The position numbers and the translations under genes were made by a program. 64,000 bases of DNA from Nitzschia sp. pyKryTriq1 (lineage: Eukaryota > Bacillariophyta > Bacillariophyceae > Bacillariales > Bacillariaceae): positions 1,116,001-1,180,000 of the forward strand of contig OY101124.1 of NCBI GenBank assembly GCA_956465555.1, in the 5' to 3' direction. Below, piece after piece: positions 1 through 64,000 of this stretch (positions are counted from its first letter, which is position 1; every line of letters begins with the position of its first letter). The notes under the pieces are model-generated. The model worked only from the letters and a program-made list of their open reading frames with translations, was not told where the DNA came from and did not search any database.

Positions 1-230
1 TTACGAGCAGCGACCAGTTCAGCGATGTGCATCTCCAGCTGTTGACTCTTCTTCTCCGAAATTCGAAGCTTATCTTGTGCTTCCCACAACGTGCCGCGAG
101 TTTTGGTCAATTGCTCCGTGATACCTTCGATTTCGGCCAGAAGCTGTTCATGAAGCTGATCATGTTTAGTGGTGGCGGCGCATACAGATGAGGCCACCGC
201 CTTGGAGGACGAGACACTGTGTGCTACCAT
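1..230 (-). CDS. Coiled-coil protein, N-terminal fragment at window edge
   Basis: The frame opens with ATG at 230-228 and stays open to the left edge, giving 76 codons of a protein that continues outside the window. After about 20 Ser/Ala-rich residues it becomes a Glu/Lys/Gln-rich heptad-like helix (for example HDQLHEQLLAEIEGITEQL), as expected of a coiled coil. Just upstream of the start is a short TCAA repeat (about 237-256). No domain can be named from so short a piece. The start is supported by the open frame and the abrupt change to low-complexity DNA upstream. The function is unknown. Confidence 0.55.
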   Translation of the reverse strand, partial: MVAHSVSSSKAVASSVCAATTKHDQLHEQLLAEIEGITEQLTKTRGTLWEAQDKLRISEKKSQQLEMHIAELVAAR

Positions 231-1530
231 GGCCAATCAATCAATCAATCAATCAATAGGATTGTTTTTCTGGGGATGAAGCGCTGCTTCAAAGAATCGT
301 TGTGCTTTCGCAACAAAACAACAGAACTCTGCTTGTAGTAGTGGCGTGGCGAAGGACGTTCGTAGGTTTTGGGATTATGATGATGATGATTCAACGGATA
401 CAGAACGTACACCAAGCGCATAGTAACCCTGCGATTTGGAGATTGGAACTGACGCGCTACCGTTGAATTATTGTACGATGCGCCATGGTAACAATTATTT
501 TGACCATCTGTTGGAGAGATACCAAGTCTAAATCTGGCGAAATCGCTCTCCTTTGTGATTTTTTGTTAGAGCCAAGCATCCGTTGGAGCAGCGATTCACA
601 TGCTTCCAGTACGTAGGCAGCATATAATGTAAATACGACGAGTAGAGTGCAATCAGTTTCTCTTGCTACCAGTCCTACTTTTCACCTCCCAATTAGAGCG
701 AAAGTAAAGTCCTACTTCTGCGTACCGGTAATGCTATCTGAAAGGCTCAGACCACAGACGAGACGAAATTAGGCGTCATCGTCAATAAAACGACCAGACT
801 TCGTAGTAAGACGCACCGCTCGCTAACAAAGATCGACTTGTTACTCTACTTGTGCGCTTGGTACCAGGTACCAGTACCTGGTACAGTACGGAGACCGGTA
901 CCGTCTGCAGCAGGACCTACGTACCTGGTACCGTACACGTACGGTACCCTGTACTTCTACTTTGTGGAGTTTCCGACTCCTTCGAGCCAGTTGAATCTTG
1001 GTGAATTTGGTTCGTGTGAGTATCACGGCGGCACAGTATAAATAATTTTATTCAGTTATGAATACTTTATACAACCTGGGAAAGTTCAAATTCCCTGTAC
1101 AATCACGTAGCTTCCCTACTGGGGTTGACATACTCGCAGTACACACAACCAGAACGCCGACCCACCAATTCTGTGAGAAAAGATGGATACGACGGCTAAA
1201 ATTGGTGGGATAACCACGCCGCCCTCCGCGGCCATGGCGTTGCCGCCGTTTCCGCCTTGATAAGCATCGCAAGCGGTCAATGGTGGTAGCATTGCTTGGA
1301 GAGAGTACTGTAGTGCTGTTGTTGCTTCCTCTTTCGCATCTTGAAGAGAAGTATCCTCAGCGGATCACCAGTACTTGAAGCTGCATTGTGGGCTTGCTTG
1401 TCTCCTCTCCTCTCCTCTCCTCTCCAGTACCGGTACTGTCATAGTGCGTGGATCTCCGCTGCTCCGACCGAGCATTCGTTTGTCGTGTTAACTCCCGCGG
1501 TATACTGCCCCCATATACTTGCATTCAATA
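231..1530. other. Intergenic region with GTACC-type palindromes
   Basis: No convincing gene is present; the short frames here are composed of repeat-like sequence. The stretch holds a TCAA microsatellite next to the left-hand gene, a GAT run near 378-391, one TACCGGTA at 723-730, a dense cluster of GGTACC/GTACCTGGTAC-like palindromes at about 858-955, a CTCCT pentanucleotide repeat near 1401-1425 and a second TACCGGTA at 1428-1435. The last two lie about 100 bases upstream of the NB-ARC gene and fall in its presumed promoter or 5' leader. Confidence 0.6.
858..955. repeat. Cluster of GTACC/GGTACC palindromes
   Basis: Within about 100 bases there are three TACC(A/T)GGTA nonamers (862-870, 875-883, 922-930), two GGTACC hexamers, an ACCGGTACC and several GTAC tetramers. 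They form overlapping inverted repeats that could fold into small cruciforms. The cluster belongs to the same family of short palindromes (TACC-GGTA with zero or one spacer base) that is scattered through the non-coding DNA of this window. Its function is unknown. Confidence 0.7.
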
Positions 1531-4500
1531 ATGACGTCTTCCGAATCCAAGCAGCCGAAACGGAGTCTCCGTAAGCGCCTAGTCAATTCGCTCAAGAGCA
1601 GCAGCAAAAAAGAGGAGAAGCATGATTTGTCTCAAGAAGCAGAGCAGCCAGCACCACCACCAGCAGCGTCAGCACCAGCAAACTCCATGACGAATAGTAG
1701 CATGAGCAGCAGAAGTGGAAACCACGATCTTCATGGCAGCGCCGTAGCCGCCAATGGTGGCGAGCATGCCGACAGGCACAACCGAGATGCTTCTGCTGCT
1801 GCTGCAGTTTCCACTAGCCACATCAGTAGCAGTGAAGATGACGGAGACAACAGTGACTCGGCTAGTAATAGTTCGAAAAAGGGCAAACGCCGAGGGGAAG
1901 GCTTTGTGCGTCGGATGCGATCTCTGTCACGGAGTCGGTCGCGATCGAAGAGCGACGCGGAAGGCGAGCGGCCCAAGACGATTGTCACTGTCACTAGTTG
2001 TCGATCCGATGGTTATTACAATCAAAAGGCGCCCGGCTCGACGTCCAAGCTACCGCGAAAGGCGCCGACGAACTTGAAGTTGTTTCATGAACTTGCTGTA
2101 GGGGTCAAGGATGCCTACGCGGCGGTGGGCCAGACGCCTGTCAAGCCCGTGATGGATACCAATGAAGAAACGGGTCATCCCAACATGGGCGAAAAGGAGT
2201 TTCAAGCAAGAAACGTTCTGTGGGAGTTCATCGGTAACATTGACTTTGTACGTACAACATGTGATGCTGACAGTATACGATGGGATGGACTGGACAGGAC
2301 CGACTACTGTCGGTAGGCTTTTGTCTCGATAGGTACCTGTGTGGATTGCGTCCTCATCTATTCTTGTTTCTTTTGTCTTGTGTGCGTGCGTGTTTGGGTT
2401 GGCGTTGCTTCAGTTGCTGGCGCTGGTGGACGAAGTGGCCGTGGATACCGCGACTAGAGGAGCTCTCAAAGACGACACAACCTTCAAGGGACTTCGGGAT
2501 GTCATCAAAAAGTGTAATAAAGTGTTGGAAGACATGCTAGTTCGACGAGAACGCCGCTACACACTGTTCTTTCGACTGGTCATGCCAGAAGACTCAAAGG
2601 ATATTGAACGGATTCGAGCATGGAATGATCGAGTAGAAAAGGCTGTGGGGGCTGTCACAGATGGTCAAGCTGACGCGGAGGGTGCTACCGAGGGAACCGA
2701 TTCCGAAAGCGACGCTTCCAGTATTACCAGCGGGTCGACTGCCGCGAGCAAGGGAGGCGTGTTTTCGCGTGGTCGACAGTTGCTACCAGTGGCCGGCCGG
2801 GTTCGTGCTCGTCGGGCGACTCCGACGCCTACCTTGAGAAGTCGGGCAGCCCAAGGCATTGACAACAAGGAGAATGATAAAGATTCCAATGCTGCAGACG
2901 ACGGGTTCGCGGCATCGACACCAGTCACCTCGGGGAATTTGGCGGCGCTGCAGCACTCGTTCGAGAAAAACGCACACCAAGGGCCGATTCCGCAAGGCTT
3001 GTCTGTCAGTGGTGCTAGCAGCACATCGAGTAGACAACAGCTCATTGCTCAGCAACAAGTAGCACCAAAGGACGAGTTGGTCGACGTCATCCGTGGTCTG
3101 AGGATGGAAAAGATGAAGAACCGAGAGGGAGCTCGAGAAAGTGATCTGCAGGCACTCAAACCCGACTGGAGACCAAAAGCAGATATCCCATCCTCTGTTC
3201 CCAAGTTGCCGACAGAGTATATTCATCGTCATCGTCTCATGAAGCAAGTTGTCAGTTGTATGTTGGATCAGTCTGCGCCAGCAGGGCCTCGCGACACCGA
3301 CGAAGAAGAATCTGACATCACGTCAATCATCACATCGATTACATCGCGTCACGGAGACAAGGCTGGAAACGGCAAAACGATTTTGGCTGTCGCTGCCATT
3401 CAAACCGTTGAAGTGAGAGAGCGTTTTTCAGACGGCATTGCCTGGCTTCAGCTTGGCAGAGGACCGCTAGCAGAAAAAGACATTCGCCGACTCTACGAAG
3501 AATTGTATCGCCAACTTTTTGTGAAGGATGCTGATTTCGATGTTGGGGACGATGATTATGTTAAGCCCGAGGAGATTCCGTCTCGAGGCTCCAGTTTTGA
3601 GGGAAACGATGGCGGAAACAGCAGTTTGGAACGGAAAAAGGAAGGCAAAGAGGAAAGCAATAGGCAGCGCCTTGTCACGGCCGCCATCAGCCGCCGCCGA
3701 TTTCAGAGTGGAGAGTTGGAAGGCGTCAAGGAAGAAATCGCACGTATGTTGGCCAAGAAGAGGATCTTGATATGTTTGGACGACGTTTGGAGAGTCGAAG
3801 ACGCCAAATGGTTCATTTTCGACAACCATATGTTGAATGGCGCGAAGACAAAGGGCAAGAAGAGGAGAGAAAACGCAGCTGAGGAATTCCCAAGTCGAAT
3901 CTTGATGACAACACGAACGCCGACGTTGATGGGTACCAGTGGCTTGGTACAAGAAGTGTTTGTACGGATTTTGTCAGAGCACGAGGCTGTCAAACTCCTG
4001 TTGAGCACTGCGGGTCGTCGCCCGTACGGTGGAAAGAATTCGGCCGTGTTCAATCAAGCGAAATTGATCGTGAAGGGATGTGGCAACTCTCCCTTGGCAG
4101 TACGGCTGGCAGGCAGCATGCTTCGTCAAAGCAGCCGTAGCTGGAATATCAATTCTCCTGCATGGTCCTCCCTGATCCATCAAGCTCGACTCAATCTGGA
4201 AGAAGCATCGCAGTTGAGGAGTTTTGTGAATGCGGTCAATCGAGTCGTTGACCTCAGCTTCTTTACCGTATCGGACGTACGAACTCGGATTGTACTGCGA
4301 CGATGCTTTGTCGCCTACGCTATGGCATTTCGGGAAAACGATTGGATGTTGTCGGGTCGAGGGATTCCCCAATCGGTGGTCCTGCGGGTCTTCCAAACCA
4401 TCATTGCTGCGGACGATGGCAACAAGTATATATCTGCGAATTCTATCTTGGAAATGCTAGAAAAGCTGAATTTGTTGGAGCGTGCTAGGCATGGTTGGCA

Positions 4501-6540
4501 CACTCGAGGGACAATCAATCCGATTCGGGAAGCACTCATCAAGAAGCAATCACAGCGCCAAGCATCGGGTGATTTCGAGACAGACTCGGATTGGGACGAC
4601 GAAGACGAGGCCAAGGTGTATCGCGTTCAACAACTCTTTGTGATGCATGACTCGGTACGTGGCAGATACATTGGGATGAATTTTTGCCAAGTACCCGAAA
4701 TTGTACCTCTTCCTTACCGCTTTCTCTCATGTCTCATCTACAATGCAGCTCAAGGCTGTTGCAGAAGAAATGGCGAAACGAAAGACACCTTCTCTTTCTC
4801 CCGACGCAGACGACTTTGCTTCGTATCTCAGCAAAATCGAAGAAGAGAAGAAAGTGTCACGAGAATCAAATTCGTTGTGGACCGCACCGCTACGCTTCTT
4901 GGCCCAGCAACTCAACCAAGGTACTAGTCCTGAGGGGGGTTTCCAGGATCGCGAAGCCCACAAGCTCGTTGTTACATCTCTATTGGACATTGGAGAGGGG
5001 CTTGGCCGATCTGGATCAGTCAGCGAGGCTCTCACGGCTGGTCAAATCGACATGGCTGTAATTGCTGGTGGCGAGAAGATGGAAGAATACATGTCTGCCT
5101 TCTTGCCTTGGCATTTGATGAAATGCGAAGCCTTTACGAGTGCAGCGGAAGTTTTGTCCGATTCTCACTTTATCGGAAGACGTGTGCAAGCGCTGGGTAT
5201 CATCGAGGCTACCAGTCGCCAAGTCGCCGATTTACAGGAACTGCGTCGTGTAGCAGGGAATGCGATATTCATCATTCCAGGACGCCAATCGAGTGACGGT
5301 TTCGCTGACGGCGGAAATTCAAAATACGATGTCAATGCGGTGGTTCGTGATGGATCACGGATCGCGGTTGACGAAGTCTTTCGCGCTGCGAACAAACAGG
5401 ATGGGCCGCCGGACTCTCTAGGGATGGCCATGTGCCTGGCTGCAATCGGCGAGGGTCTGCTGAAGTCACGTCAACCGCGTGATGCTATGCTTCGCTTGGA
5501 AGAGTCTGTTGGTATTTATCGTGGCCTCCTAGGAGCATTTCACCCCTACGTAAGTCGCGAAAGCACTGTTTTCATCGTTTGGTATTTGCGAATGACGTCT
5601 CTCACTATGTTTGTCTCTCACTTTGATTGAACAGGTGGCTGATGCTCTACATACGGCTGCCAAGGCGTTGGTGAAGGTTGGCGAGACACGCGGAGCTCTA
5701 CTCAAGTTTGCCGAGGCTGCCCGAATTTACGAAGCTTGCAACGCCACTCTGCACTACAATTCCATTGCCAATGCACAGAGTTTGGCATCGCTATTGGTCG
5801 ACCTGGGAGACATTGACAAGGCACAATCCATGTTTGAAGAGGTGATCGCCATGCGAAAATCGGTCTACGGCGTGTACTGTGTCCAAGTGGCGAAAACGAT
5901 CAACGCATACGCCATTTTGCTAGCCAAACATGGTCGCATGAACAACGCTTTGCAAAACTATGAAGCCGCGAAGCAAACATATGATATGGTTCCTCCACAG
6001 CTAGTTCGCGATCCTGAGTTCGATGTGAAGTGCAAGTACGACATTACGTTGATCAATTTGAATATCGCGTCGATTCGGTCAAAGAAAGGTGACTTGCAAG
6101 CGGCGATTACCTGTTACGAGGATGGAGTGCAAGGACTGAGGGAATACGAAGTAGCCCTGACGGATTTACAGAAAGACCCATACAGGTCGCCAGACGCTGG
6201 AAAGAACACAGCCCACAAACATTTAATTGCTGCGCTTGGAAGAATCGGTTCACTGAAGCTGAAGATTGGGGACAATGCCGGGGCCTTGAAAGCGTACATG
6301 ACTCTTCTCGAAGAGGTCAAGGATGACAGTCCCTCTGCGTCACAAACGGAAAAGGCCAAGGCCCACATCAAATGTGCCACTATTTACCGGCAGCAGGACA
6401 GTCCGCACTCTCACGCCCAATCGATTGCACATCTTCGCGAGGCGCTCGACATGTACACAACCATATTTGGTCCTGACCACAAGGACACAACAGCCATTGC
6501 CTCCTCCCTGCGGCAGTGGCTGGCGGAGGATCAGCAATAG
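1531..6540 (+). CDS. NB-ARC/TPR (STAND, NLR-like) protein, four exons
   Basis: The gene is joined from exons 1531-2247, 2414-4654, 4749-5549 and 5635-6540. All junctions are GT-AG in phase 0 (donors GTACGT, GTACGT, GTAAGT), giving about 1554 residues. The N-terminus is Ser/Ala-rich with an Arg-Ser stretch (around residues 125-150). The NB-ARC ATPase spans roughly residues 520-900: a Walker A-like GDKAGNGKT near 555, Walker B with LICLDDVW near 692, SRILMTTRTPT (RNBS-B/sensor 1) and GNSPLAVRLAG (GLPL motif) near 796. From about residue 1210 to the end there are tetratricopeptide repeats of the 42-residue kinesin-light-chain kind. In this family the NB-ARC module is a nucleotide switch and the repeats are the sensor or scaffold; such proteins act in stress and immune signalling in plants and fungi. 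What this one senses is unknown. The Walker A has Asp where the first invariant Gly is expected. Confidence 0.85.
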
Positions 6541-6597
6541 CAATGATTGATTCTTCTATGCAATATAATTATTCATAATGAAAATTCGAATTCTAGT

Positions 6598-7251
6598 TTA
6601 CCAGAAGCAACTCATGCGTCTTGTTGACATTTTGGGATGCCGGCTTGGTCTTTTGCTCCGTATCATCGGCAAGGCGCCGGAAGACGCCATTGTTTGATAG
6701 AATATTTGCCCTTGGAGATTGATAACGACTAGACCATTCGATCTGTGTGTGTCATGAATCACTTTGTTGGGATCAGTATTTTCTATCGAGTAATCATCAA
6801 CACCATCATCATCATCATCGACAACACTCCAACTCTCCTCGTCGTTCTGTTTCCCCCGAGTCGTCGTCGTTATCGTTGTTTCTCCCAGTGGTCTGTCGTG
6901 GCATCTAGCCGGCAGTATTGGCCCCATGTCAACGTTTTTCGGCGTAGGATCAGTCCATCTTCGTGAGAGATGGAAATCCATAATGTTTTCACTACTTTCT
7001 CCTCTCTGTCTCACTCGGATTCTGTTGCTTGGCACTTGCCGCTCGTGGTTGCACCGACTAGCATTGAATCGTATTCTGGCATTATCGTGAACAAGCACAA
7101 CCGTCGTCGGCGTGACACATTCTCTCTCTCTCAACAACTCGGATAGGAAGGTATTCATCATGGTTTTGTACGAATTGTTTTGAACCTGTTCAGTGTTAAG
7201 ATGATTTTCTCGGAAGAGACAAGCTACGGCAGTCGTACAATACTCATTCAC
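6598..7251 (-). CDS. Hypothetical protein, doubtful
   Basis: An ATG-initiated frame of 217 codons lies convergent to the NB-ARC gene, starting 58 bases past its stop. The predicted product has an Asp-rich patch near residue 145 (VVDDDDDGVDDYS) and a basic C-terminus, with no signal peptide, membrane segment or domain that I recognise. Part of the acidic patch comes from a CATCAT repeat on the plus strand, so the open frame may be fortuitous. There is no splice or paralogue evidence. It is listed because it is the only sizeable frame in a 1.8-kb gap. Confidence 0.3.
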   Translation of the reverse strand: MNEYCTTAVACLFRENHLNTEQVQNNSYKTMMNTFLSELLRERECVTPTTVVLVHDNARIRFNASRCNHERQVPSNRIRVRQRGESSENIMDFHLSRRWTDPTPKNVDMGPILPARCHDRPLGETTITTTTRGKQNDEESWSVVDDDDDGVDDYSIENTDPNKVIHDTHRSNGLVVINLQGQIFYQTMASSGALPMIRSKRPSRHPKMSTRRMSCFW

Positions 7252-8359
7252 ACTCTATCTCCTTCCGCCAAATCTTGAAATTGTGAGCAAACGACGGAAT
7301 TATTGTTCTTCGGCCACTACGCAAGTCTCGAACTCCTTGGCACGACCGAACGAAAAGGTTCACCTTCTCGCGCGCCAAACCCGCATGCAACCATCATCAT
7401 GGACGCGTTTACTGTACCGGTAGTTTGCAACGACCAAATAAATAGCGAGAGGCCCCCTATCTCTCTAGCACCGCGGTACCGCGGTACGTACGTACTGTAC
7501 TGTACATGCACTACACGCTGTGTCTCACGTCGACACGTGGGTACCGGAACCTGGTACCAGTAGGGGGGTGGGCAAGTCCTGCGGGTCATCTGTCTGTACG
7601 CCATCAGTTATCTAAACCACTCCTCGGTACTAATTTAGCCCAAAATCTGACGTCACATGAATAGTTGAAGAACCTACGAAATCTACTCGGTAGTAGACCG
7701 GTGCTAAACCTACAACAAGCAATAATTCATGGCAGATAGCTAGTCTACGGAGTATGTAGCAGTCCGTAAAATATGGCTATTTTAGCTGAAGCCATTCTGC
7801 GCTGCTTTTGCATTTTTACTACTAGTAGAAGTTCTTTGTTCTCTCTCTTGTTAGTACTAAGTAGAGAAGGATCTTTTGAATTGTCGCATTACTATATTCC
7901 CAAGAATACTCATCGATACACTATAGAGTACCAGTACTCGAGTACTGACGACGACTGGTTTTGCTTGCGTCCTTCAATAACAGGTTCCTCTGACAACAGC
8001 AAGATTCTGCAAACAAGGAAGCACCAGAGATCCCTCTCGAAAACAAAAGTAATGTACAAAGTAGAACGACGGGGGGGGGGGGGGGGGGTAGTACAGGTAA
8101 GTTACGAATAGTAGCTTGGCCTTGTACTACTAGGCTCACAAGAAACACCATGTTCTTGAAATCAAGTCTATTTTTGTGAATCCCACCTAGTACTGCTGTC
8201 TGTGCAATGATTGATGTCCGCCAACAACAGTGCGTGGTCCTGGCGGAAGGTTCCATTATTTGAGTGTGTACTTTGTCTATTTCTCTGCCAGCCAGCTAGT
8301 AGACTATTGCAGCATGTCGAGCACTGTGGAATACTCATACGGGTACGGTGCGTGTCTTC
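7252..8359. other. Intergenic, low complexity with a G18 tract
   Basis: No supportable gene. The region holds a TACCGGTA at 7415-7422, a GGTACC/GTAC-rich patch at 7475-7562, several TAGTA/CTAGT-rich stretches and an uninterrupted run of 18 guanines at 8071-8088. It forms the 3' flank of the plastid-targeted gene that ends at 8360. Confidence 0.6.
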
Positions 8360-9565
8360 TCACAGGAAGATAAAGGCAATCAGACATACAACGGCGATGG
8401 CTCCCTGAATTACAGCGGGCATGAGATGCGTAGCGTCGCCTGCAAGGTATGAGACTCCTTCCACGAAAGATCGCAACGAGAACAATAGTGTTCCTACTAA
8501 CGTTGCTTGTTTGACAATTCCACCACTTTTCAAACTCATGAGTTGATCATCAACGCCCCCCTCCATGTCAGCCTGGACCTTTTTTAGGTCTTCAATTGCC
8601 ATCTCGACATTCCTGGTTTCCTGGTTCACCTTTTCTAGCATTTTCTTCATATTCCTTTCCGCTGCCGCAAGTCGTTCTTGTTCACCGTCAAGACGGTCTT
8701 GCGACTGCTTCGCATTTCGGGTCGCGCTCTCCTTGGCCAACGCCATCTACAACAAAACAAGCAACGAAACAAGGAATAGTGTACGTTTACGGTAAGTCAA
8801 TGATCCAATATATTCAAGCACCCATTCAGTGGAATGTCCATGTACATATCGTACCTGTTCTACTCGCATCTCTTCAATTCCTTCAAGCAATTCGGCGCTG
8901 GCTCTATCGAATATCTTTTCAATTTCCTTCATGATTTCCTTATTGTCCAACAAAGACTCTTTGTTGATCTCTGTTTTCGCCTTCCTTTCTGCATCCGCCA
9001 GGGCCTGCTCCAAGGCTTCTTCCAGGAACTTTTCGGTATCTCTTGTGTTCGGATCAAATTTGGGCATGATAGTGGGCGTTCCACCTAAATCCCGCTTGAG
9101 GTCGTCAATCATATCCGTTTCGGTTTTGTCAGCGAGTTCCGAGGCCATGTCCTTGTACAGTTCCGCCTCTGATTCAATTGAAGCTTCAGGGAGGTCTGCA
9201 ATGTCTTTAAGATTTAATTCTTGCATAGCCCGTGCAAAGGCTTCATCTTGCTTCTTTTTACGTTCGGGCAACGGTGGAATGTCGCCATCAATATCCTTGA
9301 GTTCCTCTAATTGCCGAAAAGCTTCTTCCATGCCTCTGGACGGCGGCTCTTCATCTTTTTTCGCTGCCAAAAGATGTGTCCTCATAGTACTAGCGGAATT
9401 GACACGTGCCGAGGGTGATACGATTATCCGACGAGGATGATTCTTCGAATGCATGCTTATAATGCTCGGTTGTACGATTGCAAAGGCAGTGGCTACAGCA
9501 GGGACTGTCACAGCCAAAATGGCAGCGATTTTTCGGGATGACTTTGAATTATTGTTTCCTCTCAT
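8360..9565 (-). CDS. Plastid-targeted coiled-coil protein with C-terminal membrane anchor
   Basis: There are two exons on the minus strand, 9565-8855 and 8746-8360, joined by a 108-nt intron (donor GTACGA, acceptor TTGTAG, phase 0), giving 365 residues. The start MRGNNNSKSSRK is chosen over upstream codons because a basic and then hydrophobic signal peptide follows directly and ends in VATAFAIVQP, with Phe at +1 (residue 28). This is the diatom ASAFAP-type motif for import into the plastid stroma. The mature part is highly charged and helical (around residues 75-320, many EELKD/ALADAERKAK heptads), and the last 20 residues (AVIQGAIAVVCLIAFIFL) form a membrane segment at the extreme C-terminus. 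The targeting and topology are inferred; no named family was recognised. A tail-anchored stromal or thylakoid structural protein is the simplest reading. Confidence 0.75.
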
Positions 9566-10450
9566 TGTGGTGGTGCTCTGTGAAAGATGAATTCGACAAT
9601 ATTCAAGAATACACCTATAAACCTTCGGATCTATCTGCGGGGTATGACACCTGTTGATGATTTGCAAAAAGAAATTGCTAGTAGTAGTGAAAGGGTGATG
9701 GCCAACAGAACAAGTGGTTGCCTTTGCCGCGGTCGCTGAATTTGAAGCGATGATTGAAAGGATGCGACACACGACGGCGGCATCTACCGGTATCAAGGCA
9801 AGCAAGTACGTGCGTCACATCCGTCTGGCCTTCACCGTCATTTGCAATATTTATACACCTCTTGTTTGCCTCTTCTTTCGGCATTGTCTCTGCATGATGC
9901 GCCGTCAATGATGGTACTTTCGCGGAAGCGATGGTGCGTTCATTGATAATGCTGGAGTGATCGGGTCAGTCAGGCAACTGGACATCCCTACCCCACGCGG
10001 TGAATGGATGCGAGACCGCAATGCTTTTGCCAAAAAGTCAAATCTACTTTTTGCAAAAGCAATTTGCACCTTGAAGTAGTGTCAAGGTATGGAACCTATG
10101 GCCATGGTCGGTGGATCGGAGGGAGTTTTCGTACGTAAAAAAGCTCTGTGCGCCCTTCTTTCTATTGATCGAATTTGCTGGCTGGCTGGCTCGAAATAAA
10201 TCTGGCGCGAAAAACGACTGCCCGCCGATGGATGGACGATCTGGAGGATCTCGGATCTCGTGGTGGCGGTCGGTCGGTGGATGCGTGTACTGGTACTTGT
10301 ACACTGGTACACGTACCGTATGATACCGGTAGAGAGGCAGCGCAGCAAGCAGCATCTACTGCTGTTGGAAGTACCACTAGCTGCTCCTACTACTGTAGTT
10401 CCTGCTATTGTTACAATCACGAAGTCTGTACTCGTAATAACTAACCAGCC
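9566..10450. other. Divergent promoter region between plastid protein and ARP4-like gene
   Basis: This 0.9-kb segment separates two divergently transcribed genes. It contains TACCGGTA at 9785-9792 and 10324-10331, with GTAC-rich DNA between 10278 and 10320. A short inverted pair near 10028-10062 (CTTTTGC / GCAAAAG) could form a hairpin. No coding region is supported. Confidence 0.55.
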
Positions 10451-11968
10451 ATGTATTGTGGAGACGAGACAGGTTCCTTCATTGGCGAAATCGGATCGCA
10501 TAGTTGCCGTTTTGGATACGGTGGCGAGGACAACCCGAAGCTAGTCGTTCCGAGTTATGTGTCCAAACATAATATTAAGAAAGGCACCATGGCGGCCAGT
10601 GCCGTGTCGACGCGACTCGCGCAACAAGAAATCGAGACTATTCTGAGACGACCTGACTACAGCAGCAACTTGACGGATCCCAATGCCTTTTTGAGGCAGG
10701 GAGACTTGGTGGAGAAGTGGGATAATTTGCAGACTGCCTGGGAAACGGGCATGGAAGTCTTGCGCGCCAGAGATACGCTCAAACACACCAAGGGAGGCGC
10801 GCCCTATTCGACGAATGTCGGCGCTTCGCCGAGTTCGGAAGGGAAATGTGTGCATCCCATTCTGGCGATTACACCTGGTTTTACACAGTACGACGGGTAT
10901 GGAGCATCCTATTGTGCTTCCGTCAAAAGACAACAACAAATCCAATACACGGAACTGCTCATGGAACAAATGGAGGCATCGAGTATCTTCTTGGCTCCCG
11001 CCCCCATGTTGGCAGCATTTTCTGTGGGACGACAGACGGCGCTTGTGGTGGATATTGGAGCTGGGGGGACGCGGGTGACACCTGTGGTAGATGGATTACT
11101 TCTCCAACAAGCACAGAGACGGAGCGGCCGAGGAGGAGACTGGCTGGGACATGTCACGTGGAAGGCGTTACTGGAAGAGAAAATGACACCAAAGCCACGG
11201 TACCTGCTCCGGGATAGCTCTCCCAAGGCAAAATCACCTCTCTTTCACACCTGGGCGATGCAAGAACTCATGTACGAGCTGCGCACGGAACCATTTATAA
11301 AGTTGGATATGAAGCTGTCGTCCGCCGCCGAGACGCGAGTACCCTTTACTACAAAAGCATCGTCATCTGATTCGGATGGTGAAAAGGATGAGGATATGGA
11401 GGAAGCTGAGGGGCCTGGATCACCACCTCCCACTCCCGGAAGTGTCACATCTGCTGTCTCGACTATCGCTCCCGCCATGTACGAGTTCCCGGATGGAAGT
11501 CTGGTGGATTTGGCTCATACAACCTTGGGGAAGGACCTGACACACATCCCCGAACTCTTGTTCGCCAAGACTTTACCTTTTACTGATAAGTCTTCTTCAA
11601 CTACTTCACCCATGACGAACAATCTCCAAACTTTGGGTGATGCACCTCTTCACGAGTTGATCCATCAATCACTCTTGGCCGTAGGAGATGTCGACATTCG
11701 AAAAGAGTTGTCAAGCAACATTGTCTTGTCAGGAGGATCTTCTCTCTTTCCGAATTTAGATGCTCGATTGTCTCATGAACTATCGCAGTTGCTTCCAGCA
11801 TTTACAAAACCTAAAGTCATCGCGCCGCGCTTTTCGGGGGAGAGAGCTTATGCGTCTTGGATTGGGGCCTCCATTTTGACGTCACTCGGAAGTTTTCAAC
11901 AGTTGTGGCTGAGTCGCACCGAATACGAAGAATATGGCTCGACCATGTCGATTCAACGATTTCCTTGA
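10451..11968 (+). CDS. Actin-related protein, ARP4/BAF53-like
   Basis: A single exon encodes 505 residues with the actin fold. The N-terminus (MYCGDETGSFIGEIGSHSC then RFGYGGEDNPK) is diagnostic of the ARP4 branch rather than of actin. The second phosphate-binding loop is visible as VVDIGAGGTRV, and the C-terminal adenosine motif as IVLSGGSSLFPNL. ARP4 is a nuclear subunit of the INO80, SWR1 and NuA4-type chromatin complexes and binds nucleosomal histones; this role is taken from the family. An acidic, Ser/Pro-rich insert at roughly residues 297-340 (EKDEDMEEAEGPGSPPPTP) interrupts the fold and is probably lineage-specific. The start is the only in-frame ATG that gives the complete first motif; the stop TGA is at 11966-11968. 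Confidence 0.88.
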   Translation: MYCGDETGSFIGEIGSHSCRFGYGGEDNPKLVVPSYVSKHNIKKGTMAASAVSTRLAQQEIETILRRPDYSSNLTDPNAFLRQGDLVEKWDNLQTAWETGMEVLRARDTLKHTKGGAPYSTNVGASPSSEGKCVHPILAITPGFTQYDGYGASYCASVKRQQQIQYTELLMEQMEASSIFLAPAPMLAAFSVGRQTALVVDIGAGGTRVTPVVDGLLLQQAQRRSGRGGDWLGHVTWKALLEEKMTPKPRYLLRDSSPKAKSPLFHTWAMQELMYELRTEPFIKLDMKLSSAAETRVPFTTKASSSDSDGEKDEDMEEAEGPGSPPPTPGSVTSAVSTIAPAMYEFPDGSLVDLAHTTLGKDLTHIPELLFAKTLPFTDKSSSTTSPMTNNLQTLGDAPLHELIHQSLLAVGDVDIRKELSSNIVLSGGSSLFPNLDARLSHELSQLLPAFTKPKVIAPRFSGERAYASWIGASILTSLGSFQQLWLSRTEYEEYGSTMSIQRFP

Positions 11969-12220
11969 TAACAATAATAAAAAATAGTAGACGGAAGAAT
12001 ATTGGCAACAGAGGAGGAATGCGTGGAGGAGCGTAGGAGCAACAAGACATCAAAGCCGGAACGAGGGACACGGTGCGATGACCGCTCTGGAACATTATTC
12101 GTACTCCGGCGGCAACGACAATCATACAATTACCAGTCGTTTCCTTCTACACCTAGACTGCGAATGCCCTCTGGTAAAACGAAAAGCTCTAAATATTACA
12201 GGGGTCGTCGTCGTCGTCGT

Positions 12221-14182
12221 CTACCCAAAGGGGTTGGTGCCTTGGTTCTGCTGTGACTGATGACCATAGGATGGCGGGGATGGCTGGGCATAGCCATACT
12301 GTTGCTGCTGCTGATATTGCTGTTGCAACGGATACTGCTGTTGCTGCTGCCCATAGCCTTGATTACCCTGCGGTTGCTGCTGCTGTCCGTACGGAGAGAG
12401 AGCGTTTCCATAGTACGACGTGGGTGGTGCCCCGTAGGAGGGGCTGTTGGCGGGTGCGCCTCCATACATGTTGGGTGGTGGTGCTCCGAACTGATTCGGC
12501 GCTCCGTAGGGAGACGAGGCCGGTGGACCCGCACTAAACTGATTGGAGCCGTAGGAAGAGGGAGCTGGGGCCGGGACGGGTGGTGAGGGTCCAAAGGGGT
12601 TGGTATCGGCCGCACCTGCAGAGCCAAACTGAGTCGGTGGCGGCGGTGGAGGTGCTGCGGGTGGCGGGGCCGAGGCTCCACTGATGCCACTAAAGGCGCT
12701 GTCGAATGAATCAAATGATTGATTCCGTCCTCCAAGTCCACCATACGAGTAGCCTCTCGCGCTAGGGGATGGAACCAAGGCTCCGCTATTGGGTGCGCTT
12801 TGGCTGTTCGTAGGCGTGGGCCCAAAGGCAGCGCTGAGCTCATCGACGGTAGGAGGTGGGGCGGCAGATGCGTTGATAGTCAGCATATCCAACGTCGATG
12901 GCGTCCCCATGCTCGATCCTCCGTACGCCGAACTGCCATCATGCGATCTTGTACCAAAGGAATAGTTGTCGTTGCTCTGCACCGATACAGGGAATCCACC
13001 CATACCCTGAGGCGATACCGTTCCTGGTGGGAGCCGCTGCTCGTCATGTGAAGGCGATGCAAGCCCCCCGCCACTGCTTGGTGACCAAATATCACTATTT
13101 GTCAAAGACAATCCACCGACACCCGCTTCAATCGCCAAAGTGTTGCTACCCGGCGCTTTGGTCGAAAGCATTTTGGGCTCCAGACTATCCAAATCCTTCA
13201 AACGAGCTTGTGGTTTGATACCGTGCGTTACCGCCAATCGCTTCATCTCATTGACTATTGTATTGAGGCTTGCCAAGGCCTTGGCTTCGTCACCACTGAC
13301 GGTCACTTCAAACTGGGCGATTTTCACCATCAACGGATGCAAATCTCTCCAAGATCTGTCAGTGACCTCGTCGATCAACGTACAGAGACCGGCAACGAAG
13401 TTGTTGTAGGTCTGCCGAACTTTCACTAGTTTTTCTTCGTTACGCGTCAAGCGTTCCCCGGATTTCTGATCGACTTGCTTCCCCTTGGCCATTGTAGCGT
13501 TTGCCGTTTGCCGCAACGATTCGACTTTTCTCTGGTAATGATCCAATTCGACCCGAAGCTGCTCGGCGTTCTTGAGACCCGTGTTCACACGAGACGTTAC
13601 TACCTTTTCCCATTCTACTGCATAGTCAATCACGAATTGAGAATATTTTTGTGTATACATTTTCGCCTTGCCAGAGACCCCTTCTTGAATGGACAGATAC
13701 GACAACACAGAATCCGAAGGCTTGTCGGCACTCGGCATGAGGCCGGTCTTGTCAAACAAGGGAGTATTCTGCGACAAGACTGCTAGATATTGGGCCACCT
13801 ACGTGTTTGGTACGAAACGAGCACGAGAGAGGAGGTGTGAGCGGGGAGGATCATCAGGAACATGGTCTACCAGGTACAGTACATTCAACGACCGAGTTGC
13901 CAAGCAAAAGATCCGTCTATTCTTCTTTCCCATATCCGGCACAAAGGATTCGCCTGGCAATTCAGTACCAGAATCTACGTAGAACCTACGTACCTTATAG
14001 CGCGTCTCGGCAATGCTTTGCATGGCGGCAAAGTGCGCTTTCAATGCCGCTATTAGGCCCTGAAGCCGTTTGACGAAAACATGATACTTGTCGGTCAGCT
14101 GTACCAAGTCTTGGCTCGAATTGAGAGACTTTTTACCGCCAACTGCGTCTTTGAGACGCGTTGCCACTCTCGTTTTCACCAT
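12221..14182 (-). CDS. BAR-domain protein with Q/P/G/Y-rich tail
   Basis: There are two exons, 14182-13994 and 13798-12221, separated by a 195-nt intron (donor GTACGT, acceptor CGTAG, phase 0), giving 588 residues. Residues 1 to about 250 form a long helical region with the pattern of a BAR domain (MVKTRVATRLKDAVGGKK, then a three-helix dimerisation core containing YSQFVIDYAVEWEKVV and NNFVAGLCTLIDEVTDR). BAR dimers bind and curve membranes in endocytosis and tubule formation. The second half, roughly residues 290-588, is low-complexity and rich in Gln, Pro, Gly, Tyr, Ser and Asn, with repeated QQQ and PPPP blocks, and ends NQGTNPFG. Several NPFG motifs occur; NPF tripeptides are known ligands of EH domains, which fits an endocytic adaptor. 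The assignment rests on pattern, so an alternative helical membrane-binding fold is possible. Confidence 0.75.
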
Positions 14183-15541
14183 GGTCAACAAGTAGGACGA
14201 GTTGGTGTGATGATAGATGAGATGTCGGGGGCGGGTCGGTTGTTTCCGTTTTCTCGCTATTCGCGATGTCGCGTCTCAATCAAAGCGCGCCGCCGTTTGT
14301 CGTGTGTGGTGGCGCGAGCATGTTCGTGGAAAGACCCGGATTTACTCCAAAAGTCCTACGTAAGATTTATCGCGTGAATGCATGGGATGGGATTTATTCA
14401 ACGGTCCAACATGCTTCATGCATGCGCAGGCTGCCACAAGACCACGACGACCCCGCCGACTCCTCTTCCTCTACGCCCGCAACGCCCAACAACCAAGAAC
14501 ACAAAACACAAAACACCCATTTACACCATCAACTATCGTTCATGGATGTCGTTGATGCTACTGTTGTGTCGCCCCCCCCGAGCCCTCTCCGCGTAATTCG
14601 GGCGTCTCCATACTAACCCCAGGTAGCCCCTTGGCACTTATCACGCCCGCCAAAACTGCTGATACTGCTACTGCGAAGATCAAGACTACTTTTGAAATTC
14701 TGAGCTCCAATCCGGACTCCACCGCATTTCGTAATGCCATACTGTAGATGACAATTTCAATGCTCGAATCGAAGAGTGCTACCTGTTACGGTCGTTTTGT
14801 TCCATTCGTAGAGCCTGTACAGAATATAGTATGGCTTTTCGATGAATATGTCAGCCGGAAAGACACCGTGCGATGTTGCATGCCTTGTGGAGGTGCTGGC
14901 CATTGCATCAGGTTGACAGCGTCTCCTGTTTCACGCCCATGGCATTACTTGATGACGATCCTTTAACCAGTGGTCTCTTGCTGCTACGACTGGTAGCCCT
15001 TCTAGGACGTTGATGTTGCTATTGCTGTACTATAGAAAGTCAATAAAGAAGACTGACTCCATCGGAATACGGTAAACGGAGGTCTATAATACAAAAGTAT
15101 GGTAGCTTTGAAAAAGAGAGGACGAGTAGATACTACTGTAGTTCTTGAAGTAACAACTAATATCGGTAGGTTCAGAGAAACAAAACTGCTGCTTTGACGG
15201 TGAAGAAGAAGTATATTTCTATCAATAGAGTAGAATAGGTTTAGAAAAGAAATTACAATCCAGCAGCAGAACCCGTCACGCCCCCCTGCATTATTCTTTT
15301 TACTTGATCCTCCTCAAATCAGTACTGGTAGCCTTGCATTTTACAGGAGGACCCAACTACAGTACAGTAGCTCGAGCCTTGCTGCTGTTATTACTGTGTA
15401 TTTGTAGTAAACGTAGGTTTACAACTACAATGAGTACAGTAGTAGCATTAATGGAAAAACGAGGAGTAAATATTGCGGTTGAAGTAACAAATAATAATAC
15501 CGGTATCATACGTGTACTGTAGGTTCAAGGAAACAAAAAGT
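14183..15541. other. Intergenic region with a degenerate copy of the tRNA flank
   Basis: No gene is well supported. A 60-codon minus-strand frame at 14558-14740 encodes one hydrophobic segment but has no other support. Around 15101-15200 the sequence resembles 15429-15550, the region next to tRNA-Phe: shared blocks include GAAGTAACAA, AGGTTCA and GAAACAAAA in the same order, ending in TGCTTTGAC versus TGCCTTGAC. This suggests an old local duplication reaching into the tRNA gene. One TACCGGTA lies at 15498-15505. Confidence 0.5.
15535..15539 (-). terminator. RNA polymerase III T-tract terminator of tRNA-Phe
   Basis: On the minus strand, TTTTT begins 3 nt after the tRNA 3' end. A run of four or more T on the non-template strand is the standard RNA polymerase III stop signal. 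Confidence 0.75.
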
Positions 15542-15614
15542 TGCCTTGACTGTGAATCGAACACAGGGCCTTCAGATCTTCAGTCTGACGCTCTTCCAAC
15601 TGAGCTATCAAGGC
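15542..15614 (-). tRNA. tRNA-Phe (GAA)
   Basis: Read on the minus strand, the 73-nt sequence folds as a full cloverleaf. The acceptor stem GCCTTGA pairs with TCAAGGC and is followed by discriminator A; the D arm is GCTC/GAGC, the anticodon stem TCAGA/TCTGA and the T arm CTGTG/CACAG around TTCGATT. The anticodon loop CTGAAGA gives anticodon GAA, phenylalanine. The internal A box (TAGCTCAGTTGG) and B box (GTTCGATTC) are intact, there is no intron, and CCA is not encoded, as expected of a nuclear gene. Confidence 0.95.
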
Positions 15615-17113
15615 TGGCTTGCTGCCATGCATGGAACAGCCCATTGCTTGTACATAAAGCTAAAACAAAGTATTGTGGGTTGACAGCAGGTTAGAAATTT
15701 TAGAATTCGACTCCACTGACCTCTGAAGTGCGCGCCTGGCGCAAGCCAGACGATACAAGCACCCGTACCGGTAGGCATCACCAGTTCTGCCAGAATCATG
15801 ATCAATCATCACAGAATTCCCTCACTACTGGTACCAGGTACCAGTTTTCAAAAATGAGAGATAGCCGTGGTAAATTATGCACTATGCACTGTGATAGCGC
15901 AAAAGACGCTGATAGTGCTGATAGTAGTAATTACCACTGCTAGCCTGCCTCTCTCGTACTACAAAGAGCTGATACTACCATTCATTTATAGGTTTAACCG
16001 TGTGCTCTATCAAATGGTGTCCTCGGTGGGTTCATGGGACATTTATTTTTTGGTTACAACGGGGGTGAAATCTGACCTCAATTGAGGTCCTGACCTCTCA
16101 AATTGAGGTCAGCGGTATAATAGACACTATCATAGCCTTCATTCAAATTAACACGTGATTTTGACGCGCTAGAATGTGCAGAATTTCGGTGGTAGGACAG
16201 ACTCCTACCAGGTTCTACCGGTACGTGCGCTACCACGCATTTCCGCGCTTTTGGTACAGCCAAACTTCTTCTGATTGGGTCCTGTTTACTCCTTCTCCGT
16301 GACGGCAAAAAACACCCGGTTCCATAACATAACATACAGTTCTAATTTTATCTACCACGTGCTTGACTTCTCTAATTCCTAGTAGGAGCACAATAATGCA
16401 CATCTCTTCCCCCCTGGTGCTTAACCAACAACGAACGGGAGCAGTTTGATCACACACATAAATGCAAAATTGAAGCAAAAAGCTCCATGTAGGGCCTATA
16501 TTATTGTTACGCACGAGCAGACTAATAAATAATATATTTTGGAATAATAATATGGGCGGGAAACGACCAACGGGATTTTCACATCTCCATTTGCCGGCAA
16601 CACCAAACATTGCAGATACCATACAATACCGGTAGGAATAATGGGAATCGATGGAACAATGGCACCAGAACAGCTCTTTAGACGACTTGAATGAGAGGTA
16701 TAATGAACAAGAACTACCAGCAGTACACTATAAGACAACAAGTTAAATCAGCATGTGCACTCTTATGGTGGTTTCGTGCGTGAATCACAAATCGCAAATC
16801 ACAACAGCATAGTAGCGTCAAAAAAGAAAAGGGGCACTGCTCCTATATAGCGAGACAAGGCTGTGCTTCTTCGGACGACGACGACGATGAAGAGGGTACA
16901 GATCATTTGAAATAAAAGAAAACGACACATAATTGACTATTCCCCCGACGACACGCCTCGTCCTCTACTACCATACTCCTCATCTTCGTCCATCCAGCAA
17001 GGACCTCCTCGTCTACTGCCACGCCAGCACAAAGAGGAAGGGAGGACGAGAGTACAGAAACTACTACTAGTAGTCAGCATAGGGTGATAAACAGCAGGCT
17101 AGTAAACCGACAG
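15615..17113. other. Gene-poor intergenic region
   Basis: No gene is supported in these 1.5 kb. Visible structure: TACCGGTA at 15766-15773, 16216-16223 and 16627-16634; TACCAGGTA at 15832-15840; a perfect 16-bp palindrome and its repeats at 16073-16112; and a GACGAC run just before 16890. The last 150 bases, rich in CTACTAC/GAGGA, form the presumed leader of the downstream HA-domain gene. Confidence 0.55.
16073..16112. repeat. TGACCTC/GAGGTCA inverted repeat array
   Basis: A perfect palindrome GACCTCAATTGAGGTC occupies 16074-16089. It is followed at once by TGACCTCTCAAATTGAGGTCA, a second imperfect copy of the same inverted repeat. The four half-sites TGACCTC/GAGGTCA alternate in orientation within 40 bases. 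This could be a binding site for a dimeric or tetrameric regulator or the relic of a small foldback element. No gene starts within 1 kb on either side. Confidence 0.6.
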
Positions 17114-18094
17114 ATGGGAGAAGATCCACAACGAGGAGGACACACACCACCCCAACAACGTTCTCACAACCAAGAGGACGAAGGGCAGCACCACCACCGC
17201 CGCCAACAGCCGTCAAATTTCGGGGATGAGGATCATCCTCGGCCCAAGGCCAACATGAAGACGAAATCAGCTACTACTACTATGCAATCAACACAACGAA
17301 ATCGATCATCATCGTCGTCATTGGTCCTTGCGGGTGCTGCTGCTGGTGGACGCCCCCAAGGACAGCAGCAGGCAGCAGAACATGGATACAGTCCTACCGG
17401 TGGACCACGCTTACCAGCAGCAGCAATGCTCCTTTTTCATCCTCATGGCGTGCATCCTCGTCATGAACAGCAGGTTCCCAATAAGTATCCTCGTTATCAT
17501 GGTGCGGGGGGTGATTTGGCCGTTCTTCTTGGTAATTCTGCTCGTCCCACCGGCAGGGAAGACGACCATCAACAGCATCCCTGGCAAGAAGAAGGGCAGC
17601 TGCTGCTAGACTCATCCTATGATCATCTCCTTCCACCGCAACAATCTGATACTACTAGTACGGTGGCAGCTTTACCACTCGACTCCGCCGCCTACCTTGA
17701 GGAGGACGAGGAACGAAAGAGGAGTCCCCCACCAACAGAACGAGCAGGAGACGACGATGGAGGATGGTCTTCCTCATCCTCAATTTTGTCCTTTCCAAGT
17801 TCTTCGAATGGGTCTCCCGCCCCGAGAAGGATACTATCAACAAGCGCCGTGCAACAAGGGCATCATCAGCGAGGAGGACAAGAACCCGCGGTGGAACAAC
17901 ACTCACCAGGCGATGAGTTCCTGATGATCCTAGATCAGCGGCCAATGCTTGCAGACAACAATACCGCTATGTTTGTCCTCGGGCAGGACGCGGATCGTTG
18001 CCAGCAGCACCAGAATACTGTGGCAAATACTTATGATTCGACCAGCAAGGAGGAGTGGCAGCGCTTCAAACAGCAAGCTCCTCCTCACCAGCAC

Positions 18095-18127
<33 letters not shown>

Positions 18128-19345
18128 GACAGATATATTTCGTTGTTGCCAAGAGCGATCACAGATTTCTCTTCTGAATTCATTTCGTTGTTATTACCCC
18201 AACCTGAACAACAACAGGAATCTCGTGATCATCAACTGGGGCTGGTGGTGAATGCTTCCAGAGCAACAACGATGGGTGCTAGTACTACTACTGCCGGAGG
18301 CGTGGTGGGTGCTGGGGGGAGTATAGGTGGTCACGGGGGCGAAGCTGGGCTTGTTGTTGTTCCTGGTCGTGACCAAACATATGAGGAGGAGCACCACTCG
18401 TCCAGTTCCAGGAGCAAGCGGAACAGCTGCGGCGAGGATTCATATTCACGAGGAGGAGGGAGTGGAGGTAGAAAGAAGATGAGGGAAGTTGCTGCTACTG
18501 CTGCTCCTCGTCAGCACAATGACTTGCTGGTGTTGGTGAGGAAGGACGAGGGGGGTCACCATAGCCCAAACACGAAGATGAAGAGGCTACCGGAGCAAAG
18601 TCGCACCGCCAGCATGGTGACTACCAGCACCACGCCAGCAGTATCGTCCTTGTCCCTCCTGCTGGCGGCACCCTCAAGCACAGCAGCAGCAGCAGCAGCA
18701 GCCAGCAATCGCCCCTCACCCCCACCATCAAGACGTAGCAAAGACGACGAGGACAACGATCGTGCTATTCTGGGTAGTGATTCGCCGGAGGAGGAAGAAT
18801 CACTTAGTGTGCTGGGGTCCTATTCTGCTTCTAATCAGCAACAAAGACAGTGGATGGAGCGTTACCATGAACTACTTGAATTTCGAGCCGAATATGGACA
18901 CTGCAATGTCCCATTTGGCTACAAAGATCATCCCTTTCTGGCGCAATGGATCAAGAGACAGCGATATCAGTACAAGTGCAAAGTGAAAGGTCAACACTCT
19001 CACATGACAAAAGAACGTGAAGATCTACTAGAAATCATCGGTTTCCAATGGGATTATCACGTCGCCGCATGGGAAGAAAACTTTGCCAGGCTCATCGATT
19101 TCCACAATCAAAATACTCACTGCTTTATACCTACAAAGGAAAAGCGACTCTTCGCGTGGTGCAAGCGACAACGCAGGCAATATCGATCGTGGATTACTGG
19201 CAAACAATCCACTTTGACGGAGGACAGGATTTCAAGGCTTTCAAGCTTGGGATTTCCGTGGAACACCCCCACCGCCGGCCCCCGCAGCGACGATGCTGAT
19301 GGGGGTAGTACAAATATTAGCAGCGGTGCTAGTAGTACTAACTAG
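17114..19345 (+). CDS. Helicase-associated (HA) domain protein, large paralogue
   Basis: About 743 residues in one exon from the first ATG of the frame (MGEDPQRGGHTPPQQ). Residues 1-575 are low-complexity, rich in Gln, His, Ser, Gly and Ala, with a CAG-encoded polyalanine run (18096-18125) and a second near 18681. Residues of about 579-715 contain two helicase-associated domains: WMERYHELLEFRAEYGHCNV with WIKRQRYQYK, then FARLIDFHNQNTHCFIP with WCKRQRRQYR. Both end in the LxxLGFxW signature. HA domains are short three-helix, Myb-like modules. They are abundant in diatoms without any helicase attached and are thought to bind nucleic acid; that function is inferred. The gene next to it at 20747 carries the same two domains in the same order, so the pair is a tandem duplication with diverged N-termini. 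Confidence 0.8.
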
Positions 19346-20746
19346 TAGGAGGAGTACAACACCAGCACGAAGAGGACTCCTGCTAGTACTAGTGGTAGCT
19401 AGGAGCGGCACCACTGCTGGTGCTACTAGTAGTACTAGCTGCAAACAACTGAACAAGAAGAAGAAAATGGAGGGAACGGCTCTTGGTGCCGTTGTTGTTG
19501 CTCTCCTGCTGCTCGTCGTCCTTCATTTGTTGCTGTTCTCGTACTTTGGAATGATCATGATGATCGTCCGGCCGCGATATACTAGTAGTACTACTCTAGA
19601 GTAAATAGTACTAAAGAATTCCTCAACAACAGATCCACTCTAGTAGCTAGTCCCTACTAGTACTACTACTAGTGGTACTAGCAGTGATTGTGGTCGGCAG
19701 GAGCATTTTGCTGCTGGTGGTAGTAGTACTTGTACTCTACTACTAGTACTACAGTGCTACCGGAACCATGTACTACGACAACGAGGAGGATATTAGTACT
19801 ACTAGTCTAGTAGAGTAGAGTCTAATACTACTACTAGGGTCGAGCAGCACCTACTCCCACTTACCATGATCCACTTGTTGGCACCTTTTTGCAAAACCGT
19901 TGTCGGAGTAGGCTACTTCTTTTTTGTCGCACAGTACCGGTAGTAGTAGTCTACAGCGCGGCCACCCGCCCACCCACGGCGGTGCGTGTAATACTTGTAC
20001 CGCACGCCGATAGACTTTGTAGCCTTGATATGACGGATGACGGCGTCTCTTTTTTCTGTGGTCGCCGCGGCCGGCATGCAATACTTATACCGGCGGCGGC
20101 GCCGCCAGTACAAGTGCTTTATCAGACGAATGTGTACTTAATGATTGATGAACAAATGAGGATAATGTTTATATATGGAACGAGCGGCTGCTTCTTGTTC
20201 TTCGGCTCTGCTCATTCCGATTATTGCGTGTTCCTGGGACATCAGTACGAAGTACGACGTGTTCGTACCTTCCTCACTACAGTACCGGTATCTACAGTAC
20301 TACTAGAAACGGCCAATCAGTTCGTATTGTGGTCGGGCTCGCTGGTGGTCGGTTGGGACTTCTGCGAGCCTCTTCTCGTGGATACGTACAGTATTACACG
20401 TGCTGGTGCCTCAAAAATGCTTGTAGTAGAGCAGTTTACTCTACTTGGTATTAATAGCGGAAGTGCGAGAATTTACCGCATTCCCGAGAAATCACAATTT
20501 GACGATACATACCAATACCCCGGATCGGAGTAGTAGACATCTTCGAAAGCAGCGAAAACTTCCAGAAAAAGAGAAGCCAACCACTTTGTTATTAACTATT
20601 CTTCGATATCTTGTTTGCTAGACATAGACAACACGACCACCAGTAGTAATATTTCGTTCTTTGCGAAGGGCGTAGTAGCTGCTGCTGGCGACCAATCCCA
20701 TCAGTTTTCCTTGTTGGTGTCCAGCAATAAGGCACAATCCCTCAGC
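19346..20746. other. Low-complexity CTAG/GTAC/TAGTA-rich spacer
   Basis: The spacer between the two HA-domain genes is dominated, from 19320 to 19850, by interleaved TAGTA, CTAGT and GTACT words (for example TACTAGTAGTACTACT-like runs), which are nearly self-complementary on both strands. TACCGGTA occurs at 19935-19942 and 20283-20290. Longer reading frames here consist of this repeat DNA and are not credible genes. The 5' end of the second HA gene may include sequence from about 20615, where its frame is already open. Confidence 0.55.
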
Positions 20747-21679
20747 ATGGATTCCCGTTTTTTCTCCCAATGTAATCAGTCTGAAAATCGCTGGTGTGTG
20801 AATGATGATGAAGTTGACCACGACCACAACTTTGTGTATCAGGAAGGCGAACTTGACGACAATCTATGGTCCCTAGTCCGGGAAGACATAATTGAGATCA
20901 AAGATGATATTCAAGCTCCAGCGTCTTCTAACTTTACATGGCTTCCTCCTGAATTTCCGAGGCTGCTGGTGGGAGTTCACGGATTTGGAAATAAGGCTAC
21001 GATTACTCGACCTGCCCGGGCTAAGAAGAGTACACAGCACGAGACGGGTCACCAGCAATCGCCACTACAAGAATTCATATACGAGGGGGGCGATGATGAA
21101 AGTGATGGTGCCCAATCAGTCGCTTCTCTGCCATGTACCGGTACGAGTACTACTATCAGCCACAGAAACAACGAGGTAGTACCTGACTTGACCGATCGAT
21201 GGATGGCACGCTTCCAGGATCTTCTCGAATACCGTGAAAAGTACGGCCATTGTATCGTGTCGTATACTTTCAAGGAGAAGCCGCTCCTGTACTCTTGGGT
21301 AAAGCGGCAACGGTATCAGTACAAATGCTTGCTCCAAGGCAAAGCCTCCCAGCTGACAACCGAACGAGTGCAACTACTTGAGTCGGTGGATTTTGCTTGG
21401 GACACACACGACATCGCATGGGAAACAAACTATGCCTTGCTGAAGGAGTTCGTCAAGTTCCACGGCAATTGCCACATTCCAGTGAAGGAAAGACGTATGT
21501 TTGCCTGGGCGAAACGTCAACGATATCAACATAAACGTTGGATCGCAAAGCAAGATTCGACGATGACAGAAGATCGCCATCACCGCTTGAGCATGCTTGG
21601 ATTCCGCTGGAGCAACACGGAAAACGAGTTGCATGGCTCGCACGGGGTGGTGAAGTCGCCAGAAAGTCGTCTACCATAA
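20747..21679 (+). CDS. Helicase-associated (HA) domain protein, short paralogue
   Basis: The frame is open from 20615, but the first ATG is at 20747 (MDSRFFSQCNQSENRW), giving 310 residues. An upstream exon or an earlier start is possible. Residues of about 151-291 hold two HA domains: RFQDLLEYREKYGHCIVSYT with WVKRQRYQYK, and LLKEFVKFHGNCHIPV with WAKRQRYQHK. Each ends in a WD/RWS-type motif (FAWDTHD, LGFRWSN). They align closely with the domains of the gene at 17114, including the ALTAL-type spacing. The N-terminus is acidic and unrelated. A TACCGGTA at 21136-21143 is one of only two such motifs lying inside coding sequence in the window. A nucleic-acid-binding role is inferred from the family. 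Confidence 0.75.
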   Translation: MDSRFFSQCNQSENRWCVNDDEVDHDHNFVYQEGELDDNLWSLVREDIIEIKDDIQAPASSNFTWLPPEFPRLLVGVHGFGNKATITRPARAKKSTQHETGHQQSPLQEFIYEGGDDESDGAQSVASLPCTGTSTTISHRNNEVVPDLTDRWMARFQDLLEYREKYGHCIVSYTFKEKPLLYSWVKRQRYQYKCLLQGKASQLTTERVQLLESVDFAWDTHDIAWETNYALLKEFVKFHGNCHIPVKERRMFAWAKRQRYQHKRWIAKQDSTMTEDRHHRLSMLGFRWSNTENELHGSHGVVKSPESRLP

Positions 21680-21846
21680 GCTCTAAGATCCAATTGGTCG
21701 TGATGATCGCTCTCTAATAGTAGAAGTAGTTCAAGTCCAAGTCCCTTTGGACACTCAAGCAATGGTGGAGAGATCCTAGCCAAAATGATCGCCATCTTCG
21801 CCATTGCCCAGAACAGTAACAGCGCTATTCGTCCATAATTCTCCTC

Positions 21847-22330
21847 TTATTTGTCCACATCAAAAGTAGAGTCTCTTCCGAATGCAATCTCATCCAAACC
21901 CTGACCACTTCTTTGATAGAATCCGCCGTTCTCGATGAAGTTGGGACAAGGACGATATGCCTTGATTGGCCACCACTTTAGAACGAGGCCGATGCCTCCT
22001 TCGATTCTGTGGGTTTGTAAGAAAAAAGTTTGGTCAGTTGGTAATAATGACGATTCTAGTCTGATTTCTGCCTCAACGACGCGACGACACAGACACAGAG
22101 ACGTACCTCCCACTTCCATCACACAAATCGCAGTCTGGACATTTCACTGGTGGCTTGGGGGATTCCTTGCTCTCCTCGGATAATACCGATGAATCTTCGG
22201 TCGACATACCAATGGAAGGTGCTGCCCGTGATGGTATTGCTGTCGGCAGTATCACGAAGGACAACGTTGGCTGGAATGCAACAGCCAAAATAAGTGTCAA
22301 AATCGTCAATGCAAACTCCTTGCTTGTCAT
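21847..22330 (-). CDS. Small plastid-targeted protein with CxxCxxC motif
   Basis: There are two exons, 22330-22107 and 22006-21847, with a 100-nt intron (donor GTACGT, acceptor CACAG, phase 2), giving 127 residues. The presequence MTSKEFALTILTLILAVAF is a signal peptide followed by QPTLSFVILP, with Phe at the cleavage site as in diatom plastid precursors. The mature protein has a CPDCDLCDGSGRIEGG segment formed exactly across the splice junction, reminiscent of a single half of a DnaJ-type zinc finger (CxxCxGxG), followed by WWPIKAYRPCPNF and a conserved-looking FGRDSTFDVDK end. One half-finger cannot bind zinc on its own, so dimerisation or a redox role is possible. The family was not recognised by name. 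Confidence 0.72.
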
Positions 22331-23528
22331 CGTGCTTCTTTTCGAGAGGTTGAATATAATATACTTTACAACTGGTTCTACCGTATTGTAATTGCGATCC
22401 CTCGAGCTGGTGTTTACAACAAGCAAGAGACAACCCGAAACAAGGGACGCTCCGAGGTGTCGAGAGACGCACCGTGGGCCTGGGCGCTGGGAGGGCGCAG
22501 AAGGGGGTACATGGATTCGCGATGTACAGAAACAGTCCCAAATGGAGATCCAATCGGATGAGTCTGCGATTCAATCGGACGGTAGTCTTGGAAGCGACGT
22601 TCCGGCGGAAACTATTGTTTTAGTCTTGGAAGCGACGTTCCGGCGGAAACTATTGTTTACTATACATGAAGAATGAACAATACAATCCAACCATTGAGAT
22701 TCCCTAAACGGAGCGAAAGGCTACCATAACAAGAAAGCATGTGGGATCGAGATATAGACAGTTGGGAGCCAATATTACTATCTTCATCGTGGAAGATGAT
22801 ATGATTAATTGGATTTGGCAGTTCCAAGATTGATCTGCGAAAGCAAGAATCCAAATCCAACAAGTGTAGTTATCAGAAGTAGAATAACATTGTTATAATC
22901 TCGAGTTTGAGACGAAACAAGTTTACTTTACTTGAGACAGGTTCGTGCATCGGAAGATCAGACGAACTATTAGTACTACGATGTGCACTGTCTAATTTAG
23001 TTGCTACCTTGACGGTTGAGAGCAATTAATCTCTCTCCCGCCCGAACGATACCATCCACGCCAGACAGTCCAATTGATTGACTCAATGGACTCTTTTCAC
23101 CCTTACGGAATCATCAGCGCTAATCTGCACATCTCAAGAGACGATGGAACCTAGTCCTATGCTTGCAGCTTTCCTCGACCTCAATTACTAGTACACAACA
23201 CGGGACTGAGAAGTGGTTCCACGAGTCATTAGTCAGCTGACGAAGTACAGACTACGGAGATTTCAACAGTAGGAGGGGTACGTACCGTCGTGGTCGTGTC
23301 CCTTTCATAAATAATGTTGTGTCTCACCTCAGTCCGACGTTAATTTGGAATCAAAGTGTTCGAATGTAAGAATCCAATGGGTCCAGTGAACATGGTCGCA
23401 ATTGGAGGGTAAATTATTACTGGGGGGTTGTAAATTCGTGGTGATGTTGTTCATAATGTAGCCATGTACCCCCGAAATAAGAATATGAGAATATGTTGTT
23501 GTATTGATATGATTCATGGGATTTGGGG
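22331..23528. other. Intergenic region with a 38-bp tandem duplication
   Basis: No gene is supported. The only clear structure is a perfect 38-bp tandem repeat at 22583-22658. The remainder is unique AT-rich DNA. The first 50-100 bases are the likely promoter of the small plastid-targeted gene (minus strand). Confidence 0.55.
22583..22658. repeat. Perfect 38-bp tandem duplication
   Basis: Positions 22583-22620 and 22621-22658 are identical head-to-tail copies, each containing TTCCGGCGGAA, itself an 11-bp palindrome. The identity suggests a recent duplication. Confidence 0.9.
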
Positions 23529-23897
23529 CTAAGCATTGTTCCGAGCAGTGGTGTTAGTAGTTATACTAGACACGGTACCATACGCCAGAGGAATTGCAAA
23601 CACTGGATAGTAGTATAGGAAGCCTTGTATAACATTCTTTTCTCCCTCTTGCACCAAATTTATGATGTGTTCGTTGAAGTCCTGACGTCCTAGCATGGCC
23701 GCAACGTCTCGCTGGACCGAAACAGCGTTACGTTTGCTGAAATTTCTTAGCTCGGTGGTTAGGTTGATCGTATCGATCCCGGTGTAATCCGCTAAGATTT
23801 TGTTGATCTGGTAACTGTTTCCGTATTTGGCTGCTTTGAATTCTCCGCTACTGCGCAAGGACCCTTCACGTTTGTATCTGTCAGCAACTTTGTACAT
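23529..23897 (-). CDS. Hypothetical protein or gene fragment
   Basis: The 122-codon frame starts at ATG 23897 (MYKVADRYKREGSLRSSGEF) and reads like ordinary protein, with even amino-acid use and a helix-rich centre (INKILADYTGIDTINLTTEL). The protein-like reading continues upstream of the ATG for five codons (DYLWT) and stops after a TTTTAG that would be a good splice acceptor. However, only 180 bases separate it from the TraB-family gene, and no plausible first exon with a start codon is visible there. It may be an exon whose upstream part was lost, a pseudogene fragment, or a small intact gene. The family was not recognised. Confidence 0.4.
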   Translation of the reverse strand: MYKVADRYKREGSLRSSGEFKAAKYGNSYQINKILADYTGIDTINLTTELRNFSKRNAVSVQRDVAAMLGRQDFNEHIINLVQEGEKNVIQGFLYYYPVFAIPLAYGTVSSITTNTTARNNA

Positions 23898-24074
23898 TGT
23901 CCACAGATAGTCTAAAACACTCTCTTCAGAGTAATGTTAGAGAGGTATGGTAGAGAGTGCGTAGATACTTAATCTGGTATCCTCGTAATAAGAGAGGGTT
24001 TTGCGAGTGTCACAAAGTAATGTACTTTCTTTCGTGATGATGCTTCCTGTTACGGATACAACTTGACAAGTCTA

Positions 24075-25346
24075 CTAGCTCGAGTTCTTCTCCATATCAT
24101 CTCCAGATAGTACAGGTGCTAACAACATGCGTTTGGCCACTCCATTGACATGCAGGAGACCCAATACTGCCACTACCCGTCCGCCTTTGCCCGCCCGTCG
24201 GCACGCCGCTTGGATGCCAGCCGTTAGAATTTCATCCCGTTCTGTCAGAATGACACTGACAGCCGGTAATGCCAGGCCCAGATAGCCCATGGAAAGAACC
24301 CCCGCACTTGCTAACCAATGTGGAATCTTCTCGACCAGTGTGGCGGTCTCATAGTATGCCCCACTGGCCGATACATCAATACCTGCGAGTGCGGCGACTC
24401 CATACACCAGGGCCCAGAAGAAGACAGTCGGTGGGACAGTCAATCGAACCAAGTCCTGAATGGCCGCAGGATTCCGTATCAACGCCAAGGGTAATTGAAC
24501 CTGTGGCAAGGGGCCCGTGACGGGGTCATATTCTCCTTGTCCGACTACTGCACGCACCAGTGTCTCCTGGTATCGACCCCACCGGTCCAGTCGATCGTTG
24601 CTGAGTGCAGTACCCAGAGCAATCTGAGGCAAGCTCCCTACTCGCCGAAGAGTTTCGTCCACGTCCTGATCCGCCAGGATAATGTCGCATCCATAGTACT
24701 GGGCTCGCTCCAAAGCAGTCATGAATTCTAAACCAGGCGTAAAGCCGCTCAATGCCGTTTGGATTCCACTGAAACCTCCGAGAACAGCAGCAGCCAAGCC
24801 AGTGGGCAGCCCTCGTTGACCGATCGTTTTTGTAATCATTTGCCAATACGCCACCAGCCAAGGTTTTTCGCGCTGACGACTTTCCTCCTCCTGCTCCGAT
24901 TTGAGTAATTCACGTTGCAAGTCGGCAAACCGATCAGTACACAATTCCAGGGCGACCACACTTGTGTTAGGTGTGATGGCGAGTTCCACATCTTTCGAAC
25001 TGGATTCGGTACCATGAAAACATCCCAATAACACCACCTGACACTGAGTTTCTGGATCTATGAACTCGACTGCCGGGAGAGGAGGGTTTACGTGATGCTT
25101 GGGTGCCTGTTCTTTTTCTTCGTCTTTGCTAGTCTTCGTCTGTGTGGTGGTGTCATTGTTGTTTGGTGCCGTTGATGTTGCCAGCGCTCCGGCTGCTGTT
25201 GCTGGAGCAAGTTGTTGGCAGGGCAGACCTTGTTTCGAAGAGTTGGGTGCGAGGAAGGCTCTGGAGAGAATGAGCTGGTACAGAAACACCAACAACAAAA
25301 GCCACATTGGGGGCATGTAGGGTCGTCGAACACTGCGTTTTGTCAT
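24075..25346 (-). CDS. TraB-family protein, plastid-targeted
   Basis: A single exon of 423 residues from MTKRSVRRPYMPPMW. That start is chosen because a signal peptide follows directly and ends SRAFLAPNS, an ASAFAP-like plastid motif; the frame is open further upstream. The TraB/PrgY-type domain covers about residues 75-270: VVLLGCFHGTESSSKDVEL with the conserved GxxH-like start, VVALELCTDRF, and ILADQDVDETLRR. Two hydrophobic segments follow (FFWALVYGVAALAGI; GVLSMGYLGLALPAVSVIL), then VVAVLGLLHVNGV, the second conserved His-containing motif. TraB proteins resemble the TIKI/EreA metallo-hydrolase fold and carry conserved Glu and His residues. In plants TraB-like proteins occur in organelles, but their reaction is unknown. 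The plastid location is inferred from the presequence. Confidence 0.8.
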   Translation of the reverse strand: MTKRSVRRPYMPPMWLLLLVFLYQLILSRAFLAPNSSKQGLPCQQLAPATAAGALATSTAPNNNDTTTQTKTSKDEEKEQAPKHHVNPPLPAVEFIDPETQCQVVLLGCFHGTESSSKDVELAITPNTSVVALELCTDRFADLQRELLKSEQEEESRQREKPWLVAYWQMITKTIGQRGLPTGLAAAVLGGFSGIQTALSGFTPGLEFMTALERAQYYGCDIILADQDVDETLRRVGSLPQIALGTALSNDRLDRWGRYQETLVRAVVGQGEYDPVTGPLPQVQLPLALIRNPAAIQDLVRLTVPPTVFFWALVYGVAALAGIDVSASGAYYETATLVEKIPHWLASAGVLSMGYLGLALPAVSVILTERDEILTAGIQAACRRAGKGGRVVAVLGLLHVNGVAKRMLLAPVLSGDDMEKNSS

Positions 25347-26622
25347 TGTGCAAAAGCTCGAAGAAGAATGAATGTTCCGTCCGTTGCTGGTCGATGATTC
25401 CGCGAAGAAGAAGAAGGCTGGAGGTACTGGTGCCGGTACAAATGCCTCTCCTGCGTCCTTTGTAAGGATGCTGGAGACCGGATGGAGACCGGAGTTAAGA
25501 CAGCAGTAAGAACCAGGTAGGTCGGGAAGCTGGCAGCTGGTCGCTTCTTGTAATTTGTTCTGATGCCGAATGAAGAACATCGTCGAAAATCATCGGTGCG
25601 GCTGTACAATTACGCTGTACCGTGCCGGTATGTACCGATACTGGTACCGGTATCCTTGTTCTTGTCCTTTGGCGGGCTTTCCTTCAACATCTTCTTTCGG
25701 GGGACGATGTTGATTTGGTTTTCGGGTGGATGGATCCCTCACATTCTTTCGCTTCCCTCAAAACGAAAAAGATCTCCCCGCGCACGCCTGGTACGACAAT
25801 CAATCCCGCGAAATTCCAAATCCCGCGGAATTTTGGTTTGAATCCACGAAATCGAAATCCCACGGGATTTTGATCCTCTCTCCCGCCAAAACTACGTGTC
25901 GCTTCCGATAGGACTATTGAAAGCCAACCATTCATGACAGTCGGAACCTCCCCCCCCCCCTCTTCCGATGAAACACATCCTCTAGCTAATACTGGAATAT
26001 TCGACGACCAGATGCGTCGCTTCGGATGCAAATGCTCAACTTACCAAATTGACACCTTCCATTTTTCAAAGAATAGTCCCTTGATTTCTGCTGCTTCGAC
26101 CCCCTCTACGAGATTTTTAATTGCATATTCGAAATCGCAAAAGAATAAGGAAAATGAATTTGGGGATGCACAAAATTAATTGTGCGTTTTCCAGAAAGTG
26201 AGAAAAAAATTTGTGCGAAAATTTTAACGGGCATTTCGCTCGGTGGGGTCTTAAGTAAACAACTGAATCTCGCGCCCACGAGAGTGGCCAGGGAGGGGGT
26301 TGCAGCCGCGCTCGCGATTGAAGAATACCGGTAGAATAGTTTGTGCGGTTGGCTTCACTAGAAAAGCACGAAATTCTACCGGTAGATATGTTCGGTACTG
26401 CACTGCACTGCACTGCACTGTACACTTACCACTCATCTATTCAGAACTGAACTGTGTGTCGCCTTTGGCGACAGCACAGGTACAAGTACCTAACCCTTGC
26501 CTAGCCTGTCTACCGTTACTGCTAGTCTACAGTACAAGTACCTGGTATGCCGCAGTAGGCGGTATTGTCCGTACGTGCGTCCATCCCCTGGAGAACCGGG
26601 AGAATTTATGACAAAATTGACT

Positions 26623-26648
26623 ATATGCCTTTTATTGGACAAAGGCAT
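26623..26648. other. 9-bp stem hairpin
   Basis: TATGCCTTT and AAAGGCATA are separated by 8 bases. The stem is perfect. No gene ends immediately beside it, so it is not an obvious transcript terminus. Confidence 0.5.
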
Positions 26649-27151
26649 AAATCATCAATAGAAACGAGGCAGGAAATTTCCTGCGTTCAATAAATGCGCA
26701 TGCACACACGCACGATAGTTCCTCCGATTTCTGAGGTATTCTCTACTAGCAATAGCAATATGAATATCTATTTTACGTAGTCCTTTGGTAGCCATTCCCA
26801 GAGGAGTGGACAATCGCAGAGATCTACGGGGAGGCGTTAACAACGCAATTATCATCGTTGATATTTTCTCCGTGGTTCTATGTGATCTCCTCTCTCGTCG
26901 CTAGCTCGCGCTACTCGTGGACGGGTGGGCGGTGATGGTTCGTTGGTGGTGTTGTGTGGTGGTGCTTCTTGCTGTTTGTGGCGGCTTTTTCAAACCAGCT
27001 TTTTTCCACCGACCGTTTCTACTCGTACTGGTACTGTACAAGTAACGGTACCAGGTATCTTGCTTCAAGGCTTCTCGTTCTTTCTTTCAGTTTTCTGGCA
27101 GCAGCATTCATCCTTTACACTCGAACTCCATTCTAAACTACTCCATACAGG

Positions 27152-27173
27152 TAGACTATACCGGTATAGTCTA
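27152..27173. promoter_or_regulatory. Perfect 22-bp palindrome centred on TACCGGTA
   Basis: The sequence is self-complementary over its full 22 bases; its core is ACTATACCGGTATAGT. It lies 170 bases upstream of the first U-box start codon and is the longest perfect palindrome seen in the window. A binding site for a symmetrical dimer is one reading, and a micro-element end is another. Confidence 0.6.
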
Positions 27174-27342
27174 ACAACATACTCGAGCATTGTCAAGAAT
27201 ACAAGTACAAACACTCTTAGTCTTCTTCTTTACTGAAAAGCAATTGAAGGATCAATCAATCATCACTACAAAAGTCTTTCAACACGAACATTCAAACATT
27301 GCGAAGAATCATCATCATCGGCCCACCACCACCAACATCATC

Positions 27343-28068
27343 ATGTCACCACCAATTTTGATGAGTGAACAAGAGGACATCCAAATCCCCGAAGACTTCG
27401 TTTGCCCAATTTCATTATCATTGATGAGAGACCCTGTCATGAGCCGGGACGGAAAGAACTTTGAGAAGAAGGCCATTTTGGATTGGCTTAATCGGGGAAA
27501 TGTGAATTGTCCGCTGACCCGTCAACCACTGAAACCATCACTCTTGGCACCAAACGTTAACTTGAGGCTCAAGATTGAGCGTTGGAGAAAAACTAACGGG
27601 GCCCCAGCAATGGAGGACGACGATGCAAGTGCGTCTAGTGAAAGCAGCGAACCTGGATTTGTCGGCTTATTGCATGTCGACGAGAGCATTCGCCGAAAGG
27701 CTGACAACCTCAACAATGACGAGGTAGAAGAAGAAGACGACGACGACGACGAAATTGATCATCCTTGCGCTCAAGACACCGCGGATCCGGTTGACGACGA
27801 GCTGGCAGATCTCTTGGAGTTGTACAATGAAGTTTTGGAATTGACGTCGGCGCCATTTGATGTCATGCCTCCATCTCGACAGGCCCCTCCGCAACAACCT
27901 CGGGCCAACAATAATATTATGCCGAACCTCCCTTCGCCATCTATGGAGGCAGCAGCAGATGCAGCACTCAGTGTCCTCGTCGCTCGCCACACTGCTAGGC
28001 GTGCATGGCGACCAAAACTTTTCCCCAAGAAGAAAACTGCAACACAACAGCTGACCACGGAATCGTAA
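27343..28068 (+). CDS. U-box protein (putative E3 ubiquitin ligase) 1
   Basis: 241 residues from MSPPILMSEQEDIQIP; the frame is open upstream, but this ATG follows an ACC/ATC-rich leader and directly precedes the domain. Residues of about 18-85 form a U-box: FVCPISLSLMRDPVMSRDGK, then FEKKAILDWLNRGNVNCPLT and RQPLKPSLLAPN, followed by LRLKIERW. U-boxes use salt bridges in place of zinc to hold an E2 ubiquitin-conjugating enzyme. The rest is acidic (EEEDDDDDEIDHP near residue 130) and ends in a basic tail (RRAWRPKLFPKKK). No substrate-binding repeats are seen. Two further U-box genes lie within 7 kb. Confidence 0.8.
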   Translation: MSPPILMSEQEDIQIPEDFVCPISLSLMRDPVMSRDGKNFEKKAILDWLNRGNVNCPLTRQPLKPSLLAPNVNLRLKIERWRKTNGAPAMEDDDASASSESSEPGFVGLLHVDESIRRKADNLNNDEVEEEDDDDDEIDHPCAQDTADPVDDELADLLELYNEVLELTSAPFDVMPPSRQAPPQQPRANNNIMPNLPSPSMEAAADAALSVLVARHTARRAWRPKLFPKKKTATQQLTTES

Positions 28069-28190
28069 CTAATAGTAGTCTTGCTAGTGCGGGGTCCTAA
28101 ACTTCAGCTTCTGTCGACTTCCAAATATTGCTCTTTATTTTCAGTGCCTTTTCTAACACTAAAAATCACAACTAGATCGATTACAGTTGT

Positions 28191-28679
28191 TTATTGAACA
28201 TGACGTTTACCGGCATCAAATAAATTCTGCTTGATATTGTTGAGATTCTTTGTTATTTGCGACTGTTGAAGAAACGCTTCCTCGAACAAAATATTCATAT
28301 GTGGAGTACTCGTACTCGCGAATGGCGGAGTCAATTTTGTGTCTGCTTGCTCCAAAAACAACTTTCGCTGCCTTGCTTGTGTACATTTCAGATCTTCCAA
28401 AATATGCTCAATTGCATCGATTGAGTGGATCACATCCTCGACATGGGGCTGGTCCAATCCGATGACAGTAGCAGCATCAGCAGCTTGTTGCTCGGGGTCA
28501 TGCTGCTGACCGAATTGTTGGCGAAGTGCGACCGTGGAAAATGGGGCACGACGGATGGCTTGCACAATAGTGCCACGGTTAGCACGACCAATTATCTGCA
28601 GAATCGGCGAGTTGGTGAACGAGATTGGGGACATGTAGGCCGTCTGTAGAATCCTTGCAAGGGTTCGTTCTGTCGCCAT
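28191..28679 (-). CDS. Small protein, probably mitochondrial
   Basis: 162 residues from MATERTLARILQTAYMSP. The N-terminal 50 residues are rich in Arg, Thr and Ser with no acidic residue after Glu4 and contain RRAPFSTVALRQQ, which resembles a mitochondrial presequence with an arginine-guided cleavage site. The mature part has a helical DVIHSIDAIEHILEDLKCTQ segment and a C-terminal helix (QSQITKNLNNIKQNLFDAG). It is convergent with the U-box 1 gene, 122 bases apart. No family was recognised, and the localisation is an inference from composition. Confidence 0.6.
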   Translation of the reverse strand: MATERTLARILQTAYMSPISFTNSPILQIIGRANRGTIVQAIRRAPFSTVALRQQFGQQHDPEQQAADAATVIGLDQPHVEDVIHSIDAIEHILEDLKCTQARQRKLFLEQADTKLTPPFASTSTPHMNILFEEAFLQQSQITKNLNNIKQNLFDAGKRHVQ

Positions 28680-29098
28680 TGTGTAAAAAAATCGTAATGT
28701 TGTGGTTCGTAAAATTTTTGCTGTTGAATTGTGAGAGGGGGGGGGCGAGCCATGTGGCAATCGTGGGGCAGGATGGATACGATCGATTTTTCATCATCTT
28801 TGTCATTTGTCAATCACATCGTTGACAGTTGACAGGTACCGGCAGTGTATTCTTTTTTTTCTCGTGATCGATTTCCATCACACATCACATCGCTTGCTTC
28901 TTGCTTCGTTATTATTTTGGGTTCCCATGGCGCTTCAGTCGGAAGCAGTCGCAACGCGCCGGGCGAGCCCATGGCGACTTTGAAGTCGCTAATTAACACT
29001 GATTTTTCGCCCTTATCAAAAAAATTGAAAATTCCGACAAGCGCCTTTTGATTCTTCCTTGGTACCGGTAGAACGCACCCCATACATATCCAATGGGA
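28680..29098. other. Intergenic region before the nested element
   Basis: It contains a TACCGGTA at 29063-29070, an eight-G run at about 28737-28744 and a GCGCC-rich patch. No gene is supported. Confidence 0.5.
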
Positions 29099-29342
29099 TC
29101 TCATCTGTACCACATCGGAATTTTGGCGCGACGGCCCGCCCGCGCGCTGACGCTACTCCGACTGCTACGCTTCCGACGTCCATGACAAATGGCCTAAGGC
29201 CTTTTTCTGTTGTCTGTCAGTCGTTGCCCGTACAGTCGAAAAGTCGAAACGTCGAATCCTCTACTAATCGATTAATCGAATCCACAAATGGCAGTTACAA
29301 AATAGTCCAAAAAATTTACAAGTCCACAGCGACCTCTGACAT
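29099..29342 (+). repeat. Left inverted repeat
   Basis: Left arm of the 244-bp inverted pair (partner at 30721-30964). It contains GGCGCGACGGCCCGCCCGCG, a palindromic AGGCCT-type core and a TCGATTAATCGA palindrome near its inner third. Confidence 0.85.
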
Positions 29343-29460
29343 TGTGTTGCATGTGCTTGTAGTCAAAGTAGTGGAACTCTTTGTTGCTTTGATGTGAAGT
29401 CGGTCTCGTAGAGTAGTTTAAACAATCAAGATAAACGAGTATTCTCAAGATTATAACCAT

Positions 29461-29806
29461 TAGAAAGATCTACCTTTTGCAAGAATGATTTTTTTTGGAT
29501 CGCTGAACTTTCGTCCAGCGATCTCCAAAAGTTCATCAGTATTCCACTTCTGATAGTAGCCAAGATCCAATTTTTGGTACTTAGGCAGTTGAACTTTCAA
29601 TGATACATCCATGCATGAGGATGTATCAATGCCGCTTGACATTCAATTAGGTCTCAAAATTCATCCTGTGGCAGTTCCAATAACCAAACTGCCATTGAAA
29701 TATTCATTATCCGAAACGATAGTTTTTGTTCACGAGTCGCGAGTCCCTACCTCTAGGGATCCCGACTCGCGGACAAACGGACAAAGGTCAGACACACATC
29801 GACTCT
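29461..29806 (-). repeat. 346-bp direct repeat, copy 1 (probable copia 3' LTR)
   Basis: Apparently identical to 30218-30563 throughout its 346 bases. On the minus strand it follows a purine-rich tract (GAATGAAAGGGAGAG), as a 3' LTR follows a polypurine tract. It carries a strong hairpin around 29733-29777 (GTCGCGAGTCCCTA pairing with TAGGGATCCCGACTCGCG). The ends are not a clean TG...CA pair, so the exact LTR limits are uncertain. Confidence 0.65.
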
Positions 29807-30217
29807 CCCTTTCATTCGCAGGCAAGAGAAGATCCAAAAAAAAGAAAAAAAACCAAAACATTCACAGACTGCGCGCGCGTCGCAGCAACACAACGGTATC
29901 TTGTCGAGAGACGAGGAGGCCCTCCCGGCGAGGCACGCATGGAACAAGACAAGGACCATCTCTCAACATACCAACGATCATCCCGTTACCATCCCATGAT
30001 GAGCTTGCGGAGCCTTTCAAACAGCTCTCTCGCCAACGGTTTTGTGAACGGATCCCCCAACATGTCTCGTGTCGCGCATTTCACGACGCGAATAATCCCT
30101 GGCTTGACGTGTGTCCAGAAATGGTGCATTTTCACAGAAAGGTACTTGTTGCGGTTGTTCAAGTGCTGCGAGTTGGCGAGGAGAAGGGCGCTTGCATTGT
30201 CCTCATGGACGGTGGTG
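29807..30217 (-). pseudogene. Ty1/copia RNase H C-terminal remnant
   Basis: Between the two direct repeats, the minus strand encodes the end of a copia polyprotein: YTTVHEDNASALLLANSQ, a KYLSVKMHHFW stretch and GDPFTKPLARELFERLRKLI, stopping at 29986. These match the RNase H tail of copia Pol (the VxxDNxxA, HIxxxxHFxR and TKxL motifs). Gag, protease, integrase and reverse transcriptase are absent. The coding frame runs without interruption from the upstream repeat into this piece. A purine-rich tract follows before copy 1. Confidence 0.75.
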
Positions 30218-30563
30218 TAGAAAGATCTACCTTTTGCAAGAATGATTTTTTTTGGATCGCTGAACTTTCGTCCAGCGATCTCCAAAAGTTCATCAGTATT
30301 CCACTTCTGATAGTAGCCAAGATCCAATTTTTGGTACTTAGGCAGTTGAACTTTCAATGATACATCCATGCATGAGGATGTATCAATGCCGCTTGACATT
30401 CAATTAGGTCTCAAAATTCATCCTGTGGCAGTTCCAATAACCAAACTGCCATTGAAATATTCATTATCCGAAACGATAGTTTTTGTTCACGAGTCGCGAG
30501 TCCCTACCTCTAGGGATCCCGACTCGCGGACAAACGGACAAAGGTCAGACACACATCGACTCT
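30218..30563 (-). repeat. 346-bp direct repeat, copy 2 (probable copia 5' LTR)
   Basis: The partner of 29461-29806. Its minus-strand frame (MSSGIDTSSCMDVSLKVQLP, onward to KIILAKGRSF) continues directly into the RNase H remnant, so an internal deletion appears to have joined the LTR end to the 3' part of pol. No primer-binding site is visible after it. The identity of the two copies points to a recent insertion or duplication. Confidence 0.65.
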
Positions 30564-30720
30564 TGTGTTTATTTGTTTATTACTTTGTATGAATTCGTTC
30601 GATTATTCGGTTATTCGAACAGTTGATTCTTCTATCTTTCTACTATTCGAATCGTCTCATGTCAGAAGTCACTTTGGACTTGTAAATTCTTGGGATTATT
30701 TTGTATCTGCCATTTCGTGG

Positions 30721-30964
30721 ATGTCAGGGGTTGCTTTGGACTTGTAAATTTTTTGGACTATTTTGTAACTGCCATTTGTGGATTCGATTAATCGATTAGT
30801 AGAGGATTCGACGTTTCGACTTTTCGACTGTACGGGCAACGACTGACAGACAACAGAAAAAGGCCTTAGGCCATTTGTCATGGACGTCGGAAGCGTAGCA
30901 GTCGGAGTAGCGTCAGCGCGCGGGCGGGCCGTCGCGCCAAAATTCCGATGTGGTACAGATGAGA
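30721..30964 (-). repeat. Right inverted repeat
   Basis: Inverted partner of 29099-29342. The inner end is followed toward the element interior by a diverged extra partial copy at 30669-30720, sharing TTTGGACTTGTAAATT and ATTTTGTA-CTGCCATTT blocks. Confidence 0.85.
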
Positions 30965-31742
30965 GCACAATAGGCAAATCCAATCCATTGCGATAAAATT
31001 ACTTAACGATTCTATGTCCTATGCGACTCTGGCACGCCAGCAACAAAATAAAACGTGATTCACAGGTAGTAGTACAATTGATTTTTTGTTTCTGTCATCA
31101 AACGTAAACTGACACAACGCTAGGTTGTGAAAGATCACGGTCGGTTGCATCGGTTGTAATACGACTTGCCATCCGAATGAAATTCCTCGTGGCGGCATGA
31201 AAAAATAATTCGGTCCCATCGATCACGTTATCTTGGAGTTGAGACGAAGTGATCGGATCGGTCACATTTTACCGAGGAAAGGGATGACAGACGGAAAAAG
31301 GACGAAAAGGGAGGAGAAGAACAAACAGACGCCGCAGACACGACAGACACTATCGATTGGATATATCATAAAAATTATTCGGATATGGAGAATTCTGAAT
31401 GTTCGCTTATCCATTGGATATGCAAAAGACGCCGGTAGAACATAACATACGTACAACGTACGAACTGGCGACGTCAGCCGTGTCAAAGAAACGAATGAAA
31501 CGAAGAATGCATTTTCAAAAAAAAATAATAATCTCATCTTCATCTAATCGTGCGTACTGGTACCGTATCGCCCCACAACCTCGCGGTTCGCGGTTGCTTT
31601 TTCACTGTGTCACAATATTTAAATTATTGATTGCCATACACCGACCACCGAAGCCCTTCAAAGATAAGACATCGCAACAAGATTGACAGCGATAGCAGGC
31701 TCTTCGACGAGTAGCAGCGCCAACCATAACCACAACCACAAC
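30965..31742. other. Intergenic region before U-box 2
   Basis: Unique DNA without a supportable gene. The 5' part of the U-box 2 frame is open from 31683, but no ATG occurs before 31743. The segment is presumed to hold its promoter. Confidence 0.5.
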
Positions 31743-32666
31743 ATGACCAGCACTATTACCAATGCTGGCCTCGATGACGAGGACGAGGACGAGATTTGTT
31801 CTCCACCTCAAGACTTTATTTGCCCCATCACGCAAGAGATCTTTCGTGATCCCGTGCAAGATTTATTTGGACATACCTACGAGCGATCGGCCATTCTCGC
31901 CTGGATCTCCGCCAAGGGGACTTGTCCGATGACTCGAAAAGCCATGCGAGCTTCGAATTTGATTCCCAACTGCCTCATGAAGACCAAGGTGCGGTTGTGG
32001 CAACAAGAACACCACCACCACCACCATCATCATGGTCAATTTCACAATAACATCTATGACGAGGATACGGATCATGATAGCAACGATCATCGTGACACCG
32101 TGCTCATTGGATATTTGTCCATGCCTGACACCAGCAGCAGCAACGTCTCATCAAGTCTCCGATCGGGAGGAGGACGACGTCGTCATCGGGGCAGGTGGGG
32201 CGCGGCTAATCATCGTCAAAGAAGAAGGAGGGGGGAGTTGAGTGAGGATGGGACGAATGCGAGTACTGAAAGACCAGTGTTTGTCTTAGGGGGCGATATC
32301 GACGAGAGCAGGCAGAATCAGAGGAGTCTCGGGGATCTTCGTCTCGAGAGATTATTGGCAGACTATCATCGGATTGTCGAACAAGAACAAGAGCTGCACC
32401 AGGACGAAGGAAATAGGTGGTCGGCGAGAACCGCCAATGGCGGAATGAATGCTTTATCTCATGATGCCACAGAATCCACCACCCTCGGACGAGATGTCGT
32501 TGGTAGTAGCAGTACGAGTTCCAGCAGCTCTGAAAATACAAATGTGGTTCCAGCAGCAGCAGCACGTGGTGGCGGTATCCGCGTTCGCAGCTTTTTGTTC
32601 CCGCGGAAAAGAAAGAACGTCAACCATCTTGTGGGTAGTATGATGACCACCTCTGCTTGCTCCTAA
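31743..32666 (+). CDS. U-box protein (putative E3 ubiquitin ligase) 2
   Basis: 307 residues from MTSTITNAGLDDEDEDEICS. The U-box is at about residues 23-90: DFICPITQEIFRDPVQDLFG, HTYERSAILAWISAKGTCPM and TRKAMRASNLIPN, followed by KVRLWQQEH. An eight-histidine run (from about residue 90) comes directly after the domain; it is encoded by CAC/CAT repeats. The rest is Arg/Ser-rich with a helix near LRLERLLADYHRIVEQEQEL and a basic tail ending in FLFPRKRKNVNHLV. The domain layout and basic tail match U-box 1, which suggests local duplication followed by divergence. The E2-recruiting role is from the family. Confidence 0.78.
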   Translation: MTSTITNAGLDDEDEDEICSPPQDFICPITQEIFRDPVQDLFGHTYERSAILAWISAKGTCPMTRKAMRASNLIPNCLMKTKVRLWQQEHHHHHHHHGQFHNNIYDEDTDHDSNDHRDTVLIGYLSMPDTSSSNVSSSLRSGGGRRRHRGRWGAANHRQRRRRGELSEDGTNASTERPVFVLGGDIDESRQNQRSLGDLRLERLLADYHRIVEQEQELHQDEGNRWSARTANGGMNALSHDATESTTLGRDVVGSSSTSSSSSENTNVVPAAAARGGGIRVRSFLFPRKRKNVNHLVGSMMTTSACS

Positions 32667-33434
32667 TAGTAGAGGTTTTGCTTGGTGGTCCAACGATTGC
32701 TGCGATTCAGTCAGTCAGTCAGTCAGGAACTCATTTTGGAGTACCGGTACACGGCACGGTACAACATGAAGTACGAAAGTCTTTCATACATAATAAGCTA
32801 GACTAGTCTACCCGGATGCACACACTCTACTAGTAGAGAGAGTATCTACCGTTAGACTCATGATACAATAGCTACAGGTAGTACCTATTCAGGTATGGAG
32901 TACAAGAAGTACTACTGTAGTACGCTAGCATGTACAGGTACCACGCATGTATATACTGTATTTTTTATCCCCCCTCTGCCCGCCGATGCCCTGCCCTTGA
33001 CGGTGGCAGGAGGATGCTACAACTACTAGCAGCAGCACCACAAGAATATGTACCGTACAGTATCATCAACAGCAATCATCATCATCTTGGATAGTGAAGA
33101 TGATGGTACTACGGATACTGTAGGATAATGATGTTGTCCCCTGTTGATCTCCCTCCCCCTCATTTATGAGTGCCTGTGCGCGCACGCGCATGTGCGCCAT
33201 CGCAACGAAATCAGAAGTCCGTGAAACGGAAGCCGAAGACGCTCACGCAGCACATCACACAAGGACGATCATCAGAAGAAGAAGAGACAACACACAATAC
33301 GACACACGACACACATAGTGCGTCTCCATTGCCACTTTTCATCATTCCAGCGGCAATTAAGACAACTACAAACTACAACATCGACCTACAAGATCATAAA
33401 TTATTTATCCTCCCACTTTAATTAAAAATCAGTC
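32667..33434. other. Intergenic region with short repeats
   Basis: It contains a CAGT tetramer repeat at 32708-32726, TACCGGTA at 32742-32749 and a stretch rich in GTAC/CTAGT from 32740 to 33130. A GCGCGCACGCGCATGTGCGC alternating purine-pyrimidine patch lies at about 33177-33196. No gene is supported. Confidence 0.5.
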
Positions 33435-34244
33435 ATGGCGTCCTTTCGGAATTTCGGTAGATCATCATCGTACGATCGAGTAGCGGCGGTTGATTTTGAG
33501 GACGGGATCGAGGATCCGTTGGGTGGTGGTGCCCGTACGAGTAACTCTGCAGGCAACTACTCGTCCGGCGATAACACCTGGACCATAAAAGAAAGTGCAG
33601 TCACACACTTTGAAATTGGCGGACTTGATGACGACGATGACGAGCATGATGCTTATGGTTCGGACGACGATAACAACAATGTGGATCTGGAAAACGGCAA
33701 CAACTCCACCAACTCCACCAGGAAACCCAAACGGCGGCAGCAGGATGTTTTGTCCATGACATCGGCCAGTACAACTTCTGGACGACCGCCATCCAACTAT
33801 TATTGTCCGCTAACTATGCATTTGATGGAAGACCCGGTACTGGACGGTTGTGGTCACTGTTTTGACCGCGAGGCCATCACGTCCTGGCTAAATTATCACT
33901 CCATGTGTCCGATTTCTCGTAAGCCTTTGACGACCGACGATTTGATTCCAGAGACGGCCCTGCAGGAAAGAATTCAAAATTGGAAATCACGTCACCTGTT
34001 TTCTTCAGAGCCGGATTTGCTCACGCTCTCTGAAACGGACTCGCACTCGCAATTTGAGCTTATGCTCCTTCCGCAGGAACGTAAAGTCTTGGCCATTGTC
34101 AAGTTTCGAAAACAAGTTCGTACCCAACGGGAAGCTTACATACGATGCGTGTGGACTGTAGTGGGTATCGTCACGGTGGTCTCTGTCACAATTGCCTTTT
34201 TGACAATTTATTTATACGATGTCGAGCTGCGAGGGCCGCTATAG
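33435..34244 (+). CDS. U-box protein 3 with C-terminal membrane anchor
   Basis: 269 residues from MASFRNFGRSSSYDR; the ATG follows an in-frame stop and an AT-rich leader. An acidic stretch (DDDDDEHDAYGSDDDNNNV) precedes the U-box at about residues 121-190: YYCPLTMHLMEDPVLDGCGH, then FDREAITSWLNYHSMCPI and SRKPLTTDDLIPE. The last 32 residues contain VVGIVTVVSVTIAFLTIYLY, a single membrane span that ends six residues before the C-terminus, so the protein is probably tail-anchored with the U-box in the cytosol. This suggests a ligase acting at an organelle or ER membrane; the membrane cannot be told from the sequence. It differs from the two neighbouring U-box genes in this anchor. Confidence 0.82.
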   Translation: MASFRNFGRSSSYDRVAAVDFEDGIEDPLGGGARTSNSAGNYSSGDNTWTIKESAVTHFEIGGLDDDDDEHDAYGSDDDNNNVDLENGNNSTNSTRKPKRRQQDVLSMTSASTTSGRPPSNYYCPLTMHLMEDPVLDGCGHCFDREAITSWLNYHSMCPISRKPLTTDDLIPETALQERIQNWKSRHLFSSEPDLLTLSETDSHSQFELMLLPQERKVLAIVKFRKQVRTQREAYIRCVWTVVGIVTVVSVTIAFLTIYLYDVELRGPL

Positions 34245-34778
34245 CCAGTGGTGGTGGGAGCGAGGCCACACTTTCGTACTGACATGACAGACAACATTCC
34301 ATTATAAAAAGAGAATGCATGCATGAATAAATGAATGCAGGAAACCATCATCACCTTTTGATTGACATCTGTGTTGTCAGAACACAGCAATGTGCCTCTC
34401 TCTATTACCTTACGCTTACTTTTAGGTGGGGCTGATAACATACCATTGTACGAACTCCGAGTATTTGTATTGAACGAGTGAGTATGTATGTACATGCATA
34501 GAACCTTTCTCCGATTTTGGACGACGGGACCGACCGTGCATCGTTCGCAGTTTTTTAATACAGTATATTGACCAGTATTATCTGGCTACTGGCTGTTTCG
34601 CCCAACCGTCGAGTGCCCTTCAACTCCTGGCCGCCTCTTGCTGCTGTGATAGCGGCGGTACAGTCAGTTCAGGAGAATAGAGATCAATAACGAATGTGAT
34701 TCGAGTTCCTGTCTATCAGTGTGTTTTTATTTTATTTAAAAATTATCAGGTAGTAGCATGGTTTAAACAAGTACTAGT
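34245..34778. other. Convergent intergenic region, U-box 3 / kinesin
   Basis: The region between the stop codons of two converging genes. AT-rich in places, with no gene or strong repeat seen. Confidence 0.5.
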
Positions 34779-37700
34779 CTATTCATGAACATCGGTATGT
34801 TTGGTCGCTTTCCCGATTACCACCTTTCGGACGGTTTCGGCAAATTTGAGAGCGCACGCCGTTTCTTGGAGGTCTTTCAAATCCGAAGACACGCAAGCAA
34901 CCAAGACAACCTTGGTATCCGCCTCCAGACTGTCGCTCAACAAGTGGGTAATGGTAGCGTTTCGGTATGGAACCTTACGATGGAATTGACTGCGGGCTGT
35001 GATGACCTCAGCGAGCGTAGCCATGGAGCGGTTGGTGAACTTCCACTCGGAGCCAATACCAATGCCGGCAATCACAGCTTCGGGTGTCGATGTCTTCTTG
35101 TTTGACGGGCGTCGAGGGACAATATTGGATGCCGCAAGGTCGACAAATTGAATCTTGCCCCAGGTCGAGACTCCAGTGGCGATGTTCTTTGATTGAACCT
35201 TAAACGACGCAATGACATGGCTGGTGGTTTCGTGTTCATCAAAGTCCATAGCTTGCTCTGCGAGACGTTGTTTTCGCTTGCTCAAACTTTGTTTCCAGAT
35301 CTTCAATACATCGTCGAAGTTGGTGACTTCCACAGATACAAGGCCATGAACGGTCGTTTCGCCGTCTCGATTGGTCTTGATTTCCAATCTCAACGGTTTC
35401 TCCGAATGAGACGCCGAAGCTCCATCTTGTGGGTCAACTCGTATGCTTCTTGTTCTGCGAGACGTTTCGATTCGGCCCTGTGTGTCGCCGAGATCGGTTC
35501 CGACCAGTAAATCTGATAGACGTTCATTGCTCACTTCAACGATATTGAAAGTGACAGTCTCCTGGTAACGATCCTTCCTCTGGTTCAAAACATGAAAGAA
35601 CTGCTGCGCCGCCCGAAGGTGAATCCCAAAGTCTGTAATGGACACATCGCCATTGGCAGCGTACTTGACATTACCCAGCATTGTGTATGTTTTGCCAGCG
35701 CCAGATTGACCATGAGCAATCAGACAAGAATTGTACCCCTCAAGAGCACTGAGGCAGACAGATTCCATTTCGTCGTAAACTTCCTGTTGGGAACAATCAC
35801 TGCCAAGGATGCCATCAAATTCAAAACTCAAAGGGGCATTGATAGCAGAAACATCTGTCATGAAAGAAGCACGTTCCCGGTGAAGAATCATGACCTCTTG
35901 CGACGGAGCTGAAATTGTCGAAGTTCCTATCGGGGCTCGAGGTCGACAGTACACTCGAATAGATCCTCGCAAGTCTTGGACTTCATTCAATAGCCTTCTT
36001 CTGGTCGCACGCTCCAAGGCCAACTTTGAGCGCAATCGATCCAACTCTGATTCCAGAGTAGCATTAGAAGGATTCTGTACAAATCCGGATGCCACCTTTT
36101 GTCGTTCGCTTCCCAGCGATTCGGCCATGGCTGCTCGTTGGACTTCTGCTACGGCAGCGCGCGTCTGCCAGTGGCCAGCTTCCTCTGCTGCACTTTCGGC
36201 TTGTTTCCTCCAAATTGCCGATTTCTTCTGTTCTTGTTCCAAACGTTCTTCCGCCATGCGAGCCTTCGCCAATGCTTCCGCTGAGCGCTTTTGGGCCAGT
36301 GCAGCGGCTTCGGCTGCCTTGTGGGTGACTGTGCTGTTCCAGTCCTTGGAGTTGCTGTGTTCAGCGCTTTGGATTGCTTGTTCTGCCACCTTGACGGCCC
36401 TCGCTGCCTCAGCCCGACTTTCCTCGAGCTCAGTTTTCAAGCTTGTCAACGCCAAGTGCAACTCTTCAACGATTTCTTGATCAAAACCGGCTCCAGTAAT
36501 TGAAGATACGACAGAAGCATCCTCGTCGTGAGTAGGTACATCGAGACTGGGCACTGTCGGCTGAGATTTTTCTGTAGTGGATGCTTCTCTTGATGAAGCC
36601 AAAAAGGGCGCTTTGGAGTCGTGTGTCGAGGGCAACGATCCAATCTGGGGATCGGGAATGTCAAGAGTCTTGCTAGAAGCCTCCTTGTTGGCAGCTTCTT
36701 GCTGCGTCATGCGACCCGACTGCGACGAGAACATTTTCTTTTGTTGAGGGTAGGGATAAGGTTTGGGTCGAGTTGATGGCTTATCGGCAGTAACCGCTGG
36801 CAGTGGAATGTGCTTTCGGCTGGACGAATTGTTGGTGGCATGCGAGTTGGCTCCTGAAAGCAGATCCGGTGCGGACTGCTGGCTGATGAGAGACTGCCTT
36901 ATGTTTTGAATAGGTTGTTGTGGCTGCGGAGAAGTGGACTTGGGTGGTTCTGTCATGATGATGATGATGATTCAAGTAAAATATGTGAGCAGAGCGGTGT
37001 GTTGTTTGTACGCGTAAGAGCAAAGAGGGAAAGCAATATACACTGAGCTTGGTAGTTCCTTACCTTTCAACGATTGGGGAGTGATATCAGATCGAATACT
37101 GCGAGCATCCTCCCCTTCCATTGGAACACCCAAGAAACGAGAGAATGCCTTGGCAAATTTGTCCCTATCTAGTCGGGTCGGTGCTTCAATGTCAAGGGAG
37201 GGACACTGGCGATCATCGGTAATCAAAGACAAAATGCGAGAAGCCGGGCACACATTGCGGCGTGTCCGCTCAGTAGTCTTTCCTTTTCGCACACAAACAA
37301 AGCGCTCCAATGGCAGATTGACCTCCTTCTTCTTGCCCCACGTCAAGACTTTGACCTTGCTTCCTTTCATGAGGACCTCGGAACGCTCCACACTACGATC
37401 TCGGAACCTTGCTGATGAACGCTCAACGCTACGATCTCGGCCGAACCTGGAGAAGCGTCTAGAGTGACTCGAAACGCTTCGGCTGGAGCTGAATCCGTGC
37501 GTGTCCTTTTCCAGGTCCGCTGCATCTACAAAGCAGCACTTGACATATCGCAGGTTGCTCTTTCCATTCTGATTGATTTTGCGGACGGCGACTCCGTAGA
37601 CATCCTCCGTCAAACGTTGCTCGAACAGAGCTTGCTCTAGATCATCTGGTTCGCCGTTCTCTGTCATCCAATTATCCGTGGCACCTGCCGAAGTGATACT

Positions 37701-38348
37701 TTGTGAATCACTGGGGGCGTCGCGACTGCGCAAAGGCGTAGAGTTGGCACTGCGTGTGCCATTGCGTCCTCGAGAAGACGTCGTCGGTAGCTGTTGTTGC
37801 CAAGCATCGCTTTGCCTTCGGACAGCCTCCAAACTCTCCAGAGCCGCAGCCGACGCTGTCTGAAAAGATTGCTGCTGCACCGCTCGCTCTCCAGAAGAAC
37901 CACCGCGAGGAGCCAAGGCTTGCCGAGGGTCCTTCGCCACATTCGCTCCGATTGGCATCTCTCGACCCGAAGTCTTTGGGGGAAGGGATGAAAGCCTTCC
38001 AGGAGAGGACGATTGGAAGGGTACTTGTTTGGAGTTGCCCGCTGAAGATCTCGGTGGAAAAGGTGAGGAGACCGGAGCCGGTGCCGTCACCGCGGATGCC
38101 GATTCTGCTGGTACCTGTATCCATTGCTGCTGGGAATGTTGTGTTTGCGGATTGGTTTGGATCGACAGGGGGGCACCACTGTGGTTGTCAGGAGAGGTCC
38201 CAACAAATTTGCGCGCCGGAGAAGAAGTCGCGCCAGGCGTCGGCCAAGCCTTTGGATTGAAATGGAAGTTATTTTCGTCGTATCCTCGGGAGGTTGTCGA
38301 GGAAGGAAAGCTGGTGGACGATACCGGGGAGGAAATTGGGTTCGTCAT
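34779..38348 (-). CDS. Kinesin with N-terminal PH-like region and divergent motor
   Basis: Exons 38348-37064 and 36949-34779 join through a 114-nt intron (donor GTAAGG, acceptor GACAG). The codon is split G|AA and the phase matches, giving 1151 residues. Residues 1-240 are low-complexity; about 250-410 looks PH-like (VYGVAVRKINQNGKSNLRYV, then VKVLTWGKKKEVNLPLERFV and CPASRILSLITDD). Residues of about 560-755 are coiled coil, rich in AEAARA and EQAIQSAE. The motor at about 755-1145 follows the coil, as in minus-end-directed kinesin-14 (neck GSIRVYCRPRAP). Its P-loop GQSGAGKTYTM is intact. Switch I, normally NxxSSRSH, reads EHETTSH, and switch II, normally DLAGSE, reads VDLAASN, so ATP hydrolysis may be impaired. 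Reading this as two genes is the alternative; an ATG happens to overlap the acceptor site. Confidence 0.82.
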
Positions 38349-39818
38349 GACGACTAACTGTCTCTCTCTTTCTCTCTGTTCCGATGCTTCGATCGAAAAA
38401 ACAAAAACAAGGTCACAAAAATTCAAACTATGGTACTGGGATGCCGACGAGTTCTACCCTTATTACTAATGTGGGTTTCCGCTTGTCCGAGTTGTTGAGT
38501 AAGAGACAAGGCAGGATGATGGTACTCGTGCTTTGTATGTGCTGGAGATCTGTACGCCTGTGCTATGTAGCTTCGCTTGCTTGTGCAGGGAGTCTGAACC
38601 GAAATCCCGAGCTTCCCACAGCACAGACAGCAATTTCTAAATTCATTCTGTGTGTTTTCTGTGAAAGAGGGCATTGCGAGAAAACCAATCGTACCTGGGG
38701 TGCTTTTTTGTACTGAAGTGAGTCAACGGAACGCCAGCCGGCAATTCATTTATACATGGATGATTATTCAGCCAATGTCCACGAATGAGTAGCAGTCTCA
38801 ACGAAACCTACGCCAAGTTTGGTTGCGACTCCGACAAAAGTCATGTGTTTCTGACCGGCATCCTCGCCTCAGGTTTTTAAACGATTCTTCCCAGATTTCG
38901 GGCGACAAAACGGACAAAAATCAGTAAATCTGCAAAAATTGTACGTTAATGACAGAAAAGTGGAAAAAATAATGTGACGTCCATAATTATTGTCGACGTC
39001 AAAGCAAAGCACCACATCATCACCAGCTGTTCATTGAGAAACACTGCTCAAAGACACCACAAATAATAGTAGACCTAGGTAGTTCCTTAGTACCATTTGG
39101 CAACCATGCATGTACCCCACATCGATCTGTCTGTTGTATCGGTCGTCCATCGACCGAGCTACTAGCACGACCACAGTAGTAGAGCATTCTGCTGTTCATT
39201 CCTTCTTCCAGTATCAAAGGCAGCGTAGTAGTAGAATGGCTTCAGCTAGTTTCGTACGATCCTCTTGTTGTTCTTGGGCAGCAGCTCTAAGTTAGCGGTT
39301 GCACACTAGTAGCTGAAGCCACAATTCTACGCTGCTTCTGTAGCCTACTACTACTACTACTACTACTGGTAATGTAGTTGGAATTTACCGGTACTGTTGC
39401 TGTCGTGGTCTTCTACTAGTAGTTTCCTCTCAGAGAAGAAGCTGTGTTACGTAGGAGCATCATCATGGAGCTTGGTATTTCAGTCTACCGTAGGATCCCC
39501 CCCCCAATGCTGCTCTAGTGAGCATCTGTACTGCTTTATTCTACCACAGGAGTAAAGCTTCTACCGGAAGGAGTAGTGCTGAGGAACCACCACTCTACTA
39601 GCTGCTGTGCCGAGATAATCTCACTAGTAGTACTACTACCGTATTACTGCTGGTGTGGTGGGTTGCGAAGTCATACCAACACCTCACTCCAGTACAAACT
39701 GCGATTACTATGTCGCACTGAAATGAATATTCAAGCCAATAACAGTATGCCCCCCGTAGAAAGCTTCGGCATGGAAAGCTTGTATCCAAAAGAGTAGTCT
39801 AGTAGGAGGCAGGTCAAT
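38349..39818. other. Intergenic region, kinesin to TFIIS
   Basis: No gene is supported. The first 150 bases hold the presumed kinesin promoter with a TCTCTC run. Further on are AT-rich DNA, a CTA trinucleotide repeat at about 39342-39366, TACCGGTA at 39386-39393 and more CTAGT/TAGTA-rich DNA to 39620. Confidence 0.5.
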
Positions 39819-40784
39819 CTAGCATTTCCATCGTTTGCCACAGTTCAAACAGAGGACGAATACGGTCATGGGCTCATCGGCAGATCTCGTTTGCTTTTGC
39901 GTCGACGTGGTTTTGATCGACTTGCACCGACCACAAGTGAACAAACTAGCCTTGAGTAGATCCCCCTTGATTCCACACATGGCATTGATCTTATCTTCAT
40001 TCGCCTGGTCCCAGTCTAGTCGACTCGTATCCATAATCTTGCGCGCTTTCTCTTCACGTTCTTTGCGCAATTCATCGCTAGCCAGCTGTTCACTGCTCAT
40101 CTCGACCAATTCATCCCCTGGAAGCTGTCCCAACAAAATTTGTGTCGTCAAACCGATATTCTGTTTGATATTGAAACACAGGGATCGAGCCTTCCCCAAG
40201 TACTCCGTCCTGTCTCTAGAAAATTTTTCATGGATCTGAGCCTCAACATCGGTGGCACGTTCGACCGCTAAATGTTCCACGGCCCCTGCATTGATCCCCT
40301 GTTTCACCAGAGACGGTTTGGCGGCTAGCATGAAAGAATGCAGCTTTTTGACCGTGGTATTTCGATACGGCTGCAAACCAGCCCATTCGATTTCGGCTTC
40401 GGCAACCGCACTCGAAATGCTCTCCCGTCGTTCCGTCTTTCCCGTCGGTTTGGCAATTTTCTTAATGGCCTTGGTGGCCGTGTTGGGAGATGGCTGGGAC
40501 GAGGCAGCAGCGCCGGCACTAGCAGCCTCTGCTTGTCCCTTGGCTACCTTTTTCCATTTCTTGACGAGTGATTTGGCAGTCGGTCCGACTTGCTCGTTGG
40601 CTTTGAATTTGGAGACGACGGCTCCAATCAGAGTTTCGGTCAAGATGTTAAGAGTGATGTCGCATTTGTCGAGTTGTTCCAGCATATCCTTGCATTGTTC
40701 CGTGTCTTCCGGGGACAAGGATTCGGCAGGTAACAACTTGGAAAGTGAAGCCTTGATGCCTTCGACCGTGGATTGTGCAGTCAT
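39819..40784 (-). CDS. Transcription elongation factor TFIIS
   Basis: 321 residues in one exon. TFIIS enters the RNA polymerase II funnel and stimulates cleavage of backtracked transcripts. All three parts are present. The N-terminal LW/TFIIN helical domain spans about 1-85, ending VGPTAKSLVKKWKKVAKGQ. The central domain is at about 130-245 (YRNTTVKKLHSFML to ARKIMDTSRLDW). The C-terminal zinc ribbon is FTCGRCKSIKTTSTQKQTRS, then ADEPMTVFVLCLNCGKRWKC. The RSADEP catalytic acidic pair Asp-Glu and four zinc-binding cysteines are intact. The start is the first ATG, immediately before the LW domain. It acts in the nucleus. Confidence 0.95.
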   Translation of the reverse strand: MTAQSTVEGIKASLSKLLPAESLSPEDTEQCKDMLEQLDKCDITLNILTETLIGAVVSKFKANEQVGPTAKSLVKKWKKVAKGQAEAASAGAAASSQPSPNTATKAIKKIAKPTGKTERRESISSAVAEAEIEWAGLQPYRNTTVKKLHSFMLAAKPSLVKQGINAGAVEHLAVERATDVEAQIHEKFSRDRTEYLGKARSLCFNIKQNIGLTTQILLGQLPGDELVEMSSEQLASDELRKEREEKARKIMDTSRLDWDQANEDKINAMCGIKGDLLKASLFTCGRCKSIKTTSTQKQTRSADEPMTVFVLCLNCGKRWKC

Positions 40785-41310
40785 GATACAATGTGCTTCT
40801 TTGAGCGTGGGGGTCGAAAGAGTAGAATTTGTTAATGGCGGGCTACCGTATGAAGGGTATGAAGCAGTCGATCTGTAATGTTGATTTCACTCGACACAAC
40901 AACAACAACAACATTATGCACATCATCGTCGGTGGTCGGTGGTCGACTGTCTTCTTCTGGGCCTGCTTCTTGGCAGGTGGTGGGGCGGGCGGGCGGCGGA
41001 TACGAAAATGGACCTGCACAACAACGCGTCACATCATGGATGTGAAATTCCAGATTCCTTCTTGCCTTGAAGCGATTTTTATGATGATGATGGTGATTCG
41101 GGACTTGAATCAATCACGTGGACAACGCAAGCTGGTCGAGCCGAGCCAAATTGAAGTGTCGGAGGCGGTATCTTGCAAAAATCCCTCCGTATCCGACAAA
41201 CAAGGAACAAACAACAAACAACAGTGTGTGGCAAAGGAAAACCTACGTTGCTGCCAAGCTTCGTCTATACTTGACTACTTTCATCTTTTGATTGATATAG
41301 AAACACTACA
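40785..41310. other. Divergent promoter region, TFIIS / FCP
   Basis: A 526-bp spacer between divergently transcribed genes. It carries an AAC run near 40898-40912 and no TACCGGTA. The FCP transcript leader ends AAACACTACA just before the start codon. No gene is supported. Confidence 0.5.
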
Positions 41311-42117
41311 ATGATGAAGTCGACTATCGCCTTTTGCTTGCTCGCGTCTGCCTCGGCTTTCGCCCCAGCCTCTGTCCAAAAGACCTCGTCAACGGCCGTC
41401 AATGCCTTGATCGATGAGGCATTCGGTGTCTCGGTGGAAACAGGAAACAAGTGCCCTCCTCTGGGACGAGAAATCTTGAAGGATGCTGGTCCAGGAGGAG
41501 TCAAGTGGTTCCAAAACGCTGAGATCAAGCACGGACGAATTGCCATGGTTGCCACCATTGGATTCTTGACCCAAAAGTTGGGCGTTCACTTCCCGCTTTA
41601 TCTTGGCCCATCGGGATCAAACTGCTTCAACCCCGAATCCACTGACGCCTGGTTGTTGTCCTCCAGCACTGGAACTACCTTCTCCGATATTGCCCACGCA
41701 GCTCCTTTGGATGCCATCAACATGGTCCCTTATGCTGGATGGTTCCAAATCTTTGTGGTCGCTGGATGGTTCGAGTGCATCGCCTACAACCGACAGTGGA
41801 AGGAGGGACGTGCTATCCCAGGAGACTACGGATATGATCCTCTTGGATTCACCAAGAAGAAGGGTGGAATTGAGAGCAAGGATTTCGAAAGCCTTCGTAT
41901 GAAGGAAATCAAGAACGGACGTGTCGCAATGTAAGTTAAGCACCACCAGCGTCGTGCTGCACCCTGCAAGAAGGATCGATTCGCTTGTGGTTCCTTGCCC
42001 GTGATATTAGTTTCTCACGCATGCTTCTTCCTTCCTCTCACCCACTACAGGATGACCATCGCTGGATGGGTTGCCAACGAGGCCATCCCAGGAGCTCTTC
42101 CTGTATGGCACCCTTAA
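41311..42117 (+). CDS. Fucoxanthin-chlorophyll a/c binding protein (FCP)
   Basis: Exons 41311-41930 and 42051-42117 are joined by a 120-nt intron (GTAAGT/CTACAG, phase 2), giving 228 residues. The presequence ends ASASAFAPASVQ, the exact diatom plastid motif, so the protein is imported through the ER into the plastid and inserted in thylakoids. Three membrane helices are expected. Helix 1 carries NAEIKHGRIAMVATIGFL and helix 3 EIKNGRVAMMTIAGW, each with the Glu and His/Asn-x-Arg chlorophyll-ligand motif; the middle helix lies near INMVPYAGWFQIFVVAGWFE. The intron interrupts the helix 3 motif. The C-terminus after helix 3 is short (ANEAIPGALPVWHP), shorter than in most FCPs, which have 20-30 more residues. 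It is a light-harvesting antenna protein; the subfamily is unsettled, Lhcf-like or a relative. Confidence 0.93.
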
Positions 42118-43245
42118 GAATGATGCTAGTGGAGGGGGATCCTCATACTCCTGGATCGTTCGCAGACCACGGCTTGCAGCTTAAGATATTGTATACAACT
42201 TCTATCAACTACTCTAGAGAGGTGTTTTGATGCACCCCCCATCTTCTATGTCCTCGCAGCAGGGGAGATATTATATTAATAAAGTTAGTAGGCTCTTGGT
42301 CCTCGTGCAGTGATACACCGGTAGGAAGAAGATACAAGATGCGTCGTCTTATGTGGTTTCGTTGTTGTTCGTCCTCCTCCTTGCGTGTTGCTGCAAGAGA
42401 GAACTAGTAGCTCCAGTGCTCTCTCCTGCTTGGGGGATAGGAACAAGAGGACGTGGTTGATTTCGTTCTGCCTTTCTTTTATTTCGGCTCCTCCCATCGA
42501 GAGAAAAAGGGTCGAAGACTGTACAACCAGAGGAGCAGTTCATCTACTACTACCATCCCGTGGTAGGTGTTCTACTATCATGAAGCAGGATCCTTGTTGT
42601 TGCTGTTCGATGGTCGTGGATCGTCAGTTCATCAGCCAAGGAGCAGCACTCCTCCCAAGAAGAAGAACAACGACCAAGAACAAGGCACCGCTGAATAATA
42701 CAAGCCACCATGCCACTGCCTTCTTGTTCAAGAGGAGAAGAAGCCAACCATTCTAACAGTCGTACCGGCAGATTCTACTCCTACGCGTACTACCGGTAGT
42801 AGAAACCGCTACCGGTACTCGTCCTCTCTACTACGTATGTACCGGTAGTCGAGTTGAGGGGCGGGTGGAAAAAGATGACCGTCCGTACTCCGTACCGCTG
42901 CAACGTACACCGTACAGACCCAATTGTGCCATTTTAGTCGAGGCGGTCAAGTTCGTGTGTATATTATACAGGAACGTATATGTTAAATCTAAATTGACAA
43001 CATTCCGATCACAAGCGCCAGCCTCGCCGCGTGCCATGCAATGCTCTTCGTCTCTCTTTTCTCGATCGGTTTGAAAACGCCGCCGCTTCATCTCTCTTTC
43101 CTTTCATCCTCATCGACGTTCTTTTGTCTCTCTTTGCTGTGCCCCTTTCTTCTCGTAGTCTTACGAGTACGGTACTACTGAAGCACTCCTCTGCTAGTCT
43201 ACTTCTTTCACTTTACAACCCAAAATAAAAAACAATAATAACACC
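42118..43245. other. Intergenic region, FCP to ARL gene
   Basis: The first 180 bases are the FCP 3' UTR (AATAAAG at about 42278). The rest has no supported gene. Three TACCGGTA motifs are packed into 57 bases at 42791-42847. Confidence 0.5.
42791..42847. repeat. Three TACCGGTA palindromes in 57 bp
   Basis: Copies at 42791-42798, 42810-42817 and 42840-42847 form the densest cluster of this motif in the window, about 400 bases upstream of the ARL8-like GTPase start. Confidence 0.8.
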
Positions 43246-44128
43246 ATGGGAGCCGTGCTAACAAAATTGCTGGAGGTCTTCTGGACGAAGAAGCTCGACA
43301 TTGTTGTGATTGGTCTTGAAAATAGGTTCGTAATACCGGTAATAAGAAACAAATGGAATGAAGGAATGACGCCGAATTATTTATTTTTGTGGTCATCGGA
43401 TGTCATGCCGATATTATAATCGCATGCATACTCACCCTTTTTCTTGCATTTCATTTCATTCCAATACAATCACTACAATGAATCAACCTCAGTGGAAAGA
43501 CCACTCTTCTTTCTGTCTTGGCCCATGGAGAACCCGTCGAGACTGTTCCCACCATTGGCTTGAATGTGAAAGTATTCAAACGGGGTAAAGTCAATATGAA
43601 ATGTTGGGACATTGGTACGTGAGGAAAGCAAAAAGAAAACGACGTTACGTTGTTGTATGATTATTCTTCGATTTCGGGATCTAAATTTGCACTGTATGTT
43701 CTCGTATTTTCTCGTCATTGGACACGAATTACAACTTAATATCTACCGTACGGTTATAATGATATGATATGATATGATATGATATTATTTCTACAGGAGG
43801 TCAAGAGCAATATCGAAGCGAATGGAGCCGATACACCAAGGGTTGTGATGTTGTGTTGTATGTAGTCGATGCGGCGGCTCCTCAGAAATTGGGTGCAGCC
43901 AAAAAGGAATTGCACAAATTGTTGGACGATGGAAGCATTGGATCCACCCCGATGCTTGTTTTGGCGAACAAAATCGATCTGAATCCTCATGTCGGGGAGG
44001 CCGAGCTTATTGACAAACTGCAACTCAACTACGTGATGGAGACTCCATGGATGGTGCTGCCAATATCGGCATTGAAATGTACAAACATTGAGCAAGTCGT
44101 AGAGTGGTTGACAGCGCAGGGAAAGTAG
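43246..44128 (+). CDS. ARF-like small GTPase, ARL8-like
   Basis: Three exons (43246-43325, 43493-43614, 43797-44128) join in phase 2 and phase 1 to give 177 residues. All G motifs are formed across the junctions: G1 GLENSGKT (split by intron 1), switch I VPTIGLNV, G3 WDIGGQ (split by intron 2), G4 NKID and G5 SAL. WDIGGQEQYRSEWSRYTKGC followed by VVLYVVDAA is closest to ARL8, which controls lysosome and vesicle positioning through kinesins. Canonical ARL8 lacks a glycine after Met1; this protein begins MGAVLTKLLE, so N-myristoylation in the ARF manner is possible. Intron 1 contains a TACCGGTA (43334-43341); intron 2 contains a GATAT pentamer repeat (43761-43785). The intron 1 donor is GTTCGT. 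Confidence 0.88.
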
Positions 44129-44405
44129 AAAGTACTACTATACCGACCCCCTCTCTCTTCGTGTTGGGGAGTTCGCTATACATTATTTAAAACCGGTTGT
44201 AGTTCGATGTTTCTGTTGTACAACTACATGGAATGGTCCAAGACTATAGACTATGCAGCTAGTACCAGACTTTACAGATAGTACCGGTGCAGTGCGTGTC
44301 CTCATACTGTACGATCCTAAACATGCGACGAACGAGCAGGCGCTTCCTGTGATAGCATACCTGCATACCGGTCCCTCCTCGCATGTCAATTATTAGTACA
44401 TTTTT
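44129..44405. other. Convergent intergenic region
   Basis: The spacer between the converging ARL and RibD-like genes. No features besides ACCGGT-containing words at 44282 and 44366. Confidence 0.4.
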
Positions 44406-46609
44406 TTAAAGGAACCATGGAGCATCTTCCTCGATCACCTTCCTATCGATCGGCTTTGTCTTGTGAAGGACAAAGTCGCGGGGTCGTTCCGAGTCTACCA
44501 GAGCGACACGACAGTCCAAACGCACATGTCGAATAGGCTTGCCATCGACGGTGAGGGTGCAGTCACCATCTGCCTCTGGCTCATCACAATATTCCAGGCT
44601 GATGTCTTCTTGGGCGGCAAACACTTTCACCTTGCTTTCTGGGCCACATGCTCCTTGAACGGCACGTTCGGCCAACATGAGCTGCCAAAACTTTCCCCCC
44701 TGCGCATCAACGGCGAGATGAGCCGACACCCATTGAAAGGCACCATCCAAAATACTCTGGACACCTCGATTGCCCCAGCATCCCGCTCTCCAAACCACAG
44801 ATTTGTAACCGTTACGCCGCCCCAGGTGTTTCATCACGTCGATAGGTTCGCCTCCATTCAAAGTCTCTACGATTGTACCCATGCTGGTCAGCTTTTGCTT
44901 GAGCTCCAAAGTCCTCATGAGTTCCTTTTGAGCCAGTTCTGACGCGACAGCTGCCGCTTGCTGCCCCTCCAGAGCCGCCTTGGCGGCGGTCTCGGCATCA
45001 CCAGTCTCAATCGCTTCAAGGGCGGCAGTCGCGGCACGTGAAGCAGCTGCGGCTGCTTCGGCCGCTACTTTCGCTGCCGATTGGGCTAGTGCGCTTCGAC
45101 CGCGTCGCAACAACACACGTGTTGGTTTTCTCCCCTCGCCCTTCCAGAACTGTTCGACGTCAACTCCCCTCGGCAAGTTGGGATCGTCGTTACTCAAGGG
45201 AAGGTCATCCAAGTCGGTAGCATCCATTACGAGAATGCGCTCCACACCAGGGGGGAGCGTCTTACCGTGGGTGCTGAGCCATTTCAAACCATTCAGACGA
45301 GCAGTAACACTGTCGTCATTAAGAGGCCCATTTCCGGGATGGGGAAAAGTTGCGACAACTGCTTCCACTTGTTCGTACCAAGGCATCATAGGAGTTCCGC
45401 TCAAACGCTCTTGTTCATCCTCCTCATCAAATTCCAGAGAAAGAAGATCGTCCAATGACTCGGGCTCCGAATCCATATCATCGTCGTATCCATCACCTTG
45501 TGAATCAGCCCAGATCACTTCTGGCGGCGGAGCGATTTCGTAGGCTCCAAAATCTCTGAACGAAAGCCTCTTCCCATCAATTTCTTTTCCAAAGGCATTA
45601 CCATGATTCGCAAAGGCTTCGATGTTATCACTATCCACCACACTGCAGTGTAGGAATCCCAGTGGCCGTTGGAAGATATTAAACTGCGTTCGTGCCATTC
45701 GTTGAAGCTTTCCATTGGCGCGTTCGGTGTAATCCTTGATCAACTCTCTACATTCATCAGCCAATATTGACCCCATGGTTACTTCAATACCCGCCGAGTG
45801 GAGAGCCTTTGCTCCCTTCGTTGCCCGTGCCGGAACTGGATCTTGACACCCAATCACAACTCGCTGTACGCCACTTAGTTCAATCAACTGGGTAATGGGA
45901 GGCAAAACTTGCCCCCGCCGTTTGTTGGTTGGTTCCATCGTCAAATATAGAGTGGCCTGGGAAACTTCATTTCTCAATTTGTCCGAGGAAGGCCACGTAA
46001 CGCACCACTCTTGTAAGGGGGTGATTTCTAGGCCAGCATTCTCCATTGCCGCGTGCACTGAGTTTTTGGAATAATCAGAACATCCTTGGCCCATAATCTT
46101 TCCATCTTTAGATACTAACAAGGCCCCCGTCGTTACAAGGGGAAATGCGGACCTCGCTCCAGCATCGCCGCCACTGAAATAAGAAAAAGGGAACAGTGGA
46201 TAAGATTCCAAGCATCAAGCGATTTGCAAAAAGAAAATACAAAAGTGCAGTGTACCTACCTATCGATCACCAGCTGAATGGCTTTTTGCATATTCGCTTC
46301 GTCGAACAAAGTTTGCGCATCCTTTACGACCTCTACCTCCTCTTTGACAATTTCCTCCTCTTCTTCCTCCAAAGATGATGATGGTGATGATGATTCCTCA
46401 GTGATGATGGCATCGTCTACGAATTCATCTACCTCGTTTGCTTCATCGATCATGACTTCCGAGTCGTCATACTCTTGTTTCTCGGCGAATCTTGTCCATT
46501 GTCGTGGCGTTGGGGCGGAAACCAAGGCTCTCCGCGTGGAACCCTGTGTCACAAAACAGGAAACTATCTGGAGTGTCCCGATAAGTGCTACAGCTGCAAC
46601 GAATCTCAT
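44406..46609 (-). CDS. RibD-like protein with degenerate deaminase site, plastid-targeted
   Basis: Exons 46609-46260 and 46173-44406 (86-nt intron, donor GTAGGT, phase 2) give 705 residues. MRFVAAVALIGTLQIVSCFV is a signal peptide ending in an ASAFAP-like SC-F site, so plastid targeting is inferred. An acidic linker follows (to about residue 105). Residues of about 117-270 match the pyrimidine deaminase domain of riboflavin RibD: TTGALLVSKDGKIMGQG, then VHAAMENAGLE, LYLTMEPTNKRRGQVLPP and GVQRVVIGCQDPVPARATKG. In active enzymes these read HAE, EPC and PPC; here they are HAAME, EPT and PPI, so the zinc ligands are lost, as in plant PyrR. The later part is divergent from the RibD reductase, contains an Ala-rich helix at about 475-530, and has no clear catalytic motif. 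A riboflavin-related, structural or altered activity is inferred. Confidence 0.75.
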
Positions 46610-47891
46610 CGTATAAAATGCCGGATTCAGATTGATTCCACAAATTCTTCCTCGATATTACGTCGATGCGAGAAAGCAGAATTCCTTCGACTGGTACAAT
46701 CGAATGATTGATATGAAATAATTCTATCTGTAATTCAACCAGATCTTTCGTTCAAGGCTTGTAGTCAACTTGGAATGGCAAAGAAAAACTCGGAAATATC
46801 GACGCAGGATGATGATATTATGACAGCAACAGGGCAGCGCATCTGTTCTTCTCCACCATCTCCAACAAAACACAATAAGCGAAAGAAAAAAGAAAGCAGA
46901 TCAGATTCGTTTTCGTCGTTCCACGCGTTCCATATCGGTGTAATGTACTGTACAGAGGACGTACCGTATTACTCGTACCGACGGTACGAAAGGAAGGCCA
47001 GACGTCGCTTACGCGACGCAAGACGCAAATGAGATTGATGATTCATTTCAATTCGTGATTGAAGCGTATAGATCGAAGAAATAATAATGAACTAGTACCA
47101 GTACTTGTACCTCGACATGAAAGATGAAAGGATCCAGTAGTCTATGCAAGTCTTGACAGAGCCTACTTTGATAAACTTGACTTGTTTTTGGAAGGAAACT
47201 GACTGCATACTATCCGAAGGTGCCATGGCGATACAGTACTTCCTTTTGGGACAGCCATATGATGAATTTTGTCGCCTGGGATATCTGAATCCAAGGAACT
47301 ACTAGTGGTAGCTAAAATAGACAATGTAATTTTTCGCTGCTTTACGATATGGTCTACTAGTAAGACGAGCTTTGGATCCTCGTCCTCTTGCTGTGAGGAC
47401 TTGTTGTTTGGGTCTCAGGACTGCTGGTCGTCGCTAATTTTGTGGATACTAGATTAGCTCTGGTAGTAGCAAGACGAAGATGGTGATCTTTTGATTTCAT
47501 TATTAGTTTTTGTGATGGAGGCTTGTTTTGGATGGGAATGCGAGAGGACATAGCGACCTTCTTCTTCTTGGCTTCGAGATGGACTTGAGACAATTTTATG
47601 TCTGTTATCGGTATGTTCCGTTCTTCTCATCCTTTACGCGGCGGACAAGGATGGAATATCTTTCCAGTTCTCAACGATGGGATTCAATAAGAAGTGACGA
47701 GACAAAGAAACGTATATCAAGGCACCGCGCCTGCTCTGGAGTACAAAAAGCATGCCAGCAGAGCGCAAGAAAGCAAGCCGACCCTTTGTATCCTCCTCCA
47801 AGCTTTCGTGTCACTTCTCTTCTTCTGCCAATCCTACCTTTACTTATAATAAATCAACCATGCTCGTTCTTCCAAGTAGAGGAAAGTCACA
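46610..47891. other. Intergenic region
   Basis: No gene is well supported. An 85-codon ATG frame at 46775-47032 encodes a very basic, low-complexity product and is not credible alone. GTACGGTAC-like words occur near 46960-46985. The first 150 bases are the presumed promoter of the RibD-like gene. Confidence 0.45.
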
Positions 47892-49163
47892 CTACGAACA
47901 TATTGTGGTAAATCCTGCTTGCTTCATCATTCGAACATCCAATTCGTAGAGTTTACAAATTCTCAACTTCATATTTGGCGTCAAATCAGAGACGGTCATG
48001 TTTTTGAGCACTTGAGAGCCTTGAGCCTTGAGTGCATTCTTTTTGGTTTCAAATGTGGTCAATCGGGATGGGGCCACCATCCTTGAGACAATTCTCGAGA
48101 CTTGGTCGGTAGAAAACAATGCGACGCTGACATTGAATCCATAGGATCGCCGGTACAAGATGGTCGTCATGGGAATAAAATGAGGTTGATCGAGTTCGTC
48201 CTTTCCTTCAAATCGATCTTCAACATGCCGAATGGAACATTCTAATGTTTTCTGCGGTGTCTCTAACAAGCACTTGTCCCGATAGCCTTGAGCCTTTGGA
48301 TCGTTGCGGCGAACGTACATTTCTTGGGCGATTGCCGAGACAAAACGACTGACTGGATCTCGAACGGTTGTAAAATAATGGAATGTGGCATTCGTCGCTG
48401 TTGGTGGGATACTACCAGAGACCACAAATTGTTGATTTTGTTGCTGATGTTGATACAAGTCGTTCATAATGCGTTGGGACTCTTTCGTCAGTAAGTTGTT
48501 TTGCTTACCTTGATAGACGACAGTCATGGGGGTATGGGGGAAGTTTTCCTTAGCCGCTTGTTTCAATTCTTTCAAGGCTCGATTGACGGATGTTGAGCCA
48601 CATTTCATCATGCTGTTGTAAATGAGATTATGCCTCGAAGATGGCGACACATCAAAGGTAACATGATGCAAACCGATACCAGCAGCGTAGTATTCGTATC
48701 CCGTGCGTTTCCAGTTGTAGGTGCTAGGAACTTCTCGTTGGGCAAAATCAAAAGGATAAAATAAGTGACCACATAGGTTGTTTTCGACCTGCTGTTCCTG
48801 ATGCAAGTGGGGAGGGTAGATCGATAGAACTTTGCAGTGGCTTTTCTCCGATGCGAATGTTGTCGCCTTCCGAGTGGTGGTGGTGGTGGTGTTGGAGGAT
48901 GATTGCGTCGCCACTGGTTGCTGAGCAGCAAATTTGGCATGATTTATCAGTAAGATATTTTCTCCCCAATACCCAATGAGACTGCATAGGACAATGCACA
49001 TTAATAATCTACCAACTTCACGGATCCCTGGACGTTTGCGTCTCTCATCGGATTTCCGGGCGCTGGGGACTTCTAGGAATACACGACTCCTCGTTGCATC
49101 ATCACTTTCAGTTCTGGGTTTTGCCTTTCTGTTTGTCGTTTGGTTGGCGACGGCTCGACGCAT
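47892..49163 (-). CDS. Type II membrane sulfotransferase (Sulfotransfer_2-like)
   Basis: 423 residues in one exon from MRRAVANQTTNRKAKP. A basic cytosolic tail precedes one membrane span (LLMCIVLCSLIGYWGENIL, about residues 51-72), so the protein is Golgi type II with a luminal catalytic domain. PAPS binding is suggested by IYNSMMKCGSTSVNRAL near residue 188 (5' phosphosulfate loop) and YFTTVRDPVSRFVSAIAQEM near 269 (3' phosphate motif RDPxxRxxS). These match carbohydrate sulfotransferases of the heparan/chondroitin kind. The acceptor is unknown; sulfated polysaccharides of the diatom cell wall or mucilage are plausible. A basic Gln-rich linker separates the halves of the domain. It differs from the sulfotransferase at 58935. 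Confidence 0.8.
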   Translation of the reverse strand: MRRAVANQTTNRKAKPRTESDDATRSRVFLEVPSARKSDERRKRPGIREVGRLLMCIVLCSLIGYWGENILLINHAKFAAQQPVATQSSSNTTTTTTRKATTFASEKSHCKVLSIYPPHLHQEQQVENNLCGHLFYPFDFAQREVPSTYNWKRTGYEYYAAGIGLHHVTFDVSPSSRHNLIYNSMMKCGSTSVNRALKELKQAAKENFPHTPMTVVYQGKQNNLLTKESQRIMNDLYQHQQQNQQFVVSGSIPPTATNATFHYFTTVRDPVSRFVSAIAQEMYVRRNDPKAQGYRDKCLLETPQKTLECSIRHVEDRFEGKDELDQPHFIPMTTILYRRSYGFNVSVALFSTDQVSRIVSRMVAPSRLTTFETKKNALKAQGSQVLKNMTVSDLTPNMKLRICKLYELDVRMMKQAGFTTICS

Positions 49164-49641
49164 ATTAATGAACAAAAAAGCAACACCTTTGCTATCAGCT
49201 TAAATAAATCATGGCGCCATGCCCTTCTTAGTGACAATCAATGAAGAATACCGGTACTGGATGTTCATGTTATTAGACGACGACATTTCAAAACATCGAG
49301 AATTTTTACCCCTCGGATCTCGGATCTCGGATCATGTGGCAGTCCATCGAGTCATTCTTCTTTCTTCGCCTCTTTTATTGGCGATCTTCGCCGCCCGTAC
49401 CGCGCCCAAAACAAACGTTCGAAAGAAGAATGACATCTTCTACTCTACCGGTATTTCTCTCTCTGCCACAAGGAATAATCTCTCTCTAGTAGCTAGAGTA
49501 GAGAGAGACTACAGGTTCGTACCAAGTGAACTCGCTCTACTAGGAAATTTTGTTTGTTTGGTTGGTTACAATGACTTACAGTATGTTCGACTTTCCTAAA
49601 TCCTACTCCTACAGTCAGTACGAATCGAGACGGTTGCTCTT
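49164..49641. other. Intergenic region between two minus-strand genes
   Basis: TACCGGTA occurs at 49249-49256 and 49446-49453. There is a tandem CTCGGAT repeat near 49313-49332 and no gene. Confidence 0.5.
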
Positions 49642-50649
49642 TCAATAGCCCGCGATATTGTAGTCTTCAAAGTCCTTTCGCGTCACAGCATAGGATGACT
49701 CATCGCGGTCTTCTGTCTCAGTATCAGACTCATCTGATAGACGACTAGTTCCCATGGTAGAAAGACTGGCATTGCTTTCAACGCCTTTTACCACCAATGA
49801 TGGGGCGGGACGAACAACCGGCACTTTCGAGACTACCGCGGGTGTCAGCTGCAATTCCTCTCTGACAGATTCAACCGTCTGAAGTTCATACATATAATCT
49901 CCGTACAAGGCCAAAGCCGCATCATGCCTCGCTTTGCCTCGATCGGCGCAGGCGTCCGTCACCAACACCGTTCGAAAGCCAGCCTCAAAGATACCAAAGG
50001 CCGAATGCTGAACACAAACGCTCGTAATCAAACCACAAACCAGTACAGTGTCGATTCCTGCTTTTTTCAAAACGTTCACTAGTTGGGTGGAAGATGTCGA
50101 ACTCCACGACGTCTTGGTCATGACGAATTCATCATCTAGAGGTTCCGCAAATTCTTCCCACCTGGAGTTGGGTTCCACGACTGGAGGAATTCGACCTTGA
50201 TGGAGGCGAGAGAATTGTTGGAGCCAAGGACTTTTGTCGAAGGAATAATCGGCACGGACCCATATGCATTTCGCTTGTTGTTCACGGCAGTGCTCTACCA
50301 AGGAAGAAATGCGGGAGGGGAAGTGGGGAAAGTCAGCGCGAACAGCGGGGCACTCGCTCCAGTATTCTGAACGATGATGAATGAAGAAAAATGAGAATAT
50401 GAATATCGGAGGAAGAAATATAAAATTGAAAATGACAGGTTGTTCCTACTCACCAGGCTGGACGTCCACAATCAACAAAGCAGTACGGCTGGCATCGAGG
50501 GGCGGCCGTGTTTGCTCGAGGCAATACTCGATTTTATCGGCATTCACTGTTCCTTGACTGTAAAGCGGAGGACCTGTGATTTTTAATTCAGAGTAGCTCC
50601 TCTTCTTATTGGCGCGGCTGAAGGTGCTTGGGGAAGTGGGCGGCGACAT
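49642..50649 (-). CDS. Isochorismatase-family cysteine hydrolase
   Basis: Exons 50649-50454 and 50366-49642, with an 87-nt intron (GTGAGT/TTCAG, phase 1), give 306 residues. The catalytic triad of the family is visible: Asp in ALLIVDVQP near residue 62, next to the splice junction; Lys in FVMTKTSWSS near 150; and Cys in LVCGLITSVCVQHSAFGIFE near 180. The VRADYSFDKSPW loop and VTDACAD follow the usual order. Family members hydrolyse small amides or vinyl ethers, for example isochorismate, nicotinamide or ureidomalonate-type compounds. The particular substrate is not indicated. A C-terminal extension of about 70 residues is Ser/Glu-rich and probably disordered. No targeting peptide is seen, so it is probably cytosolic. 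Confidence 0.85.
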
Positions 50650-51493
50650 GATCTTTGTTCTATGGACGATCGTTTTTGGCCGAGGGGTTTATTTTTTGTC
50701 GATGATGGGTTTATGATGACTTGATGGGTCTATCGGATAGTTTGCGAAGAATGAATCGGTCCGTTGCTGCTTGAATGTGAGCAGATGGTCAGAAAATTCT
50801 GATGGAGAAGATAGAAGATGTTCAGTGGGAACGAGGATATCGGAAGATGTCGAGTTTTAGTTGGAGTTGGAACGGAACAACGACTGGAAAAGATGATGAC
50901 TACACTGTGTGCCGATCATGGGAACCTAAAGAAGAAAGAATTCTCGCTGATCGGAATTCTGAGATGATCGATCGATCTGTATGCGTGTAAAATGCAGAGT
51001 TCTCAACCCGCGCGAGGGCGAAAGCTGGAGGGTAATAGTGCCTTCGCTGGGGACGTGGCCCTTTACATTTAACAAACCGACTCTTATAAGACATTCTAGA
51101 GACATTTGCAACTGTAACTTCGCTTTTTTATAACAGAGGCGAATTGATTGTGATGTGCGCGAAGGACTAACGCGGTCGGCGCGTGCTCTTTCATCATTCT
51201 TTACAGTACAAGTACGGTACCGGTGCTTGTACTGTACGGCACACAGTAGGTAGTCAAAAACAAACGATCATGACGAGACGACTGACGACGGTCTACTCCG
51301 CGTCATTTTTTCTTCCCAAGAAGATTCTTCAAAATCGAGAAACGACGACACACGACAAACACGCACATCAAATGATGCGATGATGCAACAAGCAATATAA
51401 CCTCATATTTCTGCTTTACTACTAGAATACCAAGGTATCGAACAACAATTTACAATCCTGATACTGTAATGCGGGATGGGGATTGGTTTCAAA
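50650..51493. other. Intergenic region
   Basis: No gene is supported. It contains GTACGGTACCGGTGC near 51212-51226 (an imperfect relative of the common palindrome). It includes the promoter of the isochorismatase-family gene. Confidence 0.45.
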
Positions 51494-53074
51494 TCATATC
51501 TCCGGCCCCACAACTTTCATAAAGCCAAATTCTTCCGCGGCAGTGGCAAGAGCCTGAGGATACTTCTTGCCTAAACAGGCGACAAGACATTTGGCAGCTT
51601 CACTGGGGTCGCGACTGCTGATAGAGGCTTCTAGAATCTGATCCAGCCAACCATGCAGTTCAACATTTCGTTCAAAGACTTCCGGATTTTCCGATTCGAA
51701 CACTTGGCAAAACACCAGCATGTCCTGGATACCTTCTTTGGCCGTCTGAATTTCAATGGCATAAGCCGGTCTCATGTCTCTTTTTTCGACATGCTGGCGC
51801 AACACGTCAAACTGTGAGAGTACACTATTGTCGTAACTTACTTCCGCGTCTTGACCGGTAGATGGACGAAACAGACGATTGAGATCAACACGAATAATTT
51901 TCTCGCCAGCGTCTGTGCTGCTTGGGTTGTCGCCTCCACTTGCTTCCTCGCCGTCCAACGCAACTTCAATCGCTTCTCCGTCCTCGTCACAACAGGCCGT
52001 GGTGATAGGAGCTTTAATCCTGTCAAGAGAGGTATCGTCGGCATCTTCCGTGGGGACTTGGACAGATGATTCTTCGAGGAGGCTGGTTCCGGCAGCGTCG
52101 GGTGTGGGACTGTTGGCGTCGGTCGAGTTTTTCGCCCTTGCCATCAATCTTGCAGTTTTCAAAGGCGACAGGACACCAGCCACCACTGTCTTGCGGAGAG
52201 AAGGTTGTGATGGTTTAGCAATCGGTGCAGGTTGCTCTTCTTCAAGTATAGTCAGGTCTTCCTCAATGAAAAAGGCAACCTCCTCGTGGTCTGGCGAGGG
52301 GGTGCTGCCAGCTGGGTCAGGAAAATTTTCAGCATGACAATGCAACAAGTCCGTAGTTTCTGTCCCCTTATTGGGCCTGGTGGCATCGGAGGGAGTGAGG
52401 AATCTGGCCACGACACCCATGGGTGTGTTGGATCGATGCCACTTGGTGGGGGGCTTCGGGGTAGTGTCGTGGGCCTCGCCAGCAACAACGATACTAATGG
52501 GTCCCTCAAATAGCCCTCTCAAGTCGGCAAGAATGTAGCGGAATACCGATTTCGAAATTCCCCATGCGCTTTGCACTGAATTCGGTGCCTTGCCGAGGCC
52601 CACGAGGAGGCAGACTTGAAGCCGTAGCATGCGCTTTTCCGATTCTTTCAACCACTTGTCGGATCCAGGAAATATTTGCTTGCGGAGCCAACCAGTCTCT
52701 GCACGCTCTTCGGCAAGTACTTTTTGAATATAAGCAATAGGGTCACTCTTCACTTCATTGAGTACACCAGCTACTGGCTGCGGCTCGAGTTTGGGTGGGA
52801 ATAGCGTGTTCGGGTGGAAGGATGTGTCCGAACCCCATGCTTGCTCAAGAGATTTTTCAAGCTCTTTGTCCTGCTTCAGTTGAGACGCAAGTACCGCACG
52901 AAGATAAACGAGCGACGAGTCTTCGTTCTTGACCTTGCATAGCTTGCGTAGCCAGCCTGGCTCTCGCTTGGACTTGCCGAGTTTCACTACCTCAGCAACA
53001 GCCTCGACATCCTTTGGAGCAAGGCTTTTCGCGTCAAACAGCGACCGAAACGTGCAATTCGAGATGGATGGCAT
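51494..53074 (-). CDS. Unrecognised 526-residue protein
   Basis: A single exon from MPSISNCTFRSLFDAKSL. The N-terminal 190 residues are helical with a repeated element: EPGWLRKLCKVKNEDSSLVY and, further on, ETGWLRKQIFPGSDKWLKE, followed by MLRLQVCLLVGLGKAP. The middle (about 220-420) is acidic, Ser/Pro/Thr-rich and probably disordered. The C-terminal 100 residues are again helical (YDNSVLSQFDVLRQHVEKRD, later EAAKCLVACLGKKYPQALAT). There is no membrane span or targeting signal. The overall layout, two folded helical ends with a disordered middle, would suit a scaffold or replication/chromatin adaptor, but I do not recognise the family. The even codon-level composition supports a real gene. 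Confidence 0.7.
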   Translation of the reverse strand: MPSISNCTFRSLFDAKSLAPKDVEAVAEVVKLGKSKREPGWLRKLCKVKNEDSSLVYLRAVLASQLKQDKELEKSLEQAWGSDTSFHPNTLFPPKLEPQPVAGVLNEVKSDPIAYIQKVLAEERAETGWLRKQIFPGSDKWLKESEKRMLRLQVCLLVGLGKAPNSVQSAWGISKSVFRYILADLRGLFEGPISIVVAGEAHDTTPKPPTKWHRSNTPMGVVARFLTPSDATRPNKGTETTDLLHCHAENFPDPAGSTPSPDHEEVAFFIEEDLTILEEEQPAPIAKPSQPSLRKTVVAGVLSPLKTARLMARAKNSTDANSPTPDAAGTSLLEESSVQVPTEDADDTSLDRIKAPITTACCDEDGEAIEVALDGEEASGGDNPSSTDAGEKIIRVDLNRLFRPSTGQDAEVSYDNSVLSQFDVLRQHVEKRDMRPAYAIEIQTAKEGIQDMLVFCQVFESENPEVFERNVELHGWLDQILEASISSRDPSEAAKCLVACLGKKYPQALATAAEEFGFMKVVGPEI

Positions 53075-53386
53075 TGCGGAGAAATCAAAATTGTTTTATG
53101 TTGCCAAAACACTTCCATCGAGAGGTTGGCTGACTCCTCTTTTATCGCTGAGGTGGTGGGGACCCCTCTCTCGTGTTGAATGTTTCGGAACGGACGGAGG
53201 GAAGGTTGTGATCCCGCACGATTTCCGGTCTTCCAAATTTTTGTCCTCTCACAGCAATCGTGACAAATTATTGCCGCACCTCTCTCAGCGGAGTCGAGCC
53301 ATGCAATGACTTTTTGGAGCTTCACGAGAGGTGCTCGCCTAGGTTAATAGGCACGAGGTGCATACGCTCATGAGTCGTCTCCCGGT
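53075..53386. other. Intergenic, divergent of unrecognised gene and downstream of VTT gene
   Basis: A 312-bp spacer with no visible features. Confidence 0.4.
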
Positions 53387-54466
53387 CTAGCATTCACCGT
53401 GGTACATAGTATGTCCCTCTTGTACGGCATCCACTTCTCCAGTCTCTTCGTCGTCTCCTCCCTCCTCCGACATGTTATTAGGCTGTCGACTAGCGGCAGT
53501 GACTTTTTGTAGCTCTTGGCGGGCATAGTAGGTGGTCAGTGCCACAGCAAAGACACTAAAGATAATACCAATCACCAAGACGATAGTGGTCGTCTTCGAA
53601 TTACCCCCTGAGCTATCCGCAAGACTTCCCGCTGATGCTCCCAAAAAGACAAACATCACCGTGGCGGGAAGAATCGCCAGCAAGGATACCGCATAGGCTG
53701 TGAATGAGACTGCCATGCCACCGGCACCATAATTGAGATAGGGTGAAGCGTATATGACTGGGGAGAGTCGTAATAGGACCATGATGCGCAATCCCTTTTC
53801 TTCCATGGCATTGTCCAGAGCCTCAAAGAGTTTGAACTTCTTGGTCAGGCCAGCCACGCAGTCCCTTAACAAAAATCTCCCGAGTAAGAAGGAGAGTATC
53901 GCACCAGCACTCGCCCCAACAAAGACGGCAATTGTGCCCAACAAAATTCCGATGCCAAGTCCAAAGGCATTTGCAAAGACGTAGCCACTTCCAAAAGTCA
54001 GAATTACTCCAGGAATAAATAGCATCGTCGTGCAAAAGATCACCAGCATGAACACCAGGACGCCTCCCCCGGGGTTCGCTTCGACCCATTGAAGAAAGCT
54101 ATTCATGCCGCTCTTTATGTATTTGTTCGTTAAAGAATCGGCCACTATAAATGCAATGAACGCCAGAAGAAACAGGCCGACACCGATTCGAATGTATCGA
54201 TTACGTTGTCTTTTCAATTCGTCTTCCGGGACACCTTCTTCTTCTTCTTCATTTGATGCATCGACACTGAAGGCTGCCATATCCATGGTAGTATCCAAGG
54301 TTGTCAACGTGGTGCTTATTGCGGGCAACTTTTCGTTTTCCTCTTTTGATAAAGGTCCACCGTTCGGACTACTCGTACCGGTACTGCTCAACGGAGCTTC
54401 TCCACATTCTTTCGTTTGGGATGAATTTTGGTTCGTCGTCGTGGGGAGTGCTTGCGTTTGCGTCAT
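53387..54466 (-). CDS. VTT/DedA-domain (TVP38/TMEM64-like) membrane protein
   Basis: 359 residues from MTQTQALPTTTNQNSS; the frame is open upstream to another ATG at 54688, which would add 74 residues without a recognisable signal. After an acidic cytosolic region (EEEEEGVPEDELKRQ) there are about five or six membrane segments. The conserved VTT core is VILTFGSGYVFANAFGLGIG, then AGAILSFLLGRFLL (the F-x-x-G and GRxxL hallmarks) and LRIMVLLRLSPVIYASPYLN with an R-x-SP motif and NY near the re-entrant loop. This family includes scramblases and proton-coupled transporters of endomembranes, bacterial DedA and human TMEM41/TMEM64. A role in lipid or ion homeostasis of ER or plastid membranes is inferred. 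Confidence 0.82.
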   Translation of the reverse strand: MTQTQALPTTTNQNSSQTKECGEAPLSSTGTSSPNGGPLSKEENEKLPAISTTLTTLDTTMDMAAFSVDASNEEEEEGVPEDELKRQRNRYIRIGVGLFLLAFIAFIVADSLTNKYIKSGMNSFLQWVEANPGGGVLVFMLVIFCTTMLFIPGVILTFGSGYVFANAFGLGIGILLGTIAVFVGASAGAILSFLLGRFLLRDCVAGLTKKFKLFEALDNAMEEKGLRIMVLLRLSPVIYASPYLNYGAGGMAVSFTAYAVSLLAILPATVMFVFLGASAGSLADSSGGNSKTTTIVLVIGIIFSVFAVALTTYYARQELQKVTAASRQPNNMSEEGGDDEETGEVDAVQEGHTMYHGEC

Positions 54467-55063
54467 CGTACTATTGAAACACGATGTACTACCTGCCTGC
54501 TGGTCGAATGAGTACAGTCTGTCGTTCAATGAGGCAACAATTCTACTGTACACTCTCAACCTTCGCACTCTTTCTTGCTGGAAGCTGAAAAGAACAGACT
54601 CCTTCGTGCTGTACGGATGGCGAGAAATCCCATCGAACATCGCATCATCGCTGATCACACGCTCGCACGATTGAGGACGTTCCCGCATTATTTCGTTGAT
54701 AGTGCGCTACTGTACCGGTACCTGGTACTGGTACCGGTAGATGCTGGCGGTGCTTTTTGAAGAAGCGTGCGGTCACGGACGGTAGCGGACGTTCGATCAG
54801 GAATGCATCGCTAATCGCTAGGGACGTTGACGTCATACCCATGATTGAATGAGATTCTTTGAGTCATTCGCAACCAACCAACCACAATACAGTACCGCAC
54901 GCAAAGCTACCGTATGTATGCAAACTACAGTATGATGATACAGTACACCCATCATCGCATCACGCGAGCCTACCGGTAATAGAGCATTTCGAATTTTTCC
55001 ACCCATCACCCATCGCACTTCTATCTTCTATGATTGGCATCCACAATGGAAGATAGATGAATC
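54467..55063. other. Divergent promoter region
   Basis: It holds TACCGGTA at 54713-54720, 54732-54739 and 54971-54978, and TACCTGGTA at 54719-54727, giving 27 bases of overlapping palindromes at 54713-54739. The spacer lies between the VTT-domain gene (-) and the methyltransferase gene (+). Confidence 0.6.
54713..54739. promoter_or_regulatory. Compound palindrome TACCGGTA - TACCTGGTA - TACCGGTA
   Basis: Three overlapping or adjacent copies of the motif family occur in 27 bases. The arrangement is itself nearly symmetrical about its centre and could fold into a hairpin. It sits between divergent genes. Confidence 0.6.
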
Positions 55064-56734
55064 ATGATAATCAGCGCGATGCCCCCCTCAATACCCCTGT
55101 TACTATTTGTTTTCGTGTTGTCGCGTATGTCTCAAATATCTACAGTAGCTTCTTTTTCGATAGGTGGTGTGAAAGTTCCAACCATCGCACGACAAGCATC
55201 GTGGCATTACAATACCAGACTGTTCTTCGCCGCCCAAGAAGACGAAGGACATCGGAGAGCAGAACTGGTCCAAGACTTTGTCGATCAAGTCCAAAAATCC
55301 GTTAAAGAAAAGACGTTTGTTTCTCTGATACTCCAAGGGACGGCCCCAAAGAAGAAAAAGAAGAAACAACAACTCGCCACGGAAGATCCATTTCGTGGAT
55401 CCATCCGACAAGTCCAAGGACGCCTCATCCAAACCAAAAACCAGAAAGAAGCTTCACTCCAGTTGACTATCAAATACCATGGTGCAACAGATATATGCAA
55501 GAATATGGCACCAGAGGAAATTTCGGTCAAGCTCTCGCACCTGATTCTGGAACCCTTGGCATCGGAATGGGGCGTACAGGCGGTGCAGGCACAACCTTTT
55601 CAAGGGGCCGAATTGAAAACCTTGCAGGATGTTTGGATACTCAAGGAGCTACATCCTGGAAATCAAGCCACGCTTCGAAAAAAAGCTGCTGCCGTTATCC
55701 CACCAATAAGTACCGCCGGGGGGATCGTCCAACCGGCGACCCACGACCGGGTCAAACAAGTCCCCTTGGCGCAGACCACTGACACGACCTTTCTGCAAGC
55801 GCTGGGGTTGACCAAACCGGACGGATCCCCACGACCAGGAATGTCCTCCAAATTACGTCAATGCAACAAATTTGTAGAGATTGTCAGTGGGCTGATTGGA
55901 AAGACTGCTACTGCTGCTGCGGCTTCCACGACGAAAACTCGTCCCATTCGGGTGGTCGACATGGGGTGTGGTCGCGCCTATTTGACTTTTTCTCTCCACT
56001 CCTCTCTGTGCGAACAGTATCCAAAAGTAACATCCTTGGGTATCGATGTTCGACCCAAACTAGTGGCCGAAATTTCGGGGATCGCCCAGTCACTCGGGGG
56101 TCCCTTTGATACGCTGTCCTTTCAAACCGGGACCATCGAGGAGATTGTAGCAGGGACGACCTCGATCTATGGCGGTGGCGAGGTCGACAGCGATGAAAAT
56201 TCATTAGATATCTTGATTGCACTACATGCATGTGATACAGCTACCGACGATGCCCTATGGTCGGGAATTTCCCAAGGGGCCGATATCATTGTCGTTGCCC
56301 CCTGCTGTCACAAGGAAATTCGATCACAAGTCAATAACCACATTGCGGACACCAAGGAGAATCATCCAATGTACGACGTATTGAGACATGGAGTCTATCG
56401 GGAAAGGATCTCAGAAACGGTGACGGATTCAATGCGGGCATTGCTACTCGAGCAGGCTGGATACAAGGTGCAAGTCTTTGAATTTATTGGGGGCGAGCAC
56501 ACTAGCAAAAATGTCATGATCACTGCCATTCGATCTGAGAAGTCGGGGCCTAATGATGATTTTGGGACATACAGTCATCTCAGAATACAGGAGCTAGCAT
56601 CATTTCATGGAATCACACAGCAGAAGCTGGCTAATTGGATGGGATTGGGATTAGGCGGTGAACCGACTTCAATAAACGACCAACCAGGACGGGCCAAGAT
56701 GAGCACAACTCAAATGCCTCCTAAGGCCCGGTAA
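55064..56734 (+). CDS. SAM-dependent methyltransferase (Methyltransf_32-like), probably plastid
   Basis: 556 residues in one exon. MIISAMPPSIPLLLFVFVLS is a signal peptide followed by QISTVASFSIGG, with an ASF site like the plastid ASAFAP motif. An N-terminal domain of about 240 residues has a Lys-rich patch (KKKKKKQQ) and may bind RNA. The class I methyltransferase core starts near residue 285: RVVDMGCGRAYLTFSLHS (motif I, DxGCGxG-like), TSLGIDVRPKLV (acidic ribose-binding loop), IALHACDTATDDAL and IIVVAPCCHKEIRSQ. The HACDTATD and PCCH motifs are typical of the Methyltransf_32 group, some of which are linked to RNA modification. The substrate is unknown. It converges on the next gene with a 102-bp gap. 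Confidence 0.82.
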   Translation: MIISAMPPSIPLLLFVFVLSRMSQISTVASFSIGGVKVPTIARQASWHYNTRLFFAAQEDEGHRRAELVQDFVDQVQKSVKEKTFVSLILQGTAPKKKKKKQQLATEDPFRGSIRQVQGRLIQTKNQKEASLQLTIKYHGATDICKNMAPEEISVKLSHLILEPLASEWGVQAVQAQPFQGAELKTLQDVWILKELHPGNQATLRKKAAAVIPPISTAGGIVQPATHDRVKQVPLAQTTDTTFLQALGLTKPDGSPRPGMSSKLRQCNKFVEIVSGLIGKTATAAAASTTKTRPIRVVDMGCGRAYLTFSLHSSLCEQYPKVTSLGIDVRPKLVAEISGIAQSLGGPFDTLSFQTGTIEEIVAGTTSIYGGGEVDSDENSLDILIALHACDTATDDALWSGISQGADIIVVAPCCHKEIRSQVNNHIADTKENHPMYDVLRHGVYRERISETVTDSMRALLLEQAGYKVQVFEFIGGEHTSKNVMITAIRSEKSGPNDDFGTYSHLRIQELASFHGITQQKLANWMGLGLGGEPTSINDQPGRAKMSTTQMPPKAR

Positions 56735-56836
56735 TAAACTCCGTGATGGTCTAGAGCGAAAGTGGTCAAATTATAATAAGGTATAATTGCTGGTATAGAA
56801 CGATGTCCATAAAAGGGTGGCATATTCGTCACACTA

Positions 56837-58465
56837 TTATGTCTGAAATAACAAGTCATCCCAAAGTGAACTATTCCGCCCCAATCCAACCTCGCGCATC
56901 CAAGCACCAAACGAGGGCGAATCCTTTGGATTGGGTCTCAGCGGGCGAACAACTGATTTGGGCCGCGTATAAATGGTATTTGTTACTTCGTCAAAAGGAG
57001 CATGATCCCTATCGTCTTGAACTTCATCAAAAGGGGCCTCGAAGGTCGTGTCTGAAAGTTGACCACAAGCCGTGATCTCTTGTGCAAAGCGAAAGATTGG
57101 TTGGTAAATCTTCCTCGTCCAATCCATTGGTGCAGAGGACTCGTCACCGTTGGACCCATTCTTTGGTAAGCTCCTACTAGGCTCTTCGCAATGAATGGAG
57201 TGGGCGAATGCGGAAGGTTCATCCATCCACATGTTGCTGGTCCAAGACTCGACCTGAATGGGAGATGGCCGCTGCAGTAGTTCATATTCGTCCAGGGGAA
57301 ATGGTTCGTCCAGGGGAAATGGTTTTGTATACACACGGTCCCAGATATTGTCATTTTCTCTTTCCACCCAATGCGGATGTGCGTACTGAATACCCAACGT
57401 TGCGTGTCTGTGCTTTTCCATTGCAAAGGGATGGGGAAAGGCCACTCCCAATACAGGCTCTGGACCTTCGGCGGGCTCCATAATTCGAGAGGGGAGAATT
57501 GGCGGTGGAAACAAGAGTTGCACACATTCTCGGGTCGTTGGCACATGGCCATTATTTGTATTGTGATCATCGCGACTATCTTGTCCATCTTCATCGCTCC
57601 AGTACTCGTCCTCTCCGATTTCTTCGATCGAGGAGTGAAGAGAAAGACATTCACTCGTTTGCTCTCGGCGGCATTGAGAAGGAAATGTAGCAACTCTGAC
57701 TTCTTCTGGAATGCTTTGTCTCATGCGTTCCATAGTACTTTCTATACTAGTACTGGGTACTCCAAAGTCGAAGTGAGCGCAAGATCCAACGATCGGAGGT
57801 GGTTCGTCTTCGCTCATTAGACTAAAAGTTTCGTCGTCGGGGTAAAGAAAGGAAATCTCGTCTTCATCCTCATTCCATAGAGGGATTGTTTCAATGTCCT
57901 TTTCATCGTGGTGGTAGCTGTGATCAACTGCTGGCCTTTGAAAGCAATGGCGCAGCGACAAGAGTCCAAGACGACCGCAGGGACGGGACCCTCTTTCTCG
58001 TTCTTCGACTTCGTCATTCCATTGATCCAGAGAAAAGTTATCCGCCTCTTCATCTGCTTGCTCAGCTCTCATGGCAACAGAACTAACCTCGCTAATGATA
58101 TAGTACATAGGGCGTTGTCCTTCTCGGCCAGATGATGATAGTGGCGATGGGACTGAAGCCAGAGATTCTTCTTGTTCTCTCGGTGTCACCATCGATGTCG
58201 GCGATGTCGTAGCCGAGTATACAAGTCCAATGCCTTCGTTCACCTTACGCTGTCGGCGTGGGTAAAGGCTACATGCCCTCCGGATCGTAGACCACAATAC
58301 ACGCATCTGTTTTCGGCGTCGTAGTCGTCGTGGCTTGATTGTTTCTGGCTTCTCGCCCGACGTCAACAAACAGATGACGTCCCCTTGTTCGTCATCTTCA
58401 CTTTGAATTGACATGGCTGAGTAGCCATGGCGTCGCTTTTGGCGGTGCCCAAATAGTTTCATCAT
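56837..58465 (-). CDS. Unrecognised 542-residue acidic protein
   Basis: A long single-exon frame from MMKLFGHRQKRRHGYSAM. A basic N-terminus (RRLRRRKQMRVLWSTIRRAC) precedes a Glu/Asp-rich, probably disordered body with repeated DEDEISFLYPDDETFSLMSE-like acidic-hydrophobic stretches. A perfect 18-bp tandem duplication (57289-57306, 57307-57324) encodes PFPLDE twice. The C-terminus (PFDEVQDDRDHAPFDEVTN, ending SSLWDDLLFQT) also repeats PFDEV. No domain, span or targeting peptide is seen. Although the length and uninterrupted frame favour a real gene, a second sizeable frame overlaps part of it, and the function is unknown. Confidence 0.6.
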   Translation of the reverse strand: MMKLFGHRQKRRHGYSAMSIQSEDDEQGDVICLLTSGEKPETIKPRRLRRRKQMRVLWSTIRRACSLYPRRQRKVNEGIGLVYSATTSPTSMVTPREQEESLASVPSPLSSSGREGQRPMYYIISEVSSVAMRAEQADEEADNFSLDQWNDEVEERERGSRPCGRLGLLSLRHCFQRPAVDHSYHHDEKDIETIPLWNEDEDEISFLYPDDETFSLMSEDEPPPIVGSCAHFDFGVPSTSIESTMERMRQSIPEEVRVATFPSQCRREQTSECLSLHSSIEEIGEDEYWSDEDGQDSRDDHNTNNGHVPTTRECVQLLFPPPILPSRIMEPAEGPEPVLGVAFPHPFAMEKHRHATLGIQYAHPHWVERENDNIWDRVYTKPFPLDEPFPLDEYELLQRPSPIQVESWTSNMWMDEPSAFAHSIHCEEPSRSLPKNGSNGDESSAPMDWTRKIYQPIFRFAQEITACGQLSDTTFEAPFDEVQDDRDHAPFDEVTNTIYTRPKSVVRPLRPNPKDSPSFGAWMREVGLGRNSSLWDDLLFQT

Positions 58466-58934
58466 GGTATGTTGTGTGAAATAAAAATAATGAAATGGTG
58501 AATGTGACAGAAACCCTCCGCTACTCTAGCTAGTACTGAAAGTTTTACGTCGTTGGATTGGGAAAGTTCGAAGATATAACGAATGCCCGCCCAGACGATG
58601 GATTGCAAAGTAAGGCGCAACCCTCCAAGATCAGCCTCTCTATTGCGACAAAACCACAAAGAAGGCTGCTTCCGTTTCATCTTGTGAGGCTTTTCATATT
58701 GATAGACGATTGGCGACTTGTTGTATGGACCAAAACGGATGAAGTGGCTCGCCCGGCGTGCACGACTGACGACTCAACGGATCGACCCATTCATCATTCG
58801 TCGTACTCAAACAGTGATATCCGTGACTGCTAACGCGTGACTCAAACCACCGTTCAGCAACAGAAGATCATGCACCACTTATTGTTTGTTCATCATCTTC
58901 TATTCATTCTATCCTTCACTACCGACTGCATATA
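58466..58934. other. Intergenic region between two minus-strand genes
   Basis: A 469-bp region with no clear repeat or gene. Confidence 0.45.
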
Positions 58935-60251
58935 CTACCTGCCTCCATGTTGCTTCACATTATGAGCTCCCCAGCAAGCTTTGGCTCGTGAATAGAGTCG
59001 ACTGTGACCATTCTCTGTCAGAGAAGTTTGGAGGCTACCCTGCTGCTTTCGACCGCGATCTTCCTGGAGAATACTAGGAGGAAAGTTGATGGTACTGCCT
59101 CCTCCTGCCGCGGCTACCAAGTCTTGCGCGAGTTGAATGCCGGCATTGGGATTGGTAATGTTGACCCAAATAAGGGAATGAGAAGGATGTGCGGCGACAA
59201 ATTGTGTGACGTATTCGATGTGATCCTTCCAAAATTCTTCCAAAAAGGCCACGGTGGGTCTATAGGGATGCCGGTTCCACAGAGTGGGTTGTGCCCAGCG
59301 TTCCGGATCCTGGAATTGGGCCTCGTACAAGAGTTGTTTCGTCAGCATTTTGGCGGGAACTTGCGAGACAGAATGAACCCAATCCTCGAGAGGACGAACA
59401 TTGAGAATCCACGTGGCATTAGGTGCATACTCGTGCAGTTCCTTCAGATGGTACCGTTGGGGCAAAAAGATGCGAGGTCGGTATCCAATCATTCCATCAG
59501 CACCTACAAAATTTTGATCCGCTTTTGTCTTTTTTCTGGGGCCATTCAACTCGGTATAAACCTCATAATCCCCACATCCGTCCAAAATCGGCAATCCATC
59601 TTGCAGATTGGAAACCATACAATCCGAGGCATACGCTGCCATGTTTTCTTGTTGCGCATGACGCTGGGGACCACAACAATACCAATGCTGCGAGTAAAAT
59701 CCCAAGCAATCAAAATAGGCAAACAAACTGGAAGTCCCCGCCTTGGGCAATCCCACGACGAAAATAGGATGATTCGTCGTCGTCGTCGCGTTGGCGCTGC
59801 TGCTGCTGCTGCGACGACGACGACCATGAACCTTGTGGAGAAATTTCAATTCCGGATTCCACAATTCCTTGTTGCTGCTGTTACCATTGCTCATTGGCGT
59901 CGTTGCTTTGGGGAAAGAAAAGAGCTCGGGAAGAAACTGGATATTGGAAAACGGTTGTCGCTTCGACGACTTTGATCTCATGACGAGAAGAAGAATTAAA
60001 TGGACCAAAATGGAAATGGCAACCAACAGTAATATTCCCAGCACCCACCCCAAAGATCGGAGGACGCGTTCGGACGGAATGAAACAACAGGAGGTGCCGC
60101 GCTGCTGTTTGCGGCGTCTTCTTGGACGACCCGCACCAGGAGGAGGATTCGTATGGGACCGATCATTATTTGATGACGGAGTATTGGTATTGCTTCGTCT
60201 CTGCCGATGCGACGGCAAGGTCGATGAAGTTGTTGTTGGCAGCACCAACAT
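58935..60251 (-). CDS. Sulfotransferase-like type II membrane protein
   Basis: 438 residues from MLVLPTTTSSTLPSHRQ. A basic cytosolic tail (RPRRRRKQQRG) is followed by a membrane span (LGWVLGILLLVAISILVHLI, about residues 63-85). The luminal domain opens with PIFVVGLPKAGTSSLFAYFD near residue 167, the PAPS 5'-phosphosulfate loop (PKxGT). ATWILNVRPLEDWVHSVSQV provides the 3'-phosphate segment (RPxxxWxxS), and IWVNITNPNAG is typical of the later part. Paired cysteines (YCCGPQ, SDCMVS, DGCGDY) suggest disulfides in the Golgi lumen. The acceptor is unknown. It belongs to a different sulfotransferase family from the gene at 47892, with no close sequence similarity apart from the cofactor loop. The frame is open slightly upstream of this ATG. 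Confidence 0.8.
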   Translation of the reverse strand: MLVLPTTTSSTLPSHRQRRSNTNTPSSNNDRSHTNPPPGAGRPRRRRKQQRGTSCCFIPSERVLRSLGWVLGILLLVAISILVHLILLLVMRSKSSKRQPFSNIQFLPELFSFPKATTPMSNGNSSNKELWNPELKFLHKVHGRRRRSSSSSANATTTTNHPIFVVGLPKAGTSSLFAYFDCLGFYSQHWYCCGPQRHAQQENMAAYASDCMVSNLQDGLPILDGCGDYEVYTELNGPRKKTKADQNFVGADGMIGYRPRIFLPQRYHLKELHEYAPNATWILNVRPLEDWVHSVSQVPAKMLTKQLLYEAQFQDPERWAQPTLWNRHPYRPTVAFLEEFWKDHIEYVTQFVAAHPSHSLIWVNITNPNAGIQLAQDLVAAAGGGSTINFPPSILQEDRGRKQQGSLQTSLTENGHSRLYSRAKACWGAHNVKQHGGR

Positions 60252-60836
60252 GATGACGAGGATGATTGATGATGCTGGTTCTCGATTCTCGATCACAAAT
60301 CAAAGCATCAAACTAAGCTAACGCGCCATTCTTGCCTCGAACGTAGCTTCATTCCGACAACAATCTCTCATCTCGTGAGGGCCGTGGATGACAGTAATGG
60401 TGGTGCCTGGTGAATTGCTTGGGAGATGGGAGAATGAAAATGAAAATGAAGGGATGCATAATAATGCGACGAAAACTCGAACGACAACTAAAAACGCACC
60501 ATCATTGTCGACGACCGTCCGCCGACCGCCAATATTGCGACTGGTGATGACGTGGTCGGGCCAATCACAAGCCTCTATTTCCAATCCGCGCGGGTTTCAC
60601 TCCGCGCCGGGTTTGAGTTCAAAGCTGTTCCTCGATCCTCGAATTCCCGCCAGACGCGATCGCGAAGAGCGATGCGATCTTGCTACTTTTGCTCCGGTAT
60701 TCTCGTTCCCCCATACTTTGGTGTCAGCAGAACAAAACAACAACAAACAACAACAACAACAACAACAAACAGCCAATCCATCACCCACAACACCAACATC
60801 TGAACGATCCCGTATCCCTATATTCGTGATATCACA
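60252..60836. other. Divergent promoter region, sulfotransferase / NMD3
   Basis: It contains an AAC repeat at about 60727-60770 just before NMD3 and no gene of its own. No TACCGGTA is present. Confidence 0.5.
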
Positions 60837-62785
60837 ATGGCTACGTCTACAACTTACACAGCCGTCAAGATTCCGTGTTGTCTCTGCGGAGTCTCCATTC
60901 TCCCCAACGCTGCCAACCAGTGCAGCGCGTGTTTGGCCCAGCAATTCGATCTCAAGGAACTCCTGCAAAAAGGCGGCGATCGAATCGATATTTACCAGTG
61001 CCGACAATGCCGGAAATTTGCAAGGACAGAAACAGTCTTTGAAGATTGCGGGCCTGAATCCCCGCAGCTCTTGAGCATCTGTCTCAAGCACATTCCTGGC
61101 TTTGTGCAGACTAAATCGACCTCTGCCAAATTGCACATCGTCGATGCGATTTGGGTTTGGACAGAGCCTCACTCGATGCGGCTCAAAGTGAGAGTCACCG
61201 TTCGAACAGAACTAGAAAATGTTCAGATGCAGCAACGCGTCATGGTGGAATTCCAAATCAAGTGGAAGCAATGTCCCGACTGCAATCGAGAATTCACCAG
61301 TCGAACCTGGCAGGCCATTGTTCAGTTGCGTCAAAAACGAGATCAAGGGGCGCCGCGCAAGGGATTGGCGGCGCTGGAAATGGCCTTGAAACGCAATCTC
61401 GAGATTCGAAAACATGTCGTACGTTTCATAATATTATCATCATGATATGGTACATCTGTCGTCATTTGGTTTATTGTGATCCATCCTCTCACCACCGGAC
61501 CTCATTGCTTGTCGTTCTGCTTCGTTTGTCTGTTTGCCTTGCCTTGCCTTGCCTTGCCTTGCCTTCTTTTACCATACCGGTAAAGTTACAAATCGATTCG
61601 TGTCGCCATGGATTGGACTTTTATTTTTTGGGTTTGCCCCAAGCCCAGTCCTTTGCGAGTTTTCTCCAGCGATTGGCACCGATGCGAATCAAAACGAGCC
61701 AAAAACTGGTCAGTACCGATAATCACAGCAATACCGCGCATATCAAGTATACCTTGACAGCCGACATGGTCCCTCTTTGTCGGGATGATTTGATTTTGGT
61801 AGGTAAGGGGTCGCGGAGCAAACTAGCAGGGCGACTGGGACTGGTTCTGAAAGTCACGTCCAATATTTCGATTGTGGATGCGTCGCCGAAACGGATCCCT
61901 ACCTTGGATACGATGGATCTTCCAGCAGAATCCTATTATAAAACGGGAGGAGACAAAACCTATCCAATTCTACAAACGGCCGAACGGATGATTCGATGGG
62001 TCGTCTTGGACGTGGAACCTTGCGAGGACCCAAATAGTAGTATTACTGACGATGACCACAACAACAACAACAACAATGCAGCATCAGGAGATGAGGGACC
62101 TCAGAGTGGAGGAGTCGTCGACAAGTACAAGTATACCATGGCCAATGCATTGGTAGCACGAGAAAGCGATATGGGTCAAAATGATACCACCTATAGTTGC
62201 GTCACACATTTGGGGAACTTGATCCAGCCGGGCGATATTGTCTTGGGATACGATCTGGAATCGACATGGGCAACCTTGTCGCTGTCCACATCGTCTTTGG
62301 GAGTCGTGGATTTGGAGGAAGTGGTACATTCCAATGTGGTATTACCAGATTGCGTCTTGGTCAAGAAAGTGTCTGGAAACCCCATGGACGGCAAAGGCGG
62401 CACAGGTGGTGGTGTCGAAGGTGGAGACGTTGATGACGACGAACCCGTCCGAGATGGAAAGAAACGAGTCAGCAAGCGAAAACTCCGCCGTCGCAAAAAG
62501 CAAGACAAGAAGCAACGCGAACTCGAAGAAACAGCAGCCCGTATGGGATTCTTGGGAGATGCTGCGGAAGGATGGGATGGTCATGACGAGGAGGACGAGG
62601 ATGGCCTGATGGATGATGACCTAGTGGCAGATTTAGAAGTGGTCGAAAAGGAACTCGCTACGTACCATGAAGAGCAAGGACAACATCAACAAGAAGAAGC
62701 TACAGAAACTGAAGCTGCACAAATCCAAACGACGGAAGTAAATATCAATGACGTCGACGATGGTTCTGAGGAAAAGAGCGGCTAG
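60837..62785 (+). CDS. NMD3: 60S ribosomal export protein NMD3
   Basis: Exons 60837-61418 and 61586-62785 (phase 0, donor GTACGT, acceptor TAAAG) give 593 residues. NMD3 binds pre-60S subunits and bridges them to the exportin CRM1. The zinc-binding N-terminus has CCLCGVSILPNAANQCSACL, then IYQCRQCRKF and QCPDCNREF. The core is recognisable as HVLQIDSCRHGLDFYFLG across the splice junction, then RIKTSQKLVSTDNHSNTAHI and VPLCRDDL. The C-terminal part has a basic cluster (KRVSKRKLRRRKKQDKKQRE), then an acidic stretch ending LVADLEVVEKELATY, where the nuclear import and leucine-rich export signals lie in homologues. The intron holds a TACCGGTA (61575-61582) six bases from its 3' end boundary and a GCCTT pentamer repeat (61536-61565). 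It acts in the nucleus and cytoplasm. Confidence 0.92.
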
Positions 62786-63227
62786 TATAAATACAAGTTC
62801 ATGAAGAGAGAACATCGGCTACTACCAAAGACAAACGTTTGGCTCTGCGGCTACCGTGCTAGTGAATCCAAGATCACCCCAGCAATCATCAAAACAACCA
62901 ATATGGATTGATTCGGCCCCCAAGGAAACCTCAGCTGCAACAGCAAAGCCTGATCAAATTTTGGTACATGTGAGCGGGCCTATCAATAGCCTGAAGACCC
63001 CGACCCAGCTCTTGTAGTCGTTGGCGGCATAGGCGTTTTAGACTTCGTTGGTGCTGCTGTTCTGGTTCCCTACTCGTAGGTCCTCTCTACTGCTACTGAA
63101 ACCCATGGATTAAAATAGAAGTTTATGGTCTAATCGTACTTACTTGTACAGTGTCGTAGTTACAACCCCCATAAAATCCTGTGTGTGTGTGTGTTCAATC
63201 TCAAGTACTCGTAGGAAAACAGATTAC
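62786..63227. other. Convergent intergenic region
   Basis: 442 bases between the NMD3 and PTAR1-like stop codons. It contains a TG repeat at 63180-63194. No gene is seen. Confidence 0.45.
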
Positions 63228-64000
63228 TTAGATCTCACTAGTTTGATCTTTGAGCAAAGAGTGCAAAGCCTGCGGACCACCGTGTTGTTGAACGTCTACG
63301 AATCCATCCATCCATGGAACGTCATCTTTTCCCGTCAGCCTCGCGTTCATATCATCATCTTGCTGTACAACACATGTCAGCCATGCAAGAAATGCCAACG
63401 CATTGGCGTCATCCTCAACGACCGAAGAGGGGGTAATAGACCCATCATGGTCGTCGTTCGCTAAGTATATCGCTGCGACCGACCTCATTTCCTTTCTTGT
63501 CAGCTCCTCGACCAAGCTGTCTCGAGTGTTCCACAGAATCCGAACGGTCATTCGTCTCAGTATCCATAAAGTTTCGTGACTTTCATTCCGTTCAATCAAG
63601 GCTTGCACTTGACTCAAGACTTTGGTCGCCAACTGTTGGAGCGAATAATTTGATGAATTCTTGGTACAAGTAGTAGTCGTACTACTCCCATCGATCAATG
63701 ACGAGGATTGTTGTAGTTGTAGTAACTGCATATTAGTCCACATTTCCAATATTTGAGAGGCGTAATGGGCCGCGGAATGATCGCTGACATGCAAGTTCAA
63801 CCACCCAGTCACAATATCCTCCCACTCCTCTTCCAACAATTCCATTTTTCTAGCTACCGAAATGGTGGTCGGCAATGATTCCGTTATTATTTCCCCCAGA
63901 AAATATCTCCGATGGGTCCACGCATAATAATTCTTGGGATATCGTTCGGCGACCTCTCGACAAACTCTCACTTCTTCCTTGAACAGTGAGGTCATCGTCG
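63228..64000 (-). CDS. Protein prenyltransferase alpha-subunit-like (PTAR1-like), 5' end outside window
   Basis: The frame is open to the right edge (about 257 codons visible). An ATG at 63995 exists, but family members have 100 or more further N-terminal residues, so the true start is probably outside. Three PPTA-type helical repeats are seen: CREVAERYPKNYYAWTHRRY, LHVSDHSAAHYASQILEMW and NESHETLWILRRMTVRILWN, each with the N/S-x-x-x-W or similar spacing. This is the alpha-alpha hairpin array of farnesyl- and geranylgeranyltransferase alpha subunits. The second repeat lacks the usual tryptophan (AAHYASQ), which favours the PTAR1 branch rather than a canonical FTase or RabGGTase alpha subunit. 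PTAR1 partners with RabGGTase beta to modify Golgi SNAREs; that role is taken from the family. Confidence 0.75.
   Translation of the reverse strand, partial: TMTSLFKEEVRVCREVAERYPKNYYAWTHRRYFLGEIITESLPTTISVARKMELLEEEWEDIVTGWLNLHVSDHSAAHYASQILEMWTNMQLLQLQQSSSLIDGSSTTTTCTKNSSNYSLQQLATKVLSQVQALIERNESHETLWILRRMTVRILWNTRDSLVEELTRKEMRSVAAIYLANDDHDGSITPSSVVEDDANALAFLAWLTCVVQQDDDMNARLTGKDDVPWMDGFVDVQQHGGPQALHSLLKDQTSEI

Follow-up and report, generated by a model that had tools for sequence, protein, structure and literature searches.

The cis-regulatory logic of diatoms is poorly known. In yeast, general regulatory factors such as Reb1, Abf1 and Rap1 have abundant, strict sites in many promoters, and such sites would work like the palindromic octamer TACCGGTA described here, with no sequence relation claimed. 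Identical in sequence to our octamer is motif M94 of another stramenopile, Phytophthora infestans, a palindrome over-represented in a promoter set and counted among 103 predicted transcription factor binding sites (PMC3597505). That report links M94 weakly to hyphal promoters (p = 10^-2), against 10^-26 for its sister motif M93, TACATGTA; M94 belongs neither to the motifs found over-represented in promoters as a whole (M1, M8, M13, M60, M64 and M67) nor to those tested with reporters (M39, M51, M58, M64, M75 and M95) (PMC3597505). In the alga studied here, the M93 word lies at control level (692 genome-wide versus 696), whereas TACCGGTA is in genome-wide excess. The highly iterated palindrome of cyanobacteria, HIP1 (GCGATCGC), is likewise an exact palindromic octamer iterated genome-wide far above chance, and its abstract names methyltransferases as a clue to it (PMC4390886). 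However, HIP1 is bacterial, whereas TACCGGTA is nuclear, mostly non-coding, biased to upstream DNA and subject to a flank rule. The heat shock element, described as inverted TTC..GAA with gaps of 0–2 bp (PMC11267843), also has inverted 3-bp arms around a short gap, but its arms are TTC/GAA and those of TACCGGTA are TAC/GTA. Among the matches listed in literature word searches for TACCGGTA, for parts of it and for diatom promoter motifs, no diatom report of the octamer was found; among the matches listed, CCGGTA in diatom-titled papers occurred solely within an appendix of construct sequences and within a primer (PMC10706280, PMC6599040).

The window, meaning the whole 64-kb stretch of DNA that was analyzed, holds exact copies of TACCGGTA at all 30 starts listed earlier and no further copies. 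An enrichment of about 30-fold over roughly one expected copy had been proposed; the excess stands, but its size was understated, being about 85-fold against an expectation of 0.35 by dinucleotide shuffling or 0.33 under a first-order model. Words that share its composition (n = 2,520) average 0.89 copies in the window, and the runner-up among them, ATACCGGT (n = 9), is this site again, read at an offset. The next best of the other 255 palindromic octamers are TAGTACTA (13) and TACTAGTA (12). The excess also holds across the 40.65-Mb genome, with 15,515 exact copies versus 839 of the reversed-word control, a frequency of one copy per 2.6 kb and about one per called ORF. Location and context were analyzed in a 224-kb sample comprising the window and 16 further loci; outside this sample stand eight loci chosen for holding sites, the plastid, the mitochondrion, C18, the duplication-test loci and the HSF loci. 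In the 98.7 kb of non-coding DNA of the sample, 98 copies were found versus 1.2 expected (~81-fold). Chance and base composition are ruled out as the source of the excess by the shuffles, the first-order model and the same-composition words. The 30 TACCGGTA sites of the window, none with an assigned strand, are as follows.

723..730, exact match
1428..1435, about 95 bp 5' of the ORF at 1531-2316
7415..7422, convergent ORFs on either side
9785..9792, divergent intergenic, 24 bp ahead of the SRP RNA gene
10324..10331, about 120 bp 5' of the actin-family ORF at 10451-11968
15498..15505, 36 bp past the 3' end of tRNA-Phe
15766..15773, divergent intergenic
16216..16223, divergent intergenic
16627..16634, about 480 bp upstream of the ORF at 17114-19345
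19935..19942, tandem intergenic
20283..20290, about 460 bp upstream of the ORF at 20747-21679
21136..21143, within the ORF at 20747-21679, which has a weak coding score (19.8)
25645..25652, centre 68 bp upstream of the minus-strand ORF at 24075-25580
26326..26333, divergent intergenic, paired with 26377
26377..26384, divergent intergenic, paired with 26326
27159..27166, about 180 bp upstream of the ORF at 27343-28068
29063..29070, upstream side of the weakly scoring minus-strand ORF at 28191-28679
32742..32749, tandem intergenic, centre 79 bp beyond the ORF at 31743-32666
39386..39393, tandem intergenic
42791..42798, first in a cluster of three, with convergent ORFs around
42810..42817, second in the cluster (42791-42847)
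42840..42847, third in the cluster (42791-42847)
43334..43341, convergent ORFs on either side
49249..49256, centre 89 bp upstream of the minus-strand ORF at 47892-49163
49446..49453, centre 286 bp upstream of the same minus-strand ORF (47892-49163)
54376..54383, within the minus-strand ORF at 53387-54688, at 305 nt from its presumed ATG
54713..54720, divergent ORFs on either side, paired with 54732
54732..54739, divergent ORFs on either side, paired with 54713
54971..54978, about 90 bp upstream of the ORF at 55064-56734
61575..61582, doubtful 5' part of the NMD3 ORF at 61271-62785, possibly intronic

Most copies are non-coding: 98 of the 105 in the sample lie outside called ORFs, and density is ~18-fold lower within called ORFs (0.056 per kb) than outside them (0.99 per kb). 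Coding sequence nevertheless stands above chance, with six copies in confident ORFs versus 0.69 expected under synonymous shuffling. The original prediction placed two window sites (21136 and 54376) in coding sequence, which is about right; mechanical ORF calling gives three of the 30, adding the doubtful site 61575. In the latter's ORF, the best Pfam NMD3 stretch begins at residue 107 and matches the profile from position 184 of 243, which casts doubt on the first ~100 codons and makes an intronic location of the site possible.

Among the 66 confident ORFs, 30 carry a copy in an upstream non-coding stretch of up to 500 bp. Upstream DNA of the sample contains 49 sites in 26.8 kb, versus 17 in 21.1 kb downstream, a ratio of 2.27 (label-swap p = 0.0036; bootstrap 1.3–5.3). 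When only ORFs with a full 500 bp are considered, a copy is present upstream of 29 of 63 and downstream of 10 of 66 (Fisher p = 0.0002). The over-representation in promoters expected of a transcription factor binding site was therefore found, in weaker form outside the window: the bias is uneven, at 10-fold in the window and 1.8-fold across the remaining 16 loci, and reaches just p = 0.045 in a nearest-end test. In an upstream-bias ranking of 380 8-mers, TACCGGTA comes first, with an uncorrected z of 3.0, nothing unusual for the top of 380 words; TCTGCA, one of 1,920 6-mers, exceeds it (26 to 1, z 4.2), and triplet words are biased the opposite way, downstream, more strongly than TACCGGTA is upstream. 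The distance from site to start codon is not fixed (1.4–2.7 per kb over five 100-bp upstream bins), and convergent intergenic DNA also carries them far above chance (six in 12.2 kb).

The flanks had been described as differing among copies. This is correct at most positions, with information of at most 0.10 bits per position past the first base in sample sites, but the first flanking base is strongly constrained. Read outward from non-coding sample sites, it is C in 102 cases, G in 53, T in 36 and A in five (n = 196). Genome-wide, GTACCGGTAC occurs 4,817 times (reversed control 132), CTACCGGTAG 1,116 times (46) and ATACCGGTAT 459 times (14), while TTACCGGTAA, with 47 copies, is level with its control (43). 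By our arithmetic, the square roots of the flank-class shares of the 15,515 copies sum to ~1.05, as expected from two half-sites read independently. The core is strict: the best one-mismatch neighbor is enriched 6-fold in the non-coding sample versus ~81-fold for TACCGGTA, and symmetric substitutions at core positions 1–3 fall to chance level. The octamer thus displays base preferences that extend into its flanks, as in a transcription factor binding site.

On balance, we think it probable that TACCGGTA forms the core of a cis-regulatory element serving a large fraction of promoters, a candidate site for a symmetric protein acting as a broad activator or chromatin-opening factor. This reading draws on the abundance, mainly non-coding placement, upstream bias, flank rule, strictness and clustering of the sites, together with the identical octamer M94 of P. 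infestans. The unfixed start-codon distance, the convergent copies, the excess in ORFs, the unevenness and unremarkable z of the upstream bias, the absence of M94 from the general and the reporter-tested motifs of P. infestans, and the site changes within a duplication (below) speak against it. Among the candidates originally offered, a shared regulator site draws support from the upstream bias, from the two-fold symmetry of the flank rule and from the steep drop on a single mismatch. The element would have a consensus of roughly (G>C>A)TACCGGTA(C>G>T), and a sequence-specific protein, probably a homodimer, would bind it with two-fold symmetry, reading both half-sites and one flanking base on each side. 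Judged from sequence patterns, such binding would alter transcription, with the putative factor serving as a broad activator or chromatin opener rather than switching a single regulon. An element this strict, with about one copy for each called ORF, offers a direct handle on a possible major promoter factor, and is relevant to the construction of diatom promoters. A bolder version, which we hold to be rather unlikely, is that one stramenopile protein predating the diatom/oomycete split recognizes VTACCGGTAB and serves here as a general regulatory factor, its sites renewed as GTAC-rich tracts of promoters turn over fast at the local scale; TACCGGTA would then be, just as tentatively, a eukaryotic 'highly iterated palindrome' with about one copy for each called ORF. 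Should the P. infestans link hold, photosynthetic and parasitic stramenopiles would have a piece of regulatory code in common.

Several known binders and elements were compared with the octamer. Heat-shock-factor domain matches are very numerous in the alga genome (153), and RQLN, the canonical motif of the HSF recognition helix, is kept in three distinct HSF-like sequences (three of four loci, the fourth having no pattern match), so the recognition helices seen disfavor a heat shock factor as the binder. GAA..TTC words have no upstream bias (0.41 per kb upstream, 0.81 downstream), and the octamer does not show the GAA/TTC half-sites of a heat shock element, which rejects that identity. Grainyhead/CP2 proteins favor AACCGGTT; this word is found twice versus 0.85 expected in the non-coding sample, against 98 versus 1.2 for TACCGGTA, and such a site was likewise rejected. 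A profile search for the CP2 domain (PF04516) gave no match in the genome, with control genomes likewise silent.

A first alternative is sequence-specific mutation, in which tracts rich in GTAC would, through local slippage or template switching, yield GTAC-x-GTAC words, GTACCGGTAC being the commonest, and selection on proteins would keep these by-products rare in coding sequence; we regard it as doubtful, though a serious contender. Close pairs of TACCGGTA (0–30 bp between) number 1,864 genome-wide versus three for the control. Among 100 listed of these 1,864 matches, spacing is broad (9–38 bp) and no fixed spacing was found, with a mild short-range excess (8–13 bp in 32 pairs versus 19 if flat); a microsatellite or tandem repeat is rejected, there being no fixed head-to-tail period. 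Copies that overlap at 6 bp apart account for five of 89 neighbor distances and count in favor of this alternative. Within 10 bp of a site, GTAC density climbs to 28.6 per kb, up from 7.3, and GTAC pairs at 5, 6 and 7 bp number 44, 85 and 28 versus ~4 expected each. In a 98.7% identical segmental duplication, seven of nine sites are common to both segments and two, in fast-changing flanks, carry a one-base difference, roughly as expected from the divergence of the flanks; between the duplicates, non-coding windows rich in GTAC are more divergent than other non-coding windows (six and 64 windows, respectively), both in substitutions (2.0 versus 0.7 per 100 columns) and in indel columns (4.5 versus 0.7). 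The excess in confident ORFs also suits a mutational origin, and the earlier suggestion of micro-palindromes spread by mutation bias gains from it and from the clustering in fast-evolving tracts, without becoming our preferred reading. The close-pair excess of GTAC, 3.9-fold over local background (pairs at 13–40 bp), is made less special by controls in the same test: it is no higher than that of poly-G (8.3) and similar to that of triplet-repeat words (ATGA 3.7). Over 4–12 bp, CTAG pairs equal GTAC at 4.8-fold. Other observations run against mutation. by our arithmetic, GTAC pairs at 5–7 bp are ~10-fold enriched, and none of the 15 remaining palindromic 4-mers exceeds ~4-fold; GTAC and GTAC-x-GTAC words lack the upstream bias that TACCGGTA has; GTAC itself is at expectation in confident ORFs (287 versus 277); the preference for outward G far above A is not predicted by decay from C; and a control-level TTACCGGTAA is hard to obtain from slippage. 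Were TACCGGTA a by-product after all, it would mark an unusual sequence-specific mutation process.

An architectural protein might instead bind the octamer as a mark of genome organization (replication origin, nucleosome positioning, insulator or recombination), in keeping with its frequency of one per 2.6 kb, its presence in convergent intergenic DNA and its unfixed spacing to ORFs; we find this improbable, given the upstream bias and a GC content with no clear change within 400 bp of sites. Of the candidates originally offered, DNA modification and roles in nucleosome signalling, replication or recombination gained no support here. A DNA methyltransferase recognition site, comparable to HIP1, would account for an exact palindrome with a central CpG and extreme over-representation, but we rate it as highly improbable, with density far lower in called ORFs and with a CpG observed/expected ratio of 1.04 in non-coding DNA, where the lack of depletion indicates no mutational footprint of CpG methylation. 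Membership in a dispersed mobile element or repeat family, including a MITE, has the copy number in its favor and is scarcely credible: flanks are not shared among sites, which refutes it for the bulk of the sample as originally argued, and in the 19.9 kb of the window that was searched, both multicopy intervals found are free of sites. A triplet-repeat origin was also set aside. TACTAGTA and CTACTA words are likewise enriched, but on the 3' side (TACTAGTA, one upstream and 11 downstream; CTACTA or TAGTAG, 42 upstream and 96 downstream), and look like a separate phenomenon.

All 30 positions at which the original prediction had placed TACCGGTA in the window hold exact copies, and the list is complete. 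Dinucleotide shuffles set the chance level at 0.35 per window, and the excess is therefore about 85-fold. Across the whole genome (40,651,789 bases on 20 contigs, with the window at C10:1116001-1180000), we recovered 15,515 copies against 839 of the same word read backwards. The palindrome TACATGTA, by comparison, numbered 692 (reversed control 696) and the palindrome TACTAGTA 6,568 (reversed control 2,360). The excess of TACCGGTA is real, strong and genome-wide. Two of the contigs we take to be organellar from the ORFs in 4 kb of each, judged by eye and without a database match: a small one with red-lineage plastid genes and another with mitochondrial ribosomal protein genes. Together with 72 matches to light-harvesting proteins, they are consistent with a diatom, the source that the original prediction took for granted.

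For tests of location, the window was combined with 16 stretches of 10 kb each into a 224 kb sample, in which ORF calling relied on length and in-frame hexamer score. The 103 ORFs retained carry no intron or UTR models, so that part of the 'non-coding' DNA is in fact exonic and certain ORF starts are misplaced. Outside the called ORFs lay 98 of the 105 sites, a density per kb about 18 times that within them; a second-order model with sites masked predicts 1.2 in these 98.7 kb. The 66 confident ORFs (103 kb) contain six sites where synonymous shuffling predicts 0.69; GTAC matches its expectation there (287 versus 277). The octamer is thus rarer inside called ORFs, yet above chance there. Four of the six sites fall 124-305 nt past the ATG taken as the start and may precede the true start codon or sit in an intron; the other two fall at 983 and 1,346 nt.

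Intergenic sites are concentrated on the 5' sides of genes. Divergent intergenic regions carry 26 sites in 18.1 kb (1.43 per kb) and 3'-then-5' tandem regions 20 in 15.2 kb (1.32 per kb), compared with nine in 16.9 kb (0.53 per kb) for 5'-then-3' tandem and six in 12.2 kb (0.49 per kb) for convergent regions; locus edges without an intergenic class hold a further 37 in 36.2 kb. Anchored on the confident ORFs, the count is 49 sites in 26.8 kb upstream versus 17 in 21.1 kb downstream, a ratio of 2.27 (permutation p = 0.0036; bootstrap 95% interval 1.29-5.32), or 51 and 18 when overlapping copies are also counted. Upstream sites outnumber downstream ones by 13 to 1 within the window and by 36 to 16 across the rest of the sample, a nearest-gene-end test gives 35 versus 15 (p = 0.045), and 30 of the 66 ORFs have at least one upstream site. 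Among 380 8-mers with at least eight flank copies, TACCGGTA is the most upstream-biased (z = 3.0, uncorrected). In the ranking of 1,920 6-mers around the same ORFs, CCGGTA comes third (113 to 52) and TCTGCA, which is possibly another promoter element, comes first with a stronger bias (26 to 1, z = 4.2). Within 500 bp upstream of the confident ORFs, TACCGGTA keeps no constant spacing to the start codon. Over the same distance, the CTACTA/TAGTAG triplet words favor downstream flanks (96 versus 42 upstream), as does TACTAGTA (11 versus 1), opposite to TACCGGTA; both are possibly a 3'-end signal.

The first base flanking the octamer matters strongly. With one base added per side, the palindrome occurs genome-wide 4,817 times with C outward (GTACCGGTAC; reversed control 132), 1,116 times with G (CTACCGGTAG; 46), 459 times with T (ATACCGGTAT; 14) and only 47 times with A (TTACCGGTAA; 43), one of the 47 being on the plastid contig. 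Among the 196 outward bases of the 98 non-coding sites in the sample, 102 are C, 53 G, 36 T and five A (p = 4e-20 for the scarcity of A). Taken as shares of 15,515, the four extended words have square roots of 0.557, 0.268, 0.172 and 0.055, whose sum of 1.05 is close to the 1.0 predicted for independently read half-sites. Within the 98.7 kb of non-coding DNA, one-mismatch words of all twelve classes total 78 against 28.4 expected, led by TACTGGTA (24 versus 4.0). Symmetric changes at octamer positions 1-3 stay at chance level; of the three at position 4, TACTAGTA alone is enriched (15.6-fold). TACCWGGTA, longer by one base, is likewise enriched, A or T being the inserted base in 25 of 27 one-base insertions, where 1.27 insertions are expected overall.

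The sites also cluster, with 1,864 genome-wide matches to copy pairs at most 30 bp apart, and GTAC density close to them is about 4 times background. In the non-coding sample, GTAC pairs spaced by 5, 6 and 7 bp number 44, 85 and 28 against about 4 expected each, a roughly 10-fold excess; none of the other 15 palindromic 4-mers exceeds about 4-fold at these spacings. Over the whole 4-12 bp range, CTAG pairs equal GTAC pairs in excess (4.8-fold), and measured against local background, GTAC pairs are in 3.9-fold excess, not above the level of simple-repeat words. Since spaced GTAC pairs persist at a distance from TACCGGTA and GTAC-x-GTAC words lack upstream bias (2.02 per kb upstream versus 2.09 downstream), TACCGGTA is one upstream-biased word within a wider GTAC-spaced vocabulary.

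Most likely, TACCGGTA is a broadly used promoter element with a putative binding protein. Its symmetry, strictness and flank rule suggest a protein with two identical halves, each of which would read 5'-(G/C/A)TACC on one strand; given the upstream bias, this protein may occupy sites upstream of many genes. Because close to half of the confident ORFs carry a site, it would open or activate promoters broadly rather than switch a single pathway. Heat-shock factors were considered as the binder: their DNA-binding domain is numerous (153 genome-wide matches, fragments included), but three distinct heat-shock-factor-like sequences, at three of four loci, retain RQLN within their recognition helix, which argues against them. 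The kind of element is already known; its scale and strictness make an experiment worthwhile.

An identical octamer, M94, is one of 103 predicted binding sites of Phytophthora infestans, with TACATGTA as its sister M93 (PMC3597505). There, M94 is only weakly associated with hyphal promoters and belongs neither to the six motifs overrepresented in total promoters nor to the six tested with reporters (PMC3597505); the link to TACCGGTA is therefore a common word rather than a demonstrated common function. Protein-binding arrays with 123 P. infestans factors yielded 73 motifs, 13 of them similar to motifs of the set containing M94 (PMC11267843), and the main text of this second report does not contain the letters TACCG or CCGG.

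Chlorophyll a/b-binding (light-harvesting) matches number 72 genome-wide, fragments included, and equal-scoring ones led to a segmental duplication, of which 24 kb from each copy were compared:

C1, about 4.31-4.335 Mb: duplicated segment
C3, about 3.174-3.198 Mb: duplicated segment

The main alignment spans 15.3 kb at 98.7% identity and a second 6.1 kb at 97.8%. Nine sites are present in either copy, seven common to both and two differing by one base. Five of the nine sit in flanks that have themselves diverged, with about 6-22% of columns differing. By estimate, chance would hit about three of these five, against the two that were hit; these numbers do not establish conservation of the sites. 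GTAC-rich windows diverge faster between the copies, the top class comprising six windows only. One GTAC-rich region upstream of an ORF (L028:1500-1680, compared with its duplicate L029) accounts for 37 of the 64 columns that differ across its 4 kb.

The window contains several other features:

2534-4927, plus strand: NB-ARC domain protein
22437-23628: repeat family, 83-97% identical to pieces on C1, C2, C6, C7, C10 and C13
29094-31439: multicopy stretch with many near-identical copies on other chromosomes, showing 100% identity over pieces as long as 861 bp
44406-46094, minus strand: 562-aa ORF, candidate match to an AID/APOBEC-like deaminase (Pfam 26.4 bits, just below the cut-off of 26.5)

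The multicopy stretch probably consists of at least one mobile element with recent activity; neither it nor the repeat-family stretch contains TACCGGTA. The site at 9785 stands 24 bp ahead of an SRP RNA gene (9817-10037). Elsewhere, a locus with two heat-shock-factor domains (L036) has six sites in 3.4 kb.
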